NCBI RefSeq assembly: GCF_002214605.1
Contig: NZ_CP015193.1
Span: 910,978-974,977 of the forward strand
Origin: Thermococcus chitonophagus
GTDB lineage: Archaea > Methanobacteriota_B > Thermococci > Thermococcales > Thermococcaceae
Reading direction: 5' to 3'
DNA length: 64,000 nucleotides
The notes under the pieces are model-generated. The model worked only from the letters and a program-made list of their open reading frames with translations. It was not told where the DNA came from and ran no database searches. Below are positions 1 through 64,000 of this stretch, one piece after another; the first letter of the stretch is position 1, and every line of letters starts with the position of its first letter. The translations under genes and the position numbers were made by a program.

Positions 1-1
1 A

Positions 2-235
2 TTTACAGTATACTCAGCAATTGCAATGCTCGACAATGGAATTGACAGGGTCTATGTCATAGATGGTAGATATGACAGCCTCATTGAAGAACTTAAGCGG
101 ATATCCGACCCTAATTTTAATGAGGACAAATACATACAGAAAATCAGAAGATTCTCAGATATTTTTGATGACATAATACAATTCATGAATAAGCATGAAA
201 ATAAGAAAAGAGAAAAACAATTAACTCTTGTGTAA
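2..235 (+). CDS. C-terminal fragment of an unidentified, possibly PIN-domain, protein
   Basis: The reading frame is open from the left edge of the window, so the gene begins upstream and only about 77 C-terminal residues are visible. The part AIAMLDNGIDRVYVIDGRYD, followed by a leucine-rich helix, looks like the end of a PIN ribonuclease domain, where an acidic residue precedes a hydrophobic 'FD.I' turn. That resemblance is weak. The tail is rich in lysine, glutamate and asparagine. The gene is convergent with the methyltransferase gene and overlaps its 3' end by 15 bases. If PIN is right it would be a VapC-type toxin, but the fragment could equally be something else. Confidence 0.4.
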   Translation, partial: FTVYSAIAMLDNGIDRVYVIDGRYDSLIEELKRISDPNFNEDKYIQKIRRFSDIFDDIIQFMNKHENKKREKQLTLV

Positions 236-1522
236 TACAACAATGTTTTCCTCTGCCATCGTTTCGACAGTCTCTCCTTTTCTATTTGACGGTGAAACTC
301 TGTGGGGCATTCTCTTATTTGGAATGGCTCTCACATATGTTACCTCATGTTCATAACCAAAACTTTCGAATATTTCGACATAAATTTCATCAGTTGGTAT
401 CCTTACCCCTTTTACTGTCCTGTTGGCAACGACAAAAACAACGTATCCTTCCTCATTTAGGAGTTCATCGAGGTTTTTACTGGCTTTATAGAAGTCTATG
501 AAATATGAGAGTACCTCTCTTGCTCTCTTTTCATCCTTCTCTGCAATTAGGTGAATTACTTTATCAAGCTTTTCTGATGGGATAGAGTGTTTTAGCGACT
601 TTGCAGGCTTTCCTCCAAGGGCTATTTTGTCTATTGCTCTTATCAATTTATAATCAAAGTCCATCCATTGGAGTGACAACCGAGAAAACTGCCCATAAGC
701 AACAGTGGTCTTTGAATCGCCATAGGGAGGAGAAGTTAATATTAAATCAACGCCCTCAATGTCAGCTTTTTCAAGGACATTATGGTACATAGGCTTTGCG
801 AAAGCAGTCTTATCTTTTGCTATATTATAAAATTCAGCCATTTTTAGGATATTCCTCTCTGCATACTTTACAAAGGTTTCATAGACATCTGGATTCCAGT
901 CCTTTAATTTTTCCTCTGGAATCCTATATAATTTGTGTTCGCTGTTCCTTGTATTGCTCACATATCTAACAGTCTCGCTGAAAGCAACTTTGAAGAAATC
1001 TCTAATGTTTTCATCTTCAATCTTCCAAATTTCTTCTTTAACAATCACGAGATGTTTCGAGACACGTGGCTTAAACCAGTAGTCGATGTTGAAGTAGTTT
1101 GGAACTTCAACATCAAGTTGTCCTCTCTCAAATTGGTCGAGTTTCCTTCTAATGTTTTCTCTTAACTCTTTAAAGTACCTTTTCAATATCCTTGGGTCTA
1201 TTGGCGTTGTTTTGACTTTTGAAAGTAAAATTGCAAGTGGATTGATGTCGAATCCATAGCTGTTTATATTCTTTATTTTCGCCTCGACTAAGACAGTTCC
1301 TGAACCGCAAAAGGGATCAAGAATGACCTTTGCATTCTTGCCCCAAAGCTTTATCGATTTTCTGGCAACTTGTGGTATCATCATAGCCGGATAAGAGTGT
1401 ATTCCATGGGTTAAAATTTTAGTATTAGCTGTTGTGAAATCCCAACTCGGATCTCTAAATTTCTTCTCTCCAACTTTTTTCAATACAACTTGTGCGTTAA
1501 TGAACTCATCAAGTGTCTTCAT
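221..1522 (-). CDS. Site-specific DNA methyltransferase (amino-methyltransferase type)
   Basis: A 433-residue Rossmann-fold methyltransferase. The S-adenosylmethionine loop DPFCGSGTV lies near residue 69 and the catalytic motif TSPPYG near residue 262, which is the pairing seen in DNA N6-adenine or N4-cytosine methylases (COG0863/COG1041 type). The start was set at the ATG preceded by GAGAGGTGATCAC, because the longer in-frame extension runs back into the upstream gene. The 103-residue gene just upstream ends inside this ribosome binding site, so the two are co-transcribed. No restriction endonuclease is recognisable beside it, so it may be an orphan methylase or part of a system continuing past the left edge. 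The target base and site cannot be read from sequence. Confidence 0.85.
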   Translation of the reverse strand: MKTLDEFINAQVVLKKVGEKKFRDPSWDFTTANTKILTHGIHSYPAMMIPQVARKSIKLWGKNAKVILDPFCGSGTVLVEAKIKNINSYGFDINPLAILLSKVKTTPIDPRILKRYFKELRENIRRKLDQFERGQLDVEVPNYFNIDYWFKPRVSKHLVIVKEEIWKIEDENIRDFFKVAFSETVRYVSNTRNSEHKLYRIPEEKLKDWNPDVYETFVKYAERNILKMAEFYNIAKDKTAFAKPMYHNVLEKADIEGVDLILTSPPYGDSKTTVAYGQFSRLSLQWMDFDYKLIRAIDKIALGGKPAKSLKHSIPSEKLDKVIHLIAEKDEKRAREVLSYFIDFYKASKNLDELLNEEGYVVFVVANRTVKGVRIPTDEIYVEIFESFGYEHEVTYVRAIPNKRMPHRVSPSNRKGETVETMAEENIVVLHKS

Positions 1523-1526
1523 GTGA

Positions 1527-1838
1527 TCACCTCTCAGCATACTGTTCAATTGTTGAAATAACCCTCTCCATGACTTCATCCCAACTCATTTTGTCATATA
1601 AGGCCCATTTTATGAAGTCGTCTGTGTGGAGTTTTAGTATCTTGAGGAATAACTGCCATCTAATGCCCATTTTCTTGAGTTCTGGCTTCCAATTATCCCA
1701 AAGAAATTTTTGGAGTTTATTAAATGACCATACAGCAAGAGAGTCATGGTCAATATTATTTGTTGAACCAAAATTTTGTCTTACATTCCTGATAAACTCT
1801 TTTATTTCGTAAGGTTCTTTAAGCTTTTGTAATCCCAT
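1527..1838 (-). CDS. Small conserved-looking protein paired with the methyltransferase
   Basis: A 103-residue, mostly helical protein rich in Trp and Lys that I do not recognise. Its stop codon lies within the ribosome binding site of the methyltransferase gene and only four bases precede that ATG, so translational coupling is likely. It starts at an ATG after GGGGGATATAGCC. A good archaeal TATA box lies upstream, so this is the first gene of a two-gene operon. By position it could be a specificity or accessory subunit of the methylase or a small controller, but no helix-turn-helix or nuclease motif is evident. Confidence 0.65.
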   Translation of the reverse strand: MGLQKLKEPYEIKEFIRNVRQNFGSTNNIDHDSLAVWSFNKLQKFLWDNWKPELKKMGIRWQLFLKILKLHTDDFIKWALYDKMSWDEVMERVISTIEQYAER

Positions 1839-1900
1839 GGCTATATCCCCCTACCGACATATCTGGATATCCCAATATTATAGATCCAAACAGAGGGATG

Positions 1901-1910
1901 TTTATATAAA
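1901..1910 (-). promoter_or_regulatory. TATA box of the methyltransferase operon
   Basis: TTTATATAAA lies about 65 bases before the start of the 103-residue gene. The predicted start site about 25 bases downstream leaves a leader of roughly 35 bases. Confidence 0.55.
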
Positions 1911-1923
1911 CATTTTTCGATCT

Positions 1924-2818
1924 AAATCCTTTAAGTCGAGCACCTCGGGAGTTTTACCATCTATTTCCTCTGCCATGAGCAGGAATTTCTTTTTCTTGGC
2001 GTTGAATGCTCCTGATTTCCTCTTGAGGTCTTCAAGAATACCCTCTACCTCTCTCCTCTTTTTAACCTAGACTAACATTTGTCCGTCTTTAAGCTCCAAT
2101 ACAGCATCCACCCCTCGCCCCTATCTGACTAAAATCTATTATTTTCGATATGAACATCTCCCTGACGAGTATCTCGAACATTTGACCGCAGTATTGGTCG
2201 ATGATCCCATTTGAGATGTTTCCCTATCTAGTCCCGTATAGTTCATTAGCTTTCCCAGGGCCTCGTATCCCAGCGATAACTCTTTCAATATTGGCTTATA
2301 TACCTGGGCTCTCCGTAGATAACTTCTACCTTTTAGAGGACTTTTTCCTTTATTGCCTCTTTAGGCTTGAGCCCTCTTGTTATGTCAAGGTAATAGGGGA
2401 TCCCTCCGAAAATTGTGTATATTTTTACAATGTTTTCTATGCTCTCATCGGAAACGCCAAGTTCTCCTCCCGTGTACTTCATAGTTCTTTTCATCGTCCA
2501 ATTAATGAACTGCACAGAATTAGGAACCGGTATCTTTAAGGTGCTCATCCCAGGCTCTTTGAAAAACGCTTAGGATTCCTGGGTTTAGGGGACATTAGGT
2601 ACTGGAATTCGTCGAATGATCACGCAGATTCTTTCTCCCCTATTTTCTCGGCAAGATACTGGAACAACTTTCCAATGTCATTATATTTTCTCTTTTAAGA
2701 ATTCCTTAAGAAGCATGTTTTCTAACTCTTCTCCTCCCATGGATGATTATTAGTTGGGCCTTATTCTCTTTCCATTTTCCTCTCAAGAAATTCGAGCTCT
2801 CTTTCTATTCACAAACAT
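1924..2818 (-). pseudogene. Decayed archaeal DUF234-type AAA ATPase
   Basis: No intact frame survives, but on the minus strand pieces of one protein occur in the right order in shifting frames. They are an N-terminus FVNRKRARIS...LERKWKE after ATG 2818 (preceded by AGGTGG), a ruined Walker A remnant GRRRVRK, a Walker B-like FDEFQYL, 'HLKDTG', the clean segment TIFGGIPYYLDITRGLKP, 'GRGVDAVLELKDGQ', and a C-terminal VKKRREVEGILEDLKRK. This order matches the archaeal ATPase plus DUF234 nuclease-like family, which is abundant and often decayed in Thermococcales. Several frameshifts and in-frame stops show it is dead. The longest remaining frame is about 71 codons (2333-2548). Confidence 0.8.
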
Positions 2819-2871
2819 TGAACCACCTAGAAGAAAAATGGATATAGGAAAAGTATAATAACCTTGCTACA

Positions 2872-3636
2872 TCAATCAATTGTTGCCTTCCTGAACTCTA
2901 GGGCAGCTATTCCAACGAACACTATCGCCAGCAGCCCCAGGACTAGCCAGTCAGTTGTTAGTGAAAACGTTGGCTGGATTCCTGCTAGGTAGTACCTTGC
3001 ACCATCAACAGCATACGTTAGTGGATTTATCTTTGCCAGGTACTGCATCCATTCAGGCATGGTGCTTATCGGATAAAATGCCCCACTGAGGAATGTCATT
3101 GGGAGCATGAGCATGGTCACTATTATCTGGAAGCCCTCCATGGATGTCATCTTCATTGCTATTGCCATTCCAAGGCCGGAAACTGCTACGCCTACGAGGA
3201 ATGCCAGTGCGAGCGTTGGCAAAACTCCCGAAACCTTTAGGTCGGCCATCGTGAAGCTCAGGGCTAGTATTATCATCCCTTGGATTAGGGCCATCAGAGC
3301 CCCTCCAATGCTCCTCCCTATTATTGCTTCAACCCTTGATGCTGGTGCCACAAGCAACTCCTTGAGAAATCCGAACTGCCTGTCCCATATCAGCGTTATC
3401 CCTTGCATAAAGCCCATGTTGAAGACCGTCATTGCAACTATTCCTGGGACTAGGTACGTCATGTAGTCAACTCCTCCAAAGATCATCTTGGCCCCAGGGA
3501 AGTTGAATGCGCCCGCCCATCCCTTTCCGAAGAATATGAGCCAGATAAGTGGATTTAGCAGTGAACCAATAACCCTCGCCTTTGAGCGTATGAACCTCTT
3601 AAGCTCCCTGTAGACCATTGTAGCGAGAACCCTCAT
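2872..3636 (-). CDS. ABC-2 type exporter permease (DrrB-like)
   Basis: A 254-residue integral membrane protein of the ABC-2 family, with an N-terminal cytoplasmic helix (RELKRFIRSKARVI) and about six hydrophobic segments. The central stretch LKELLVAPASRVEAIIGRS is the conserved ABC-2 signature region. It is the permease partner of the ATPase encoded immediately upstream, with four bases between them. DrrAB-type pairs export drugs, lipids or peptides from the cytoplasm; the substrate here is unknown. Both genes follow a PadR regulator in one transcription unit, which suggests induction by a hydrophobic compound. Confidence 0.9.
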   Translation of the reverse strand: MRVLATMVYRELKRFIRSKARVIGSLLNPLIWLIFFGKGWAGAFNFPGAKMIFGGVDYMTYLVPGIVAMTVFNMGFMQGITLIWDRQFGFLKELLVAPASRVEAIIGRSIGGALMALIQGMIILALSFTMADLKVSGVLPTLALAFLVGVAVSGLGMAIAMKMTSMEGFQIIVTMLMLPMTFLSGAFYPISTMPEWMQYLAKINPLTYAVDGARYYLAGIQPTFSLTTDWLVLGLLAIVFVGIAALEFRKATID

Positions 3637-3640
3637 CCTC

Positions 3641-4627
3641 TCACCTCCTCATTCTAGCCCTCATAATCATCTTGGCAACGTTCTGCTCTCCACCCTCATC
3701 CCTGATCTCCCTTCCAGTTAAGTGCAGGAAGACATCGTTCAGGGTTGGCCTGTGGTACGTAACCTCGAGGATCTTAACTCCTGACCTTTGGGCAAGCTCA
3801 AACAACTTTGGTAGAGCCTCAGTTGCGTTTTCAACGTCTATCCTAACTCTCCCATCTGGAAGGAGCTTGCATCCTCTTATAAAATCGGCTTTTAGGCACT
3901 TTAACTCCTCTTTTGGACTCTCGAGCCTTAAGTAGATTATGTCGTTTCCAACGAGCTTCTTTAGCTCTTCTGCCGTACCTTCCGCAATTATCCTACCGTG
4001 ATCTATTATAGCTATCCTATCGGCCAGTTGTTCTGCCTCGTCCATATAGTGGGTTGTTAGGAAAATAGTCATGTCGTGCTCTTCCTTCATTGTCTTTATG
4101 TAGTCCCAAATGTGGGCCCTCGTCTGGGGATCCAAACCTATTGTGGGTTCATCAAGGAATAGAATCTCAGGCTCGTGAAGTAAGGCTCTCGCAATTTCTA
4201 GCCTTCTCTGCATCCCTCCGGAGAAGTACTTGACAGGTCTGTCCTTGAATTTCCACAGCTCGACGAACTTCAGTAGCCTTTCAATCTTTTCTTTAAGCTC
4301 TCTGCCTCCTAGTCCATAGATCCTCCCATGGATGTACATGTTCTCATAAGCTGTTAACTCCCTGTCAACGCTTGGGTCTTGAAAAACTATCCCTATCTTT
4401 TTCCTAACCTCCATGGGCTCCTTAACAACATCATGCCCAGCTACTATGGCCTTGCCTGACGTGGGTTTCAGGAGAGTCGTCAGAACGTGGACAGTAGTTG
4501 TTTTTCCTGCTCCGTTTGGCCCTAAAAATGCAAATATTTCTCCTCTTTTAACCTTAAAGCCGATACCTTTAACCGCTGTGAAGTCCCCATACCTTTTTAC
4601 AAGATTCTCAACCTCTATTGCGTACAT
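3641..4627 (-). CDS. ABC exporter ATP-binding protein (DrrA-like)
   Basis: A 328-residue ATPase with all the hallmarks: Walker A GPNGAGKTT near residue 38, Q-loop FQDPS, signature YFSGGMQRRLEIARAL, Walker B ILFLDEPT and switch histidine LTTHYMDEAE. The C-terminal ~90 residues form the DUF4162 domain typical of DrrA-type exporters (VTYHRPTLNDVFLHLTG). The ATG directly follows the TAG stop of the PadR gene, and the ribosome binding site GAGAGGTGA lies inside that gene's end, so translation is coupled. It energises the downstream ABC-2 permease. Confidence 0.93.
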   Translation of the reverse strand: MYAIEVENLVKRYGDFTAVKGIGFKVKRGEIFAFLGPNGAGKTTTVHVLTTLLKPTSGKAIVAGHDVVKEPMEVRKKIGIVFQDPSVDRELTAYENMYIHGRIYGLGGRELKEKIERLLKFVELWKFKDRPVKYFSGGMQRRLEIARALLHEPEILFLDEPTIGLDPQTRAHIWDYIKTMKEEHDMTIFLTTHYMDEAEQLADRIAIIDHGRIIAEGTAEELKKLVGNDIIYLRLESPKEELKCLKADFIRGCKLLPDGRVRIDVENATEALPKLFELAQRSGVKILEVTYHRPTLNDVFLHLTGREIRDEGGEQNVAKMIMRARMRR

Positions 4628-5083
4628 CTAATCACCTCTCAAGAGAATGAGCATTATCCTCTTTGTAAACTCAAGAATTTCCTCTCTGATTCTTTCTTTT
4701 TGATCTTCATTTAACTCTGGAAGTTTTTCAAGAAGTTCCTTCATTGTTTTTCCAAGTTCTCTCCCTCCAAGCTTTGAAAACTCCTTGTAAGCCTCAATTT
4801 TTTGCAGAATTTTGGCTAATTCTCCCTGATTTTCTTCTAAGAACTTTAATCCTTCCTCAGTTATCCTATAGATTTTCTTTTCTCTTTTTCCTTTGCCCTC
4901 TACCTCAATGAGCTTTAATCTCTTGAGTTCGGATAGAACTGGATAAATAGCTCCAGCACTTGGTTCTGGAATTCCGTACTTACTTTCTAGTTCGCTCATT
5001 ATTGCATAGCCATGCATAGGTTTCTCCTTTAACATATGAAGGATTAATAGTCTAAGGTAACCCTTCAGTCTTGGCCTTTCCAA
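4628..5083 (-). CDS. PadR-family transcriptional repressor
   Basis: About 151 residues. The N-terminal winged helix carries the PadR hallmarks LILHMLKEKPMHGYAIMSEL and EPSAGAIYPVLSELKRLKLI, followed by a helical dimerisation tail. I start at TTG 5083, placed after GGTGATATAT, giving an N-terminus of MERPRLKGYL as in other Pyrococcus PadR proteins; upstream TTG and GTG codons are less well placed. It is the first gene of an operon with the DrrAB exporter. A long inverted repeat next to its TATA box suggests it represses its own operon until a ligand, probably the exported compound, binds. Confidence 0.88.
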   Translation of the reverse strand: MERPRLKGYLRLLILHMLKEKPMHGYAIMSELESKYGIPEPSAGAIYPVLSELKRLKLIEVEGKGKREKKIYRITEEGLKFLEENQGELAKILQKIEAYKEFSKLGGRELGKTMKELLEKLPELNEDQKERIREEILEFTKRIMLILLRGD

Positions 5084-5123
5084 ATATATCACCAAACATA
5101 TCTAATGATATATCGTTTATAAA
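5084..5123 (-). promoter_or_regulatory. PadR-operon promoter and operator
   Basis: A TATA box (TTTATAAA on the minus strand, 5116-5123) is followed by an inverted repeat, ATATATCA at 5084-5091 and TGATATAT at 5106-5113. Inside it is a second palindrome ATATC-TAAT-GATAT (5098-5111). The repeat covers the predicted transcription start and ribosome binding site of the PadR gene, the usual place for an autorepressor. From here to the chitinase promoter (5124-5414) the sequence is AT-rich with no convincing gene. Confidence 0.65.
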
Positions 5124-5414
5124 TTTGTTGGTTGTAAGTTATCATTCAATTGTAAAATCATGATATTTTACAAAATTTGAAGTTTTATAAATAATTAACG
5201 ATTCCTCCGAGGAATTAAACGCTTAGTTGGCATCATTTATGCACATTCTAGTATAAAAATGAAACAAAGGAAATTTGTATTAGATGAACATTAATGATCA
5301 TTAAAGTCAATATAACTCCATTATTTTCACACACTTTGAACAACATCCGACATATTTGCCTAGTAGTAATATTAAAATTGTCGAGTGCTTTGCAATTTTG
5401 TAAGATCTTTGTCT

Positions 5415-5426
5415 CTTATATAAATG
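5415..5426 (+). promoter_or_regulatory. Probable chitinase TATA box
   Basis: CTTATATAAATG is the best TATA match upstream of the chitinase start at 5529. It predicts a leader of about 85 bases. A second candidate is CCTATAAAC at 5433-5441. Confidence 0.45.
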
Positions 5427-5528
5427 TGGTAACCTATAAACTAATAAGTCCTTCTGTGCTAGTTATTAATGGGGATGAACTAGTTGGGACCCTATAGATC
5501 AAATTTGTACTTTAGGAGGTGGGTAAAA

Positions 5529-7799
5529 ATGAATACCAAAAGTAAAATTGCGGCACTACTGGTAGTGTTAGTTGCAATCGGGGTAGTGCCGCCATTAGTT
5601 ACAGTGCCCTTAGTGTCCGCAGAGACTCAAATCCAGCTCTCTGCATACCCGATCGCCTGGGACATCGTGAACCTCACATGGACTCCAGTGAGCAACGTCT
5701 CAGGGTACGAGATTTACAGGAGCACTAGTCCAGAAGGCATAATATCCCCACAGAACTTAATAGTGTATGTTAACTGGAGCTCATATCCGCAATACGAGCC
5801 AGGTAAAACCTATTACCAGGGTGATATTGTAGAGTACAATGGTAAAATCTACAGAGCTAAGTATTGGACAACTTCTCAGCCAAGTGATGATCCATATGGC
5901 GCTTGGGAGCTTCTTGGTGAAGCTGAACCCACAACTAACTATCTAGACCAGTATGGATTACAGCCTGAGACCACATACTACTATGTTGTTGTTCCAGTGT
6001 TCAAGGACGGAAGTAAGGGTACTCCATCAAATGTAGTGGAAGTAACGACACCAAAGAAGCCTTTCAGGGTCGTGGTCTACTACATCTCATGGGGAATCTA
6101 TGCAAGGAAATTCTACCCAGAGGACATACCATTTGACAAGGTTACTCACGTCCTGTATGCATTCCTCAAGCCCGAGCAGGACGGTAGTGTTGTAATGTAT
6201 GACACTTGGGCAGACCCACAGAACCTTGAGAAGTTCAAGGAACTTAAGAAGAAGTACCCACAAGTTAAGATCCTTATCTCCGTCGGTGGCTGGACTCTAA
6301 GTAAGTACTTCTCAGTAATAGCTGCTGATCCAGCAAAGAGGCAAAGGTTTGCTGAAACTGCACTAGAAATAATCAGGAAGTACGATCTCGATGGTGTGGA
6401 TATTGATTGGGAGTATCCAGGCGGCGGTGGAATGGAGGGCAACTACGTTAGCCCAGACGATGGCAAGAACTTTGTACTACTACTGAAGACCGTAAGGGAG
6501 GTTCTCGACCAGGCAGAGAAAGAAGACAAGAAGCACTACCTCTTAACCGCAGCAGTTCCTGCAGATCCTGTCAAGGCAGCAAGAATTAACTGGACTGAGG
6601 CTATGAAGTACCTTGACTTCATAAACGTCATGACATACGACTACCACGGAGCTTGGGAGAACATAACTGGACACAACGCTCCACTATATGCTGATCCAAA
6701 CGCTCCGTACACTGATCCTAACGTCAAGTGGAACTTCAACGTGAACGCTTCAATTCAGTGGTACCTCCACCATGGTGTTGCACCAGAGAAGATAAGCCTT
6801 GGTCTGCCGTTCTATGGAAGGAGTTTCGCCAATGTTCCTCCAGAGAACAATGGTCTCTACCAGCCATTCCAGGGAACACCTGACGGAACATGGGGTCCTG
6901 CTAGTGAAACGTATGGAGTAATGGACTACTGGGACATCGAAGAAAAGAAGGCAAGTGGACAGTACAACTATTACTGGGATCCAGTGGCCATGGTTCCATG
7001 GCTATACTCACCAAGCCTGAAGATATTCATAAGCTACGATGATCAGAAGAGCATTGGAATTAAGGTAGATTACGCATTAAAGTACAAGCTTGGTGGAGTA
7101 ATGGTTTGGGAGATTACTGCAGACAGGAAGCCAGGAACGAACAACCACCCACTCCTAGACACAATAATCCAGCACATCGAGCAGGGTGGTGGGGTAGTCC
7201 CAACACCTGCACCTCAGCCATCACCAACTCCGACTCAGACCACCACGACTACTACAACGTCAGTTCCAACAACTACGACTACTACTACCACTACGACGAC
7301 TTCAGTTCCAACTACTACGACTACCACTACTACCACAACTACCACAGCAACTCCAGCTCCAACTACAACCACAACTACCACTACAACTACGAGCGCTCCA
7401 ACCCAGACTACTACAACGACTACTACGACATCACCAACTGCCACTAGCACGTCAACTCAGACCACAACGACTACTAGTTCGGCTGGTAGTCCGGTTAAGC
7501 CTGGTTCGATGAGTGTTAAGGTTAATGATTGGGGTACTGGTGGGCAGTTTGACATTACCCTAAACCTTGGTGCTCAATACGACTGGGTTGTTAAAGTCCA
7601 GCTTGATTCATCAACCCAGATGGGCAACTACTGGGGTGTCCAGAAGAGCCAAGAGGGTGATTGGGTAGTCTTCACGCCACTCAGTTGGAACAAGGGTCCA
7701 ACGGCAAGCTTTGGATTCATCGTCAACGGCCCAGTCAGCGGAGTCAAACAAATAATCCTCGAAATAAACGGAGAAATCTGGGACATATGGTCACAATGA
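5529..7799 (+). CDS. Secreted modular chitinase (CBM5/12-like, GH18, CBM2)
   Basis: A 756-residue exported GH18 chitinase. The start is the ATG after GGAGGTGGGTAAAA; a longer frame to 5484 lacks a ribosome binding site. Residues 1-31 are a signal peptide ending VSA. Next comes a fibronectin III-like domain interrupted by a CBM5/12-type chitin-binding insert (about residues 87-127, with YYQGDIVEYNGKIYRA and WELL). The GH18 barrel runs from about 176 to 550, with SVGGW, DGVDIDWE (catalytic acid Glu295), MTYDYHGAW and MVWEITAD. A Thr/Pro/Ser linker (about 558-652) leads to a CBM2 chitin-binding domain like that of P. furiosus chitinase. It degrades chitin outside the cell and lies next to the amino-sugar island. 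Endo or exo mode is not decidable here. Confidence 0.95.
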   Translation: MNTKSKIAALLVVLVAIGVVPPLVTVPLVSAETQIQLSAYPIAWDIVNLTWTPVSNVSGYEIYRSTSPEGIISPQNLIVYVNWSSYPQYEPGKTYYQGDIVEYNGKIYRAKYWTTSQPSDDPYGAWELLGEAEPTTNYLDQYGLQPETTYYYVVVPVFKDGSKGTPSNVVEVTTPKKPFRVVVYYISWGIYARKFYPEDIPFDKVTHVLYAFLKPEQDGSVVMYDTWADPQNLEKFKELKKKYPQVKILISVGGWTLSKYFSVIAADPAKRQRFAETALEIIRKYDLDGVDIDWEYPGGGGMEGNYVSPDDGKNFVLLLKTVREVLDQAEKEDKKHYLLTAAVPADPVKAARINWTEAMKYLDFINVMTYDYHGAWENITGHNAPLYADPNAPYTDPNVKWNFNVNASIQWYLHHGVAPEKISLGLPFYGRSFANVPPENNGLYQPFQGTPDGTWGPASETYGVMDYWDIEEKKASGQYNYYWDPVAMVPWLYSPSLKIFISYDDQKSIGIKVDYALKYKLGGVMVWEITADRKPGTNNHPLLDTIIQHIEQGGGVVPTPAPQPSPTPTQTTTTTTTSVPTTTTTTTTTTTSVPTTTTTTTTTTTTATPAPTTTTTTTTTTSAPTQTTTTTTTTSPTATSTSTQTTTTTSSAGSPVKPGSMSVKVNDWGTGGQFDITLNLGAQYDWVVKVQLDSSTQMGNYWGVQKSQEGDWVVFTPLSWNKGPTASFGFIVNGPVSGVKQIILEINGEIWDIWSQ
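7201..7485 (+). repeat. Threonine-codon low-complexity tract inside the chitinase gene
   Basis: About 285 bases of ACN codons encode uninterrupted runs of threonine, broken by Pro, Ser, Ala and Gln. It is a typical extracellular linker, likely O-glycosylated, between the catalytic and CBM2 domains. The repetitive DNA is prone to slippage and recombination. Confidence 0.9.
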
Positions 7800-7800
7800 T

Positions 7801-7830
7801 CCCCTTTTCTTAATTTTATTTATTTACTGT
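7801..7830 (+). terminator. Oligo-T terminator after the chitinase
   Basis: CCCCTTTTCTTAATTTTATTTATTTAC follows the stop codon directly. T-rich runs without a hairpin are normal archaeal terminators. Confidence 0.4.
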
Positions 7831-7945
7831 TTATCGTCCCTTGTTCTTGAATATTATAGCCATAAGGGGAGTTACAATCATGAATGGTCGCTTATGATCA
7901 GTCAAGTATTTAAGTGCTAAGATATAAGTCGAAATGGTGATTGGT

Positions 7946-8935
7946 ATGAAAGCCGTTAAGGCAACTCTTCTATATGACGGATTGGGAAATGTAGTAAAGG
8001 ACGTCTACGTCGTGTTTGACAGAGAGATAGTTGACATCACGAAGGAGAAGCCCAAGGATGCTGAGATAATTGCTGAAGGCGTTGTAACTCCGGCATTTAT
8101 AGATGGTCACAGCCACATAGGTATGGATCGTTATGGCGAGCCCTATCAAGAGGGAGAGGCAAATGAAGAGATGGATTCTGTACTACCATTAGTTGATGCT
8201 TTGTATTCGATATACATGGACGACAAAGCCTTTAAGCACTCAATAGAGTTCGGCGTTCTCTATTCCTCGGTTCTCCCAGGAAGCGGAAATATCATAGGTG
8301 GAAAGGCTGTTTTCATAAAGAACTACGGCAGGGACATAGAGGAGGCCTTCATTAAGTACGTAGGCGTTAAGGCCGCCTTTGGCTACAACCCGAGGTCAAC
8401 GATCAACTGGAAGGGAACGAGACCAAGCACGAGGATGGGTGCCATAGGGATACTCATCAATCTGGCTTATTAAGACGCAGAAGACAATGAAGCTTTTGGA
8501 GAAAGGCAAGAAAGAGCCCGAAGAAGTTGAGCCGACAGTTGAAGCTTTAATACCGGTTCTAAAGGGAGAGGTTCCGCTTAGGGTTCACGTTCACAAGGAA
8601 GATGATATAGCGGCCCTACTCATGATAAAGAGGAAGTTCAACCTCAAGATAACCATTGAGCACGCTGGCGACGTTCACAGCAGGGAAACATTTGAGAAGA
8701 TAAAGAAAGAAGAGGGGTTCCGGTAATATATGGCCCCTTCGACTCCCATCGCTATAAGGTTAAGCTCAAGCACGAGGATTGGAGGAATGCAAAGTACCTC
8801 CTCGAAGTTAAACCGCTCTTCGGCCTGATGGCGATCATCCGGTTACGCTCCAGGCAAACCTCTATTTACATTATTTTGAAAGCTTCGCCCCTTTAGGGGC
8901 GGAGAAGAGATCAGCTTCGTTTCACCATGACTTAT
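7946..8935 (+). pseudogene. Broken amidohydrolase (imidazolonepropionase-like)
   Basis: The first 176 codons read as an intact amidohydrolase N-terminus, MKAVKATLLYDGLGNVVKDV, with the metal-binding loop AFIDGHSHIGM. It starts at the ATG after GGTGATTG. The frame stops near 8471, resumes in another frame at 8487 (LRVHVHKEDDIAALLMIKRK, ITIEHAGDVHSRETFEKIKK), then shifts again near 8715 (VIYGPFDSHRYKVKLKHEDW) and near 8835 (LQANLYLHYFESFAPLGAEK). The final ~100 residues of the family are missing, cut off where the kinase gene of the amino-sugar island ends. It is dead, with at least three frameshifts and a 3' truncation. Related intact genes are common in Pyrococcus, function unproven. Confidence 0.85.
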
Positions 8936-9857
8936 TAATTGAAGCTTTTAGAGCGACTTTTGCCGCGACCTCCGCGTTACTCGTGGTTGGCTCTCTTAGA
9001 TCGACGGGATATCCAAATACTTCCTCTAATTTACGGAGGAGAATGGGTCTAAGTATATCCCTAGCTCCAAAGTAAAATCCTCCTGTTATTCCGAGTTTAC
9101 ATTGAACACTTTCAAATTTAAGCCTTCGTATTGCAGCTAGATAGGATGAGACAATTTCTTCACTAGCCTTTTCTAATATTAGTTTAGCCACGTGATCTCC
9201 TTCTCTTGCAGCTTTAACGACATATGGGGCAAATCCTGCAATGAGTGTTTTCTTGTTTTTTGAGGAGTATATTGCCCCTATAATACTATCGGGGTCATCA
9301 TTTTTTATGCCGAGATAATCCTTCAGGTAATCATAGAGGATCGTGGGCTTTCCTCTTCCATCATAAAATCTTAGTCCTGCTCTTATTCCTTCTTCCCCAA
9401 CCCAATACCCACTTCCTTCATCCCCAACTAGGTGACCCCATCCTCCAACTCTAATCGTTTCTCCTTTTTCGTTAATTCCATATGCGATAGAACCAGTACC
9501 AGCGATAAATACAATCCCAGGTTCAAAATTGAAGCATGCTATATGAGCAATCTCATAATCTCTTCTTATTATGAGCTCTGCATTGGGTAAGATTTCGCTT
9601 AAAATGTCTCTTAGTATCTTGGTATTCCCACCGAGCGTTCCTGCAATTGATATGCAAGCAGATTTCACGTGCTCTCTCCTGTCCTCTTCTGATAATGCTT
9701 CTATGATCGCTTTAGAGAGGGAACTCTTCACGATGTGAAGAGGAGACGAATTTAGATTTGCTGGGCCACCATAACCTATTCCGATAACTTTTCCTTTTTT
9801 ATCAATAATTACTGCCTCAGTTTTTGTAGCTCCTGCGTCAATTCCTAGAAACAACAT
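8922..9857 (-). CDS. BadF/BadG-family amino-sugar kinase (GlcNAc or MurNAc kinase)
   Basis: A 311-residue ASKHA-fold kinase of the BadF/BadG/BcrA/BcrD family, which includes animal N-acetylglucosamine kinase and the bacterial MurNAc/GlcNAc kinase MurK. Motifs are the phosphate-1 loop LGIDAGATKTEAVII, SIAGTLGG, the phosphate-2 loop VFIAGTGSIAYG, the sugar-contact segment GGWGHLVGDEGSGYWVG, and ITGGFYFG for adenosine. The start is ATG 9857 after GGGTGA. It ends the minus-strand operon with the transporter genes, so it probably phosphorylates the imported amino sugar for NagA and GlmD. GlcNAc, MurNAc and GlcN specificities cannot be separated by eye. Its 3' end abuts the broken amidohydrolase. 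Confidence 0.85.
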   Translation of the reverse strand: MLFLGIDAGATKTEAVIIDKKGKVIGIGYGGPANLNSSPLHIVKSSLSKAIIEALSEEDRREHVKSACISIAGTLGGNTKILRDILSEILPNAELIIRRDYEIAHIACFNFEPGIVFIAGTGSIAYGINEKGETIRVGGWGHLVGDEGSGYWVGEEGIRAGLRFYDGRGKPTILYDYLKDYLGIKNDDPDSIIGAIYSSKNKKTLIAGFAPYVVKAAREGDHVAKLILEKASEEIVSSYLAAIRRLKFESVQCKLGITGGFYFGARDILRPILLRKLEEVFGYPVDLREPTTSNAEVAAKVALKASINKSW

Positions 9858-9867
9858 CTGTCTCACC

Positions 9868-10587
9868 CTACAATTTTCTTAACCCCATATACCAGGAAAT
9901 CATAACGCCACTAAGGTAAACTTGAACTAAGAATAACACTTGAGCAAGTGTACCAAACGTTATTTCTCTTATTGCAAGGGGTACTGTAAGTAATGGAGGA
10001 AGAATAAAGCTTATGAAAAGTATGTAGGCGATGTATCTGCCCCTATATATGGAATATATAGCTCCACAATTTAACAATCCAAATAAAATTCCCATAGCTC
10101 TCCATGTTTTTATTTTAGTTTTTGCTGCAATCCCGCGAATGGCATCTGGAGGCACTTGGAATTTAAGTCCCCCATATGCTAATATAACACCCAATATTAG
10201 GAGAAGAATTAGGAGGGGATATGCTATGTATTTTAATTTTTCTGTTTCTTCTTCTTTTTTAGACCAAATACCAACTAGGGTAATTAAGAGATATAGGAAG
10301 GCTAGGAACTTCCATGAGATTATTAGGCCTCCAATATTTATCCCTCTAAAGGAGGGCATAAAAACTAAGACGAGTACAGACATGCCCCCATTTATTATAA
10401 GCAGGTTCCTATATCCAAATTTTAACCCCAGGCTCAATATTCCATTAACTACGAGAAGCCCAATCAAAGTGATGCCAATGATAAACGACGTTCTAAAGTA
10501 TACAGGTAACATATCTAGGAAGATCAGAGTAAGAATACCAATAGCAATCACCCCTATTATAAACAGAGTCCTGTCCTCCGTTTTCAT
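9868..10587 (-). CDS. Seven-helix membrane protein of the transporter operon
   Basis: 239 residues with about seven hydrophobic helices and short charged loops (WSKKEEETEKLK, AAKTKIKTW). I do not recognise a family. The ATG follows GAGGTGATAAT, which overlaps the stop of the upstream permease gene, and the kinase gene follows 10 bases after its own stop, so it is embedded in the operon. It sits where the two ATPase genes of an oligopeptide/chitobiose ABC transporter would normally be, but has no nucleotide-binding motif and cannot replace them. It may be a transporter accessory or an additional sugar carrier. Confidence 0.7.
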   Translation of the reverse strand: MKTEDRTLFIIGVIAIGILTLIFLDMLPVYFRTSFIIGITLIGLLVVNGILSLGLKFGYRNLLIINGGMSVLVLVFMPSFRGINIGGLIISWKFLAFLYLLITLVGIWSKKEEETEKLKYIAYPLLILLLILGVILAYGGLKFQVPPDAIRGIAAKTKIKTWRAMGILFGLLNCGAIYSIYRGRYIAYILFISFILPPLLTVPLAIREITFGTLAQVLFLVQVYLSGVMISWYMGLRKL

Positions 10588-10591
10588 ATTA

Positions 10592-11485
10592 TCACCTCTC
10601 CCTGAGTTTTGGATTTAGGTAATCTTCTAGGGCTTCTCCTATACAGACAAATGCTATAACGGCAAGGGATATCATTATTCCAGGAACTATAATCCACTGC
10701 CACATTCCTTTCATCACGATAATCATCATATTCTTATTCGCCGTGTACATTACATAACCCCAATCAGGGTTATTTGGGTCCCCTAGTCCCAAAAATGTTA
10801 AAGAGGCTACCGTTACAATAAATCCCGCTATTAATATTGCTGCCCTAGCAAAGAGGAGTGGAATTATGCTTGGTAATATGTGTTTGAAAATTATTCTCCT
10901 ATTACTAGCTCCTAGGGCTATGGCAGCTTGAACATAAAGTCTATGCTTAAGTTGAAGTGTTTGAGCCCTAACCATTCTTGCGGTAGAAGGCCAAGATATC
11001 AACGCTATCACAATAATAGTGTACCAAATATTCCATATTGAAGAAAATAGGGATGCTATGACTAACAAAAGTAAAAGGCTAGGGAGCATCATTATGGAAT
11101 CTGAGATAAACATTAAGAAATCATCCAATACTCCTCCATAATATCCCGCGATAGTTCCTATAAGGGCTCCTACTAGGATTGTAAGTATTGCCGCAATGAA
11201 TCCTACACTAAGAGAAATTCTTGTTCCATACACTATTTGAGTCCAAATATCTTTTCCCTGATGATCTAAGCCACATGGGTGTTCCCATGATGCAGGCTCA
11301 AATATCTCATTGGACGTCCATTCTGGCGTGTATTTAGTAAATAGCTGAGGAAAGAGGGCCATTATTAAAAGGAGAACTAAGATTATAATTCCTAATCTGC
11401 CCATTTTGTGATTCCATATAAATCTGAATACCTCCTTTAAATTCTTAATTACTTCATCTCTTCTTTTAGAAACCTTTTTTACCAT
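10592..11485 (-). CDS. ABC transporter permease (DppC/OppC family)
   Basis: 297 residues with an N-terminal cytoplasmic segment, a first membrane helix (GRLGIIILVLLLIMALFPQ), the OppC_N-type domain, then five helices with the permease EAA loop, where AAIALGASNRRIIFKHILP is the ATPase docking motif. The start is ATG 11485 after GAGGTGAGTAAT. It pairs with the DppB-type permease whose stop codon is one base upstream, forming a channel for oligopeptides or oligosaccharides. In Pyrococcus furiosus and Thermococcus such transporters beside GlmD are linked to chitobiose uptake. Confidence 0.9.
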   Translation of the reverse strand: MVKKVSKRRDEVIKNLKEVFRFIWNHKMGRLGIIILVLLLIMALFPQLFTKYTPEWTSNEIFEPASWEHPCGLDHQGKDIWTQIVYGTRISLSVGFIAAILTILVGALIGTIAGYYGGVLDDFLMFISDSIMMLPSLLLLLVIASLFSSIWNIWYTIIVIALISWPSTARMVRAQTLQLKHRLYVQAAIALGASNRRIIFKHILPSIIPLLFARAAILIAGFIVTVASLTFLGLGDPNNPDWGYVMYTANKNMMIIVMKGMWQWIIVPGIMISLAVIAFVCIGEALEDYLNPKLRER

Positions 11486-11486
11486 A

Positions 11487-12467
11487 TTACTCACCTCTTA
11501 TTCTAGGATCTAAGTATGCATACGTAATCTCGGCTATTGTAATTGCAACTATTACAGCGATTGCAATGATATAGAACGAAGCCAACACAACAGGGTAATC
11601 TTTATTCCACATTGCCTCATAGATGAGAGTACCCATTCCAGGATAATTGAACACTGTCTCAGTAACAACGGCTCCTCCAAATAAGAATCCAATATCTATG
11701 GCCATCATCGTAATAATTGGGGGCATTATGTTTCTCAATACATGTCTTTCGACAATGTAGTTCTCCTCCAATCCAAAGGCTCTAAGAGCGGTAACATAAT
11801 CACTTGTATACTCCTCTGTTGTCATGTTCCTTATAGTAAGTAGGTATGAAACGGCATATATTTTGGATAACACAATTATGGGCAATAGGCTATGCCACAA
11901 CCAGTCAATCATATAATGAAACACATTTTGGGGCTTTAACTCCGATGCTGTTAAATACGGAAATAACCCCGCTTTAAATGCTAAGAAATATAATAAAACC
12001 ATTCCTAACCAGAATACAGGCAAGGCCCTAATTCCTAGGACTAACCATAAAATTATTGACTCCTTTAGCGTTCCACGGTTTTTTGCACAATATAATCCAA
12101 GTAACATACCCAACATAGTTCCAAAGAAGTATGCAGCAGTCACAAGACCTAATGTATAGGGAAGCCTAACTGAAATTAGTTCAATTATGGGCTTATTATA
12201 AACTGGAGACTTCATTTTGAATAAATTAAATGTAAACATACCATAAAGAACTTTAATAGCTCCTGTGATGAAATTATCTTTATATCCCCACTCTTCCAAA
12301 AGTCTCTCATACTGTTCTTCGGTTATTTTACCTTGGTATAAATATTGATCAAAGGGCGTTCCAGGAGCAAGTCTAAGGAGGGCATATATGAGTAGTATTA
12401 CAAATATTAAGGTTATTATCTTATGGAGCAATTTGATTGCTATATATGAAAAGAGACTTCTCCCCAT
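11487..12467 (-). CDS. ABC transporter permease (DppB/OppB family)
   Basis: 326 residues with the DppB pattern: an N-terminal helix followed by LAPGTPFDQY, a long extracytoplasmic loop, then five helices with the EAA loop (TALRAFGLEENYIVERHVLR) that contacts an ATPase, and the end ITYAYLDPRIRG. The ATG follows GGTGGTGCATCAAAT. It lies 57 bases downstream of the binding-protein gene and one base before the DppC gene. It forms half of the membrane channel. No ATPase subunits are encoded nearby. Confidence 0.9.
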   Translation of the reverse strand: MGRSLFSYIAIKLLHKIITLIFVILLIYALLRLAPGTPFDQYLYQGKITEEQYERLLEEWGYKDNFITGAIKVLYGMFTFNLFKMKSPVYNKPIIELISVRLPYTLGLVTAAYFFGTMLGMLLGLYCAKNRGTLKESIILWLVLGIRALPVFWLGMVLLYFLAFKAGLFPYLTASELKPQNVFHYMIDWLWHSLLPIIVLSKIYAVSYLLTIRNMTTEEYTSDYVTALRAFGLEENYIVERHVLRNIMPPIITMMAIDIGFLFGGAVVTETVFNYPGMGTLIYEAMWNKDYPVVLASFYIIAIAVIVAITIAEITYAYLDPRIRGE

Positions 12468-12524
12468 ATTTGATGCACCACCTTATCTTTGTTAATTGAA
12501 GTAAAAAGGGAAAGGGATAAAACC

Positions 12525-14342
12525 TTACTTTCTTCTCTTTCTCCTCAAAATTAATGGTAGTGGTGTCAAAGCAATCAAAATTGCTGGTCCACAGACTCCC
12601 TTTTCTACTGTTTCAGTTTTTGTTACAGTCTCTTTCTTCTCTATTGTCTGAGTCTTTTCGATTACGGATGTAGTTACTGAAGTTGTTGTCATAATTTTTG
12701 TTTCAGTCTCTTTTATGATCTTTGTTGGACTTCCTATTAGTGACCAATACCCAACTGTGTAATACCTTGGGTTGGGCTTCCATCCCCTGTAGTGATCAAT
12801 TCTGTAGGGAGTAGCTACAATTGGATGATACAGAGCTATGAATGGAATATCTTTAGCTAGTATCTCCTCAAGCTGGTGGGCTATTTTCGGATCACCGGTC
12901 TTCTGGAATTCATTAAATAGTTCATCGAATTTTGGATTCGAGTATCCTATCCTATTTCCAGGATTATCCGTAGTGAACCATGCCAAATCAGTTGGCTTTG
13001 ATGGCACGTATCCAACTATTGCAAGATCCCAGGAACCTGCTCCCCACTTGTCCCAGTAATCACCAGCTTTATCTACCTTTACTTTCAATCCAACTTCCTT
13101 CAGGTACCTTGCAATCTCATCTCCAATGGCGTCCCTGAAGAATGAGTCTCCTGGAGCTCTGGTAAGGAGGTAAATTTCAAACGGCTTACCATCTGGTGTT
13201 TCTCTGTATCCATCTCCGTTAATATCTTTAAATCCAAGCTTATCAAGTATCTCTTTTGCCTTTTCAGGATTATATGGATAAAGCTTTTCTTTTGGAAGGT
13301 ATTCTGCAAAATCTCCGAAGAATGGTCCTAAGAATCCCATGCTACCTAATACTGCTCCATCGGTACCGTAATACTTTTCAACAATTTTATCAACTGGAAT
13401 TGCATAAGCTATTGCTTTCCTGAATTCCAAATTATTGTAGGGGAACCCTTTCTTGAAGTTAAAGGCTAATAAGTGGATTGATTTCGAGGCAGTCCTGTAT
13501 ATCTGAACATTTGGATCTCCTGCAACCATCTTCTTGAATTCCTCTAAATACTTTCCGAAGAAGTAATGATATCCTGCATCTACCTCTCCCGCAGCAACCA
13601 TCATTGCAAATTGATTCCTATCATTGATTATCTTGAAAATTACCTTATCTACTTCAGGCTTTCCGAGATAGTGGTCTGGAAAGGCTTCTAACTTTACGTA
13701 TTCGTCTGGCTTTATCTCTACAACCTTAAATGGACCACATCCAATGAGTTGTTGAGGCTTGTCTAGGGAAGCCGTTGGATCTGGAATTATATTCTTGTTC
13801 TCCCATATGTGCTTTGGAACTATGAAGAGAGTTGTAAATGCCATTTCAAGGAAGGAATTTGCAGGAGCTTTATTTTCATCATATATTAACTGAATTGTAT
13901 ACTTATCTAGCACTTTAATATCTTCAAGTCCCTGAAGAATTAACGGATCTGGATTAACGAATGTTGCAGGGTCTTTCTTAAATAACTCTATTGTATATTT
14001 AACGTCATCTGCCGTTACTTCCTGACCATCGTGCCATTTAACGCCTTTTCTCAAATAAAACGTCAAAATTTTCTTGTCTCCATTAGTTTTGAACTCCCAC
14101 TTTTCTGCCAATGCTCCTGTAAGCTTGAATCCACTGTCATCCCACCTAATTAAAGGTTCATAGATCTTGTCAAGAACTATGTTTGCATACACTGTGCTAG
14201 AAGTAAGAGGATTGAAGGTTTTCCATTGTCTTGTTGCAAGGACTAATTCGATCTCTGGTTTTCCAAGAACTTGTGGAAAGGCTCCTATGCTTAATATAAT
14301 AACTCCAACTATGGCCGCGACTAGTAACTTTGGCGCTTTCAC
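12525..14342 (-). CDS. Membrane-anchored family 5 solute-binding protein (oligopeptide/oligosaccharide)
   Basis: A 605-residue SBP_bac_5 family lipid-exposed binding protein. It has a signal peptide (about residues 1-27), the family's early motif WEFKTNGDKKILTFYLRKGV plus KWHDGQEVTADDVKYTIE, and a C-terminal Thr/Lys-rich stalk followed by CGPAILIALTPLPLILRRKR, the Thermococcales C-terminal membrane anchor. The start is GTG 14342 after GAGGTGGGCGCT. Family members bind peptides (DppA, OppA, the muropeptide binder MppA) or, in hyperthermophiles, oligosaccharides. In this context the ligand is probably chitobiose-like or muropeptide-like. It heads the transporter-kinase operon behind its own TATA box. 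Confidence 0.9.
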   Translation of the reverse strand: MKAPKLLVAAIVGVIILSIGAFPQVLGKPEIELVLATRQWKTFNPLTSSTVYANIVLDKIYEPLIRWDDSGFKLTGALAEKWEFKTNGDKKILTFYLRKGVKWHDGQEVTADDVKYTIELFKKDPATFVNPDPLILQGLEDIKVLDKYTIQLIYDENKAPANSFLEMAFTTLFIVPKHIWENKNIIPDPTASLDKPQQLIGCGPFKVVEIKPDEYVKLEAFPDHYLGKPEVDKVIFKIINDRNQFAMMVAAGEVDAGYHYFFGKYLEEFKKMVAGDPNVQIYRTASKSIHLLAFNFKKGFPYNNLEFRKAIAYAIPVDKIVEKYYGTDGAVLGSMGFLGPFFGDFAEYLPKEKLYPYNPEKAKEILDKLGFKDINGDGYRETPDGKPFEIYLLTRAPGDSFFRDAIGDEIARYLKEVGLKVKVDKAGDYWDKWGAGSWDLAIVGYVPSKPTDLAWFTTDNPGNRIGYSNPKFDELFNEFQKTGDPKIAHQLEEILAKDIPFIALYHPIVATPYRIDHYRGWKPNPRYYTVGYWSLIGSPTKIIKETETKIMTTTSVTTSVIEKTQTIEKKETVTKTETVEKGVCGPAILIALTPLPLILRRKRRK

Positions 14343-14373
14343 AGCGCCCACCTCATATAATCTTTGTCATTTA

Positions 14374-14383
14374 GTATATAAAT
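14374..14383 (-). promoter_or_regulatory. TATA box of the transporter-kinase operon
   Basis: TTTATATAC on the minus strand lies about 35 bases upstream of the binding-protein GTG, which is good archaeal spacing. Confidence 0.6.
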
Positions 14384-14449
14384 TTTTTCGCTATATTGGG
14401 CTAACATTTCATGTTTTTCTCAACTGTGTAATAAAAACAAAAAATGACA

Positions 14450-15496
14450 TTAGAAGTTAGAGACATACCTAACTAATCCACTAGGATTATCTGGGTCGTA
14501 CCCAAGGGAAATACTTAGATAATAAGCCATAATCTGGTAAGGGATTACAAACGGGATTATGCTTAATATCTCGCTTCCAGACCATGGAACTAGATATGTG
14601 TTATCACTAGACTCAGATAATTCAGAATAATTTGTAATTATTATTGGCTCCAAATCATTAATATCGAGAATAAACCTCCTTATATTCTCTTCATATTCTT
14701 TACAGGTTTTGTGAAGAACTAAGAAAGTCGCTATCTTATCCTTATGAACCTTTAGTGCTATTGGCCCATGTCTGAATTCAAACATCGGAAAGACCTCGTT
14801 TGCAATATATGATGTTTCTCTAAATTTCAAAGCTCCTTCAAGGGTTACTATGCATGTTGCTCCAGAGCCAAGGTGGACAAATAAGCTCTTATTTGTCAAT
14901 ATCCTATCACTTATCTTCATAAACTCTTTTTCATCTTCGATGATCTTTTTTACTGCTTTTGGAATTTTAGATATCTCTCTTTCAAGAGATTCAATGGCTC
15001 CTATCTCATTTAGCAAAGATATCGCAATTTTTTGGAGAATTAAAGTTATCGCTGAAAACGATTTAGTTGCGGGTATGTTTGGTTCTTCTCCACCATGTAT
15101 AACGTAGGACATATCTGAAGCTTTTGTTAAAGTGGAGTTTTCATTGCAGGTAATCCCTATAACTTTACCTCCCTTTTGTTTCACGATTTTCGCTGCAGTT
15201 ATGATTTCCTTGGTCTCCCCCGAACGAGATGATAGAAACACTAGACTATCTTTAGAGAGGTTTGAATAGTTAAGAATGAATTCGGAGGCCGGAAATGCAA
15301 CGGTCTTTATCTCTGAAGATAACCTAAGAATTGTATACGCTCCTGCTAAAGATGAGTAATAGGAACTGCCACATCCAATAAAGAGTATTCTCTTGTACCT
15401 CTTAAAATCCTCTAGAATGTCAATTGGAACCTTTACAACATCTTTTAGAATTTTAGGAGTCTCTCTTATTGACTTAATCATCCAATATTCCATCAT
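14450..15496 (-). CDS. GlmD-like glucosamine-6-phosphate deaminase (double SIS domain)
   Basis: 348 residues with two SIS domains, related to the isomerase half of GlmS but lacking the glutaminase half. The first SIS has GCGSSYYSSLAGAY and LSSRSGETKEII, which binds the sugar phosphate; the second has LGSGATCIVTLEGALKFRE and EFRHGPIAL. This is the arrangement of GlmD, shown in Thermococcus kodakarensis to deaminate glucosamine-6-phosphate to fructose-6-phosphate. It would be the last step of the amino-sugar route here. The ATG follows GAGGTGGCTT, 50 bases after the GHL10-type hydrolase gene. A sugar-phosphate aminotransferase or isomerase role is the alternative. Confidence 0.85.
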   Translation of the reverse strand: MMEYWMIKSIRETPKILKDVVKVPIDILEDFKRYKRILFIGCGSSYYSSLAGAYTILRLSSEIKTVAFPASEFILNYSNLSKDSLVFLSSRSGETKEIITAAKIVKQKGGKVIGITCNENSTLTKASDMSYVIHGGEEPNIPATKSFSAITLILQKIAISLLNEIGAIESLEREISKIPKAVKKIIEDEKEFMKISDRILTNKSLFVHLGSGATCIVTLEGALKFRETSYIANEVFPMFEFRHGPIALKVHKDKIATFLVLHKTCKEYEENIRRFILDINDLEPIIITNYSELSESSDNTYLVPWSGSEILSIIPFVIPYQIMAYYLSISLGYDPDNPSGLVRYVSNF

Positions 15497-15546
15497 AAGC
15501 CACCTCTTTTATCTTTGTAATTAATAAAGAGGAAATAATCAAAAAA

Positions 15547-18276
15547 TCATGAAGGGACAAAAAGAACTATTGGAGTTTGAGGAAGCACCATGATAAGGTA
15601 TTCTTTTTCAATCTTGTTATTGCTTGTAGTCAAAGAAACTTCGTTTTCAGCTTTTACACTGGCAGTTACTTTAATCTTGTGTAATCCTATTCTTGGGGTT
15701 AAAGAGGGTCCCAGGATTATAGTCTCATATTTGACTTCTCCTGGGGATAATATTCCTAATGTTCTGGAAATCTCTAAGACCTTTTCAGTATTATTGAGAG
15801 TAAGAACTATATCTACTGTCACGTTCTTTGCTTCTACCTTTCCATAATTTACAACTTTCACAGTTAACATTGCTCCTTGAGCGTGGACTTTTATACTGAC
15901 ATCCGGACTGTTCAATCTACTCTTGTACGTTGCCCACCTAAAGTATACGATTCCTTTTCCGGGTTCAAGAGTAATCTCTCTGCTCTTTCTAGAGACAAAA
16001 TACACTGCGTTGAATAGTAGCCTATAGTTGTACCTAGTATCTAGGATACTATTTGGTGCATACTCTGTATCTCCACTTGTTAATTCTGGGTGGAAACTGA
16101 ATAAGACTATTCTTCCTTCACCATATTTTGAGAATATTACTGCAGATGCATTTTCCATAACACTATTTACGTATGTTTTATTAAAGTCTCCCCATCCATA
16201 ACTAAAGGCTCCTTCTGTATTGTCGGTTGATACATATTTAACAAGCTCAACATAGGGAGCAACATCCAATCCAAGTGTTGTATTTACCTTTAGGTCATAG
16301 GGTTCAAATACTGGACCATTCCAGTATATAGCCTTGAAACTATCTTTAAATCCAAAAGTTACTGGATTGCTTTGGTTTACTACTTTGACATTTACAATCC
16401 CTACTCCTAACCACCACTTTGGCCAGTTTTTAAGTCTTGCATCAACAAGTTGTATTTCGGAAGTTGGTTCATTATATCCCTTTATTACGGCGTACCCTCC
16501 AGCACAAATACCTATTAGACCTCCTCCACCGGCAATGAACTCAGAAACTTTTACTGATCCTTCTTTCCCTAGTAATTTAGCTTCCCAAGTTCCACTCCCA
16601 GGGGGTAGTATTAAGATGTCATATTTGTTCAATTCCCCTTCTTTTATTTTTTCTGCTGGGATAATGTCGTACTGGAATCCAAGTTCTTTCAATACTTCAT
16701 GTACGGTATACTCTGATCCAACATCTAATATCGCGATTTTTGGGGGAATTAAAGGAATTGCTTGTATCTTGGGAAGTTTGTTGATCTCAATGGCCTCCAT
16801 AGGTATCTGGAGGAGGATATTATTTAGTATGGCTTTCTCTCCAACTACTATGAGAGAACCCTTTGGAATAGTTGTTCCATTTATATCCAAGATTCCAAGG
16901 GTCATGTATCCTTCGATGTTCCCCTTATATAACTCTTTGTTAATTTTAGTGAGTGTTTTTATTACCTTTTCAGCGGTATTTGGATCTGAAGGTATGTCAT
17001 CAGGAAGGGGTATTATCGCAGCTTTTTTATCACCGAGTTCAGAGAATACGTATTTTTCCTCATTAAGGATATCTTCCCAAGATACACTATATGTTTGAAC
17101 GCCGACTAAGGGCACGCTTACATTTCCTGCTGTATTTATTACATGGCTCTTAACAATCCCTACCCACTTAACTGGTTCTCCATAGTCCTTGTAGTAGGCC
17201 ATAGGAATCAACCAATCTACCCCTAACTTCACAAAATCGGACCATACTTGGCCATAGTGCAATAGTTGAAATTCCTTTGGATAAAGAATGTTATCTCTCG
17301 TCAGGTCTGGCATCAATGCGGCAGAGACTATTGGGACTTTATTATCCCAAGTCTTCAGTGAGTGAACGAATTTTGTAATATTCCCTACATATGAATCAAC
17401 ATCTTTTCTTCTAAGCTCAAACCACTTTACTATGTCCGGATCCCTTTTCAGGTATAACTTGAAGATGTAATAGGGATCCCTTGGACCGGCAACACTCCCA
17501 TTTTGCAGTGGAACATCATCATAAAATGTGTGCCTAACGGCAAATATTACCTTTGTAACATTAATCCCATATTCCTGAGCTCTTTTTATATCAGCTGGGG
17601 AAAAACTGTATACCATATGTGGATATCTTATATAGTCTAAGTGTATTCCATCGAATCCCATGGAGATTAATTCCTTTGAGATTTGCTCAAGGACTTTTAG
17701 GTATTCCTTATTCGCTAATCTTACCCTGCCAGGTATTGGAGTCGGCTTCCAGTTATACTTTGCTTTTCCAACATGCCATATTGGATCTATTTTACCAAAG
17801 AAGTCTTTATCATAATGGACAATTATCCAGGCATGTACCCTAATTCCATTCTTGTGAGCCTCCTTCAGTAGGGGGATTAGGATATTAGTATCATTATATG
17901 GATAGGCCGGATATGTTCTTTCTGGATAGACCTTACTTGGGTATATTAAGTATCCTGTAGTTAATTTAACTTCTAAGAATATATCTGTTATACCGGCATT
18001 CTTTAATTCTTGGATAAGTTGTTTTGCTGCCATATTTAGGGCTTTTTCTCTTATCTCCTTTGGAATCTTTGGGTATACTGTGACATTAAAAGGATCCTTG
18101 TATCCAAAGCTCTCAAGAGCTTTTTCATAATATCCCCTATAGGTACTGGGCCACATCCATACTCCGACTATCTTCTCTTCATTATTCTTACTCTCTGCTA
18201 ACACATAGTGTGGCTGAAATATTGAAAGGCCAAATATTAAGACTATTAATATTCCCAATACTTTTTTTGTGTTCAT
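15547..18276 (-). CDS. Secreted GHL10-type glycosidase with a glutaminase-like domain and a C-terminal beta domain
   Basis: 909 residues. A signal peptide (about 1-28, ending VLA) precedes a GHL10/DUF187-like TIM barrel: VGVWMWPSTYRGYY, RVHAWIIVHYDKDF, and FDGIHLDYIRYPHM, the acidic strand-end typical of the family. The family includes E. coli DigH, which cleaves denuded peptidoglycan glycan strands. From about residue 500 comes a class I glutamine-amidotransferase-like (BPL_N) domain, LILPPGSGTWEAKLLG and GGGLIGICAGGYAVI, whose Cys sits in the nucleophile-elbow position. A CARDB-like beta domain closes the protein (VKVVNYGKVEAKNVTVDI). The start is ATG 18276 after GAGGTG. It probably acts outside the cell on an amino-sugar polymer. 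The fusion is unusual. Confidence 0.8.
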   Translation of the reverse strand: MNTKKVLGILIVLIFGLSIFQPHYVLAESKNNEEKIVGVWMWPSTYRGYYEKALESFGYKDPFNVTVYPKIPKEIREKALNMAAKQLIQELKNAGITDIFLEVKLTTGYLIYPSKVYPERTYPAYPYNDTNILIPLLKEAHKNGIRVHAWIIVHYDKDFFGKIDPIWHVGKAKYNWKPTPIPGRVRLANKEYLKVLEQISKELISMGFDGIHLDYIRYPHMVYSFSPADIKRAQEYGINVTKVIFAVRHTFYDDVPLQNGSVAGPRDPYYIFKLYLKRDPDIVKWFELRRKDVDSYVGNITKFVHSLKTWDNKVPIVSAALMPDLTRDNILYPKEFQLLHYGQVWSDFVKLGVDWLIPMAYYKDYGEPVKWVGIVKSHVINTAGNVSVPLVGVQTYSVSWEDILNEEKYVFSELGDKKAAIIPLPDDIPSDPNTAEKVIKTLTKINKELYKGNIEGYMTLGILDINGTTIPKGSLIVVGEKAILNNILLQIPMEAIEINKLPKIQAIPLIPPKIAILDVGSEYTVHEVLKELGFQYDIIPAEKIKEGELNKYDILILPPGSGTWEAKLLGKEGSVKVSEFIAGGGGLIGICAGGYAVIKGYNEPTSEIQLVDARLKNWPKWWLGVGIVNVKVVNQSNPVTFGFKDSFKAIYWNGPVFEPYDLKVNTTLGLDVAPYVELVKYVSTDNTEGAFSYGWGDFNKTYVNSVMENASAVIFSKYGEGRIVLFSFHPELTSGDTEYAPNSILDTRYNYRLLFNAVYFVSRKSREITLEPGKGIVYFRWATYKSRLNSPDVSIKVHAQGAMLTVKVVNYGKVEAKNVTVDIVLTLNNTEKVLEISRTLGILSPGEVKYETIILGPSLTPRIGLHKIKVTASVKAENEVSLTTSNNKIEKEYLIMVLPQTPIVLFVPS

Positions 18277-18382
18277 GCTACTACACCTCATCATCCTTAA
18301 GTGTTTAAAAAATAATAAACTTTTCGATTAATTTTGTCAGGATAACACTAATCAGTGTGAAATATGTTTATGATTAAGAAAA

Positions 18383-19657
18383 TCATTCAAAAATGAAATT
18401 GAGGATCTCCTCTTTGAATTTAGGGTATTCAGAAGGATCAATAATAGAGTTATATACCTCATAAGTATCAAGCTGAGTTCCAGGGTATGGAAAGTATCCA
18501 AAATAGCCATTTGAATATCCAATGACCATGGTATATTCATAAGGTGAATTCCTCTTAATTTCTAACTGATACTCTACAAAAGGCTCCCCCGGAATAAATA
18601 CTGCAAGAAGTTTGTTACCTATAACCAATTTTGCAATTTTTATTTTTATTTTCCGAATCCTCTTTAGCTTATTTATCCTCTTTTTTAGAATTCTTAATCC
18701 TAGGTAGTTACTTTCAAGCATCCTAATTTTTGGTGAAAAACATTCCTCTGCTTTTAACCTTTTTAATTTTTCATAAATTTCCCTCTCTTTCTCTTCGAGT
18801 TTATCAAGTTCCTCTTTTTTAATTCTTCTAGATCTTAATTTCGTTGTCTTCCAATCAATAGTAATATCGCCCTCAAGTTTGGTAGTTACTGAAAGCCCTT
18901 TTGTAAATTGAGAATAGAATAATGTTGCAAGCCTCTTAACTTCTCCGTAAGTTTGGGATCTCCTAGTAAACCTAGTGCTAATATTTCCAGCAGCTCCATT
19001 GAGATATAGGGCTACGTTAAAATTGAGAGAATTCTCGAACATAGAAGAAATCATTCCCGCAAGATCTCCAGAAAATTTTTTATTTGTTGCGGGTAAGATT
19101 GTTGGATGGCAGGAGTAATTTATGACTAAAAAACAGTTTTTTGACGCTAAAAACGTACATTCTGGATCAATTGGTCCTTCTTTGTGTATTCTATTACTCG
19201 CAACCCCATGAACAGGAACTTTGCCTGCAAATACACTCTCAATTTCTTTTACCTTGATATTTTCCATAGCTCTAAGTATGGACTTGATTAAGGATTCTCT
19301 ATATTCCCTGATTAGTTTTACGTCTTCAGGTCCTAATTCTGTGCTATTCCAAAAATGGATCGAAATTTCCGGACCTGAATGAGTATGGGTTGCAGTGACA
19401 ATTATATTATCTTTATTTATTCCAATATTATCCGAAATCTTAGCGATGATTTCTTGATACAACTCATTATCAACCCTGATAAGATCCAAAGAGATTATAA
19501 CAACTGGATCTCCTAAGTTAGAATTAAGGGTAAGAATCCTAGCATAAAGGGGATCCAATATCCCCTCACTTCTGCCCACTCTAAGGGCATATCCAGCCAT
19601 AGGCATTGGAATTTTTGGGGTGATTTCTACTTTATTTATTCCAGCTAAAATGCTCAT
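18383..19657 (-). CDS. Neutral ceramidase-family amidase
   Basis: 424 residues, without a signal peptide. The neutral/alkaline ceramidase N-terminal family signature is clear: AGINKVEITPKIPMPMAGYA, ISLDLIRVD, the zinc-binding ATHTHSGPE, INYSCHPTILPATNKKFSGD and LNGAAGNIST. A lysine-rich coiled region (about 285-345) is followed by FIPGEPFVEYQLEI and the closing GYSNGYFGYFPYPGTQ found in the family. Ceramidases are zinc amidases that cut N-acyl bonds. Archaea lack ceramides, so a different amide substrate, for example an N-acylated or peptidyl amino sugar, is more likely here. The start is ATG 19657 after AGGTGGTTG. It is divergent from the M14 peptidase gene across a shared control region. 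Confidence 0.85.
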   Translation of the reverse strand: MSILAGINKVEITPKIPMPMAGYALRVGRSEGILDPLYARILTLNSNLGDPVVIISLDLIRVDNELYQEIIAKISDNIGINKDNIIVTATHTHSGPEISIHFWNSTELGPEDVKLIREYRESLIKSILRAMENIKVKEIESVFAGKVPVHGVASNRIHKEGPIDPECTFLASKNCFLVINYSCHPTILPATNKKFSGDLAGMISSMFENSLNFNVALYLNGAAGNISTRFTRRSQTYGEVKRLATLFYSQFTKGLSVTTKLEGDITIDWKTTKLRSRRIKKEELDKLEEKEREIYEKLKRLKAEECFSPKIRMLESNYLGLRILKKRINKLKRIRKIKIKIAKLVIGNKLLAVFIPGEPFVEYQLEIKRNSPYEYTMVIGYSNGYFGYFPYPGTQLDTYEVYNSIIDPSEYPKFKEEILNFIFE

Positions 19658-19680
19658 ATTATCAACCACCTATTAAATTA

Positions 19681-19718
19681 TGTTCATCATCCTCTGAACA
19701 CCTTTAAATTTTTAAATC
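19681..19718. promoter_or_regulatory. Shared control region of the divergent amidase and peptidase operons
   Basis: An inverted repeat TGTTCA-N8-TGAACA (19681-19700) is next to a symmetrical AT block (TTTAAATTTTTAAA, about 19703-19716) that can serve as TATA box in either direction. The repeat would overlap the start of the leftward transcript. It is a plausible operator for the island's regulator. Confidence 0.5.
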
Positions 19719-19748
19719 TTAATGCAAAGATTTGGTATGGTGAGTGAA

Positions 19749-20924
19749 ATGGCAAATCCCTTGTTTCATATGATTTCATATGAAGACGTTGAAAAGATTG
19801 TGAGGGCTTCGGGATGGGAATATAAAGTTGTTGGAAAAACCCCTCTAGGTAGGGATATATTCCATATAAAGGTTGGAAATGGGAATGTAAGGATTCTAAT
19901 AGTTGCTGGTATTCATGGGACTGAGCCCGCTCCTGTAAATGCCTCCCTGTTGCTATTAAAACTATTAAAGGAAGAATATCCTATGAATTATAACTTCAAA
20001 ACTCTCGAAAATGTTGAACTTCATATAATCCCACTAGCGAATCCAGATGGCTTTCAAAGGAATTATGAGTTGTTTAAAGCTAAAGATTTCATCCCCCATT
20101 GGAGCCATGTATGGGAAGAGGCGAGAAGAAATGCAAACGGTGAAGACTTAAATAGAGATTTTATGTACCTGCGTCAACCCGAAACAAGAGCTATCCATGA
20201 TGTTTTTAATAAGGTTGATCCTCACCTTGTTTTAGACCTCCATGAGTTTTATGCAAAGGGAGGTTGTCCTCCCAAATGGGCAGATGAGACAGAAGGATTT
20301 CTCTCAACAATTACGGACACGCCCTATAACTGGGTAAACGAGAGTATTAGGCTCATCTCAGAAAAAATTGCAAAAGAAATAGGGAGAGCGTTGCCGTGGA
20401 AACCAAAAATGAGGCACTTTATGGCCGAGGCTCAGGAATTTCCTGTGGTTCCTAACAATGTTCTAGGCACACATTTCCCATTTGAAGGGGCAGCTAAGGT
20501 ACTAATAGAGACCTGGGGGGTAGGCTTGGCAAATTATTTAATGACAGATAGAGTTTCAGTTCATCTCCATGCAATTCTTACAGCGATCGAATTTGCAGAG
20601 AAAAATCCAGAGAAATTCATCAAAATGAAAGAGGACTGGGAAAAAGAAGAGATTAAAGCATGTAGGGAGTACCAGGGATTCATAATTAGGGGAAATAAAG
20701 AGGAGTTAAATAAAGTGGAAAACTTATTAGCTCTACACGGAATTGAAATGACAAGAAAAGAAAAGGACCTTATCTTTGTCCCTATGCCCCAAAAACGGGG
20801 AAAGATTAGCATACTCCTTCTTGATAGATACCATTGGTATAATCAGGAGTTAGAAAAAAGGAGGAGAGGACCGTTTACAATTGACAAAATCTTTGACATT
20901 AGCGTTGAAGTTTCTAAAGGGTGA
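19749..20924 (+). CDS. M14-family zinc carboxypeptidase or amidase
   Basis: 391 residues. M14 metallopeptidase motifs are in order: HGTEPA (zinc His and Glu), ANPDGFQ, NANGEDLNRDF (substrate-binding Asn-Arg), DLHEF (third zinc ligand) and VLIETWG (catalytic Glu). There is no signal peptide, so it acts in the cytoplasm. The family contains carboxypeptidases, the murein-peptide amidase MpaA, gamma-D-glutamyl-meso-diaminopimelate peptidases and aminoacyl deacylases. The start is ATG 19749 after GGTGAGTGAA rather than the earlier in-frame ATGs. First gene of a four-gene operon with a GNAT enzyme, an SIS protein and NagA. The setting favours trimming of a peptide or acyl group from an imported amino-sugar compound. 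Confidence 0.85.
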   Translation: MANPLFHMISYEDVEKIVRASGWEYKVVGKTPLGRDIFHIKVGNGNVRILIVAGIHGTEPAPVNASLLLLKLLKEEYPMNYNFKTLENVELHIIPLANPDGFQRNYELFKAKDFIPHWSHVWEEARRNANGEDLNRDFMYLRQPETRAIHDVFNKVDPHLVLDLHEFYAKGGCPPKWADETEGFLSTITDTPYNWVNESIRLISEKIAKEIGRALPWKPKMRHFMAEAQEFPVVPNNVLGTHFPFEGAAKVLIETWGVGLANYLMTDRVSVHLHAILTAIEFAEKNPEKFIKMKEDWEKEEIKACREYQGFIIRGNKEELNKVENLLALHGIEMTRKEKDLIFVPMPQKRGKISILLLDRYHWYNQELEKRRRGPFTIDKIFDISVEVSKG

Positions 20925-20930
20925 CATGGA

Positions 20931-21860
20931 ATGATAGTCAGGGGAGATGAAATTGAAGTACGTGATATTGTTAGCTTCATGAATAGTTGCTTTAGAACAT
21001 ACAGAGAATGGAAGTTGACTGTAGAAAAGTTCAAGGTGTGGTTAGCGAGTGATAAAGGTATAAAACAAGAAAATATGTTCTTTTACTTATGTGATAACAA
21101 AATAGCAGGAATGATTCAAATTGTAGAAAGATTTGTCAAGATTGGAGATTCATTTAAATCATGTGCAGGAATTGCAAATGTATGTACAAAGCAAGAATTC
21201 AGAGGTAAAGGAATTGCAAAAAAATTATTAGAAGAGGTTCTGAATTACGCCAAGGAAAATTATGAGATATGCGCTCTGTTAGCTGGATATGGAGAATTAG
21301 CCCATGCGATATATAGAAAATATGGATTTAAGGATTCTTATTTCACGGAATATGGGATAATGCTGAGGGAGGACTTAAATAGTACAAATATTGAGTGCCC
21401 ATACATTAGGAAGGCAAATGAAAAAGATGTGAAGGAGATTGTCAATCTGTATGATAATTACATCTTACTAAACGGCTTATCAGGAGTAATTAAAAGAGAT
21501 GAAAGATATATCTTAGAGAAATTCATTAAAAGAACATTCTGGCACACATTCTTTTATTCCCCAGAACAGGGAAACGTTATAGTGTTTAATGATGGAAAAC
21601 TCCAAGGATACGCTTTCACTTTAGAGGGTCCGAGGATTGGAACAGTGATAGTCAGAGAAATAGTTGGGAGGGATAGGGATATTGTTAGAGACATGCTTGG
21701 ATATATATTTGAAAAATATAATGCAAAAAGCCTTACTATTTATGCTCCTTCTCAGGAGCTAAAATCGTTGAATATAGAAACATTCCGTATTCCTGAAAGT
21801 TACATGTTTAAAGATTTTCATGTCAAAAATGCGTATATATTTTACTCTGATAGGTGGTAA
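20931..21860 (+). CDS. Two-domain GNAT acetyltransferase
   Basis: 309 residues. The N-terminal half is a GNAT fold with the acetyl-CoA loop TKQEFRGKGIAKKLLEEVL near residue 85, then YRKYGFKDSYFTEYG. The C-terminal half (about 160-309) looks like a second, degenerate GNAT domain, as in Eis-type enzymes. The ATG follows GGGTGACATGGA at the stop of the M14 gene, and the next gene begins three bases after its own stop. It may acetylate a free amino group exposed by the operon's hydrolases, or re-acetylate glucosamine. The substrate is not deducible. Confidence 0.8.
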   Translation: MIVRGDEIEVRDIVSFMNSCFRTYREWKLTVEKFKVWLASDKGIKQENMFFYLCDNKIAGMIQIVERFVKIGDSFKSCAGIANVCTKQEFRGKGIAKKLLEEVLNYAKENYEICALLAGYGELAHAIYRKYGFKDSYFTEYGIMLREDLNSTNIECPYIRKANEKDVKEIVNLYDNYILLNGLSGVIKRDERYILEKFIKRTFWHTFFYSPEQGNVIVFNDGKLQGYAFTLEGPRIGTVIVREIVGRDRDIVRDMLGYIFEKYNAKSLTIYAPSQELKSLNIETFRIPESYMFKDFHVKNAYIFYSDRW

Positions 21861-21862
21861 AA

Positions 21863-22594
21863 ATGATAGAAGAATACTATACGAAGGTTAGAACCCTTCT
21901 CGAAAAAATCCTTATAGAAGAGAAGCAGGCAATTGAAGAAGCTGCAGACCTTATTGTAGCCAGCATCAAAGAAGGAGGTATACTTCATGTAATAGGCGCT
22001 GGACACTCTGCAATGGCTGGGGAAGAATTATTTTACCGGGCAGGAGGTTTAGCCATTGTTAACCCTATATTGGACAGTGACATAAACATATCCCATGGTG
22101 CTCAAAAATCAACAGCCATGGAAAAAATTCCTGGATATGCAAGAGTTCTACTAGAATCAGCAGGCATAAGAGAGAACGACGCTCTTTTAGTTGTTTCAAC
22201 ATCTGGAGTAAATCAATTTCCGGTGGAAGCTGCCATGGTTGGAAAAGAGAAAAAATTAAAGACGATCGGAATTACTTCAGTGTCTTATTCTAAGACCCTA
22301 GAGCCCAAGAATGAGTACGGAAAGAGACTTTTCGAGGTCGTAGATGTTGTAATAGACAATAAAGTTCCTCCTGGAGATGCAGTAATAAAAATTGGTGATT
22401 TAACGACAAAAGTAGCTCCTATTTCTACAATAACGAACTGTTTTATCGTCAATTCCTTAGTTATAAGAGTTGTAGGGAAACTGCTAGATGAAAATATAAT
22501 TCCTCCCATATGGGTTAGTGCTCATTTACCTGAGGCAAAATTGCATAATAGTCGTCTTTTTGAGAAATATAGGGAAAGAATAAAGCTATTATGA
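21863..22594 (+). CDS. SIS-domain sugar isomerase-like protein (UPF0309 type)
   Basis: 243 residues with one SIS domain: VIGAGHSAMAGEELFYRAGG binds a phosphosugar, then VVSTSGVNQFPVEAA. The overall pattern fits the UPF0309 'sugar isomerase domain' group often placed in amino-sugar operons of bacteria. MurQ, the MurNAc-6-phosphate etherase, is a distant SIS relative, but this protein is shorter and lacks a clear MurQ lyase motif. The start is ATG 21863 after AGGTGGTAAAA, which overlaps the end of the GNAT gene. NagA follows 13 bases downstream. A role as isomerase, etherase or phosphosugar sensor between kinase and NagA is inferred from context only. Confidence 0.8.
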   Translation: MIEEYYTKVRTLLEKILIEEKQAIEEAADLIVASIKEGGILHVIGAGHSAMAGEELFYRAGGLAIVNPILDSDINISHGAQKSTAMEKIPGYARVLLESAGIRENDALLVVSTSGVNQFPVEAAMVGKEKKLKTIGITSVSYSKTLEPKNEYGKRLFEVVDVVIDNKVPPGDAVIKIGDLTTKVAPISTITNCFIVNSLVIRVVGKLLDENIIPPIWVSAHLPEAKLHNSRLFEKYRERIKLL

Positions 22595-22607
22595 GGAGGA
22601 GACAAAA

Positions 22608-23756
22608 ATGGAATTGATCTTAACAAATGCGAAAATATATACTCCTACAGAGGTCATCGCACCAGGAACAATTGTTATTGAAGATGGCATTATCAAGCAA
22701 ATAATGGAGGGAAAAGTAAAGGATGGCATTGATTTGGAAGGGAAAATAGTAGCTCCTGGATTTATAGATACTCACATACATGGATGTTATGGATTTGATA
22801 CAAATAATGGAGAAAGTTTAAGATTTCAAAAGATGAGCAAAATGTTAGTAAGACACGGTGTTACAAGTTTTATCCCTACAACCGTCACAGATTCTCATGA
22901 AAATCTTCTCAGGATTTCAAGGGAAGTGGGTAAAATTATTGAGGAGTATAAAGGAGATGGAGGAGCTAGGATTTTAGGATTACACCTAGAAGGTCCTTAT
23001 ATCAATCCTAAAAAGAAAGGAGCTCAAAATCCTGAATATATACGGAAACCCGATTTTGGAGAGTTTATGGAATATTGGAAAGCTTCAAATGGGAATATAA
23101 GGGAAATTACAATAGCACCAGAGGTTGAAGGAGCCATAGAGTTCATAGAAAATGTTACAAGACTTGGGGTTATCGTTCAATTAGGTCATACAAATGCCAC
23201 ATATGAAGAAGCAAAAAGGGCTATAATAGCAGGAGCAAGTAAAGCAACCCACTTATTCAACGCGATGAGAGGTATTCACCATAGGGAGGTTGGTGTAGTT
23301 GGTGCATGCCTTGAAAGTGAAAATATATACCTTGAAATGATATGTGATTTAATTCATCTCTCTCCCCAGATAATTAGGCTTGTATATAAATTAGCAGGAC
23401 CATATAGGATAACTCTGGTTACTGACGCAATCAGTGCTACAGGTCTACCAGATGGCAGATACACATTAGGAGGGTTGGATGTTATTGTTCAAGGTGGTAT
23501 ATGTAGATTGTTAGATGGCACTTTGGCAGGAAGCACATTAACTATGGACAAAGCGATAAAGAACTTAGTTAATATAGGTATTCCTCTTCGAGACGCATTG
23601 ATCATGGCTTCCTATGTTCCAGCTAAGGCCATCGGAGAGAGTGACATAGGGATTTTAAGACCAGGATATAGGGCAGACTTTGTTGTTTTAGATAATAACC
23701 TTACCGTGGTGCAGACATATATAAACGGAAGATTAGTGTTTGAGAGAGATACTTAA
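22608..23756 (+). CDS. nagA: N-acetylglucosamine-6-phosphate deacetylase
   Basis: 382 residues of the amidohydrolase superfamily matching NagA. APGFIDTHIHGCYGFDTN carries the first metal histidines, LHLEGPYINPKKKGAQ the metal-binding Glu, LGHTNATYEEAK a metal His, ATHLFNAMRGIHHREVG a metal His and substrate contacts, and LVTDAISATGLPDG the catalytic Asp. It converts GlcNAc-6-phosphate to glucosamine-6-phosphate plus acetate in the cytoplasm, feeding GlmD. The ATG follows GAGGAGGAGAC. Last gene of the plus-strand operon; its stop is one base from the stop of the convergent Lrp gene. Together with the kinase it implies the bacterial order of phosphorylation before deacetylation, unlike the known Thermococcus chitin route. 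Confidence 0.92.
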   Translation: MELILTNAKIYTPTEVIAPGTIVIEDGIIKQIMEGKVKDGIDLEGKIVAPGFIDTHIHGCYGFDTNNGESLRFQKMSKMLVRHGVTSFIPTTVTDSHENLLRISREVGKIIEEYKGDGGARILGLHLEGPYINPKKKGAQNPEYIRKPDFGEFMEYWKASNGNIREITIAPEVEGAIEFIENVTRLGVIVQLGHTNATYEEAKRAIIAGASKATHLFNAMRGIHHREVGVVGACLESENIYLEMICDLIHLSPQIIRLVYKLAGPYRITLVTDAISATGLPDGRYTLGGLDVIVQGGICRLLDGTLAGSTLTMDKAIKNLVNIGIPLRDALIMASYVPAKAIGESDIGILRPGYRADFVVLDNNLTVVQTYINGRLVFERDT

Positions 23757-23757
23757 G

Positions 23758-24294
23758 TTATTCCATTTCATTTTCTTGCTCAATTAACTCTGAAAATAAC
23801 TTTGGAGTATGTATGTTTGCAAGTATGGTGTAATGATCAACGACATCACTCTCTAACATGAATTCTTCAATCTTTTCCTTTAAAGTTTTGAAGTCCTTCT
23901 CAAAAAACCTAAATAAGAAGTCATATTCTCCTATATATTCACTAATTTCATATATCCTGGGTTCTTCCAAGGCTTTGTTAATGAAATCTCTCACTGCTTC
24001 AGCAGAACATCCGGGTTTCAGTTTAATGAGAACATCTGCAGATGCTAGTTTTAGTTTGTCAAATCTAAGAAATCCTCTAACTTTAATTATTCCCTTCTCT
24101 TCAAGTGCTATTCTTCTCCTTCTGGCAGTGGGAATAGATACATTGGCTATTTTTGCTAGATCTGTGTCAGATATCCTTCCATCATCCCTTAGAGCGAGCC
24201 AAATTAAAATATCAATATCATCGAGATAATCTTTTAATATCTCTTTAAAGAATTCCAGTTCTCTCTTATATTTAGCCTCGTTTTTAGTTATCAA
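23758..24294 (-). CDS. Lrp/AsnC-family transcriptional regulator
   Basis: 178 residues. The N-terminal winged helix-turn-helix (LDDIDILIWLALRDDGRISD, then LAKIANVSIPTARRRRIALE) is followed by an alpha-beta RAM domain (ISEYIGEYDFLFRFFEKDFK). Lrp proteins bind DNA as oligomers and sense amino acids or other small metabolites. It starts at TTG 24294, eight bases after GGAGGTGA. It lies inside the amino-sugar island between its two operons, so it is the best local candidate for the island's regulator. TGTTCA-N8-TGAACA between the divergent operons is a possible target. Confidence 0.88.
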   Translation of the reverse strand: MITKNEAKYKRELEFFKEILKDYLDDIDILIWLALRDDGRISDTDLAKIANVSIPTARRRRIALEEKGIIKVRGFLRFDKLKLASADVLIKLKPGCSAEAVRDFINKALEEPRIYEISEYIGEYDFLFRFFEKDFKTLKEKIEEFMLESDVVDHYTILANIHTPKLFSELIEQENEME

Positions 24295-24367
24295 AATTTT
24301 TCACCTCCTTGGGTATTCCTCTCCATACTAGAATTATTGAGCTTAAAAATTTTAAATGAAAAACGCC

Positions 24368-25330
24368 TCAACGCAAGGTTATTACCCTTCCACTCTGTGA
24401 AGACCTATATAGGGCATTGACAACCTTATGAACTTTTAATCCGTCAACTTCATTGACAATTGGTTTTTCATTACTTTCTATTGAATGTATAAAGTGTCTA
24501 AGTTGTCTTGCATACATTTCCTCCACAGGCTCGCTAAAATTGCCTTTTTCAAGAATCTGAAGCTCCTTCTTCGAAATTGTATACTCACCCTCTAGATACC
24601 CCTCAACAGTTACAGTTCCCTGGGTAGCCTGTAGACCCCATTTTCTCCATCTATGTTGGGCACTCCAAGTTTGCATTATTGTAGAAACCGCCCCACTTTC
24701 GTGAATAAACGTTGCAACAGCATTGTCTTCTATACTTACATCTTCATTGAGTGTCCAACATTTTCCAATTACCTTCTTTATATCTCCGGCATACCATAAA
24801 AAGTAGTAGATTATGTGAACTGCATTTTCGTTTATCATGCCTCCACTTTTGTCCTTGCTTCCAACCCATTCATTGCGGGGCAATCTTCCTAGCGCTATGT
24901 GCCACTGGAATAGAATATCTCCCAGATCTTTTTCCAGATAGTCCTTTACTTTTGAGAATAGTCCATGAAACCTAAGGCTAAACGCAATCATAAGTCTATT
25001 TGTTCCTTTAGCTTTTTTGTATATCGCTATAGCATCAGTTAAACTAGCCCCCATAGGCTTTTCCAGCAATACATGAAAGCCCTTCTTAAGTGCATAAATC
25101 GCCTGTTCTCTGTGAAGATAAGGAGGAGTTGCAATTATTACGCCGTCAGGGTTCTCTTTTTCTAGCATTTCTTGATAATCAGTATATACAGGAACCCTGT
25201 ATTCTCTTTTTACCTTTTCAAGGATATTGGGGTTAATATCACAAACTCCAGATATCTCCACTCCAACCATTTTCATTACCTTAAGGTGAAGTTGCCCCAT
25301 GTTTCCAGCGCCAATTAGAGCTATTCTCAT
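24368..25330 (-). CDS. Gfo/Idh/MocA-family oxidoreductase
   Basis: 320 residues. The N-terminal Rossmann fold has ALIGAGNMGQLHLKVM and the family's VLLEKPMGASLTDA, whose Glu-Lys-Pro holds the catalytic lysine. The C-terminal alpha-beta domain includes SGGMINENAVHIIYYFLW, where the His-containing helix shapes the active site. Such enzymes oxidise or reduce sugar hydroxyls with NAD(P), including on amino sugars and in glycosidic-bond cleavage by oxidation-elimination. The start is ATG 25330 after GGGTGATC, five bases past the stop of the isomerase-like gene, so these are one operon. Substrate unknown; a 3-keto or uronic amino sugar is one possibility. Confidence 0.85.
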   Translation of the reverse strand: MRIALIGAGNMGQLHLKVMKMVGVEISGVCDINPNILEKVKREYRVPVYTDYQEMLEKENPDGVIIATPPYLHREQAIYALKKGFHVLLEKPMGASLTDAIAIYKKAKGTNRLMIAFSLRFHGLFSKVKDYLEKDLGDILFQWHIALGRLPRNEWVGSKDKSGGMINENAVHIIYYFLWYAGDIKKVIGKCWTLNEDVSIEDNAVATFIHESGAVSTIMQTWSAQHRWRKWGLQATQGTVTVEGYLEGEYTISKKELQILEKGNFSEPVEEMYARQLRHFIHSIESNEKPIVNEVDGLKVHKVVNALYRSSQSGRVITLR

Positions 25331-25335
25331 TTTGA

Positions 25336-26139
25336 TCACCCGAATATTTTCTTAAGTGAAGTAAATGAGTCCTCAGCAGCCTTTATGGGATCACCTAGAT
25401 ACGGAGGAACTTCTGGTAGGATATATCCTTTATAATTCGCCTTTTCCAAGGAGCTCCTCACAGCTTCCCAGTTTATGCTACCACTTAGTGGAATTCCGAA
25501 TTTCAGTTCAACCAAGTTGAAGTCTTTGACATGAACTTGGAGTATCTTTTCCCCAAGAACTTCTATCCAGTGCTCTGGGAGGGAGTGAGGTAGGGTGTTA
25601 CCGACATCAAAGTACGCCCCAACATTATCCCTATTTATCGTATCAAGAAGCATTTTAAACTCTAAAGGCCCTGCAAAAACCCTGTTCCATACATTTTCAA
25701 GTCCTATGCTAACTCCATAGTCTTCTGCTATGGCAGAGGCTTTTTGGATAAAATCAGCTGCCTTTTCAAAATGTTCCTCATAAGATACATTTGATACTCC
25801 ACTTCCAGGAACTACGAGGATTATTTTTGCATCAACTAAAGACGCCGCTTCGCATTCAGCCTTTATAACCCTTAGAGCATCTTCAGTATTCGTTATTGGA
25901 TTATACTTCCAGAACAAGCCAGTGGCAACACTTGGAATTTCGATGTCAAGGCTTTCTGATGTTTCTTTGATATGCCTGAACCTGGCCTTAAATTCATCTT
26001 TTCCAAATTTTTCAAAATCGTCTAATCCCAGCCCAACCTCATATCCATCATATCCTATTTCCTTTGCAGCTTTAAGGGCCCTTTCAATAGGAAAAGCTTT
26101 TGGAAAACTCCAACAATTTATGCCAAATTTCGGTTTCAT
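25336..26139 (-). CDS. Xylose isomerase-like TIM-barrel sugar isomerase/epimerase
   Basis: 267 residues of the AP endonuclease 2/xylose isomerase-like family (COG1082): GINCWSFPKAFPIERAL, IGYDGYEVGL, ASAIAEDYGVSIGLENVWNR with its metal-binding Glu, GAYFDVGNTLPHSLPEHW with Asp and His ligands, QVHVKDFN and YILPEVP. These bind a divalent metal and interconvert keto and aldo sugars or dehydrate keto-sugars. The ATG overlaps the stop of the upstream hydrolase gene (ATGA) after GGAGGTGAAAGT. Pairing with a Gfo/Idh oxidoreductase is a frequent arrangement for keto-sugar processing. Exact reaction unknown. Confidence 0.85.
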   Translation of the reverse strand: MKPKFGINCWSFPKAFPIERALKAAKEIGYDGYEVGLGLDDFEKFGKDEFKARFRHIKETSESLDIEIPSVATGLFWKYNPITNTEDALRVIKAECEAASLVDAKIILVVPGSGVSNVSYEEHFEKAADFIQKASAIAEDYGVSIGLENVWNRVFAGPLEFKMLLDTINRDNVGAYFDVGNTLPHSLPEHWIEVLGEKILQVHVKDFNLVELKFGIPLSGSINWEAVRSSLEKANYKGYILPEVPPYLGDPIKAAEDSFTSLKKIFG

Positions 26140-27353
26140 ACTTTCACCTCCTCAAACAACTCTTTTATTTTTAGGAGATTTCCCTTAGGAGTCCATCCAT
26201 ATGAGTAGAAACTTACCCCATTTACGGGGAGCTTTAATGCCATGTTGAATTGACGCTCAATATCCTCAGGAGTTGTCGGTGGCCAAGAAGCAAGTCCGAG
26301 AACTATTTCCACGTTATTTTTAACAAATTTCCTAGCTAACATTGCCTCATATGGTATCCTACATATTGACCTTTTGAATGGTCTAACGTATATCATTATT
26401 TTTATCCTGTCGACGATTTTCGATATTTTTTTGTAATTCTGCCCCAACAACCAAGAACCAGAAGGAGGGTATAAATCAGCACTTATTTCTGCTTTTGGGT
26501 TATTCCTCTTTATAATTTTAGAGAGCTGAAGAAGCAATTTGCTTATTTGATTTTCCCTAAATTCTAACCACTTTTTGAGTATATCGTTCTCTAATAATTC
26601 CTTAGTGAAATCTAAATACATAGCTTCACAATAATCTAAATCGGTACAATACTCTTGGAGTCTCAAAAAATACTGAACGTGCCATTCAACTATATCTTTT
26701 AGAACTCCTCTAACTTCTTCAAGATTAATTCCATAATCTGCCGCCTCATCCCTACAGTATTTACAAAAACAGGGGGAAAGTGCTAGGTCCAAAAGGGGAG
26801 TACTGTAAGTTGTTGGAATTTCTGGGTATCTTATAAAATCAAATTCAAATTCATCAAATTCATATTTCTCAGAAAGCTCCTCGACCATTGTCGAAAGAGC
26901 TTCTTTTACACTTGGGTTTGAAGGACAAAGAAACATTCTTTTGTAACTAGGATGAGATCCATAAATGTCAACAACTCCAATGAGTGGGTTATCCCTTACG
27001 GCTTTTTCCCATCTTAATGTAGGAAACCAAAGAACACTTCTAATGGAGTTTTCTTCGCAAGCCCTTACAAATTCCCCCACAACATCTCCCTGGATTTCTT
27101 GAGACTGAACTGGTCTAAGATATGGGGGGATATTCAAGTATCTATTTTTTTCAACATTCCAATATACAGCGTTTTCTTCTGAAGTGTAAGTTCTTCGTTG
27201 AAAGTTTTGAAAAATTATGTTCGGTCCAGGCCAATTTTGTCTCTCTTCAATATAACGGACAGCTAGACTTATGTGCGTAAATCCAAACTTCGATAATTCT
27301 GCTATTACATCTCTATCAAAATCCCAAGGATGCATCCATATTCCCTTATACAT
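26136..27353 (-). CDS. Putative TIM-barrel glycosidase, cytoplasmic (GHL-like)
   Basis: 405 residues without a signal peptide. Barrel-like strands are MYKGIWMHPWDFDRDVIAEL, FGFTHISLAVRY, SIRSVLWFPTLRW, FDEFEFDFIRYPEIP (the acidic strand end as in the secreted GHL10-type protein), CFCKYCRDEAADYGINLEEV, AEISADLYPPSGSW and VNGVSFYSYGW. The FDFIRYPEIP motif and the CxxC segment are shared with putative glycosidases of thermophilic bacteria. The start is ATG 27353 after GGGGAG. It heads a three-gene operon with the isomerase and oxidoreductase. I infer intracellular cleavage of an imported, possibly modified, oligosaccharide. Confidence 0.7.
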   Translation of the reverse strand: MYKGIWMHPWDFDRDVIAELSKFGFTHISLAVRYIEERQNWPGPNIIFQNFQRRTYTSEENAVYWNVEKNRYLNIPPYLRPVQSQEIQGDVVGEFVRACEENSIRSVLWFPTLRWEKAVRDNPLIGVVDIYGSHPSYKRMFLCPSNPSVKEALSTMVEELSEKYEFDEFEFDFIRYPEIPTTYSTPLLDLALSPCFCKYCRDEAADYGINLEEVRGVLKDIVEWHVQYFLRLQEYCTDLDYCEAMYLDFTKELLENDILKKWLEFRENQISKLLLQLSKIIKRNNPKAEISADLYPPSGSWLLGQNYKKISKIVDRIKIMIYVRPFKRSICRIPYEAMLARKFVKNNVEIVLGLASWPPTTPEDIERQFNMALKLPVNGVSFYSYGWTPKGNLLKIKELFEEVKV

Positions 27354-27377
27354 TACACTCCCCAAATTTTAATAGAC

Positions 27378-27414
27378 ATGTTAAACTTTTAAAATTTTAC
27401 CGTAATATGTTAAA
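27378..27414 (-). promoter_or_regulatory. Promoter region with direct repeats
   Basis: ATGTTAAA occurs twice (27378-27385 and 27407-27414, 29 bases apart) in an AT-rich stretch upstream of the cytoplasmic hydrolase operon, around TTTTAAAAGTT, which can act as the TATA box. The repeats might be regulator half-sites. Confidence 0.35.
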
Positions 27415-27467
27415 TTTTTATGTGTTATCGCCGATTAGAGACAATTGATATCAATCTGCTATAAATC

Positions 27468-28586
27468 TTAATATTTTTTGGTAATAACGTGGATGTCCCT
27501 CACTATCTTGTGCTTTTCATCCCTATCCAAAACGGAAGTAATAACATCAAATCCAAGCTCGTCGAGCCAGGGTCTGTTTCTCCTATAGATTCCACCCTCA
27601 GCTAAATTAAATGCAGGAAACACAAAAACAACTTTTGCATTCCTCTTTAAAACATCAGCAAAGCTCTCAAAGGCCTGATAGTAGAGCCTATCCAATTCTC
27701 TAGCCATCTTTACAGCTTCGCTCCTCGTTGGCTTAGTCTTGAGGGCCTTGCCCATATATGGCTCGGTAATTATAGCGTCAAATCTCGTCCTGAAGCACTT
27801 CCTCAATCTTCTTACGTCACAGACCCTTAAACTTGCCGAATGCCTTATTCCAAACTCCTTTCTAAGCCACTCGACATTTTTCCTTGTGTCTCTGATCCTA
27901 TCCTCGCTGATGTCGCTGCCATATGCTATAAGCCCTTGGAGAAGGAGCTCCATTACTATAGTCCCAGTTCCGCAAAATGGATCAAGGACGTTTCCTCTTC
28001 TAACCTCAGAGAGGTTGACCATTATCCTCGCAAGTCTTGGGGGAATGGAGATGGTAGGTCTCACTACCGGCCTCTCAACGTCGAGCTTCTTTAACTCAAA
28101 GGGATCAGCTATTCTTACCGTTTCGCCAACGAGCACCTTATTACCTTTAAAAAAGAACACTATATCCTTAGTTTCAGGGAAGCCCTTCAAGATAAGCTCG
28201 CTCGGCATAGCATAGATCTTTGCAGGTTTGAAGAATTTCGTTGAATCCTTTTCTTTAAAGATCCTCTTGATAGTTGAGCCTAGCTTCCTCCATAATTTCC
28301 AATCGTCTCTCCCATAAAGGCTTACCGTAAACAGCCTCGCATACTCCAGATATTCTACGGCTTCTATCCCCTCCCCAACTATCCTTACTAGCTTTAAAGA
28401 ACCCCCAATGAATCGAAAGTATCTTTCGATATCTTCTTTAGCCTTTATTAGGGCATATGACGCATTTGGTGGCCCTGGGTGCTCTTCAAGGATTTGAACA
28501 CCTAATCTAAACCTCCTAGAAAACGATTTTAACTCCAACATGCTTAGTTCATAGTTTTTGCCGAATACGATACCATACCTTTCCAT
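27468..28586 (-). CDS. THUMP-type RNA guanine methyltransferase family protein
   Basis: 372 residues. The N-terminal half resembles the ferredoxin-like/THUMP region of tRNA-modifying enzymes. The C-terminal half is a methyltransferase domain with the S-adenosylmethionine loop NVLDPFCGTGTIVMELLLQG and catalytic motif ITEPYMGK. Archaeal Trm-G10 has DPPYG there, so this is a paralog with a TEPY variant, likely also methylating a guanine or adenine amino group of RNA, though the target is uncertain. Base composition is richer in G+C than the neighbouring island, consistent with a core gene. It is divergent from the exported helical protein gene that follows. Confidence 0.8.
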   Translation of the reverse strand: MERYGIVFGKNYELSMLELKSFSRRFRLGVQILEEHPGPPNASYALIKAKEDIERYFRFIGGSLKLVRIVGEGIEAVEYLEYARLFTVSLYGRDDWKLWRKLGSTIKRIFKEKDSTKFFKPAKIYAMPSELILKGFPETKDIVFFFKGNKVLVGETVRIADPFELKKLDVERPVVRPTISIPPRLARIMVNLSEVRRGNVLDPFCGTGTIVMELLLQGLIAYGSDISEDRIRDTRKNVEWLRKEFGIRHSASLRVCDVRRLRKCFRTRFDAIITEPYMGKALKTKPTRSEAVKMARELDRLYYQAFESFADVLKRNAKVVFVFPAFNLAEGGIYRRNRPWLDELGFDVITSVLDRDEKHKIVRDIHVITKKY

Positions 28587-28663
28587 CTTCCTCTCCTCGA
28601 TTCCAGCTTCGAAACTTTTTAAGATATTCGCTACTAAACAGTGTGTCAGATATGGTGGTAGCT

Positions 28664-29617
28664 ATGAAAAAGATCGCGCTTATCGGATGCTTACTTACGA
28701 TAATGGTTATAACTCCTATGGTACTTGGTGCAGAATATAAATACGATTGGGATGGGTTAATCAGTATTATGAGACAATCGGCGAAGATTATAAGGGAGAT
28801 CAATGGGAACACAGCTGAGGTAGTGGTAAAGATCTTGAAGAACCTAAATCCCGATGATTATCAAGAAATTTTATTGGCATCTCAACAGATTACAAACCTT
28901 ACGGTAGAGAAGCTCTCCAGGACAACTCCAGTGAGAAAGATAAACCCCATCATGGGGCAGATAGAGAGACTCGAATACTATGCAGAGATTATTAACGACA
29001 CCAAGCTAATGAGTATTATAAACTTTGCAAGAAGACAATTTGAGAACGGGAACATTAAAGCAACACAAGATAGTATAGATTTTGCAAATGAGGTCTTAGA
29101 AAAAGATATAGAGAATCTAAGAGAGGTTCAAGCCCCAACTCCGCAAGAGCAAGTTGATTGGCTTATATTCAAGTACACGAGAACACTCAAGTATGCCATT
29201 CAAGTTGCAATAGCTTTGCCCGAAAATGAGAGCGAGAAGGTACTTCAAGAAATTTCAGCATATGAAAACATTTTGAAGGAAGCGACAAAAATGAGAAACG
29301 AGGGAAGGTACATAGAAGCGTTATCTCTTCTTAGTGAAAACTTGGATTCTCTGCTATTATTTCAAAGTAACCTAGAAAGGATGCATGTCATGATAATGAG
29401 GAATCTTACCAAGCAGGAGGGAAGAATATTAATAATAAAGCTAAAATTGGCAGCAAAGAAGGAGAAAGAATGCCAGCTAAGAGAGATTGCACTAATGGAG
29501 CTCAGTTTAGCTGAAGAGGATCTTGACCTTGGAAGGACAAATATAGCGACTCTTCGTATAATTAGAGCATCCAGAATAGTGAATTACTTAACAAGAAATG
29601 GGGGGATATCTGAGTGA
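28664..29617 (+). CDS. Exported helical protein, partner of a membrane-bound regulator (copy 1)
   Basis: 317 residues with a signal peptide (MKKIALIGCLLTIMVITPMV, then LGA) followed only by amphipathic helices rich in Glu, Lys and Leu, probably TPR-like or coiled-coil. I do not recognise a named family. The start is ATG 28664 after GGTGGTAGCT. Its stop overlaps the GTG of the next gene by four bases. The same pairing in the same order recurs on the other strand at 36.7-38.6 kb, so the two proteins likely function together, with this one acting outside the membrane as sensor or modulator. Confidence 0.75.
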   Translation: MKKIALIGCLLTIMVITPMVLGAEYKYDWDGLISIMRQSAKIIREINGNTAEVVVKILKNLNPDDYQEILLASQQITNLTVEKLSRTTPVRKINPIMGQIERLEYYAEIINDTKLMSIINFARRQFENGNIKATQDSIDFANEVLEKDIENLREVQAPTPQEQVDWLIFKYTRTLKYAIQVAIALPENESEKVLQEISAYENILKEATKMRNEGRYIEALSLLSENLDSLLLFQSNLERMHVMIMRNLTKQEGRILIIKLKLAAKKEKECQLREIALMELSLAEEDLDLGRTNIATLRIIRASRIVNYLTRNGGISE

Positions 29618-30468
29618 AAAAACTTCTACTTTCAGTAATCCTCCTCATTCTCCTATCCCCTTTATCCTCTGCATATATAGTCGAAACGCTAGAGGTGCAC
29701 GTATGGCACGATGGTAATGTAACTATTGACGAAAGAATATATCCAGAAGACTATGAAATAAAAATCAAAGTTCCAGTTTTTGGAGAAAATGTAAGGGATA
29801 TTATTGTTCTCTCAAATGATGGAAGAGCACTTCCCTACACTATTCAGGGAAACATGATACTGATCCATGTATACAATGCAACGAAGGTTAGGGTAATATA
29901 CACAGCAAGTGGGCTTGTATCTAACATGGGTAGCCTCTGGGAGCTGAAACTACACCTCAACAGGTGCCCAGCCAAGATAATTCTCCCCAAAGATGCAAAA
30001 ATAGTTGGACTATCCGACATCCCCATAGAGGTAACAAACAACACACTCATAATCGGCCCAGGAAATGTTACCGTATACTACACATATCCGGAGATCATAA
30101 GAAAAGAGGGTAGCATATTCTCCAAAAGGCTTATCGTAATTCTGCTTCTTTTAGTCGGAATGGCTATTGGAATACTTTCCAGATTCAGGAAGAAGTCAAG
30201 CACTCAGAAGCTTCCGTATTCTGAAGACAAGCTTGCAAAATTAGCGAAGCAGTACAATCTCAACGACGATGAAGTTAGGGCGATTAAGTACTTACTAGAG
30301 GTTGGGGGGAAGTCCAGCCAAGCTGAACTTAGAAAGGCTCTTGATCTCCCGAAAACAACCGTGTGGAGGATGGTTCGTAGGTTGGAGCAGATGGGTTTAA
30401 TAAAGGTATACAAGGTAGGAAGGGAGAACTGGGTTGAGCTGAAAATCGATATGCATAAATTTACATAA
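29614..30468 (+). CDS. Membrane-anchored winged-helix regulator with an extracellular domain (copy 1)
   Basis: 284 residues. There is a signal peptide (about 1-20) and an extracytoplasmic beta-rich domain (about 21-170, with KIKVPVFGENVRDIIVLSND and IVGLSDIPIEVTNNTLIIGP). One membrane helix follows (LIVILLLLVGMAIGILSRF), then a cytoplasmic winged helix (SQAELRKALDLPKTTVWRMV, RRLEQMGLIKVYKV). It starts at GTG inside the stop of the previous gene. This is a one-component transmembrane regulator, with the sensor outside and the DNA-binding domain inside. A paralog lies at 36741-37544. Target genes are unknown. Confidence 0.8.
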   Translation: MKKLLLSVILLILLSPLSSAYIVETLEVHVWHDGNVTIDERIYPEDYEIKIKVPVFGENVRDIIVLSNDGRALPYTIQGNMILIHVYNATKVRVIYTASGLVSNMGSLWELKLHLNRCPAKIILPKDAKIVGLSDIPIEVTNNTLIIGPGNVTVYYTYPEIIRKEGSIFSKRLIVILLLLVGMAIGILSRFRKKSSTQKLPYSEDKLAKLAKQYNLNDDEVRAIKYLLEVGGKSSQAELRKALDLPKTTVWRMVRRLEQMGLIKVYKVGRENWVELKIDMHKFT

Positions 30469-30548
30469 TCTTGTCCTATCCAAATAACCCTCCGTAATGT
30501 TTAAATTAAAGAAAAAGTTTAATGCCCACAAAACAGGAGGTGGATAAA

Positions 30549-32723
30549 ATGGTTCGCTATATGGTCACCTCTGCCCTTCCCTATGCTAACGGACCCATAC
30601 ACGCAGGACACTTGGCGGGAGCTTATCTACCCGCTGATATATTTGTAAGGCACCTCAGGCTCAAAGGAGAAGAAGTCGTTTTCATCTGCGGAACCGATGA
30701 GCACGGTACTCCAATATCCTTCAGGGCAATAAAGGAGGGAAGAAGCCCCAGGGAAATCGTCGATGAATACCACGAGCATATAAAGATAACGTTCCAGAGA
30801 GCAAAGATAAGCTTCGACTTCTTCGGAAGGACGGAGTTACCAGTCCACTACAAACTGAGCCAAGAATTCTTTCTCAAAGCACTAGAGAACGGGCATCTGG
30901 TTAAGAAAGTCACGAAGCAGGCGTACTGTGAGCACGACAAGATGTTCCTGCCAGATAGATTCGTTATAGGGACGTGTCCCTACTGTGGAGCCGAAAATCA
31001 GAGGGGAGATCAGTGTGAGGTCTGCGGAAGGCCCCTCACTCCAGAGATTCTGATAAATCCGAGGTGCAACATCTGCGGGAATCCGATAACGTTCAGGGAC
31101 TCAGCCCACTACTACATAAAGATGAAGGACTTTGAGGAGAAGCTCAAAAAGTGGATAGAGGAGAAGCACTGGAAGCCCAACGTTAAGAACATGGTGCTAG
31201 GATGGATCGAAGAAGGATTAGAGGACAGGGCGATTACAAGAGATCTGGACTGGGGGATTCCGGTTCCTCTAGATGAGGAAGATATGAAGGGCAAGGTTCT
31301 CTACGTGTGGTTTGAGGCTCCAATAGGGTACATTTCAATAACAAAGGAGTACTTCAAGAGAATAGGAAAGCCTGATGAATGGAAGAAGTACTGGCTTAAC
31401 ATTGACGGCCAGACTAGGGTTATCCACTTCATAGGCAAAGACAACATCCCATTCCACGCGATATTCTGGCCTGCATTCCTGATGGCCTACGGGAAGTACA
31501 GGGATGAGGAAGTTGAGGCGGAATGGAACCTTCCCTATGACATCCCGGCGAACGAGTACCTGAACCTAGAGGGCAGAAAGTTCTCAACGAGCAGGAACTG
31601 GGCAATCTGGCTTCACGAGTTCCTGGATGTATTCCCGGCTGATTACTTGAGGTATTATTTAACCACCATAATGCCCGAAACTAGGGATTCAGACTTCAGC
31701 TTCGCAGAGTTCAAGACTAGAATTAACGAGGAGCTCGTTAATAACCTGGGCAACTTCGTTCATAGGGCGATGACCTTCGTCAACAGGTACTTTGATGGAA
31801 TCGTGCCAGAGAGGGGAGAGCTGGATGAACTAGATAAGCAGGCGTTCGAGGAGATAGAGAAGGCCTTCAAGGAAGTTGGAGAGCTCATAATGGAGTACAG
31901 ATTCAAGGATGCACTGAAGAGGGTTATGGCCCTAGCATCTTTCGGCAACAAGTACTTCGACCACAAACAGCCGTGGAAGACAGCAAAAACAGATATGAAG
32001 AGAACCGCAACCACAGTAAACATATCACTCCAGATAGTTAAGGCCCTTGGCATACTGATCGAGCCGTTCCTTCCGGATACTGGAGAGAAGATATGGCACC
32101 TCCTGAACCTCGATGAAGTCAAAGAATGGAAGTTCAAGGAGCTTCCCGCAGGACACTGGGTAAGGAAGCCCGAAATACTGTTCAAGAAGGTCACAGATGA
32201 ACAGATAATCTACTTCATCCTTAAGTACATGGCTAAGGGCAATCCTGAGGGGGCCAAGCTACTTCTTGATAAGTACTACAAGAGAGAGCTTGTCGTCAAG
32301 GTCGCTAAGGAGAAGCTTGGGGAGGAAGGCGAGGTAATATTAAAGAGGTTAGGATATGAGGAAAAAAGTGAGAAAAAGAAAAAGGAGGGAGAAAAAGTGG
32401 GTTACATAAGCTTTGATGACTTTGCAAAGCTCGACTTGAGGGTTGGAAAGATAATCGAGGTCAAGGATCATCCAAACGCTGACAAGCTCTACGTCGTCAA
32501 GGTCGACCTTGGTGGAGAAGTTAGAACCCTGGTTGCGGGCCTCAAGAAGTACTATAAGCCAGAGGAGTTGCTCAACAAGTATGTAGTCGTTGTGGCTAAC
32601 CTGGAGCCAAAGAAGCTTAGGGGCATCGAAAGTCAGGGAATGTTACTGGCAGCAGATGACGGCGAAAACGTTGCCCTCCTCATGCCTGATAAGGAAGTAA
32701 AGCTTGGGGCCAAGATTAGGTGA
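30549..32723 (+). CDS. metG: Methionyl-tRNA synthetase
   Basis: 724 residues. Class I synthetase: the HIGH-type motif is HAGHLAG, preceded by TSALPYANGPI; a four-cysteine zinc-knuckle pair sits at CPYCGAENQRGDQCEVCG and CNICGNPI; the KMSKS-type motif is KFSTS. The anticodon-binding helices follow, and a C-terminal OB-fold tRNA-binding domain starts near residue 615 (FAKLDLRVGKIIEVKDHPNA). It charges tRNA-Met in the cytoplasm. The start is ATG 30549 after AGGAGGTGGATAAA; the frame continues upstream without a better site. The fused C-terminal domain is as in other Pyrococcus enzymes of about 720 residues. Confidence 0.97.
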   Translation: MVRYMVTSALPYANGPIHAGHLAGAYLPADIFVRHLRLKGEEVVFICGTDEHGTPISFRAIKEGRSPREIVDEYHEHIKITFQRAKISFDFFGRTELPVHYKLSQEFFLKALENGHLVKKVTKQAYCEHDKMFLPDRFVIGTCPYCGAENQRGDQCEVCGRPLTPEILINPRCNICGNPITFRDSAHYYIKMKDFEEKLKKWIEEKHWKPNVKNMVLGWIEEGLEDRAITRDLDWGIPVPLDEEDMKGKVLYVWFEAPIGYISITKEYFKRIGKPDEWKKYWLNIDGQTRVIHFIGKDNIPFHAIFWPAFLMAYGKYRDEEVEAEWNLPYDIPANEYLNLEGRKFSTSRNWAIWLHEFLDVFPADYLRYYLTTIMPETRDSDFSFAEFKTRINEELVNNLGNFVHRAMTFVNRYFDGIVPERGELDELDKQAFEEIEKAFKEVGELIMEYRFKDALKRVMALASFGNKYFDHKQPWKTAKTDMKRTATTVNISLQIVKALGILIEPFLPDTGEKIWHLLNLDEVKEWKFKELPAGHWVRKPEILFKKVTDEQIIYFILKYMAKGNPEGAKLLLDKYYKRELVVKVAKEKLGEEGEVILKRLGYEEKSEKKKKEGEKVGYISFDDFAKLDLRVGKIIEVKDHPNADKLYVVKVDLGGEVRTLVAGLKKYYKPEELLNKYVVVVANLEPKKLRGIESQGMLLAADDGENVALLMPDKEVKLGAKIR

Positions 32724-32725
32724 CC

Positions 32726-32757
32726 GATAATTTTCTATTTTTGTCATCTCTTTTCTA
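32726..32757 (+). terminator. Oligo-T terminator after metG
   Basis: Several T runs (ATTTTCTATTTTTGTC, CTCTTTTCT) directly follow the stop codon in an otherwise mixed region. Confidence 0.4.
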
Positions 32758-32811
32758 AAAACTTTAATTACTCACAGCGGCTTTATTGCCCTTTTTTCGA
32801 AAGGAAAAACG

Positions 32812-32828
32812 GTTCTAAACCTTCGGTT
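32812..32828 (+). promoter_or_regulatory. SurR-like binding site upstream of sudBA
   Basis: GTT-CTA-AAC-CTTCG-GTT fits the Thermococcales SurR consensus GTTn3AACn5GTT exactly. It lies just upstream of the TATA box (GTATAAAC, around 32839-32846). SurR is a redox-switch regulator of hydrogen and sulfur metabolism. Upstream placement suggests activation, but the direction of control is inferred. Confidence 0.65.
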
Positions 32829-32851
32829 TTAGAAATGCGTATAAACTTTTG

Positions 32852-32871
32852 GTTGCGAACTTTTGGTGAAC
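32852..32871 (+). promoter_or_regulatory. Second, partial SurR-like site
   Basis: GTT-GCG-AAC-TTTTG-GTG-AAC matches the SurR consensus except for one base in the last half-site. It lies downstream of the TATA box near the predicted transcription start, where binding would repress. Confidence 0.5.
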
Positions 32872-32902
32872 ATAATTGTTCACACGAACGGAGGTGTTCA
32901 TT

Positions 32903-33754
32903 GTGGGGTACAAAATTACAGCCAAAAGAGATCTCAGCCCCATCGATTATATGGTAGAAGTTGAGGCACCTCACGTCGCCAGATCATGGAAGCCAGGACA
33001 GTTCGTTGTCTTCATACTCCATGAGAAGGGAGAGAGAATCCCAATGTCCGTATTCAAAGCCGAGAACGGAAAAGTAATGATGTTCATAAGAAAGTTAGGG
33101 AAGACCAGCTTACAGCTGTACTACGAGTTTAATGTTGGAGACGAGCTCTACAGCTTCCTGGGGCCACTAGGAAAGCCGATAAAGATTAAAGAGTATGGAA
33201 ATGTTGTATTCGCCTCAGATGCTGTCTGCGGTCATGCCGAGAATTATGCACTGCTCAAGGCCATGAAAGAGGCCGGGAACTACACGATCTCAGTACAGAC
33301 GTTTGAGGACAAGAACCACGTGTATCCGGAGGAGTTCCTAGCAAAGTCCGTTGCCGATGAGCACTATCTAACGACGTTGGACGGTTCTGCGGGAATTAAG
33401 GGACACTACCTTGATGTTGTCAAGAAGCTGATTGAGGAGGACAAAGTGGATATAATTTTTGCAGGAGGAGGGCTTAGGAACCTAGCGAAGCTTGCAGAAC
33501 TTACAAGACCATACGGAATTCCAACCTACGCAACGGTCAGGCAGATAATGGTTGATGGAACTGGAATGTGCGGTTCTTGTAGGGTTCTCTACAACGGTGA
33601 AGTTAAGTTCGCGTGCAGAGACGGCCCGGTTTTCGATGCACACAAGATAGACTGGGAAGATGCAATCAACAGGAACTACAACAGGTTTATCGAGCAGGAA
33701 AAGCTCGCGAAGGAGCTCTATCTTAAGTACTTGAAGGAGAAGGGGGTGATGTGA
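32903..33754 (+). CDS. sudB: NADPH-ferredoxin oxidoreductase/sulfide dehydrogenase beta subunit
   Basis: 283 residues. The ferredoxin-NADP reductase fold has an FAD-binding part (WKPGQFVVFILHEKGERIPM) and a nucleotide-binding part (IIFAGGGLRNLAKLAELTRP). Near the C-terminus VDGTGMCGSCRVLYNGEVKF plus ACRDG provides the Asp and three Cys of the unusual [2Fe-2S] cluster described for Pyrococcus SudB. With SudA it forms a flavin/iron-sulfur heterodimer moving electrons between NAD(P)H and ferredoxin or sulfur. The start is GTG 32903 after GGAGGTGTTCATT. The SudA gene starts right after its stop. Confidence 0.93.
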   Translation: MGYKITAKRDLSPIDYMVEVEAPHVARSWKPGQFVVFILHEKGERIPMSVFKAENGKVMMFIRKLGKTSLQLYYEFNVGDELYSFLGPLGKPIKIKEYGNVVFASDAVCGHAENYALLKAMKEAGNYTISVQTFEDKNHVYPEEFLAKSVADEHYLTTLDGSAGIKGHYLDVVKKLIEEDKVDIIFAGGGLRNLAKLAELTRPYGIPTYATVRQIMVDGTGMCGSCRVLYNGEVKFACRDGPVFDAHKIDWEDAINRNYNRFIEQEKLAKELYLKYLKEKGVM

Positions 33755-35182
<1,428 letters not shown>

Positions 35183-35234
35183 TCAGCCTTGGGAGAAACG
35201 TCATCACCGCTCAGGTGGCCCCGTACTCATCATT

Positions 35235-35540
35235 TCATTTGGTCTCTTCAACCAGCCACTTCAGATACTCCTCGTTTACGTCTTCCACTTTTATCTTTAT
35301 TATCGCCGGAACCGTGTAAGGATGCAACTCCTTAAGCCTTCTCCTCACTTCATCCCAGAGCTCATCCTTTGTCTTCAGGATTGCTCCTACTTCTTTGTCC
35401 TCCTCTATCTTCCCCTGCCACCAGTAGAAGGCCTTGTGCTCCCTTAAGTTAGCACAGGCAATCAGCCTCTCCTCTAGCAGAGCCTTCACGGCTTTATCAG
35501 CGCTCTCCCAATCTGGAAAGGTCGTGTAGACGATTATCAT
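35235..35540 (-). CDS. cutA: CutA1 trimeric protein
   Basis: 101 residues matching CutA1 closely: MIIVYTTFPDWESADKAVKA, LLEERLIACANLREHKAFYW, then KEVGAILKTKDELWDEVRRR and LHPYTVPAIIKIKVEDVNEE. It is a ferredoxin-like trimer, exceptionally heat-stable in Pyrococcus, linked to divalent-metal tolerance although its real role is unclear. The ATG overlaps the stop of the NMD3 gene (ATGA), so the two are co-translated. Confidence 0.95.
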   Translation of the reverse strand: MIIVYTTFPDWESADKAVKALLEERLIACANLREHKAFYWWQGKIEEDKEVGAILKTKDELWDEVRRRLKELHPYTVPAIIKIKVEDVNEEYLKWLVEETK

Positions 35541-36700
35541 TCTCCACCCTCCTTCTCCTTTATGTATAACCTGCCCTTAACCTTCACTATCTTATACACC
35601 TCACCATCTTCAAGCTTTTCCTTGGGCTTCCTAACCTCGAAGGTCTCGTAAGTCTCCATGTCCATGAACTGAGCTTCGGTTGGAGTTTGACCCATAAGCA
35701 GTGCCTTCCTCTCCTCGTGCTCCGCTAAGTCAATTTTTTCCCTCTTTACCGTCTTCCAGTCGAAGTGGTCGCTCTCCCAAGTTTCGAGGTTTTTGAGCCT
35801 CATGCCCTTTCCGTCAACACTCTCCACCCTATACACCCTTCCATGCCTATCCTCGACTACATCGCCCTTCCTAAACTTGGGAAGTCTGATGGTAACGCTG
35901 GTTCTGTACACTTCTTTACTTGTCTGCCTGTCAAGACCAACTAGTTCGTAGGCCTCGCTTATAACTCCGCCGTACTTCTCCCTTATCGCATTAGCGAGCT
36001 TTCTTGCAGCACTCGTTGAGCCCATATAGAAGTCTATTCCCTCCTCCTTCTCTATGGTGTCCTGTATGAAGCCCATCCTGTCCCTCTGCATTATCTCATC
36101 AACCTTCTCCTGAACGAGCTTTGTTATCTCTTCCCTCTCCTCTTTCGTAAACTCCCTGTCCTCAACCCTAACCTGCAGAATTGCCTCATAGTAGCCGGCG
36201 AGGAACTTTTGGCACCTTGGACAGACGGTCTGCCTTATGTAAACCGTCGTTGTTACAGTTTCATCGTGAGGTTCAACCTGAAGCTCGTGTATCCTAGCTT
36301 TGACCCTTATCTCGTACACTATTATTGCGGGAAAGTGCTCTATGTGGTAGTCGAGAACCCTAAAGGCCACGAAGGCCTTTCCCACCGGTATCTCCTCTAC
36401 TTCCTCGAGCTCTTCCCAGTCAACGACGTCAAATTCCCTAACCTTGTCTAGAGAATCCTCTATGGCCTCGAGGAGGGCATTTTCAGCAACTTCAAATATT
36501 AATGCATCAAGTTCATAATTCTGAGGATCAATCCAGACTCCCCTCTTCTTGTAACTCCCACAGTTCTGGCAGAGCTCAGTATTTATCTCGCCGGGCAGTA
36601 GGAGAATTGGGTTCTCCTTTCTAAAGCACACTTGACAGAGTCCGTTGATGAGAGGGCCTCCCTCTTCCTCGCTTATCCCGCAACGGTAACAGAACCTCAT
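35537..36700 (-). CDS. NMD3-family ribosome-binding protein
   Basis: 387 residues. The N-terminal zinc-binding region has four paired cysteines (CYRCG, CQVCF, CQNCGSY, and later CPRCQKF), then the NMD3 OB and SH3-like regions (RKGDVVEDRHGRVYRVESVD). In eukaryotes NMD3 escorts the large ribosomal subunit out of the nucleus. The archaeal form probably binds the 50S subunit late in its assembly. The start is ATG 36700 after GGGTGCGAGAG; an in-frame GTG three codons upstream is inside the ribosome binding site. CutA follows with an overlap. Confidence 0.9.
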   Translation of the reverse strand: MRFCYRCGISEEEGGPLINGLCQVCFRKENPILLLPGEINTELCQNCGSYKKRGVWIDPQNYELDALIFEVAENALLEAIEDSLDKVREFDVVDWEELEEVEEIPVGKAFVAFRVLDYHIEHFPAIIVYEIRVKARIHELQVEPHDETVTTTVYIRQTVCPRCQKFLAGYYEAILQVRVEDREFTKEEREEITKLVQEKVDEIMQRDRMGFIQDTIEKEEGIDFYMGSTSAARKLANAIREKYGGVISEAYELVGLDRQTSKEVYRTSVTIRLPKFRKGDVVEDRHGRVYRVESVDGKGMRLKNLETWESDHFDWKTVKREKIDLAEHEERKALLMGQTPTEAQFMDMETYETFEVRKPKEKLEDGEVYKIVKVKGRLYIKEKEGGE

Positions 36701-36740
36701 CTCTCGCACCCATAGAGGAATTCCGTGTGGGATTAAAAGG

Positions 36741-37544
36741 TTATCCTCCCAACTTAAGCTCTACCCAGTTCTCCTTCTTCCCTTTGAGGATCGTGACTAG
36801 GCCCTTCCTCTCGAGCCTCTTGAACATCCTCCATGCTGTTGTCTTTGGAATACCTATGGCCTCCCTAACTTCCGCCTGACTGCACCTTCCGCCCCTGTTG
36901 AAAATGTAGAGGAGAGCCCTCCTCTCTTCGTCCGTTAAATCCAGCCCATTAAGCATTTCCTCGAATTCCTCTCTCGTGATAGATTTACCCCTCCCCTTCA
37001 TGAGGTGCAATCCCATGACAATTGCCAAGATTACCGGAGCTAGTAAAAAGTATATCCACCGATTCTCCTTAGCCTCCTCATGGGGCAAAGTATAGGAGAT
37101 GCTCTGATTCCCTGGGGGCATCTCTATTGTGTTTCCGGCTATCTTGAGGGGAATGTCACTTAGGTCAACTATTATTGAGCCCTTTGGAAGGACGACCGTA
37201 AAGGGAGAATCAAGGGAGACGTTTAAAGTCCACACAACCCCCTTTTTGCTGGTTAAGTCGGGGGTGTAGTAAGTCACCCCAACTAAATGAGCGTCCCCAG
37301 GGTAAATGATCATGGAAGAATTGGAAACGGTAAACTGGAGGGGGTTTCCATTTTCATCCTCTACAACTATATCCTCGTAGTGCTCTCCAAGTATTGGAAC
37401 TACAACTTGGGTAGAATAGTTAGAGGGAGTTATCTCGTACTCAACCTTAACGTACCCATCGGGGTAAACGGTTAAAGAGACAAGCTGAGCGCTAACCGGA
37501 AAGAGAAGGAGCGAAAAGGTAAAGAAGGCGAGGAGATTTTTCAC
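36741..37544 (-). CDS. Membrane-anchored winged-helix regulator with an extracellular domain (copy 2)
   Basis: 267 residues, a paralog of the protein at 29614-30468. It has a signal peptide, an extracytoplasmic beta domain (VVVPILGEHYEDIVVEDENG, GSIIVDLSDIPLKIAGNTIE), one membrane helix (WIYFLLAPVILAIVMGLHL) and a C-terminal winged helix (SQAEVREAIGIPKTTAWRMF, KRLERKGLVTILKGK). The GTG overlaps the stop of the upstream helical-protein gene. The two copies share the motif KTTxWRM(V/F)(R)KRLE in the recognition helix, so they may bind similar sites. Confidence 0.8.
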   Translation of the reverse strand: MKNLLAFFTFSLLLFPVSAQLVSLTVYPDGYVKVEYEITPSNYSTQVVVPILGEHYEDIVVEDENGNPLQFTVSNSSMIIYPGDAHLVGVTYYTPDLTSKKGVVWTLNVSLDSPFTVVLPKGSIIVDLSDIPLKIAGNTIEMPPGNQSISYTLPHEEAKENRWIYFLLAPVILAIVMGLHLMKGRGKSITREEFEEMLNGLDLTDEERRALLYIFNRGGRCSQAEVREAIGIPKTTAWRMFKRLERKGLVTILKGKKENWVELKLGG

Positions 37545-38638
37545 TTATTCATCCCCCCGTGCTCGGCTATGAACCTCTCAACCCTGCTTAGGAGATCCTG
37601 GGCTACTGTGAAGTGGGCTCTTGCCTCCATTGGCCTACCCTTCTTGAGCAGCCTTAAGCCCACCATGACCTCCTGGGTCGCGACTTTAAGCTGAACCTCT
37701 GGAACCCTCGTATCGATCCCCTTCTCTCTCAGCCTCTGTAGGGCTATGTGACAGCGCTCTATCCTCTCCCTGAGATCCCTCAAGCTAGCCTTTCCGTGAG
37801 TTATCATCCTCACGGTTCTCTGGAACTTCTCTATAGTTTCTCTGTTTTCCTCGATGACCTTTAGGGCATCCTGCCACTTGCCCTGATCCGCCAGGCTCTT
37901 GACTTCCTCGTACACCTCCTTAAAGGCAGTTAACGTGGCGTTCAGCTCTGGATGACCATTATTTGCCGCCCTCTCAACGATCTCAATTCCTCTCCCCCCT
38001 CTCTCTAGGAACATCCTGACTATCTTGTCGGCATTCGCGTAAGCTAATTCCCTCCTGACCTTCCTCAATTCTTCATCAAGCTGGGTCTTTTTCTCCCTCG
38101 CAACCTTCAAGTCCTCCCTAGCCTTTTCATAGTCCTTAGCCTTTATGTCCTCAAGCACAGCCTTGTAGGCTTCCCTGGTCTCGTTGAAGAGCCTAGTCAG
38201 ATTTGACACATCTATTCCCTCTTCCTGGGCAAGGGCAATTGTTCTGTTAACGAACCTGAAGTACTCCAGCGTCCTCTCAACCTCAAACCTCAAGTCCTGA
38301 TACCTTGATTTTGCCTCCCTTAGAGTGGAGAGAACGGCCTTATAGTGGCGCATCGCCAGCAGGGAGTAAGTTACGGCCTTTTCATAATCCCCAGCATCGT
38401 ACGCGTTCATTGCTTCCTTCTTGTAATTTTCGGCTATTTCATAGTTCTCAAGGGTGGCATTGTTCAGCTTATCCTTTATCGGCTCTACTTTGTCTTCAAC
38501 GAACTTGCTTAGCCTCCCAAGGTTCTTAATTAGGGAGGTGGCTAGTTCCTGTTCCTCATTGTTAGTCTGGGCTATGGTTAAAGGTACTGCACTTGCAAGC
38601 AACAGCAGGCCTATGAGTAGGGGGAGCACCTTCCTCAT
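37541..38638 (-). CDS. Exported helical protein, partner of a membrane-bound regulator (copy 2)
   Basis: 365 residues with a signal peptide (MRKVLPLLIGLLLLASAVP) and then long charged helices, for example IKAKDYEKAREDLKVAREKK and WQDALKVIEENRETIEKF. The repeating pattern resembles TPR or spectrin-like coils. It is the counterpart of the protein at 28664-29617, with the same gene order and four-base overlap with the regulator. The start is ATG 38638 after GGTGATGGGC. Exported, function unknown. It probably modulates the sensor domain of its partner. Confidence 0.75.
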   Translation of the reverse strand: MRKVLPLLIGLLLLASAVPLTIAQTNNEEQELATSLIKNLGRLSKFVEDKVEPIKDKLNNATLENYEIAENYKKEAMNAYDAGDYEKAVTYSLLAMRHYKAVLSTLREAKSRYQDLRFEVERTLEYFRFVNRTIALAQEEGIDVSNLTRLFNETREAYKAVLEDIKAKDYEKAREDLKVAREKKTQLDEELRKVRRELAYANADKIVRMFLERGGRGIEIVERAANNGHPELNATLTAFKEVYEEVKSLADQGKWQDALKVIEENRETIEKFQRTVRMITHGKASLRDLRERIERCHIALQRLREKGIDTRVPEVQLKVATQEVMVGLRLLKKGRPMEARAHFTVAQDLLSRVERFIAEHGGMNK

Positions 38639-38668
38639 GCCCATCACCATACTATAGGCTACCACCCT

Positions 38669-38701
38669 TATATTTGAGGATCCCCATGGAACGTTCGTTC
38701 C
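38669..38701 (-). promoter_or_regulatory. Promoter with upstream palindrome for the copy-2 pair
   Basis: AAATATAAGG (38669-38678, minus strand) is a TATA box 30 bases before the ATG. Immediately upstream is the palindrome GGAACG-TT-CGTTCC (38688-38701). That position favours an activator. It could be the site for the pair's own winged-helix regulator. Confidence 0.5.
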
Positions 38702-38751
38702 ACATGGTTCCTTCCAAAAAGGAGATTGACACCGAGCGAGAACTAATGGAT

Positions 38752-39178
38752 ATGAAGGTTATAGATATCAAAAACGTGAAGAGGTGCTATGGAGGTGCTA
38801 GAAGCTGGGTTAATGCCGACCGATGAAAAAGGAAGAAGGGACGTGCCAAGCCCTCATGGTTTTGCCAATTAAAAGCTGGCTTTTCCTCCTCTACAGGTTC
38901 CTCCTAGTTTTCCTAGCTACCTTCCTTCTTACCCCGATATCTTCCGGAATCCTGGGATTGAAGTTCCGAGGATTCTTCCAGTGTTGTTGATCATGGACAG
39001 GGTTTATGGGCTGATACTCATGAAGTTCTCAAACTCAAGGATGCAGGCCGTGACTTTGGCAAAGGTCTTCGGGTGGTTGCATGAGATGTTTCTAAACCAG
39101 GGAAATACGTTAATAGCATTGGCCATCCACGTATTATGGGTATTTGCCCTCGTGTTCATTAGCAGGACTAGTTAATTT
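38752..39178 (+). pseudogene. Relic region, possibly a decayed transporter
   Basis: About 600 bases without an intact gene. ATG 38752 opens MKVIDIKNVKRCYGG, which looks like the first strand of an ABC ATPase, and stops soon after. From 38855 a hydrophobic frame reads KSWLFLLYRFLLVFLATFLL before a stop. A further open frame, 38981-39175, encodes 64 residues including a hydrophobic C-terminal helix (IALAIHVLWVFALVFISR). I read these as scattered remains of an ABC-type transporter. The 64-residue frame has no good ribosome binding site and is probably not expressed. Confidence 0.45.
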
Positions 39179-39295
39179 AAAATGGTAAAAGTTCAGTAAA
39201 CCACAATTAACTAGCAAATCAGGTAGAACACATGCTTCATGCGAAAACTGCAGGGAAATTCCACTAATGCTTTAAATGAATGAAAGAAAAGGAAA

Positions 39296-39946
39296 TCACT
39301 CAAGCTTTTTGTAGCAGAACCACCAGTCGTAGCACTCGATCTCGCCCTTGGCCTTAGCCTCTTCCCTCTGCTTCTTCTCCTCCACGGTGCTGGCCGGTGG
39401 GATGATTACCTTGTCCCCGATGAGCTCGTTGTTCGGCCACTTGTGTGGAAGTGCAACTCCCTTCTCCGTGCTTATCTTGAGGGCCTTAACCAGTCTGAGT
39501 ATCTCGTCCCAGTCCCTGCCGACTTCCGCTGGGTAGTAAACTATGGCCCTTATTACTCCCTTGTCGTCAACGACAAAGACTGCCCTAGCTGTGATCGTTG
39601 CACCGCTCGGGATCATGCCGAGCTTCTCGGCAAGCTCTCCCCTGTCATCGGCTATAACCGGGAAGTCGATCTCGACACCGAGGTTGTCCTTTATCCACTC
39701 CATCCACTTAATGTGGGCGAAAACTTGGTCAACGCTGAGCCCTATTGGTTCGACGCCAAGCTTCCTGAACTCCTCAACCCTCTTCTGCATTGCATAGAAC
39801 TCGGTCGTACAGACGGGGGTGAAATCAGCTGGGTGGCTGAAGAGGACGAACCACTTGCCCTGCCTCGCGAAGTAGTCGGGCAACTTAATTACCCCGTGGG
39901 TGGTCTTTACCTCAACTTCTGGGAACTTTTCTCCTATCACTACCAT
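39296..39946 (-). CDS. Peroxiredoxin (Prx6-type, archaeal)
   Basis: 216 residues. The thioredoxin fold has the peroxidatic cysteine in [18 protein letters not shown] (about Cys46) and two C-terminal cysteines in [11 protein letters not shown], the archaeal pattern in which a C-terminal Cys serves as resolving residue. It reduces hydrogen peroxide and alkyl hydroperoxides in the cytoplasm and forms large rings in Pyrococcus. The start is ATG 39946 after GGAGGAGATCGAA, giving the usual archaeal length; the frame runs 28 codons further upstream across the promoter and is not coding there. Confidence 0.95.
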
Positions 39947-39977
39947 TTCGATCTCCTCCTTGTTTTTGTTCTCGATA

Positions 39978-40005
39978 CGAACTAATACGGTTCGGATATA
40001 TAAAC
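39978..40005 (-). promoter_or_regulatory. Peroxiredoxin promoter with an operator
   Basis: The TATA box GTTTATATAT (39996-40005, minus strand) is followed at once by an inverted repeat, CGAAC-N7-GTTCG (39978-39994), that would overlap the transcription start. This is a repressor-type position, as expected for oxidative-stress control. Confidence 0.55.
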
Positions 40006-40172
40006 TTTTCGGTTTTACTATTTGAAGCACTACAAAAAGTTATTCCTAATACTTTTTATTAAAACAATGACAATGTAATTTAGTCTATTTAAAATATTTC
40101 AAGTTTGGACAAAAAAATATATAAGAAATAGCGTAATTACAATTATGAAAAACCATTGGGAGGGATTGGTAA

Positions 40173-40622
40173 ATGAATCCTAATATAAAAATCAAGATAC
40201 TGTTTATACTTTCGGTAGTACTACTTGGAACAATGCTAGCACAAATATCAGTAATTGGGCTGTCTTTACTAACAATTGCCAAAGGTATACAGGTGCCATA
40301 CTTACTCGAGAGAGTAAGTAACGATGAAGGTATAATTTTCAGGGCAACACCACTTCTTATAGTCCTGAGCTACCTTTTTGCCGCTGTTTTGGCCAGATAT
40401 GGAATATTAACTGCTATAGGAAAAGCAAAAAATCCAGAACTTAGAGTTGTACAAGTTATAGTTCTCATTCTAGCAATATCTGTCATCGTGCTCATTTTTG
40501 GATCAATAGTAGCATGTGGTGTTGTCTGTCCGCGCTTGGCTTGTCATGGTGCCATGGAATCATGCAGTTGGAATACAGGCCTGTTTTATGTGAAATACGT
40601 ATGTAGGTGTATAGTTGGATAG
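40173..40622 (+). CDS. Membrane protein with a six-cysteine C-terminal tail, candidate peptide precursor
   Basis: 149 residues. There are three to four hydrophobic segments: an N-terminal one (ILFILSVVLLGTMLAQISVI), a second around TPLLIVLSYLFAAVLARYG, and a third VVQVIVLILAISVIVLIFGS. A 36-residue tail with six cysteines follows (ACGVVCPRLACHGAMESC, then VCRCIVG at the end). I do not know the family. The following three genes encode a polytopic membrane protein, an intramembrane HEXXH protein and an ABC ATPase, so the tail may be a secreted peptide released by proteolysis and held by disulfides, loosely like halocin-type precursors. It starts at ATG after GGGAGGGATTGGTAA. An ordinary membrane protein is the alternative. 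Confidence 0.65.
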   Translation: MNPNIKIKILFILSVVLLGTMLAQISVIGLSLLTIAKGIQVPYLLERVSNDEGIIFRATPLLIVLSYLFAAVLARYGILTAIGKAKNPELRVVQVIVLILAISVIVLIFGSIVACGVVCPRLACHGAMESCSWNTGLFYVKYVCRCIVG

Positions 40623-40638
40623 TTAGTGGTGACATTTT

Positions 40639-41784
40639 ATGGGCATTTTTTATATATTTCTCATATGGCTTAAACTGCTAATTAGGAAATGGAGCTACAT
40701 TGCTTTTCTGTTATTTACTTTAGGGACAGCATATATTATCAAAAAGCTTTCTCCAATTTTTGGATTAATACCAGACACTCTTGTGTTAATAAACATGATA
40801 ATCCTAACAAGTTTCATTAGTTGGATTTATTATCTTTCACATGATCCAAAAAGGATTCTCTGTATTGATATGTTGCCAATATCTGACTGGAGAGTATCTA
40901 TAGTAAGTCTACTGACTTTTCTCCCATTTCCAGTAATATTATCCATGACTGCTCCAGTCAATAGGATGTACTACGTTGTTCTCTCTATGGTTCTTTTCTT
41001 AGGCATAGCGGATAGTCCATTGTTTCTTTTATTTGGTGCTTTATTAGCTTGGGACCTCAGTCCTGTTGCTACTGCGATATTCATAGTTGCTTCAATAATA
41101 AAGATGTCCCTTAAATTGATTCCTGAGAGAAAAGTGTTGCTTATTTGGATAGGTAAGACTCCTGTAACTATTATAAATCCCCTAGTTTTGTGGCCCATAT
41201 CCTTTGTAATAGTAGGAATGCTACTAATTGGTTTAACAATTGGTAATACAGTAAAGCTCTGGGCATCTCCAATTGGAGGGGGTGTTACGTACTTTTCTCC
41301 TATATCAATAGACAAGGATAGTAAGATACTGCTACTAGGTGGTATTTTTACAGCGCTTTCTATGATCCTATCCCTCATGTTATCTCTATCTGTCTCGGCT
41401 CTCAGGTATTTGGATAACTACCTCTGGCATATAAAAATCCTCAGGGGAGTATTTAGCAGGGCTCTAATTGTAGAACTTGTGTTAAATGCCGTGGTGGGAC
41501 TTATAATGATAGCTTTGCCATACTTTATCCTTAGACTTTTTGGAATAGGTAGTTTTAGGGGAATTTCTCTTACCCTTGTGATGTCCCTGCTAGTTTCATC
41601 TGCCTTAGCTCCTTCTCCAGACAGAAAGGATTCCCTTGGAAATTTTTTGCTTGGATATATCCTCATAGGTTTTACCATACAATGGCTGAGTATTCCTGAG
41701 AAGTATATTGTACCACTACTAGCAGTTATGATTATACTATCATATTTACTCTGGTTTAAACTGAAAGAGGGGGGAAGGATATGA
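40639..41784 (+). CDS. Polytopic membrane protein, probable ABC exporter permease
   Basis: 381 residues with about ten hydrophobic helices and no catalytic motif that I can see. LIWLKLLIRKWSYIAFLL at the N-terminus and the conserved-looking DPKRILCIDMLPISDWRVS loop suggest an ABC-2-like permease whose cytoplasmic loop contacts the ATPase encoded two genes downstream. The ATG follows GGTGACATTTT, 17 bases after the Cys-tail gene. Its stop overlaps the start of the HEXXH gene (ATGA). Confidence 0.7.
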   Translation: MGIFYIFLIWLKLLIRKWSYIAFLLFTLGTAYIIKKLSPIFGLIPDTLVLINMIILTSFISWIYYLSHDPKRILCIDMLPISDWRVSIVSLLTFLPFPVILSMTAPVNRMYYVVLSMVLFLGIADSPLFLLFGALLAWDLSPVATAIFIVASIIKMSLKLIPERKVLLIWIGKTPVTIINPLVLWPISFVIVGMLLIGLTIGNTVKLWASPIGGGVTYFSPISIDKDSKILLLGGIFTALSMILSLMLSLSVSALRYLDNYLWHIKILRGVFSRALIVELVLNAVVGLIMIALPYFILRLFGIGSFRGISLTLVMSLLVSSALAPSPDRKDSLGNFLLGYILIGFTIQWLSIPEKYIVPLLAVMIILSYLLWFKLKEGGRI

Positions 41785-42188
41785 GGTTCCTTGAATTTAC
41801 AAGAATTGTTGTAAAAGCCCTCCTAAGAGTGTTTCTTGGAGTAGGATTGATAATACTAGCAGGAGCAATTTTATTGGGCAAACTAAAGTGCCTTATTAAC
41901 AGCTCATTGAACCTGGGAATCTTTGTCTCAATATTTCTAATGGTATACCTTCACGAAGTTGGTCACTACATTCCACTAAGACATCGAAAAATTGATGTTA
42001 AAAGAGAAGGCATTGGCATTAGGATATCAACAACCCCTCCAGTACCCCCTTCCGCTATCTTCCTTAGTGCCCTCCTACCGTTACTTGTTGCAGTAGGATT
42101 TAGCCTGATATTCAAGAACTGGATATTCATAGTACTATGGTTGGCAGTTGGAGCTATGACCCTTATAGATGCTGTGGAGGTGATATGA
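41781..42188 (+). CDS. Minimal intramembrane metalloprotease-like protein (M50-like)
   Basis: 135 residues with about four hydrophobic helices. The third begins VYLHEVGHYIPLRHRKIDV, an HEXXH zinc motif at a membrane edge as in site-2 proteases of family M50. The final helix contains TLIDAVEVI, whose Asp could be the third metal ligand. At 135 residues it is far smaller than usual M50 enzymes and lacks PDZ or CBS domains. It overlaps the permease gene by four bases, and the ATPase gene starts right after its stop. I infer a processing role for the Cys-tailed membrane protein; an HEXXH protein without protease activity is possible. Confidence 0.65.
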   Translation: MRFLEFTRIVVKALLRVFLGVGLIILAGAILLGKLKCLINSSLNLGIFVSIFLMVYLHEVGHYIPLRHRKIDVKREGIGIRISTTPPVPPSAIFLSALLPLLVAVGFSLIFKNWIFIVLWLAVGAMTLIDAVEVI

Positions 42189-42815
42189 ATGCTGGAGATA
42201 GAGAACCTTGTTGCAGGTTATGGTAAAGTACCTATTATAGGTCCAATAAGCTTACGAGTAAATCACGGTGAAGTTATAGTGCTTTGGGGTCCCAACGGAA
42301 CAGGAAAAACAACGCTCTTAAGGACTATAGCATCATTATTAAAACCTCTAGAGGGGAGTATAATTCTAGATGGAAAACCAATATCAAAAGTTAAAAAAAA
42401 GATATTCCTGCTTGACGAGCGAGTTCATCTTCCAGGGAGTCTGAAAGCTATAGAATACCTAAAACTTATCGGGGCACTATATGAGAGTGATCAAATTCCA
42501 TATCAAGAGATTCTCAAGCATATAGGCATTCCGCCAAATATATTGATCTTTAACCTCTCTCAAGGCCAGAAGAGAAGACTCCAACTAGCTAGTACACTTA
42601 CAGCAGAGACGGCAGAACTTTTCTTAATTGATGATCCAACTGTAGGTCTTGACGATATTAGTGTTAAGGTTTTAATCCCATGGATCATTAAACAATTGGC
42701 AGATATGGAAAAAATAATACTCATTTCAACGAGAACAGAATTTTTGAAAGAACTATTAAAAGACGCAAGGGTCATTGATGTCACAAAATATAGTAGAGCT
42801 CTACCAAAAACCTAA
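42189..42815 (+). CDS. ABC transporter ATP-binding protein of the peptide locus
   Basis: 208 residues: Walker A WGPNGTGKTTLL near residue 34, a short Q-loop region (FLLDERVHLPGS, without a canonical Gln), signature FNLSQGQKRRLQLASTL, Walker B ELFLIDDPTVGLDD, with Asp in place of the usual catalytic Glu, and an atypical switch region (LISTRTEFLKE, no His). The changed Glu and His suggest slow hydrolysis or a regulatory use. The ATG directly follows the TGA of the HEXXH gene. It presumably powers the polytopic membrane protein at 40639-41784. Confidence 0.85.
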   Translation: MLEIENLVAGYGKVPIIGPISLRVNHGEVIVLWGPNGTGKTTLLRTIASLLKPLEGSIILDGKPISKVKKKIFLLDERVHLPGSLKAIEYLKLIGALYESDQIPYQEILKHIGIPPNILIFNLSQGQKRRLQLASTLTAETAELFLIDDPTVGLDDISVKVLIPWIIKQLADMEKIILISTRTEFLKELLKDARVIDVTKYSRALPKT

Positions 42816-42915
42816 AAATAAGAATAATTAGGAAAACCAAAGGATCTTTGAAGGTTAAGGTATCCAAAGTGCATCGTAGTTCATAATTGTAAGTTATGGT
42901 CTGCAAACCCTAGCC

Positions 42916-42988
42916 AGGGCGATGAAGAGTTTAACCCCTCCTGACGGCCTCGCTCCCCGGATGAGGAGGCGGTCCCCCCTGGAGCCCT
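42916..42988 (+). ncRNA. Candidate C/D box-like small RNA
   Basis: A GC-rich island in an AT-rich spacer. Terminal AGGGC (42916-42920) can pair with GCCCT (42984-42988). In between are C-like GCGATGA (42919-42925), D'-like CTGA (42941-42944), C'-like GGATGA (42959-42964) and a D-like CTGG (42979-42982), with about 15 bases between each C/D pair as guides. The last D box is not canonical CTGA, so the call is tentative. The segment also forms the untranslated leader of the next gene. Confidence 0.35.
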
Positions 42989-43005
42989 CTTCTGGAGGTG
43001 AGAAC

Positions 43006-43278
43006 GTGGAAGAGTTGAAGAGAGAAGTCCAGGAGAAGTTTGGAATTGAAGTTAAGGGAATGGACGATGCATGGAAGCTAGTTGAGTGGCTTGAGGAGAG
43101 GGGGTGGGTTGTTTACATAATCACCGCTAGGGGAAGGAAGCAGGTAGATGCTTGGCACTCGAACTATGGAACTCTCTTTGCCCAGTTCGGTGAAACTCCC
43201 AACTTCTCGAGCATACTTGAGGGTATACTGAGGGTCACCCTACTGGCGAAGAAGCTCGAGGAGGAAGGCGTTGTATGA
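43006..43278 (+). CDS. Small conserved-looking protein of unknown function
   Basis: 90 residues, starting at GTG after GGAGGTGAGAAC; longer in-frame starts fall in the GC-rich leader. Helix-strand-helix pattern: KREVQEKFGIEVKGMDDAWK, LVEWLEERGWVVYIITARGR, then a helical end. I do not recognise it. It overlaps the metallo-beta-lactamase gene by four bases and is therefore part of an operon with it, the DUF504 gene and the nuclease gene. Confidence 0.65.
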   Translation: MEELKREVQEKFGIEVKGMDDAWKLVEWLEERGWVVYIITARGRKQVDAWHSNYGTLFAQFGETPNFSSILEGILRVTLLAKKLEEEGVV

Positions 43279-43952
43279 TACCCATCGAGATAAAGCCGAA
43301 CATCTTAATGCTGAAGGGAGTTCACCTCGATTCAAACGTCTACTTCCTCAAGAGTCGTGATGAGGTCTTGATAGTCGATACGGGAACTGGAGTTTACTGG
43401 AATAGATACATAAGCGTAGCTGAGAGGGAGGGCTATCTAGACGTTGAGAAGGTGTACATCTTCAACACTCACGAGCACTTTGATCACGTTGGAGGCAATG
43501 AAGCTTTCAGGAGATACTTCAACGAAAAAGGCGTTGAGGTAGTGTTCGTTGCCCATGAGCTTACCGCCAAGACCCTGGAGGGGGGAGACGATTACGTAAT
43601 ACTGTCCTTTTACTACGGGAGGAGGTTTAAGCCTCAGAAGGTTCAAATAAAGCTGAGGGATAACGATTACCTCAGGGTAGGTGAGGTTGAGCTCAGGTTA
43701 ATCCACACCCCGGGCCACACCCAGGGGAGTTCCTGCCTGTACTATGAGGAAGAGGAGATAATGTTCACCGGAGACACAGTTTTCCTGGGGATTTATGGAA
43801 GAACCGATCTTCCCACTGGCGACTTTGAGGAGCTAGTTAAATCCCTAGAGGAGCTGAGAGAGTTCAGGGTCAGGCTAGGCCTCCCGGGGCACGGAGGGAT
43901 AATTAAGGACTGGAGGGCAAACCTTGAGGGGATCCTGGGGGAGCTCCTATGA
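43275..43952 (+). CDS. Metallo-beta-lactamase-fold hydrolase
   Basis: 225 residues with the complete metal set: NTHEHFDHVGG (HxHxDH), IHTPGHTQGSSCLYY, MFTGDTVFLG and GLPGHGG. The fold binds two metal ions. Members include glyoxalase II, persulfide dioxygenases and phosphodiesterases. The short length and lack of extra domains fit the glyoxalase II-like or general hydrolase group. Substrate unknown. It overlaps both neighbouring genes by four bases. Confidence 0.88.
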   Translation: MIPIEIKPNILMLKGVHLDSNVYFLKSRDEVLIVDTGTGVYWNRYISVAEREGYLDVEKVYIFNTHEHFDHVGGNEAFRRYFNEKGVEVVFVAHELTAKTLEGGDDYVILSFYYGRRFKPQKVQIKLRDNDYLRVGEVELRLIHTPGHTQGSSCLYYEEEEIMFTGDTVFLGIYGRTDLPTGDFEELVKSLEELREFRVRLGLPGHGGIIKDWRANLEGILGELL

Positions 43953-44197
43953 GGAAGGGAACCGTTAAGGAAGTTCTGGCTAAGATAAAGTACGATCCCA
44001 GGGAGAACGAGGAAGATTATTACATCGTAATAGAGCACAGGGGAGCGTACGGTAACGTGAGGAAGATCCCGGTTAAGCTGATCGAGCTTGGCCACGGCTA
44101 CTTCTTCGTTGGAGAGACCCAGATACCCTACCACAGAATACTGAAGGTGGTAAGGAAGGATGGCAGGATCGTATGGGAAACTAGGAAGAATAGGTAG
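43949..44197 (+). CDS. DUF504/UPF0248 family protein
   Basis: 82 residues recognisable as UPF0248: LAKIKYDPRENEEDYYIVIE, HRGAYGNVRKIPV and FFVGETQIPYHRILKVVRKD. These small archaeal proteins are predicted nucleotide- or RNA-binding factors. The function is unproven. It overlaps the hydrolase gene (ATGA) upstream and the nuclease gene downstream by 38 bases. Confidence 0.85.
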   Translation: MRKGTVKEVLAKIKYDPRENEEDYYIVIEHRGAYGNVRKIPVKLIELGHGYFFVGETQIPYHRILKVVRKDGRIVWETRKNR

Positions 44198-44687
44198 CTT
44201 AATTCTGGTATTTTTGATCCTTGGATGCCTGTCCTCTCAGCCCCAGGTTTTACACGGGAAAGTCGTTAGGGTAGTTGATGGAGATACCCTCTACGTGAAG
44301 CTCGACAGCGGAGAAGTTGTGAAGGTCCGGCTCGTTGGAATAGACGCTCCAGAACTTGAAGCAGAGCTCATGAGGCCTGGTGAGTACAGGGGAGTTCACA
44401 ATATCACCTGCCTAGTCAAGTACGCCTATATAGCGAAGGAGTTCCTAACCAACGTTACCCTGGGCAGGGAGGTGACCTTGGAGTTTGACTCGAAGCAGGG
44501 GAGGAAGGATAAATACGGAAGGCTTCTCGCCTATATATATGTGAACGGAACCGATGTGAACGAGCTGATACTCGAGAAAGGGCTGGCTAGGGTATTTTAC
44601 GAGAAGAGGTTTGACAAGATGGGTGAGTACTTAAGAATTGAGGAGGAAGCAAGGAAGAAAAAGCTGGGCCTGTGGGGTTGTAACTAA
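44160..44687 (+). CDS. Secreted lipoprotein-type thermonuclease (SNase family)
   Basis: 175 residues. A hydrophobic leader ends in a lipobox-like LILGCLSSQ, so the protein is probably anchored by Cys outside the membrane. The SNase OB-fold follows: VVRVVDGDTLYVKLDSGEVV, RLVGIDAPEL (catalytic Arg, Asp), DKYGRLLAYIYV and GLARVFYEK. Staphylococcal-type nucleases cut DNA and RNA with calcium. It starts at the ATG after AAGGAAGG, overlapping the DUF504 gene. It may scavenge nucleic acids or defend the cell surface. Confidence 0.88.
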   Translation: MAGSYGKLGRIGSLILVFLILGCLSSQPQVLHGKVVRVVDGDTLYVKLDSGEVVKVRLVGIDAPELEAELMRPGEYRGVHNITCLVKYAYIAKEFLTNVTLGREVTLEFDSKQGRKDKYGRLLAYIYVNGTDVNELILEKGLARVFYEKRFDKMGEYLRIEEEARKKKLGLWGCN

Positions 44688-44699
44688 TGTGTAGTACAA

Positions 44700-44930
44700 T
44701 TGACTAGAACGAATGGTTCATCACCACGGGGTCTTCTCCGCGTGAGTTTTTGTGGGCTCACGTGGGGTTCATTCCCCGAGGTTCTGCGGGTGCCCGGACT
44801 TAGACCGCCCCACCCACTGTTCTCTTAAGCCAGTACACTACGGCGGGACGGGTCGCCCGAACACCCGCAGGGTTCAGCCAGCCCTCCACTTGCCTAGCTC
44901 ACCGACTTCACCGGACTGACCTCACAACCA
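44700..44930 (+). ncRNA. GC-rich structured element at the head of the TnpB unit
   Basis: About 230 bases clearly richer in G+C than the flanks, with several stems: CGTGAG/CTCACG (44741-44746 with 44757-44762), GGGG/CCCC (44764-44767 with 44774-44777), and a long-range nine-base CTGCGGGTG/CACCCGCAG (44784-44792 with 44862-44870) enclosing GGCG/CGCC. In hyperthermophiles such islands usually mark structured RNA. It may be an element-encoded RNA or a folded transposon end. Strand uncertain. Confidence 0.45.
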
Positions 44931-44974
44931 AAAATATTTAAGTAAACAGGTATTTAAGTATTTCGGTGAATACA

Positions 44975-45136
44975 GTGGGTGTTATTACAGTGAAGATTCC
45001 TGATGAGCTGGAGGTCAGGTTCCGGAAGAAAATCTTGGAAGTTTATGGGCCAAGAAAGGGAGCTCTTGGAAAGGCCATAACGGAGGCTATTGAGTTATGG
45101 CTCGAAAAACACGAGAAGTCCGGAGAGGAGAAGTGA
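44975..45136 (+). CDS. Small CopG-like (ribbon-helix-helix) protein
   Basis: 53 residues. The start VGVITVKIPDELEVRFRKK is a typical ribbon-helix-helix beta strand followed by a helix, with a second helix (ALGKAITEAIELWLEKHEK). It starts at GTG after GGTGAATACA, behind a TATA-like ATATTTAAG. It overlaps the start of the TnpB-related gene by 40 bases. It probably regulates the element's promoter or acts as accessory to the TnpB-like protein. Confidence 0.6.
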   Translation: MGVITVKIPDELEVRFRKKILEVYGPRKGALGKAITEAIELWLEKHEKSGEEK

Positions 45137-46142
45137 ACTATATTACGGTAAAGACAAGACTAGAACCAGAAACAGGGGAAGATTACTTGAAACTAGCCCT
45201 TCTGACGGAGAAGTTCAAGAGGGCAGTTGAGCTGGCGATAAGACTCCAGCTCAAGGGTGTTAAGAAGAGTGAGGGTGTAAAGGAAGTTTCCCGGTTAGTT
45301 CTTAATAACTGGTGGTATTCTGACGGTGCGTGGGATTACGCGAGAATGCTTCTCAATGGAGCAAGACAGAATGGTGGGGATCCTGGGCGCATTCACTTAA
45401 AGTCAAAATTCATTATTAGTAAACTACAGGAGAATAGGGGCGGGAACAGGAATATTAGAATTGAAGGACTAAACGTTAGAATTCGCTCGAACGGTGAATG
45501 GCTGGAGTTTGGGATGAAGACTGCCGAGAAGTTCCTCCCAGTTATCCTCGATACTCAAAACAGGTTGTCCTGAAGAACGGGAAGATTTACCTGCACGTCC
45601 AAGTGCCCTTTGAAGTTTACCTCAGGTACTACGGGAAAACAGCCGAGGGAAGACTTTATGCCAGTTTCGACCTGAACTCTGATAGGGTGAATATGGTTAT
45701 TCTTGACGAAGCTGGTATTATCAGGGATGTTAGGGTTGAGCACTTCCCGGAGGTCAATTCCCCCGGTTTCCGAAGAGGAAGACGAGGGATTTGAGGTTAA
45801 AAGTACTCACACGGTTGCTGGATTATGCGTACTATCACGGGTAGGGACTGTATTCTTCGAGGGCTTGGGTAAGATAAAAAAAGAAATGGTAAGGTGACTG
45901 GTTCGAGGAAGGGGAATAGGAAGGCCTCAAATTTCGCCAAGAGGGAACTCCTTGAGCATGGGATTATTATGGCATTAAAGAGGGGTTTCAAGGTTTACCT
46001 GGTTAACCCCGCAGGTTCTTCAAAACTAGGGCGAGAATTAGCTCGAGGGTTAGGCTTGGACATTCATACTGCCCCCGCTTTTGTTATCGGATGGTGGGGC
46101 GTAAACTCATTGAAAACCCAAAAAGAAGAACAGCCCAAATAG
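45097..46142 (+). pseudogene. Frameshifted TnpB-related nuclease gene
   Basis: The N-terminal 158 codons are open (ATG at 45097). The protein then continues in other frames: KNGKIYLHVQVPFEVYLRYY, ASFDLNSDRVNMVILDEAGI (RuvC I Asp), LLDYAYYHG, TVFFEGLGKIKK (RuvC II Glu), then SRKGNRKASNFAKRELLEHG and VYLVNPAGSSKLGRELARGL plus GLDIHTAPAF (RuvC III region). No zinc-ribbon CxxC is visible, as in the TnpB-related subgroup. Frameshifts near 45570, 45790 and 45890 and an in-frame stop show that it is inactive. Confidence 0.8.
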
Positions 46143-46250
46143 GCCCGGCCCCCAAGGGGACCTGCTGTGGCTCTATCTCTTGATATTTTACAGGTGCTAT
46201 ATAGATTTTGTCTAGAGCAGGGGAGAAGAATTAGGTGTCTTTATAAAGAT

Positions 46251-46301
46251 GTTTCCCAGCAGGGAACAATGCTTATAAATATATGTTTCCTAGTAGGAAA
46301 C
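46251..46301 (+). promoter_or_regulatory. Twin palindromic operators flanking a TATA box
   Basis: GTTTCCCAGCAGGGAAC (46251-46267) and GTTTCCTAGTAGGAAAC (46285-46301) flank TTATAAATATA (46273-46283). The second palindrome ends one base before the ATG at 46302, so a bound repressor would cover the transcription start. Centre spacing is 34 bases. Confidence 0.65.
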
Positions 46302-47546
46302 ATGCTTAAAGAAATAACTGAGGAATATCTTGGAGCACTCAACAGGATAAGCATAATCGAGAGGGAAGCAAAGCTCCCCTCTGGATCGGACATAAAGGCC
46401 ATTGTAGGTGTTAGAAGGGTTGGTAAGACCGTATTAATGCTCCAAAGAGTCAGAGAGCTTTTAGAGAAAGGAGAAAATGCCGTCTACATATCTTTCGATG
46501 AACCTGAGATTAGAAAACTGAACCACAGAGAACTTGCAGAGGAAGTTAGGAGAGAATTTCCAAGCGGTAACGTTTACCTGTTTTTAGACGAAGTGCAGGA
46601 GTGGGAGGAATGGGATGCGAGGATTAGATGGCTCCATGACGTTGGCGATTTTGATATCTATATCTCGGGATCCTCTTCAACACTGCTTTCCTCCGAGATA
46701 CCTTCAAGGCTCAGAGGAAGGTACATCTCACGCGTAATACTCCCATTTTCCTTTAGGGAAGTCTCTTCCCAAGACACTAAGACGTTTAGGAATAGGGGGA
46801 AGATTAGGAAAGTCCTCGATGATTACCTCAGATGGGGTGGCTTTCCCGAAGTCTGGACGTTCAAGTCTAGGGAAAAGATAATCTCAATAGTGGAGACGGT
46901 TTTCTATAGGGATATAATTAAGAGGTTCAAAATCCGGGACATTAAGGAGTTTGAAGACTTCTTTTATTACGTCCTCTCCCTTTATTCCTCCTATTTCACC
47001 TACAGGTCGCTCCAAAGGGCCCTAGCAAGTTGGATTAAGCTCAGCGTTAAAACCGTCATGAATTACCTGAAGTACATGGAGAGCTCGATGTTGATTTATA
47101 CCATTCCCACATTTTCTCCTTCCCAAAGAGAGATAATCAGGAGACCCAAGAAGCTCTACATAGTCGACCACGGACTTGCGAACCTCTTCTTTAGAGGGAT
47201 GGACATGGGGAGGAGAATTGAGAACGTTGTTTTCTTGGAGTTGCTGAGGAGGAAGCTATACAGGAATCCCCTCCTGAAGATATTCTACTATTCGGGCCCG
47301 GAGGGTGAAGTTGATTTCGTGCTCGTGGAGGGGAATAAAGTAATTGAGCTAATTCAAGTTACGGTGGAGGTGACGCCCGCAAACTACAAGAGGGAGGTTG
47401 AGGGCCTGATAAAGGTTGGAAAGAAACTTAAGTGCAACAATCTAACGCTCGTGACCCTGGAGAGGAGTGATGTTGATGGTGTTAAGGTAATTCCCCTGTG
47501 GGAGTTTTTGCTTAGCTCTCAAGAATCTCTTTTAAGGGAGCTATAA
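46302..47546 (+). CDS. AAA ATPase with DUF4143 nuclease-like C-terminal domain
   Basis: 414 residues. Walker A is AIVGVRRVGKTVLML, Walker B VYLFLDEVQEWEEWD, with sensor ISGSSSTLLSSE and RLRGRYISRVILPFSFRE. The DUF4143 C-terminal domain has YLRWGGFPEVW, a winged-helix part (YRSLQRALASWIKLSVKTVM) and GPEGEVDFVLVEGNKVIELI, a PD-(D/E)xK-like core. The family is common in archaea with no settled role. The start ATG 46302 has no ribosome binding site and lies about 26 bases from the TATA box, so the mRNA is probably leaderless. Earlier in-frame ATGs sit in the promoter. Autoregulation or control by an unlinked repressor is likely. Confidence 0.88.
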   Translation: MLKEITEEYLGALNRISIIEREAKLPSGSDIKAIVGVRRVGKTVLMLQRVRELLEKGENAVYISFDEPEIRKLNHRELAEEVRREFPSGNVYLFLDEVQEWEEWDARIRWLHDVGDFDIYISGSSSTLLSSEIPSRLRGRYISRVILPFSFREVSSQDTKTFRNRGKIRKVLDDYLRWGGFPEVWTFKSREKIISIVETVFYRDIIKRFKIRDIKEFEDFFYYVLSLYSSYFTYRSLQRALASWIKLSVKTVMNYLKYMESSMLIYTIPTFSPSQREIIRRPKKLYIVDHGLANLFFRGMDMGRRIENVVFLELLRRKLYRNPLLKIFYYSGPEGEVDFVLVEGNKVIELIQVTVEVTPANYKREVEGLIKVGKKLKCNNLTLVTLERSDVDGVKVIPLWEFLLSSQESLLREL

Positions 47547-47560
47547 ACCTGTCAAGAGGC

Positions 47561-47641
47561 TTACACGCCTTTGATGCTCATCAGCTGAGCCTTCTCATCA
47601 AGAATTAGAAATTCTTCAATGAGCTTTTCCCTTGTTATCAT
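47561..47641 (-). pseudogene. Truncated second gene of the HTH-regulator operon
   Basis: A 26-codon frame (MITREKLIEEFLILDEKAQL, then MSIKGV) starts at an ATG overlapping the stop of the upstream regulator gene by four bases. The beginning resembles the opening helix of a longer partner protein, so the rest was probably lost when the adjoining ATPase segment was inserted. A genuine micropeptide is possible. Confidence 0.35.
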
Positions 47642-48534
47642 CTCCAAAACCCCCAATGATGCATCAAACTTCCTTCCAAACTTTTTCCTTTAAGATGATC
47701 AAGGATACCGTTAACGATCTCGGAAACCCCAAACTTAGCAGCAAGTTTCTTTATCCTTCTTTCATCGAAGTTATTTGTCTTGAGCACTTCTATCACGTAA
47801 AGGAGGCCTCGTCCATCGTGATAAACCTTCACCGTGTGCACGATAACATCTTCAAGAGCGAGATTTTCAGCTGGCCAATAATAGTGATAAATTCCTGGGG
47901 AGATTAGGGAAACTCCATAGTCCGATAAGCGTAATGGCCCCGTAAGCTGGAACCTTCCAATGGCTTTTCCCTTGAACCTTTTTGTTACTAGTATGAATTC
48001 TCCTACACCACTCCACACTAACGAGGCCGATTCATTGAATCTCTTAACCCGAATGGAATTCTGAAGGTAGAAGTATTCGTCGGCGAAGAACTTCAAGTCT
48101 GCAAACTTTTCCGTAATGAAATATCCTCCTCCCTTTTCCCCAACGATAAGCCTGTCCATTAGCTTGTTTAGGGATCTATACAAGGTAGCCCTGCTCACAT
48201 TGGCCTTAAGTTCAATAAGCCAAGCTGGCTGGGGTTTTTCGACTTCAAGTGCAGAAAGGACTTTTAAGCTGTTGCCCGCCAGAATCTCGAGGATATTCAA
48301 CTGGGGATATTTGAGGATAATTGTGTGTAGTAGGGAGGTAGCTTTAGCCTTGGATGGTCTAACTATAAGTTTTCTTCTTCTTTCAAGCTCAACAAGGCCC
48401 TTTTCCTTAAGCGGGTGAAGGATCGTCGAAAGGGTCGATTTGGATAGGTTAAGAATCTGAGCCAGATCCTTAAGCGTGGTCTCCTCCTCTATTATTGTGG
48501 CAAGGACTTTGAGCTCTAACTTCGTGAGAGTCAT
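47638..48534 (-). CDS. Transcriptional regulator with two winged-helix domains
   Basis: 298 residues. The first winged helix has TTLKDLAQILNLSKSTLSTI and LHPLKEKGLVELERR. A second lies near residues 100-140 (PAWLIELKANVSRATLYRSL, NKLMDRLIVGEKGG). The C-terminal half is an uncharacterised alpha-beta domain with a hydrophobic core. The ATG at 48534 is about 20 bases from a TATA-like TTTTTATAATAAAG, suggesting a leaderless mRNA. Such proteins in Thermococcales commonly head two-gene units with a nucleotidyltransferase or a toxin-like partner; here the partner is reduced to a 26-codon stub. Confidence 0.75.
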   Translation of the reverse strand: MTLTKLELKVLATIIEEETTLKDLAQILNLSKSTLSTILHPLKEKGLVELERRRKLIVRPSKAKATSLLHTIILKYPQLNILEILAGNSLKVLSALEVEKPQPAWLIELKANVSRATLYRSLNKLMDRLIVGEKGGGYFITEKFADLKFFADEYFYLQNSIRVKRFNESASLVWSGVGEFILVTKRFKGKAIGRFQLTGPLRLSDYGVSLISPGIYHYYWPAENLALEDVIVHTVKVYHDGRGLLYVIEVLKTNNFDERRIKKLAAKFGVSEIVNGILDHLKGKSLEGSLMHHWGFWR

Positions 48535-48719
48535 GTATCAAATTATCAAACTTTATTATAAAAATATTTGGATTTTTGAGCAAACAATTCTTTGGTGTCA
48601 TGTAAAGTTTGTCTGGCATTCGAGCTGTAAGTTTCCTTGCAGTGGCACTAATCATGGCCGGATAGTATAAAACAGCGGGTTTTTATCCTGTTGCAATGGT
48701 ATAAAGCAAATATCATCAT

Positions 48720-48950
48720 GGGACGAAATAGGGGTGAAATCTCGTAGAAAGCACTTAAGAAGTACGTTTTTGCTGAAATCTATGTAAATAACCTCAATTC
48801 CAAGGATCCTGGGAGGGCAAGGTGACAGCGGGTTAAAAGGACCATGAAAAAGATGGGCTTAAGTTGGGGAGTGGTGATATACAATGGCCCTCTGAAAAAG
48901 AAGGAGGATGTATGGTTTGTGTCGAGGGAACTCTTTTTACTGATGCTCTG
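48720..48950 (+). pseudogene. C-terminal relic of an archaeal ATPase
   Basis: Between the regulator and the EVE gene about 400 bases lack an intact gene. A plus-strand frame reads KKYVFAEIYVNNLNSKDPGR, then, after a stop, MKKMGLSWGVVIYNGPLKKK and EDVWFVSRELFLL. The ending resembles the nuclease-like C-terminus of DUF4143/DUF234-type ATPases. Stops in frame and no start codon mark it as debris. Confidence 0.4.
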
Positions 48951-48958
48951 AAAAGAAT

Positions 48959-49390
48959 TCATCCCAACATGCTCTCTATCAGCCTGTAGTCCTCCTCGGG
49001 AATTTCCCTCATGGCCTTACCCATCAGGTGCCCGCTCCACTTCTTCTTGTTCTTTATGAACTTCAGCTTGGGAATTAGGGGCTTGAACTTTACCTCTCCA
49101 ATCTTTAGGGGCCTAATCTTCACCCTTATTGGGTAAGTTTCCCCAGGAGCGTGGGCTTTGAAGATCCTCGTTGAATCCGTGTAGGGTTCGCTTACTACTT
49201 CAAATATCCCGACTATCATGGGCTCCAGCACCTCTCCCTTTTTAGTTTCCTGCTTGACGTAGATGACGAGCTTGTCTCCGGGCCTAACCTTCTTCATGGT
49301 GTTTTCGTGTCTCCTGGGGACACCCCATACGTTCTTCTTCTTTATTATCTTCCAGTTATTCCTATTGGTTATGCAGAGCCAGAGTCTCAT
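48959..49390 (-). CDS. EVE-domain protein (UPF0310)
   Basis: 143 residues of the EVE/PUA-like fold: [54 protein letters not shown] and IPVRVK-like strands, close to the structurally known P. horikoshii EVE protein. EVE domains bind modified cytosines in DNA or modified RNA bases. The gene is divergent from the type I restriction operon, so recognition of modified DNA in defence is possible, although EVE proteins also occur alone in Pyrococcus. Confidence 0.9.
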
Positions 49391-49490
49391 CTTTCAACCC
49401 TCCTAATATTCAACATGAGATTATGAAACTTTAAGAGCTTAGGTATTAAAATATAATCTTGAGGGATTAAATTCGATACAATATTTGACA

Positions 49491-49500
49491 CTTATAAATA
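49491..49500 (+). promoter_or_regulatory. TATA box of the type I R-M operon
   Basis: CTTATAAATA lies 14-23 bases before ATG 49514. The spacing predicts a start at or next to the ATG, so the mRNA may have almost no leader. Confidence 0.5.
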
Positions 49501-49513
49501 GGGGTGTCTTACA

Positions 49514-52042
49514 ATGAGAGAAGACGAAACAAGAAAAACCTTGATCGATAAGATGCTTGAGAACAGTGGATGGATTATCGATGAAAACGTGAAGGAAGAA
49601 TACGTAATTTCTCCTGGGATGATTATAAATGAAAGAGGCAATAGAATTAGAAAAAAGAGAGCTGATTATGTTCTTTTCTATCCTACAATATATGATGGGC
49701 ATCCAATAGCAGTTGTAGAGGCCAAGAGGGTATCTAAAGATGTTTTAGCAGGACTAGAGCAGGCAAAGGCATATATGAAGATGCTCGGGGTTCCATTTGC
49801 ATACGCCACAAATGGGCATGAAATAGTTGAGTATAACATCTTCACTAAAAGGGCAGTCAAAATAAACAAATTTCCAACGCCGTCAGAACTTTGGGAGAGG
49901 AAAGTAAGATGGGAGGAGATAGAAGATCCTAACCCTTTAAAAGTGCCATATAAGATAGTTGAAGGGAAGACATTAAGATATTATCAATATGTAGCAGTTG
50001 AAAACGCTATCAAGGCCATCTTATCTGGCAAGAAGAGAGTCCTTTTAACCATGGCTACTGGAAGCGGTAAAACTTATGTGGCTTTTCAAATTGCTTGGAA
50101 GTTGTATAGAGCAAATAGAGTTAGGAGAATCCTTTATTTAGTGGATAGAATATTCCTCCGAGAACAGGCATATAATGCTTTTGAGCCTTTCGGGAATGCG
50201 AGAATAGAGCTAACAAGTGATAATATAACCATGGCCAAAGACATATATTTTGCAACTTATCAAACGTTATACTCAAAGAAAGATAGCAAGAGAGTGTATG
50301 AACATTTTGATAGAGATTTCTTCGATATGGTAATAATTGATGAGTGCCACCGTTCTGGTTGGAAGAGATGGCACGATATCCTTAGGTACTTTAAAAACGC
50401 GATACACCTAGGATTAACAGCTACCCCCAAGAGAACGGATAACATTGATACGTACGCATATTTTGGGAAACCGGTATATGAATACCCCATGGCCCGTGGA
50501 ATTGAAGATGGGTTCTTAGCTCCACCATATGAAATAATTAGGGTATGGACAAACATTGATAAGGAAGGAAAGCTTGTAATAAGGGAGCTTAAAAGTAAAG
50601 GAATAAAGATCGAAGTTCCTGAAGGAGCAGAGTTAAAGGAATACTATACAATGGAAGAATTTGAGAAGGAGATATTATTACCGGATAGAACAAGAAAGAT
50701 AGTTGAATGGATAGCCAAGTTTTTGGAGGAGACAGATCCGCTAGCTAAAACAGTGATTTTCTGTCCAACTCAGAGACACGCAAGGGAAGTTGCAACGTTG
50801 TTAAATAACTATTTTAATCCAAAATTTGAAGTCGATAACTATGCATATCCGATAATTGCTGAGGACAGAGAGGCACATGATATTCTAAGGAGAAAATTCG
50901 CTAATTCAGACGAAAAGTTTCCAGTCGTAGCTACTACTGTCGACGTTTTAAGTACTGGTGTTGATGTCCCTCCAATTAAAAATGTAATCTTCTTAAAGCC
51001 CATAAATTCAAAAGTTGAGTTCCATCAGATTATTGGTAGAGCGACCCGTATAGACGAACGCTCTGGAAAATACGTCTTTAGGATAATAGACTTTACAGGA
51101 GCAGCAAGATTATTTGATGAGTGGGATGTTCCCTCCCTAGAACCCCCAAAGGAAGGTAAAAGGGACTGGTTCTTAAAGATACAAATCCTTGACGGTGATA
51201 CACTTGAGCCGATTAAGAATGCAGATGTCGTCGTTTTTGTTAGCCCCAGTAACCCACTCCATGTAAAGTCCGATGATGAAGGATTTATCTTTGTAGAAGG
51301 AGTTCCGAGGGAAGCTGTTAAAGTAGACATAAGGGCGAGTGGGTATAAAGGCAAGGAAACAATTGTGCCAACGTTCCCAACTTCAAATCCCAGGGAATAC
51401 GTTACAGTAACCCTAAGGCCTACCCAGAGGAAAACGACGCTCCCAGTTAAAGTTGAGGGGTTAGATGTCTATATTGACGAAGAAAACAGGGTGAAGATAG
51501 ACGTTAGAGGTAACAAGCTCCTTGATGCTGAGTACATAAAATATTCCAAAGACGAGATAAAGAAGAGGGTCACGAGATTAGAGGACTTAAAAGAGATATG
51601 GAAAAACAAAAATAAACGTGAGGCCTTTAAAAATGAGCTCAAGAGACTAGGAATTGATCTAAAACTTCTAGCGAAGGTCAAGAAGATGGCAGACGTTGAT
51701 GAGTTCGATTTGCTGGCAAACATCTTGTTCGATGCTCCCGTTATCTCCAGGGATGAGAGAGCAAGAATGTGCCTGAGAGTTAAAAGAGAGTTCATTAACA
51801 AGCATGGAGAAAAAATTAGGGAGTTAATATTTGACTTAATCGATAGATATAGGATGTTTGGGATTGACGAGCTTAGGCCAGAAGTTTTAGAGCATCCTTA
51901 CTTCAGGAGAGAATATGGAGGTCTTATGGAGGTAATAAAAATCCTGGGGGATGGTGATCCAAATAAGGGGATGAGAAAGTTGATCATGATCCTCGAAGAA
52001 CTAATTAGAGGGATTTATGCCGATCTATATGAGGAGGTGTGA
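49514..52042 (+). CDS. hsdR: Type I restriction enzyme R subunit
   Basis: 842 residues. The N-terminal nuclease has RADYVLFYPT and AVVEAKRVS (Asp, Glu-x-Lys). The superfamily 2 translocase has Walker A MATGSGKTYVAFQ, DECHRS, GLTATPKRTDN, ATTVDVLSTGVDVPP and QIIGRATRIDER. Unusually, about residues 552-635 form a carboxypeptidase-regulatory/transthyretin-like segment (DGDTLEPIKNADVVVFVSPS, then SDDEGFIFVEGVPREAVKVD and IRASGYKGKETIV). The helical C-terminal part that binds the HsdM/HsdS core follows. It cuts and translocates unmodified DNA. The stop is four bases before hsdM. Confidence 0.93.
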   Translation: MREDETRKTLIDKMLENSGWIIDENVKEEYVISPGMIINERGNRIRKKRADYVLFYPTIYDGHPIAVVEAKRVSKDVLAGLEQAKAYMKMLGVPFAYATNGHEIVEYNIFTKRAVKINKFPTPSELWERKVRWEEIEDPNPLKVPYKIVEGKTLRYYQYVAVENAIKAILSGKKRVLLTMATGSGKTYVAFQIAWKLYRANRVRRILYLVDRIFLREQAYNAFEPFGNARIELTSDNITMAKDIYFATYQTLYSKKDSKRVYEHFDRDFFDMVIIDECHRSGWKRWHDILRYFKNAIHLGLTATPKRTDNIDTYAYFGKPVYEYPMARGIEDGFLAPPYEIIRVWTNIDKEGKLVIRELKSKGIKIEVPEGAELKEYYTMEEFEKEILLPDRTRKIVEWIAKFLEETDPLAKTVIFCPTQRHAREVATLLNNYFNPKFEVDNYAYPIIAEDREAHDILRRKFANSDEKFPVVATTVDVLSTGVDVPPIKNVIFLKPINSKVEFHQIIGRATRIDERSGKYVFRIIDFTGAARLFDEWDVPSLEPPKEGKRDWFLKIQILDGDTLEPIKNADVVVFVSPSNPLHVKSDDEGFIFVEGVPREAVKVDIRASGYKGKETIVPTFPTSNPREYVTVTLRPTQRKTTLPVKVEGLDVYIDEENRVKIDVRGNKLLDAEYIKYSKDEIKKRVTRLEDLKEIWKNKNKREAFKNELKRLGIDLKLLAKVKKMADVDEFDLLANILFDAPVISRDERARMCLRVKREFINKHGEKIRELIFDLIDRYRMFGIDELRPEVLEHPYFRREYGGLMEVIKILGDGDPNKGMRKLIMILEELIRGIYADLYEEV

Positions 52043-52045
52043 CAC

Positions 52046-53554
52046 ATGGACAGAACCCAATTTGCAAGCTTAATTGAGCAGATATATGAAATTATGAGGA
52101 GGGATGGTTTAACGTTAATTGATTACGTCGAGCAACTGTCTTGGATACTCTTTCTTAAACTCCTGGATGATGAAGAGAAGAAGAAAGAGTTACTCCACTA
52201 TGAAAGTGAATCAAGTTATACTCCTTTAATCGAGAAAAAGTATAGATTTTCAAACTGGCCGAGTGCCGTGGGGGCAAAGAATTTTGAAATGGCCGATGCA
52301 GAGAAATTGAAAAAGTTTGTGGAAGAGGAAGTACTCCCCTACCTCAGGAATTTAAGTGGTAGTCCCGAGAGGGAAAAGATTGCAGAGATTTTCAGGAATA
52401 TAACCTTGAAGATTAGGGATCCCCACAACTTCAAGGAGATCCTTCTAAAGATAAAGGATATAGACTTCAACAATCCAGAAGACACGCATATAATGTCCCA
52501 GCTTTACGAGGAAACGCTTATGATGATGGGCCGTGAAGGAGGTGCAGCCGGAGAGTACTATACTCCAAGACCAGTAGTTAGATTTATGGTCAAGGTTATT
52601 GACCCGAAGCCAAATGAAACAATATTTGATCCTTTCTGTGGTTCTGGCGGTTTCTTGGTGGAGAGTTATAGGTATATAGTTGAAAAGTATGGAGATAAGC
52701 TGAGCCTCGAAGAGTATAAAAGTCTGTCAAAGAATTTTTACGGCCAAGAACTAAAGCCCCTCGCATTCCTAATAGCTACAATGAACACAATGTTACATGG
52801 TCTTCAGGCCAATATAGTACTTAAGGACACTTTCAGTGAAAATATAATTTCAGGCCCAAAAGAGCGATACAAGGTAATCCTAACGAACCCTCCCTTTGGT
52901 GGGAAGCTCTCAAAAAACCAGAAAGAAAACCTACCAATACCCGTTACGGCAAGTGAGCTTGCCGCATTACAGTATGTCATGAGGAAAGTGGAACCAGGGG
53001 GAAGAGTTGGAATAGTTCTTCCAGATGGGGTTCTATCAAATATAACAAAATCCTATGTGAAAGTTAGAAAAGAGCTCGTAGAGAAGAATAATGTTTTCGC
53101 AATAGTAAGCCTTCCCCAGGGCGTATTTGCAAATATATCGCCGAAGGGTGGGAGTGGACCAAAAGCAAGTCTTCTGTTCTTTGAGCGCGGGAAGCCAACG
53201 AAGGAAATATGGTATTACGAGCTCGTTCCGCCGAACGGGAAGAACTACACTAGGGCGAACCCGATTAAGTATGAAGACCTTAAAGATGCCCTTGAAAAGT
53301 TCGAGGCGTGGAGAAAATACCTCGAAACTGGCGACAAGAAGTGGAGGAAGAAGGCCATCTCAGAGAACTCGTGGGTCGTGAGCATCGAGGAGATTAAGGA
53401 GAACGACTACGACCTGAGCGCGAGAAACCCGAACAAGAAGCTAACGGTGGAGTATCCCGCTCCCGAAGAGATTATCGCGAGCCTTGAGGAGAAGGAAAGG
53501 AAGATAGTGGAGCTGTTGGGCGAGATTAAATCCATCCTCGGTGAGAAGCCATGA
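52046..53554 (+). CDS. hsdM: Type I restriction-modification methyltransferase subunit
   Basis: 502 residues. The N-terminal HsdM helical domain (LIEQIYEIMRRDGLTLIDYV) is followed by the N6-adenine methyltransferase core: EYYTPRPVVRFMVKVIDP, the S-adenosylmethionine motif IFDPFCGSGGFLVES and catalytic LTNPPFGGKLSK. It methylates adenine in the site defined by HsdS. It ends with a four-base overlap with hsdS. Third-position G+C rises towards the 3' end relative to hsdR. Confidence 0.95.
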   Translation: MDRTQFASLIEQIYEIMRRDGLTLIDYVEQLSWILFLKLLDDEEKKKELLHYESESSYTPLIEKKYRFSNWPSAVGAKNFEMADAEKLKKFVEEEVLPYLRNLSGSPEREKIAEIFRNITLKIRDPHNFKEILLKIKDIDFNNPEDTHIMSQLYEETLMMMGREGGAAGEYYTPRPVVRFMVKVIDPKPNETIFDPFCGSGGFLVESYRYIVEKYGDKLSLEEYKSLSKNFYGQELKPLAFLIATMNTMLHGLQANIVLKDTFSENIISGPKERYKVILTNPPFGGKLSKNQKENLPIPVTASELAALQYVMRKVEPGGRVGIVLPDGVLSNITKSYVKVRKELVEKNNVFAIVSLPQGVFANISPKGGSGPKASLLFFERGKPTKEIWYYELVPPNGKNYTRANPIKYEDLKDALEKFEAWRKYLETGDKKWRKKAISENSWVVSIEEIKENDYDLSARNPNKKLTVEYPAPEEIIASLEEKERKIVELLGEIKSILGEKP

Positions 53555-54810
53555 GAGAGAGACCGCTTACCGAGTTCATCTCGAAGAAGGGCGAAAAGAA
53601 GGAATCCGCGACGCCGAAGGTCGGAGTTAAAGGTCCGTGGAAACTACCCGAAGGCTGGAGATGGATAAAGCTCAGAACAATTGGGGATATTCGGAAAGAA
53701 ACCATTAATCCCCAACAATATCCAAGTGAGCTTTTTGAACTATATAGTATTCCTGCCTACCACTCCACAGGCAAACCAGAGTTAAAGCTTGGAAAACAGA
53801 TAAAGAGCAACAAATTTATCGTGAAGCCCGGAGATATTTTATTTGGAAAACTAAATCCACATTTGCCAAAAGTCTGGATTGTAGAACCAAACAAGGGATA
53901 CCGGCAAATAGCCAGTACAGAACTATTTCCAATCATTGTAAACAACAAAAAAGCCATAACAAAATATGTCTACTGGTATTTGCTGTCCCCACAGGTTAGA
54001 GAAGAACTAGTTCGCAAAGTCATTGGGACGACAGGCAGCAGGAAGAGAATTGGCAAAGATGATATACTTAACCTAAAAATTCCTCTCCCCCCGCTCCCTG
54101 AACAAAAGCGTATAGTTACGAAGCTCGACGAGCTTAACAAACGCATAGAAGAGGCAAAGCGCCTCGCAAGAGAAGCCAGAGAAGAAGCAGAGAAGCTGAT
54201 GGCCTCTGCACTCCACGAGGTCTTCTCGAAGGCGGAGGAGAAGGGATGGGGGTGGGTAAGGCTTGGAGATGTTGTAACACGCAGAAATGAAACAATTGAT
54301 CCTGCTCAAAATCCAGACTTGCCATTTGTGGGTCTTGAACATATCACCCCCGGTGAAGTAAAATTGAGTAAGTATTCATCCAGAGTAGATTTGAGAAGCC
54401 AGAAATATGTATTTTATCCTGGAGACGTTCTTTATGGAAAATTAAGGCCATACTTAGATAAGGCGGTAGTGGCAACAATAAAAGGAATGTGCTCTACGGA
54501 TTTACTTGTGTTGACTCCCAAGGAGGGATTAATGCCCGAGTATCTCGTGACTTTTATGCACACTCCCCAATTCCGTGAACTGGTCACTCAATACATGCGT
54601 GGGACAAATCACCCACGAATCTCGTGGAAATCACTACAAAAATTTAAAATCCCCCTTCCGCCCCTCGAAGAACAAAAACGCATCGTCACATACCTAAATT
54701 CAATCCATGAGCGCGTACAGAGACTAATTAAACTCTACAAGGAAAGAGAGAAGGAACTCGAGCAACTGTTCCCTTCAATACTTGACAGGGCATTTAAGGG
54801 GAAGTTATGA
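53551..54810 (+). CDS. hsdS: Type I restriction-modification specificity subunit
   Basis: 419 residues with two target-recognition domains, each followed by the conserved helix PLPPLPEQKRIVTKLDEL and PLPPLEEQKRIVTYLNSI. A long spacer coiled coil (KRIEEAKRLAREAREEAEK region) lies between them. The first domain begins GWRWIKLRTIGDI, the second GWGWVRLGDVVTR. It decides the bipartite DNA target of the complex. Base composition switches from AT-rich in the recognition domains to GC-rich in the conserved helices, as when target domains are exchanged by recombination. Confidence 0.95.
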   Translation: MRERPLTEFISKKGEKKESATPKVGVKGPWKLPEGWRWIKLRTIGDIRKETINPQQYPSELFELYSIPAYHSTGKPELKLGKQIKSNKFIVKPGDILFGKLNPHLPKVWIVEPNKGYRQIASTELFPIIVNNKKAITKYVYWYLLSPQVREELVRKVIGTTGSRKRIGKDDILNLKIPLPPLPEQKRIVTKLDELNKRIEEAKRLAREAREEAEKLMASALHEVFSKAEEKGWGWVRLGDVVTRRNETIDPAQNPDLPFVGLEHITPGEVKLSKYSSRVDLRSQKYVFYPGDVLYGKLRPYLDKAVVATIKGMCSTDLLVLTPKEGLMPEYLVTFMHTPQFRELVTQYMRGTNHPRISWKSLQKFKIPLPPLEEQKRIVTYLNSIHERVQRLIKLYKEREKELEQLFPSILDRAFKGKL

Positions 54811-54932
54811 GGATTTAAGTATGAAGCAGTTCCTTGGCTATCTCAACTACTTCAGCTTAAAGAGACTTTGGAGACAAGTTAGATATAGACGTTGATTCTC
54901 TACTTCAAACAAAAATTCCCTACAAGGAGTAT

Positions 54933-55166
54933 GTGGTGAGACATATTAGAGATGTTTTTGCTAATTGGCTTGGGCTCAAGGAAGTCAAAAAGCTGAAAAT
55001 AACTGCAGGAGTCCCAGAATATGGTTTAAACCCACATATCATGATAATAGCAATATTTGAAGACTCTGAGAAATCTGTTCAACTTTCAGAAGAGTTTGAA
55101 TATGAGCTTCTCTCGGGAGATCTAAAAGCCTCAAATAGGATTATAGTATACTCTCTCTTCAAGTAG
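54933..55166 (+). CDS. Small unidentified protein or gene fragment after hsdS
   Basis: 77 codons from GTG 54933 (VRHIRDVFANWLGLKEVKKL, then HIMIIAIFEDSEKSVQLSEE). The frame is also open for about 20 codons upstream, to a stop near 54866 (FGDKLDIDVDSLLQTKIPYK). Another frame at 54821 reads MKQFLGYLNYFSLKRLW, so an original gene may have been frameshifted. No family recognised and no strong ribosome binding site. Confidence 0.4.
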   Translation: MVRHIRDVFANWLGLKEVKKLKITAGVPEYGLNPHIMIIAIFEDSEKSVQLSEEFEYELLSGDLKASNRIIVYSLFK

Positions 55167-55258
55167 AACGAATTAGCTGGAAGTTCAGTATATACTAAAT
55201 TACTAACCCAAAACTATCCTTAACCAAATCTTTTTAATTCTATCCACTCAGCTCGCTG

Positions 55259-55675
55259 ATGATGGAAATGTTCGAGGAAGTTCAGGTTGAAGCTTACGTT
55301 TTTCCCACGGAGGATGTAGAGAAGGTCAAGAAGGCCATGCTCAACTTAGTCCCTGGGCTAAAGTTCGAGGCATTCGATAGGGGAGACTACATGCTCCTCG
55401 TCGGCAAGACCACAGATAAGAGAGCCCTACAAAGGCTGTACGAGCTCTTCAGGGGACAGCAAATATTGGATACAGCTAGGATGATGCTTGAGGAGGGCTA
55501 CTTCGGGGAGGAGATAATAATCAAGGTTCACAAGCAGGTAGCTTACGTTGGCAAGGTAAACTTCAACGAAGAATCACCCCTAGGCCCAATAACGATAATA
55601 ATCAGGACTAAGGAGCCAAAGAAGCTCATGAAGTGGCTCGCTCCTAGGACTAAGAACGGAGTTCCTATAGAATGA
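55259..55675 (+). CDS. COG1325-type RNA-binding protein
   Basis: 138 residues of an archaeal family (COG1325) with an alpha-beta fold: [40 protein letters not shown], then [20 protein letters not shown]. Often annotated as exosome-linked or RNA-binding; the function is not established. It starts at ATG 55259 (a second ATG follows at once), about 26 bases from CTTTTTAATTC, so the mRNA may be leaderless. Confidence 0.8.
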
Positions 55676-55716
55676 TTTTATAGCCTTCAGTTCTTTTCTC
55701 AATTTGGTGAGCCTAA

Positions 55717-56952
55717 TTGATCGAGGAAGTTAGCAAGGAGATTGAGAGGCTTAGGGACGAGATGGTTCAGACTTTAGTGGAGCTTATAAAAATTCCCGCA
55801 TTGAGCCCGGACTACGGGGGAGAGGGAGAGTACGACAAGGCCCAGAAACTCTTGGAGATAATAAAGGGCTGGCCCTTCGACAAGGTTGAAGTTTACGAGG
55901 CCCCAGACCCCAGAGCAAAGAACGGGGTTAGGCCGAGCATTATAGCCTACTACTACGGTCAGGAGAGGGATAAGAGGTTGTGGATAATTACTCACTTAGA
56001 CGTAGTGCCCCCAGGAGAGGGGTGGACGGTAACTGAACCCTTCAAGCCCCTCGTTAAGGACGGGAAAGTCTACGGGAGGGGAAGCGAGGACAACGGGCAA
56101 AGCCTCGTTGCCTCACTCTACGCTGTTAAGGCCATGATGAACCTCGGGATAAGGCCAAAGAGAACCGTAATCTTGGCCTTCGTCAGCGATGAGGAGACCG
56201 GAAGCAAGTATGGAGTTGAGTGGCTGATAGAGAACCATCCAGAGCTTTTCAAGAAGGACGACCTAATCTTAGTCCCCGATGGAGGAAATTCAGAGGGAAC
56301 GTTCATCGAGGTTGCAGAGAAGAGCATCCTCTGGTTCAAGCTTAAAGTTAAGGGGAAGCAGGTTCACGCGAGCATGCCCGATAAAGGCCTGAACGCCCAT
56401 AGGGTTGCCTTAGATTTAGCGTACCGCTTGGATAAGTTCCTCCACGAGAAGTACGATAAGAGGGACGAGCTGTTCGATCCTCCAGAGAGCACCTTTGAGC
56501 CTACAATGGTCAGGAATCCCGCAAGCTCCCCGAACATAGCCCCAGGGGAGCATGAGGTAGTGTTTGACTGCAGAATCCTCCCAGATTACAGCCTCGATGA
56601 GGTTCTAGAGGACGTTAAGAGGCTTGCAGATGAGGTGAGGGAGAGGTACAGGAAGGACGACCTCCCCAGGATCGAGGTTGAAGTCCTGCAGAGGCTGGAC
56701 GCTCCTAAGCCCACAGATCCAAACAGCGAGATAGTTAAACTACTCAAGGAGGCAATAAGGAGGCTTAGGGGCAAGGAAGCCAAGGTCGGCGGGATAGGTG
56801 GTGGAACCTTTGCGGCGTTCTTCAGGAAGCTCGGGATTCCTGCCGTGGTTTGGGCCACCCTAGATGAGATGGCCCACCAGCCCAACGAGTACGCGAAGAT
56901 AGATAATATGGTCGAGGACGCTAAGGTGATGGCGACCCTCGCTCTTCTCTAA
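55717..56952 (+). CDS. M20-family metallopeptidase (ArgE/DapE/CPG2 type)
   Basis: 411 residues. Di-metal M20 motifs: WIITHLDVVPPGEGW (His, Asp), VYGRGSEDNGQSLVA (Asp), FVSDEETGSKYG (catalytic Glu), LVPDGG and the C-terminal DEMAHQPNEYAKIDN with the last His. The lid dimerisation domain is in between (VKGKQVHASMPDKGLNAHRV). It cleaves a terminal amino-acid or acyl group from a small peptide-like substrate; the length suits a carboxypeptidase or succinyl-diaminopimelate-desuccinylase-like enzyme. It starts at TTG 55717 after GGTGAGCCTAA. Confidence 0.9.
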   Translation: MIEEVSKEIERLRDEMVQTLVELIKIPALSPDYGGEGEYDKAQKLLEIIKGWPFDKVEVYEAPDPRAKNGVRPSIIAYYYGQERDKRLWIITHLDVVPPGEGWTVTEPFKPLVKDGKVYGRGSEDNGQSLVASLYAVKAMMNLGIRPKRTVILAFVSDEETGSKYGVEWLIENHPELFKKDDLILVPDGGNSEGTFIEVAEKSILWFKLKVKGKQVHASMPDKGLNAHRVALDLAYRLDKFLHEKYDKRDELFDPPESTFEPTMVRNPASSPNIAPGEHEVVFDCRILPDYSLDEVLEDVKRLADEVRERYRKDDLPRIEVEVLQRLDAPKPTDPNSEIVKLLKEAIRRLRGKEAKVGGIGGGTFAAFFRKLGIPAVVWATLDEMAHQPNEYAKIDNMVEDAKVMATLALL

Positions 56953-57020
56953 TTTTCTTCTTTCCTTTATTTTAGAGAATCCTTAGTTAGGATTTTTTGG
57001 TGATAGTGAAAAATGGAAAG

Positions 57021-57048
57021 TTTTAAAATGTCGTCCCGTCACTAGTGA
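57021..57048 (+). promoter_or_regulatory. ATPase promoter with palindrome
   Basis: TTTTAAAA (57021-57028) followed by the perfect palindrome TCACTAGTGA (57039-57048), which ends five bases before the GTG at 57053. A repressor bound here would block the start. Confidence 0.5.
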
Positions 57049-57052
57049 TGGG

Positions 57053-58150
57053 GTGTTCACTTTGTTCAGCACGAGACCCATAAGGAATGAGAAAGACCTG
57101 TTTGGGAAAGGGCATAGAGAAGCGGTAAGAAAGCTTAACAAAGCTGTAGAGGAGGGGGACTTTGCCGCAATTCTTGGTCCGAGGAGGGTTGGGAAAACAA
57201 GCGTGATAAATGTCTTCCTTAATAAGTATGGTTCAAAATACAAGTACCTCTATTATGACCTAGCATTTGGAATGGGTCGGGAGGCGATAAGCTATACAGA
57301 ACTCACACCAGTCATGAGCAACATCTCTGAAGAAGATCTTGACTACTCCGCAACGTTAAGCCTCGGGATAGTGAAGATGGACATAAGGCCCAAGAAAGCT
57401 GTAGAATTTCAAAATGCATTCCTTAATTTACTCAGGTTCCTAAATAAAAGGGGAGAGGAGGTCGTCATTATATTCGACGAAGCCCAAGTGCTTCCACGGT
57501 TTGCGCCTTTAAACATGCTCGGCATGCTCCAAACAATCTCTGATGGATTCGAGAATGTAACGGTGGTTCTTTCTGGCTCGATGCCCGGACTACTTGAAAG
57601 GATACTGAACCCAAGCGAGGATAAACCATTCTTTGCAAGGTATGTTGAGAAGATACATGTTTCACGGTGGAAGCTTGGGGAAAGTGTAAAGTACCTCAAG
57701 AGAGGGCTTGCGAAAATAGGATACACCGAGGATGAACTAATTGAGGCTGCTACGGAGCTTTCAAACGTCCCCGGCTTTTTGGCCTATTACGGCAGGCTCA
57801 GGATTAATGGGAAGTCTCACAATAGGGCACTACTTGCAACGGTAGAGTATGCCGTGAAGTTGTGGAAGCTAGATATTAAGAACTTCATCAGAGTTTATAA
57901 GTCCCCTGCATACGTTGTTGCCCTGAAAAAGGTGGCAAGAGGTCCCTCTTTTGGCGTTACTACGGAGGAGATACTTGCGGAGGTTACCTCGCTTACTGGG
58001 ATCTCAGAGAGGAGGGCAAAAAGCGTGCTGAGGAACCTCGTTGATGGGGGCTTACTAATAAAACCAAAGAGAGGAATTTATCAAATCCCCGAAAAACCAC
58101 TGAGAAAAGCAATTCTCGAACTCCAAGACAAAGAAGTCTACAATCTTTGA
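57053..58150 (+). CDS. Archaeal ATPase (ATP_bind_2/PF01637-type) with winged-helix C-terminus
   Basis: 365 residues. Walker A AILGPRRVGKTSVINVF near residue 40, Walker B VVIIFDEAQVLPRF, sensor VVLSGSMPGLLE, ARYVEKIHVSRWKLGESVKY, GFLAYYGRLR and a C-terminal winged helix (TTEEILAEVTSLTGISERRA, LRNLVDGGLLIKPKRGIY). Unlike the DUF234 members, it seems to end without a nuclease domain. It starts at GTG 57053 about 25-30 bases from the TATA box and without a ribosome binding site, so it is probably leaderless. Role unknown. Confidence 0.85.
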   Translation: MFTLFSTRPIRNEKDLFGKGHREAVRKLNKAVEEGDFAAILGPRRVGKTSVINVFLNKYGSKYKYLYYDLAFGMGREAISYTELTPVMSNISEEDLDYSATLSLGIVKMDIRPKKAVEFQNAFLNLLRFLNKRGEEVVIIFDEAQVLPRFAPLNMLGMLQTISDGFENVTVVLSGSMPGLLERILNPSEDKPFFARYVEKIHVSRWKLGESVKYLKRGLAKIGYTEDELIEAATELSNVPGFLAYYGRLRINGKSHNRALLATVEYAVKLWKLDIKNFIRVYKSPAYVVALKKVARGPSFGVTTEEILAEVTSLTGISERRAKSVLRNLVDGGLLIKPKRGIYQIPEKPLRKAILELQDKEVYNL

Positions 58151-58304
58151 CACTCTTCTTAAGTTTCTACTATAATCCCGAGAGAAACATTCCACTTGTG
58201 TCCCTCACTTCAAGCTAAGCTGGTTGTTGTTTCCCTGTAACAAGCCGATAACGAAGAAGGGAGAACTTCTCTCTCAGAAAGCAATAATTTATAAAAGTAG
58301 CGAG

Positions 58305-58880
58305 CTAAAGCTCTTCCTCTTCCTCCTCCATAAGCCCGTACTTCTCAAGCTCCCTGAGGAGCTTCCTAACTGCCTCCCATGCGTCAGCTTCGCTCTTCGC
58401 TCCAGAACATACGATCTTACCCGAGGAGAAGAGCAGGATTACCGCTCTCGGCTCCTTAACCCTATAAATAACTCCGGGGAACTGCTCTGGCTCATATTCA
58501 CAGTTTGGAAGGGTTAGGGCAACGTTATCTAGGTTAAACTCCCTTCCTATGTCACCGCTGAACACCATGTTCTGAATATCAATTTGGGGGGCCCTCTTGA
58601 ACTTGACTCCAATACCTTTAAGCTTCTGAACAAGCTTTGCAACTGCCCTCTCAATGTCCTGAACGCTCTTAGCCCCGGTAACAACGAGCTTACCAGAGCT
58701 GAATATCAGAAGGGCGACCTTCGGGTCATCGAAGCGACAGATAATACCCGGGAACTCCTCGGGATTGTACTTAGAATTTGGGCATATATCGAGAACCTTC
58801 TCCAAATCGAGCTGAGCAAAGAGATCTACGGAAGCGACAATATTCTCTATCCTGAGCTTGACCTTGCTCGTGTCCACCAT
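58305..58880 (-). CDS. tbp: TATA-box-binding protein
   Basis: 191 residues with the two pseudo-symmetrical TBP repeats: [20 protein letters not shown] through [18 protein letters not shown], and [20 protein letters not shown] through [18 protein letters not shown]. The tail is MEEEEEEL. It is nearly identical to Pyrococcus TBP and recruits TFB and RNA polymerase at TATA boxes. The start is ATG 58880 after GGGAGGTGTTAAC. Confidence 0.98.
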
Positions 58881-58984
58881 GTTAACACCTCCCTTTAAAA
58901 AGCCCTTTATAAATACAAAGCCCACTCTTTTTAAACCTTATCTAGGCCTAGGGATACAAGAAGTAACCACCAAAAGTAGAAAAT

Positions 58985-59542
58985 TCAAATCTGGGATATT
59001 ATTTTCGAAACAATTTCTTGAATTTTGGCTTGAAATTCGTCAAAACTGCAATCGTTGACTATCATGTAGTCCGCCAAAGCTATAACCTCTCCAATTCCGA
59101 ACCTCAGCTCCTTCTTATCCCTGTCGACGAACTCCTCCCATGTCTTTGGATCGTCGCTCCTTCCCCTCCTCCTGAGCCTCTCGAACCTCATCCTAGGAGG
59201 AGAGTGGACTGCTAGGATTATGGTTTCCTCCTCGCTGAACTTTTTCCTGAACTCTTCAACTTCGTATGGACTCCTAACGCCCTCTATGACCACTATTGGT
59301 TCAGTCTCAAGCAGCTTTTCCACCTTGGGAATAGTCAGGATGGCAACTGCTCCAGGCCCTAGTTCTTCCCTGACCTTGAGGCTCACTTCTTTGAGGCCCT
59401 CTGGAGTCCTAGGGATCCCCCTTCTGTCAGCTTCTTCCCTAATGGCATCTCCCATGGAAACTACCGGAATGCCCCTCTTCTGGAAGGCCTTAGCGACCTC
59501 ACCCTTTCCCGAGCCGGGCATCCCAGTTAAAAGAATGATCAT
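58985..59542 (-). CDS. UPF0200 family P-loop kinase-like protein
   Basis: 185 residues resembling dephospho-CoA/adenylate kinase: P-loop MIILLTGMPGSGKGEVAKAF, VVSMGDAIREEADRRG, VVIEGVRSPYEVEEFRKKF, and a lid with RLRRRGRSDDPKTWEEFVDR. These archaeal UPF0200 proteins are predicted nucleotide-related kinases. The ATG lies 10 bases after the ProRS stop on the same strand, so the genes probably form one unit. Confidence 0.85.
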   Translation of the reverse strand: MIILLTGMPGSGKGEVAKAFQKRGIPVVSMGDAIREEADRRGIPRTPEGLKEVSLKVREELGPGAVAILTIPKVEKLLETEPIVVIEGVRSPYEVEEFRKKFSEEETIILAVHSPPRMRFERLRRRGRSDDPKTWEEFVDRDKKELRFGIGEVIALADYMIVNDCSFDEFQAKIQEIVSKIISQI

Positions 59543-59552
59543 GGGAGAGCCC

Positions 59553-61001
59553 TCAGTAAGTTCTTGCGAACCTCGCTATAAACTTAGCCTCCCTGCCGCA
59601 TACTGGACACTTCTTCCCCTCTGGTGCCTCGGGGTTAGGATAAGGTGTTCCGAGCATCTTTGCCTCGAGCTCCTCCTCCATCTTAAGCCCGCACTCCTCG
59701 CTGCCGCACCACGGGATCTCGACTACCCCCCTCCTGTCTTCAAAGGCCTTCTTTGCCTCCTCCAGAGTGTCGACCCTCTTTATGTGACTCTCGAGCCACT
59801 TTCTCGACCTCTCAGCTAGGTAGTTCATTATATCGTCGAACAGCCCCCTAACCTTGTCAACGAGCTCCTCCCTGCTTATTGTGATCTTCTCGAGCTTATC
59901 CCTCCTCGCGATGACTACCGTTCTGTTTTCAGCGTCCCTCGGCCCGACCTCTATTCTTACTGGAACTCCCTTAAGCTCCCAGTCGTAGAACTTCCATCCG
60001 GGCCTCTTGTCCCTCAGGTCGAGGTGAACCCTTATTCCAGCCGTCCTTAACTCTTCCTCGATCTCCCTAGCGTAGGAGTAGACTTTCTCCTCCTCGCCCT
60101 TCTTCGGTATCGGGACTATAACTACCTGAATAGGGGCTATCGTTGGAGGCAAAACCATCCCCCTGTCGTCCCCGTGTATGGCTATGACGGCAGCGAGGAG
60201 TCTCTCGCTCATTCCGAACGTCGTCTGGTGGACATAGGCGTGAGTTCCATCCTCTTTCTCGTAAATTATGTTGTAGGCCCTAGCGAAGTTGTCCTTGTAG
60301 TGGTGCATGGTTCCTATCTGAAGCGTCCTTCCATCGGGCATCACAACCTCTGCTCCCAGGGAGTAGTATGCTCCAGGGAACTTGTCCCACTCGGGCCTCT
60401 TCGAGATTATGTAAGCTATAGCAAGCTTTTTCATGAGGTTGTCGAATATCTCCAGATCTTCTTTTATCTGCCTTTCCGCATCCTCAAAGTCTACGTGTGC
60501 TGTATGGGCTTCGAAGAACCTGCTTATCTCCCTAACCCTGATTAAAGGCCTCGTGTGCTTGGTCTCGTAGCGGTAGACGTTGACTATCTGATATATCTTG
60601 AATGGCAAATCGGCATGAGACCTGATCCAGCCTCCCCTGTCCTTGGAGAACATGGGGTAGATAGCGGTCTCGCTTGTTGGCCTCAGAATGAGCTTAACGT
60701 CGAGCTCGTCATGACCTGCATGGGTTATCCAGAAGACCTCCCCCTCGAAACCGGCTATATGCTCGGCCTCCTTCTTGAACTCGGTTTCGGGGATTAAAGC
60801 CGGGAACAACACTTCTTGATGACCAGTTCTCTCCATCTCCTCGTGAATGAACCTCTCTATGTTTCTCATTATTTTAAGCCCGTATGGCAACCAAACGTTC
60901 ATTCCCTTAACGGGGTACCTCTTATCTAGAATTCCAGCCTCCTCTATTACATCGTTGAACCACTCGCTGAAGTTCTCGCTCCACTTCTTCCTCTCCACCA
61001 T
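59553..61001 (-). CDS. proS: Prolyl-tRNA synthetase
   Basis: 482 residues, class II, archaeal/eukaryotic type. Motif 1 is around [20 protein letters not shown], motif 2 at [20 protein letters not shown] and [14 protein letters not shown], motif 3 near [11 protein letters not shown], then an anticodon-binding domain and a C-terminal zinc-binding domain ([17 protein letters not shown]) ending in Tyr. The start is ATG 61001 after AGGTGGTCTT; the frame extends 45 codons upstream into the promoter. It charges tRNA-Pro. The gene divergent from it encodes a flippase. Confidence 0.97.
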
Positions 61002-61092
61002 AAGACCACCTAAAGTTAGCCGGGTTAAGTAATTTTTAATCTTTCGTTTTGTCTTTGAAAAGCTTTTAATTGACGAAATAAAAGCTACCTGC

Positions 61093-62385
61093 ATGGACAA
61101 GAGGAAGGTTATAATAAGGCACTCGCTCGCGAGCATAATAGCTTTGGCTGTCTTTGGGGGAAGCAGGTTCCTCTACAACGTTGTTGTGGCAAGGAGGTAT
61201 GGAGTAGAGATCCTTGGAGAGGTAAACTCTCTAATTTCACAAGCCTTCCTGCTTGCCGGCTTCCTAGCCTTTTTCTCCGTGGGTTTGGGCAAATTCACGG
61301 CGGAGTTCCTGGGGAGGAGAGAAGAGGAGAGAATCAAGTCGATAACTAGCGTTTCCTATGCTTTTCCTCTCTTGGGGCTTCTCTTAGCTCCAATTAATCT
61401 TCAGCTCGCTGTTCTCTCTGTACTGAGGGCCTTACAGCTCACGTTCCGCTCGTTCATCTACGGACTTCACAGAGGAGAGGTCTACGCTTACGCGGTTCTC
61501 TTGGGCTTTCTGGGCTTCCTTGTGGGCTTTCTTGATGGGGTTTTGATGCCCTACTATCTCCTCTTGGGCATGATTTCAGGGTTTGGCCTTGCTTATTCAA
61601 TGAAATTCCTGGGGAGGCCCAGGGTAGGGGAAGTTAAAGGGCTCGTTAAGTACTCGGGCTGGGCCTTCTTGGGCGGTATAGCTGGTATATTCCTAATCCA
61701 GGCCCCGTACTTTCTCACGGAAAAGCTTGCAGGCTCTAGGGTGGCGGGAGCTGTGTCGGCAATGCTCTCAACTTCGTTCCTGCTCTCTTACATGCCTCAG
61801 GTGCTCCAATCCGCAATCGTTCCCCTTTACGCCTTCGACTATGGCCGAGGTAGAAGGGAGGAAATTAAAGCTTTAGCAGAGGAAGCAACCACTCTGCTTT
61901 CCCTGCTGACCGCCTTGGCGGTATTCCTGATGCTTCTCCTCTCAAACCTCTTGGAGAATATCTTTAGAATAGAGTTTGGGTGGTCCTTCCTCCTTTCCCT
62001 TCTAGCTGTTGAAGTCTACGTGGTTTTCAACCCCCTGATAAACGTCCTGAGCGCTACGGAGTACATAAAGAGATCCGCCATATACTCCCTTACTGGTGCC
62101 CTCGTTTCCCTTCTTCTGTGGCTCTCCCTAATTCCGAGAATTTATGAGGTGGGAACATTCCTGGGGCTTTTGGCTGGATATTCAATTATATTCCTGCTCG
62201 TTCTAGCCGAGACAAGAAGGAGGTTCGGGGTAAAAATTACATCAATAAGGCCCTTTGTATTGGCGATGCCCTTTCAGGCGATTTCAATAAAGCTCCCAGT
62301 TCTGGGCTTAATTGCTTACTTACTCATAGAATATAAAGATTTGAGAAGAGCGGTCAGGCTTTTCCTCCGTGGTATAAAATCCTAA
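61093..62385 (+). CDS. Polysaccharide flippase-like membrane protein (MATE/Wzx superfamily)
   Basis: 430 residues with about twelve to fourteen helices: [40 protein letters not shown] and [18 protein letters not shown] at the N-terminus are typical of the O-antigen/Wzx exporter family. It would flip lipid-linked sugars across the membrane for protein glycosylation or surface glycans. Its 3' end overlaps that of the convergent phosphoesterase-like gene by 32 bases. Confidence 0.8.
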
Positions 62386-63112
62386 TTATCTCATCTGGGA
62401 GCTTCTCGTTCTTTATCCTATCCTCGATTATCTTCTTGTCGTAGTCGACCTCGACGAACTTCACCCTTAGGGTTTCGGCATCTATCAGGGCGAAGGTTGC
62501 CTTGTGCTCCCTTGCTGGTGGGAAGCCCACGCTTCCGGGGCAGACGACCCTTCCGTACCTCGTCATTGCATCTACAGGATACCTCGGGCTTGCCACTATG
62601 AGCATCTCGTACTCTTTAACTGGCCTCATTATTGCCTCGTAATAGCTCGTTGGCTGGTCTGGAAGCACTTCTCCATCGAAGGGGTTTATTGGGCTACCGT
62701 AAACCCCGAATATCTCGTTGTCTCCTATCTTGTCCACGAGGTAAACCGGGAGATCCCTCAGGAACTCCCTACCCTCATGACCAAGCTTCTCCCACGTGTA
62801 CTTGAGTGAAGCCTTGAGGTGCTTTGGTATCTCAAGCTTGTCTATATAATCCGGCCCCTCCGCGTGGGGATCACTCATGGCGATAAACTGGTCGTACTTA
62901 CCCCTAATTATCTTCACCCTCTCGCTCTTCGCAAGATCCTTAATGGCATCTATAACCTCCCTAGGATAGGGGAATAGGCCGACTATGTTGCCCAGGATGT
63001 AGTACTTCTCGATCTCGTACCCTTCCTCCTTCATCTCCTCTATCTTCCCCAGGGCCGCCGTTAGGGCCGGAAGGTTTCCTGCTATGTTAGCGAGAACAGC
63101 CACGTACACCAT
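62354..63112 (-). CDS. Calcineurin-like phosphoesterase homolog lacking metal ligands
   Basis: 252 residues with the phosphoesterase fold order, but key residues are replaced. The usual DxHGN is ANIAGN, the usual GDxVG is GNIVG, GNHD is GKYD, and the late histidine pair region is SPRYPVDAMTRYGRVVCPGS. The remaining secondary structure and C-terminal CPGSVGFPPAREHKATFALI match active family members. It probably does not catalyse and may bind a nucleotide or a protein instead. The start is ATG 63112, preceded by GGGGGTGGTAAG. Confidence 0.8.
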   Translation of the reverse strand: MVYVAVLANIAGNLPALTAALGKIEEMKEEGYEIEKYYILGNIVGLFPYPREVIDAIKDLAKSERVKIIRGKYDQFIAMSDPHAEGPDYIDKLEIPKHLKASLKYTWEKLGHEGREFLRDLPVYLVDKIGDNEIFGVYGSPINPFDGEVLPDQPTSYYEAIMRPVKEYEMLIVASPRYPVDAMTRYGRVVCPGSVGFPPAREHKATFALIDAETLRVKFVEVDYDKKIIEDRIKNEKLPDEIIRILYHGGKA

Positions 63113-63167
63113 CTTACCACCCCCTAGAACTTTTCTTTACCCAAATTAACTAAAATCCTTGAGGTAT

Positions 63168-64000
63168 TTAAACCTTTTGATTGAGAACCTTCTCCCATAT
63201 TTTGATCGCCATCCACTTGTCCAAGAATTCGTTGAAGGTTCCGCACTTGGGTGAATATATGCAGGCGGGACACCCGTCCTTGCATGGGCACTTGGCTATG
63301 TGCTCCTTACTCCTCACCATCAGCTTTTCAATGTTTTCGTATATTGGCCCTATTATTCCGGAACCCCCTTCGTTCCCATCATAAATGAACACCACCGGAA
63401 ACCCGTGATAGTCGTCGTAGCTGTAGCCTCCAAGCTCCCTGGAGTCAACGTGCGTTACAACCGGAGATATCTTTATCAGGTTGTGCTCTATCGCGTGGAG
63501 GCCCGAACCAATGCCGTCCTTGCTGTCTATCATCTTCTTTACGGCGAAGACGAACTCAGGATCTGCTATTCCAGAGTCTTTTGAGTGCTTAGCTATAATG
63601 CTCCTTATGTAGTGGGTAGTTGCCCCCAGGAGCGTTGGGAAGAGCATCTTTCTCGATAGCCTGTTGTAGAGGAACATGGCTAATTCGGGATCAACTTCCG
63701 AGGCCTTTGCGAAGAACTCCCTGAACTCCTCTACGGGAACTGATTCTATCTCCCTGGGGAACACGAGCCAGATTCCCTCGGTTTCGAACTCCCTAACGTA
63801 GGGAGAGTCGAATGTCACCCTAGCGAACTTCCACCAGTCCTCGAAGTAGGTAACGGAGTACTCAACCTCTCCCTTCAGTACTCCCTCTTCCCTTAACCTC
63901 TCAAGCCTCTCCACGTGCCTCTCAACGTCCCTCCCCTTGACGGCGTAGCCGGTGTACTCGTGCCTAACCCTAAGCCTTCCCATGAACACCTTGACGGGCC
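63168..64000 (-). CDS. C-terminal part of a DUF1998 DEAD/DEAH helicase
   Basis: The frame runs off the right edge, so only the last 277 or so residues are visible. The DUF1998 region is recognisable by YHGFPVVFIYDGNEGGSGII and the four-cysteine cluster CPCKDGCPACIYSPKCG near the end. In Hrq1/MrfA-type DNA repair helicases these cysteines bind zinc. The helicase core would lie beyond the window. Confidence 0.85.
   Translation of the reverse strand, partial: PVKVFMGRLRVRHEYTGYAVKGRDVERHVERLERLREEGVLKGEVEYSVTYFEDWWKFARVTFDSPYVREFETEGIWLVFPREIESVPVEEFREFFAKASEVDPELAMFLYNRLSRKMLFPTLLGATTHYIRSIIAKHSKDSGIADPEFVFAVKKMIDSKDGIGSGLHAIEHNLIKISPVVTHVDSRELGGYSYDDYHGFPVVFIYDGNEGGSGIIGPIYENIEKLMVRSKEHIAKCPCKDGCPACIYSPKCGTFNEFLDKWMAIKIWEKVLNQKV

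Follow-up and report, generated by a model that had tools for sequence, protein, structure and literature searches.

A block of 16 genes in the window, the 64,000-nucleotide stretch of Thermococcus chitonophagus DNA analyzed here, very likely serves the catabolism of N-acetylated amino sugars via their 6-phosphates. We tentatively regard it, with slightly less than even confidence, as a horizontally shared salvage module of the Thermococcaceae whose likeliest food is the cell-wall glycan of dead bacteria. This kind of pathway is known; the island would be a variant containing a candidate for a second family of MurNAc-6-phosphate etherases and, if this is true, archaea, murein-free themselves, may eat bacterial walls.

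Gene content and conservation of the island

The 16 genes (positions 8922-27365; Table 1) form one AT-rich block with a G+C content of 37.1%, against 46.5% and 45.3% in its flanks, and all 16 ORFs given in the preliminary description were confirmed. A genome search for the same gene set, proposed in that description, found all of its genes conserved together in six species of Thermococcaceae, arranged in two ways and between differing flanks. The genes are grouped more than by chance, as synteny of the whole set extends to G003, G020, and G026, with a rearranged version in G071 and G073. AT-rich composition is a mark of foreign DNA and might suggest a chance neighborhood of unrelated acquired genes, but with the same 16 genes together in six species this is hardly credible, and conserved synteny already refutes it. 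A GH18 chitinase with CBMs adjoins the island at 5484-7799.

Table 1. Genes of the island, with window coordinates and main family matches
Predicted product	Coordinates	Strand	Match or remark
BadF-type sugar kinase, candidate GlcNAc/MurNAc kinase	8922..9866	-	Pfam BcrAD_BadFG 119 bits (cut-off 31.5)
Membrane protein, family without name	9868..10587	-	kept in all six islands
OppC-type permease	10592..11494	-	BPD_transp_1, OppC_N
OppB-type permease	11487..12467	-	BPD_transp_1
Family 5 solute-binding protein, CGP-CTERM anchor	12525..14351	-	SBP_bac_5 238 bits
GlmD/NagB-II-like glucosamine-6-phosphate deaminase (SIS family)	14450..15496	-	SIS 106 bits
Secreted GHL10/DUF4015 TIM-barrel hydrolase-like protein with BPL_N-like domain and C-terminal CARDB-like region	15547..18294	-	
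Ceramidase-like amidase, cytoplasmic	18383..19669	-	Ceramidase_alk 57.7 bits (cut-off 32.1)
M14 zinc-peptidase-like protein	19722..20924	+	Peptidase_M14 63.9 bits (cut-off 21.6); in all six islands
GNAT acetyltransferase	20931..21860	+	Acetyltransf_9 63.7 bits
SIS2, UPF0309/NF002805, candidate MurNAc-6-phosphate etherase	21854..22594	+	NF002805 296.8 bits (cut-off 135)
NagA, GlcNAc-6-phosphate deacetylase	22608..23756	+	TIGR00221 364.9 bits (cut-off 225.65)
Lrp/AsnC-type regulator	23758..24294	-	HTH_24, HTH_AsnC
Gfo/Idh/MocA dehydrogenase, resembles inositol 2-dehydrogenase and UDP-GlcNAc 3-dehydrogenase	24368..25339	-	
AP_endonuc_2/sugar epimerase-like TIM barrel	25336..26139	-	PF01261 116.9 bits
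Cytoplasmic GHL10-type hydrolase	26136..27365	-	PF02638 37.5 bits (cut-off 27.9)

The family names given earlier were borne out for most genes (BadF, SIS, SIS_2, ceramidase N-terminal, M14, NagA, Lrp, SBP_bac_5, and the two permeases). The membrane protein has no Pfam or NCBIfam match, and the deaminase matched the GlmS isomerase-domain and GlmD models below their cut-offs.

What was observed is which genes are present, how they are conserved, to which families they belong, and how they are linked; the substrates, the order of steps, and the reaction of SIS2 are inferred in the following route. The secreted GHL10-type enzyme would cut the glycan, and the fragments would enter through the OppBC permeases, served by the family 5 binding protein and by ATPases from elsewhere in the genome. 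The cytoplasmic GHL enzyme would release monosaccharides, peptide may be taken off by the M14 protein together with the ceramidase-like amidase, and the BadF kinase would form the 6-phosphates of GlcNAc and MurNAc, the latter presumed here rather than another C3-substituted GlcNAc. SIS2 would then eliminate the C3 substituent (D-lactate) to give GlcNAc-6-phosphate, doing MurQ's job without being MurQ, and NagA and the deaminase would yield fructose-6-phosphate, ammonia, and acetate. MurNAc catabolism of the Escherichia coli and Clostridium acetobutylicum types uses a kinase or PTS, MurQ, NagA, and NagB. The island resembles it in its MurK-close kinase, NagA, deaminase, and sugar-6-phosphate logic; it differs in being archaeal, in having SIS2 in place of MurQ, and in its additional ceramidase-like, M14, Gfo, AP2, and GHL genes.

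A four-enzyme core in other genomes

Four cytoplasmic enzymes, namely SIS2, NagA, glucosamine-6-phosphate deaminase, and the ceramidase-like amidase, form a core that is also present, combined with differing uptake modules, in bacteria and in further archaea. It occurs with a mannose-family PTS in G030 and G534 (L143), and with a CUT1 sugar ABC transporter and a NagB-like gene in Martelella, Ponticoccus, and Devosia; in G139, SIS2-NagA and the ceramidase-like gene adjoin PTS genes on two contigs. The BadF kinase is absent from the PTS clusters, where the sugar-6-phosphate is delivered, and the core therefore seems to act on sugar-6-phosphates. A first genome-contig scan with the ceramidase-like protein as lone query gave no match.

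The closest bacterial counterpart is an operon of the Thermotogota that carries GHL10, SIS2, ceramidase-like, and BadF genes, with a GlmD-like deaminase in four of six cases and usually a NagZ-type or GH20 hexosaminidase (a GH3 protein over the NagZ model cut-off, or a GH20, in five of six). The GH3 proteins scored 209 and 214 bits against this model (cut-off 207), with the motif KHFPGHG...DSH. Because of this counterpart and of the core's recurrence with different uptake modules, amino-sugar catabolism is very likely, and the salvage function first proposed is strongly supported. All six Thermotogota with the operon encode MurQ elsewhere in the genome, so that SIS2 is rejected as a necessary MurQ substitute in this group. 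A homologue of the island's GNAT acetyltransferase adjoins one Thermotogota operon (L075).

SIS2 and the place of MurQ

SIS2 had been described only as an SIS protein. This family assignment stands and can be narrowed to NF002805/UPF0309, whereas MurQ itself is rejected: SIS2 scores 19.9 bits against the MurQ model TIGR00274 (cut-off 302), and alignment with Thermotogota MurQ places Gly65 at the first Glu of the DAxE-PPT motif, which we take to be catalytic, while the second Glu (E90) is kept. MurQ was not found in eight archaeal genomes, where the best TIGR00274 score anywhere was 35 bits.

The only characterized member that we found of this widespread family is Streptomyces NagS (SCO4393), a GlcNAc-6-phosphate dehydratase performing C3 elimination on GlcNAc-6-phosphate; three distant homologues tested did not accept this substrate (PMC12680351). 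SIS2 keeps the NagS catalytic residues H53, R64, E94, and D179; it differs in having Thr for S91 and His for N228, and in that its gene lies beside those of NagA and the deaminase. In the family tree, the archaeal clade is sister (94/88) to a NagA/NagB-linked bacterial clade and not to the AnmK-linked one. Position 87 is Thr in archaea and Gly in AnmK-linked copies, two of which have Arg, and position 224 is His in archaea versus Asn in all others.

In the phylum of genome G722, SIS2 is the same-strand downstream neighbor of AnmK at 25 of 30 loci and MurQ at two. MurQ is absent from 29 of the 31 AnmK genomes, occurring only in the two with AnmK-MurQ neighbors. The exclusion of AnmK and MurQ has a Fisher p of 4e-11, which overstates independence since it largely contrasts one clade with a second. 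Where MurQ is missing in this phylum, members of the SIS2 family thus stand next to AnmK in its stead; this evidence comes from outside the archaeal subclade. Because it stands where a lactate-stripping enzyme is expected in some bacteria, the food of the island may be dead bacterial walls, and SIS2 may belong to a second family of MurNAc-6-phosphate etherases. That UPF0309/NF002805 proteins include such a non-orthologous family, and that hyperthermophilic archaea acquired one in a peptidoglycan-feeding module, is conceivable, and we lean somewhat against it. If true, it would give this family a function and supply the step that peptidoglycan recycling lacks in bacteria with AnmK but without MurQ.

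Hydrolases, uptake, and the likely substrate

The secreted 915-residue protein exceeds the DUF4015 and BPL_N cut-offs and reaches 25.3 bits against PF02638 (GHL10; gathering score 27.9), a model on which Thermotogota homologues score up to 55.6 bits. The secreted protein, to which the GHL10 label was first given, falls just short on this model, which the cytoplasmic protein passes. Cwp19, presented in PMC6016235 as a peptidoglycan lytic transglycosylase, came first in a profile search of solved structures (E 1.7e-10), and Foldseek with the AlphaFold2 model (pLDDT 79.5) placed Cwp19 and PgaB on top; in both searches the second relative was PgaB, which hydrolyzes poly-GlcNAc. Compared with the Cwp19/DigH enzymes as described in PMC5765458, PMC6016235, and PMC12288456, the protein shares the TIM barrel and, by eye, the active-site Asp-Tyr, with Cwp19 as best match in sequence and structure; it differs in its sub-threshold GHL10 score, in its fusion to a BPL_N-like domain, and in that the Arg put forward as the catalytic residue of Cwp19 is, by eye, not invariant.

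The binding protein, first placed in the MppA family, is nearer to solved chitin-oligosaccharide and mannoside binders (about 125-139 bits) than to DppA (79), and MppA is absent from its best 60 solved relatives. The kinase has as best solved relative 8zo3, an "N-acetylmuramic acid/N-acetylglucosamine kinase" (E 5e-39), and the motif GGWGH is common to the two and to human NAGK, an enzyme that accepts both sugars; the kinase's BadF membership stands, and its residues were dropped as a discriminator because sequence does not separate GlcNAc from MurNAc. The M14 protein is a Peptidase_M14 member not recognizable as MpaA (17.4 bits against NF007897, cut-off 157); among solved structures it is related to carboxypeptidases B and M, and its AlphaFold2 model has a pLDDT of 39. 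The ceramidase-type amidase proved well named, belonging by sequence to the neutral ceramidase family (PF04734), which does not imply activity on ceramide. Its H95, H97, and H188, presumably metal-site histidines, are invariant in nine homologues, and it reads as cytoplasmic since no signal peptide is evident by eye.

The muropeptide reading of the preliminary description therefore survives in part. It gains from the AnmK-SIS2/MurQ exchange, the relation to Cwp19, the NagZ or GH20 in most Thermotogota operons, and the absence of GH18 from five of six island genomes; it loses the arguments from MppA, MpaA, and kinase specificity. Against peptidoglycan stand the position of archaeal SIS2 outside the AnmK clade and its differing residues 87 and 224, its Gly at MurQ's first Glu, the clade-bound nature of the AnmK/MurQ exclusion, the binding protein nearest to chitooligosaccharide binders, and the MurQ elsewhere in Thermotogota; none of the island's genes was found to be specific for mDAP or MurNAc. 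A rival reading is a GlcNAc-only salvage, from oligomers of chitin, poly-beta-1,6-GlcNAc, or glycoprotein glycans, in which kinase, NagA, and deaminase would do the work and SIS2 and the ceramidase-like protein would be accessory, for instance NagS-like or clearing damaged amino sugars. We consider it rather unlikely, even though the binding protein is nearest Vibrio chitin-oligosaccharide binders, a chitinase lies next door, PgaB is related to the GHL protein, Planococcus has the order nagE-nagA-nagB-GntR-SIS2, and archaeal SIS2 groups with NagA/NagB-linked copies. When the GH18 family was scored, only one of the six island genomes had a member; the island is therefore not an appendage of chitin degradation, such clusters do not occur only with chitin genes, and chitin as sole substrate is weakened. 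The Thermococcales chitin route consists of chitinase, Dac, GlmA, and GlmD; the island shares a GlmD-type deaminase and an SBP5 transporter with it, but kinase and NagA replace deacetylase and glucosaminidase. SIS2 and the amidase, superfluous to plain GlcNAc catabolism, are moreover retained in different phyla alongside NagA and the deaminase, and the inactivity of distant NagS homologues on GlcNAc-6-phosphate also speaks against a GlcNAc-only route.

Improbable in our view is a substrate of another kind, a C3-modified amino sugar (for example a 2,3-diacetamido sugar from a glycan of archaea or bacteria) or pseudomurein, from which the ceramidase-like protein would remove the N-acyl group and SIS2 the C3 substituent. 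At the Thermotogota locus L076, a DegT aminotransferase and a Gfo that resembles the UDP-GlcNAc 3-dehydrogenase model accompany ceramidase-like, NagA, AP2, and ABC genes. The Gfo of the island is similar to this model too, but the island has no DegT. A pseudomurein-binding repeat scores 27.4 bits (cut-off 24.9) in one secreted GHL10 protein of the Thermotogota; the repeat is sub-threshold in two other homologues and unlisted in the rest and in the window protein, and pseudomurein was rejected because a single homologue exceeds the threshold. The linkage to AnmK points instead to MurNAc.

The conserved island and its neighbours

The preliminary description reported sixteen open reading frames in an AT-rich block, and all are borne out in the host, a Thermococcaceae genome of 1.96 Mb (G000; see table). 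The G+C content is 37.1% within the island, against 46.5% in the left and 45.3% in the right flank. A frame-shifted amidohydrolase remnant at the left edge is possibly the scar of an insertion, and a TrmG10-like gene forms the right border. The sixteen genes, which include sugar dehydrogenase-like (Gfo) and epimerase-like (AP2) members, are a single unit: they are found together in the relative G003 (78-98% identity), where the right flank is the same and the left neighbour differs, being a symporter-like gene. They are likewise together in G020, which has one added gene, S-Me-THD (DUF917-like), between NagA and the regulator, and in G026, while G071 and G073 hold the full set with an inner segment inverted.

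Features in the window
Feature	Position	Strand	Remarks
GH18 chitinase	5484-7799	+	CBM5/12 and CBM2, Thr-rich linkers; adjoins island
Amidohydrolase remnant	7934-8830		frame-shifted; behind GH18 chitinase
Island	8922-27365		16 ORFs
Opp-type transporter	10592-14351
Family 5 binding protein	12525-14351	-
Deaminase (GlmD/NagB-II-like)	14450-15496	-
Secreted hydrolase	15547-18294	-	915 aa
Ceramidase-like amidase	18383-19669	-
SIS2	21854-22594	+
Second AT-rich stretch	40001-42000		33-38% G+C; outside island

Among the six island genomes a GH18 chitinase occurs in G000 alone; in the 61 relatives searched it is found in four genomes, just one of which has the island. G000 encodes a second GH18 at G000:C1:1415560.

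A common core with exchangeable import, and its substrate

SIS2, NagA, the deaminase and the ceramidase-like amidase recur with different transporters. In another member of the Thermococcaceae (G030), SIS2, NagA, ceramidase-like and GlmD/GlmS-like genes lie inside a complete mannose-family PTS, a system unusual in archaea, and this cluster has neither a BadF kinase nor an Opp transporter. The two Thermococcaceae versions, island and G030 cluster, differ in the kinase, which accompanies the ABC importer but is missing where a PTS does the importing; we infer from this that the core acts on sugar-6-phosphates. In G139, from a different archaeal family, a ceramidase-like gene adjoins PTS IIB and IICD, and on another contig NagA-SIS2 is next to enzyme I and IIA (PTS parts assigned by eye from sequence); these archaeal PTS loci are L042/L043 (G030) and L044 and L083 (G139). 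A Thermotogaceae MAG contig (L049) is nearly identical to the SIS2-NagA-Orc1 stretch of G030, reflecting either misbinning or very recent transfer. In bacteria, alphaproteobacterial plasmids show the order LacI, NagB-like, SIS2, NagA-like, ceramidase-like and sugar ABC transporter; G534 combines a Man-PTS with SIS2, NagA, ceramidase-like and deaminase genes, and G669 has NagA, SIS2, ceramidase-like and BadF genes. The island encodes the binding protein and two permeases of the Opp-type transporter and no ATPase gene, so the ATPases would need to be supplied by genes outside it.

The island very likely serves salvage of N-acetylated amino sugars via their 6-phosphates. That MurNAc from bacterial walls is the intended substrate is a tentative reading, with a chance slightly short of even. 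The binding protein, which carries a CGP-CTERM anchor, is closest to chitin-oligosaccharide binders, and the kinase is closest to 8zo3, an N-acetylmuramic acid/GlcNAc kinase, with a GGWGH loop common to human NAGK; solved relatives of the M14 protein are all distant. For the secreted hydrolase, a profile from 16 sequences matched Cwp19 best (E 1.7e-10) and then PgaB, which acts on poly-GlcNAc. Foldseek with a fair AlphaFold2 model (pLDDT 79.5, pTM 0.73) again placed these two on top, at modest target TM-scores of 0.54-0.61. Both have GlcNAc-containing polymers as substrates, Cwp19 being described as a peptidoglycan lytic transglycosylase (PMC6016235). Compared by eye with the conserved active-site residues named in the Cwp19 structure paper, the Asp-Tyr and Trp are retained, whereas the proposed Arg is not.

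SIS2 proteins and the AnmK neighbourhood

SIS2 belongs to NF002805/UPF0309, whose sole characterised relative found in the literature, NagS, dehydrates GlcNAc-6-P at C3; three distant NagS homologues had no activity on this compound (PMC12680351). The NagS-essential residues H53, R64, E94 and D179 are conserved in SIS2. It is not MurQ itself: its score is far under the cut-off, and the first catalytic Glu is replaced by Gly.

The bacterium G722 lacks MurQ. Its SIS2 and AnmK genes share a four-base overlap, and their cluster also contains NagZ, M20, D-acylase-like and gamma-glutamyl hydrolase-like genes. Of 30 AnmK loci in this phylum, 25 have SIS2 as the next gene downstream in the same orientation, a pattern that comes mostly from one clade and hence reflects few independent events; MurQ adjoins AnmK in two of the 30. 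Only two of 31 AnmK genomes there have MurQ, just those where it neighbours AnmK. AnmK produces MurNAc-6-P, and SIS2 therefore occupies the position of MurQ at these loci. By genomic context, the AnmK-linked clade is probably a second family of MurNAc-6-P etherases, the strongest new lead of this analysis. The same activity is less likely for archaeal SIS2: in the tree it is nearest NagA/NagB-linked rather than AnmK-linked copies, and it differs at two active-site positions, which calls for caution in extending the argument to archaea. The AnmK-SIS2 operons of MurQ-less bacteria in this phylum (L132, L151-L180), often with the same accompanying genes as in G722, may in themselves represent a new type of peptidoglycan recycling.

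A Thermotogota counterpart

Six Thermotogota genomes (G396, G397, G419, G459, G460, G461) combine GHL10, SIS2, sugar ABC transporter, ceramidase-like and BadF genes at one locus, joined by a GlmD-like deaminase in four and a GH20-like gene in three. At two loci a GH3 scores above the cut-off of the NCBIfam beta-N-acetylhexosaminidase (NagZ) model and carries its KHFPGHG...DSH motif. MurQ is encoded elsewhere in all six genomes. What forms the BPL_N-like part of the 915-aa protein in the archaeon is encoded here by a gene of its own, and the archaeal fusion ties the island and the Thermotogota system together. Another cluster (L076, G397:C4) brings together NagA, two Gfo, AP2 and sugar ABC genes with a DegT aminotransferase and a ceramidase-like gene, a content that resembles a catabolic route for a 3-amino sugar. 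A secreted Thermotogota GHL10 (L077, 6725-8395, minus strand) has a pseudomurein-binding repeat above the Pfam cut-off.
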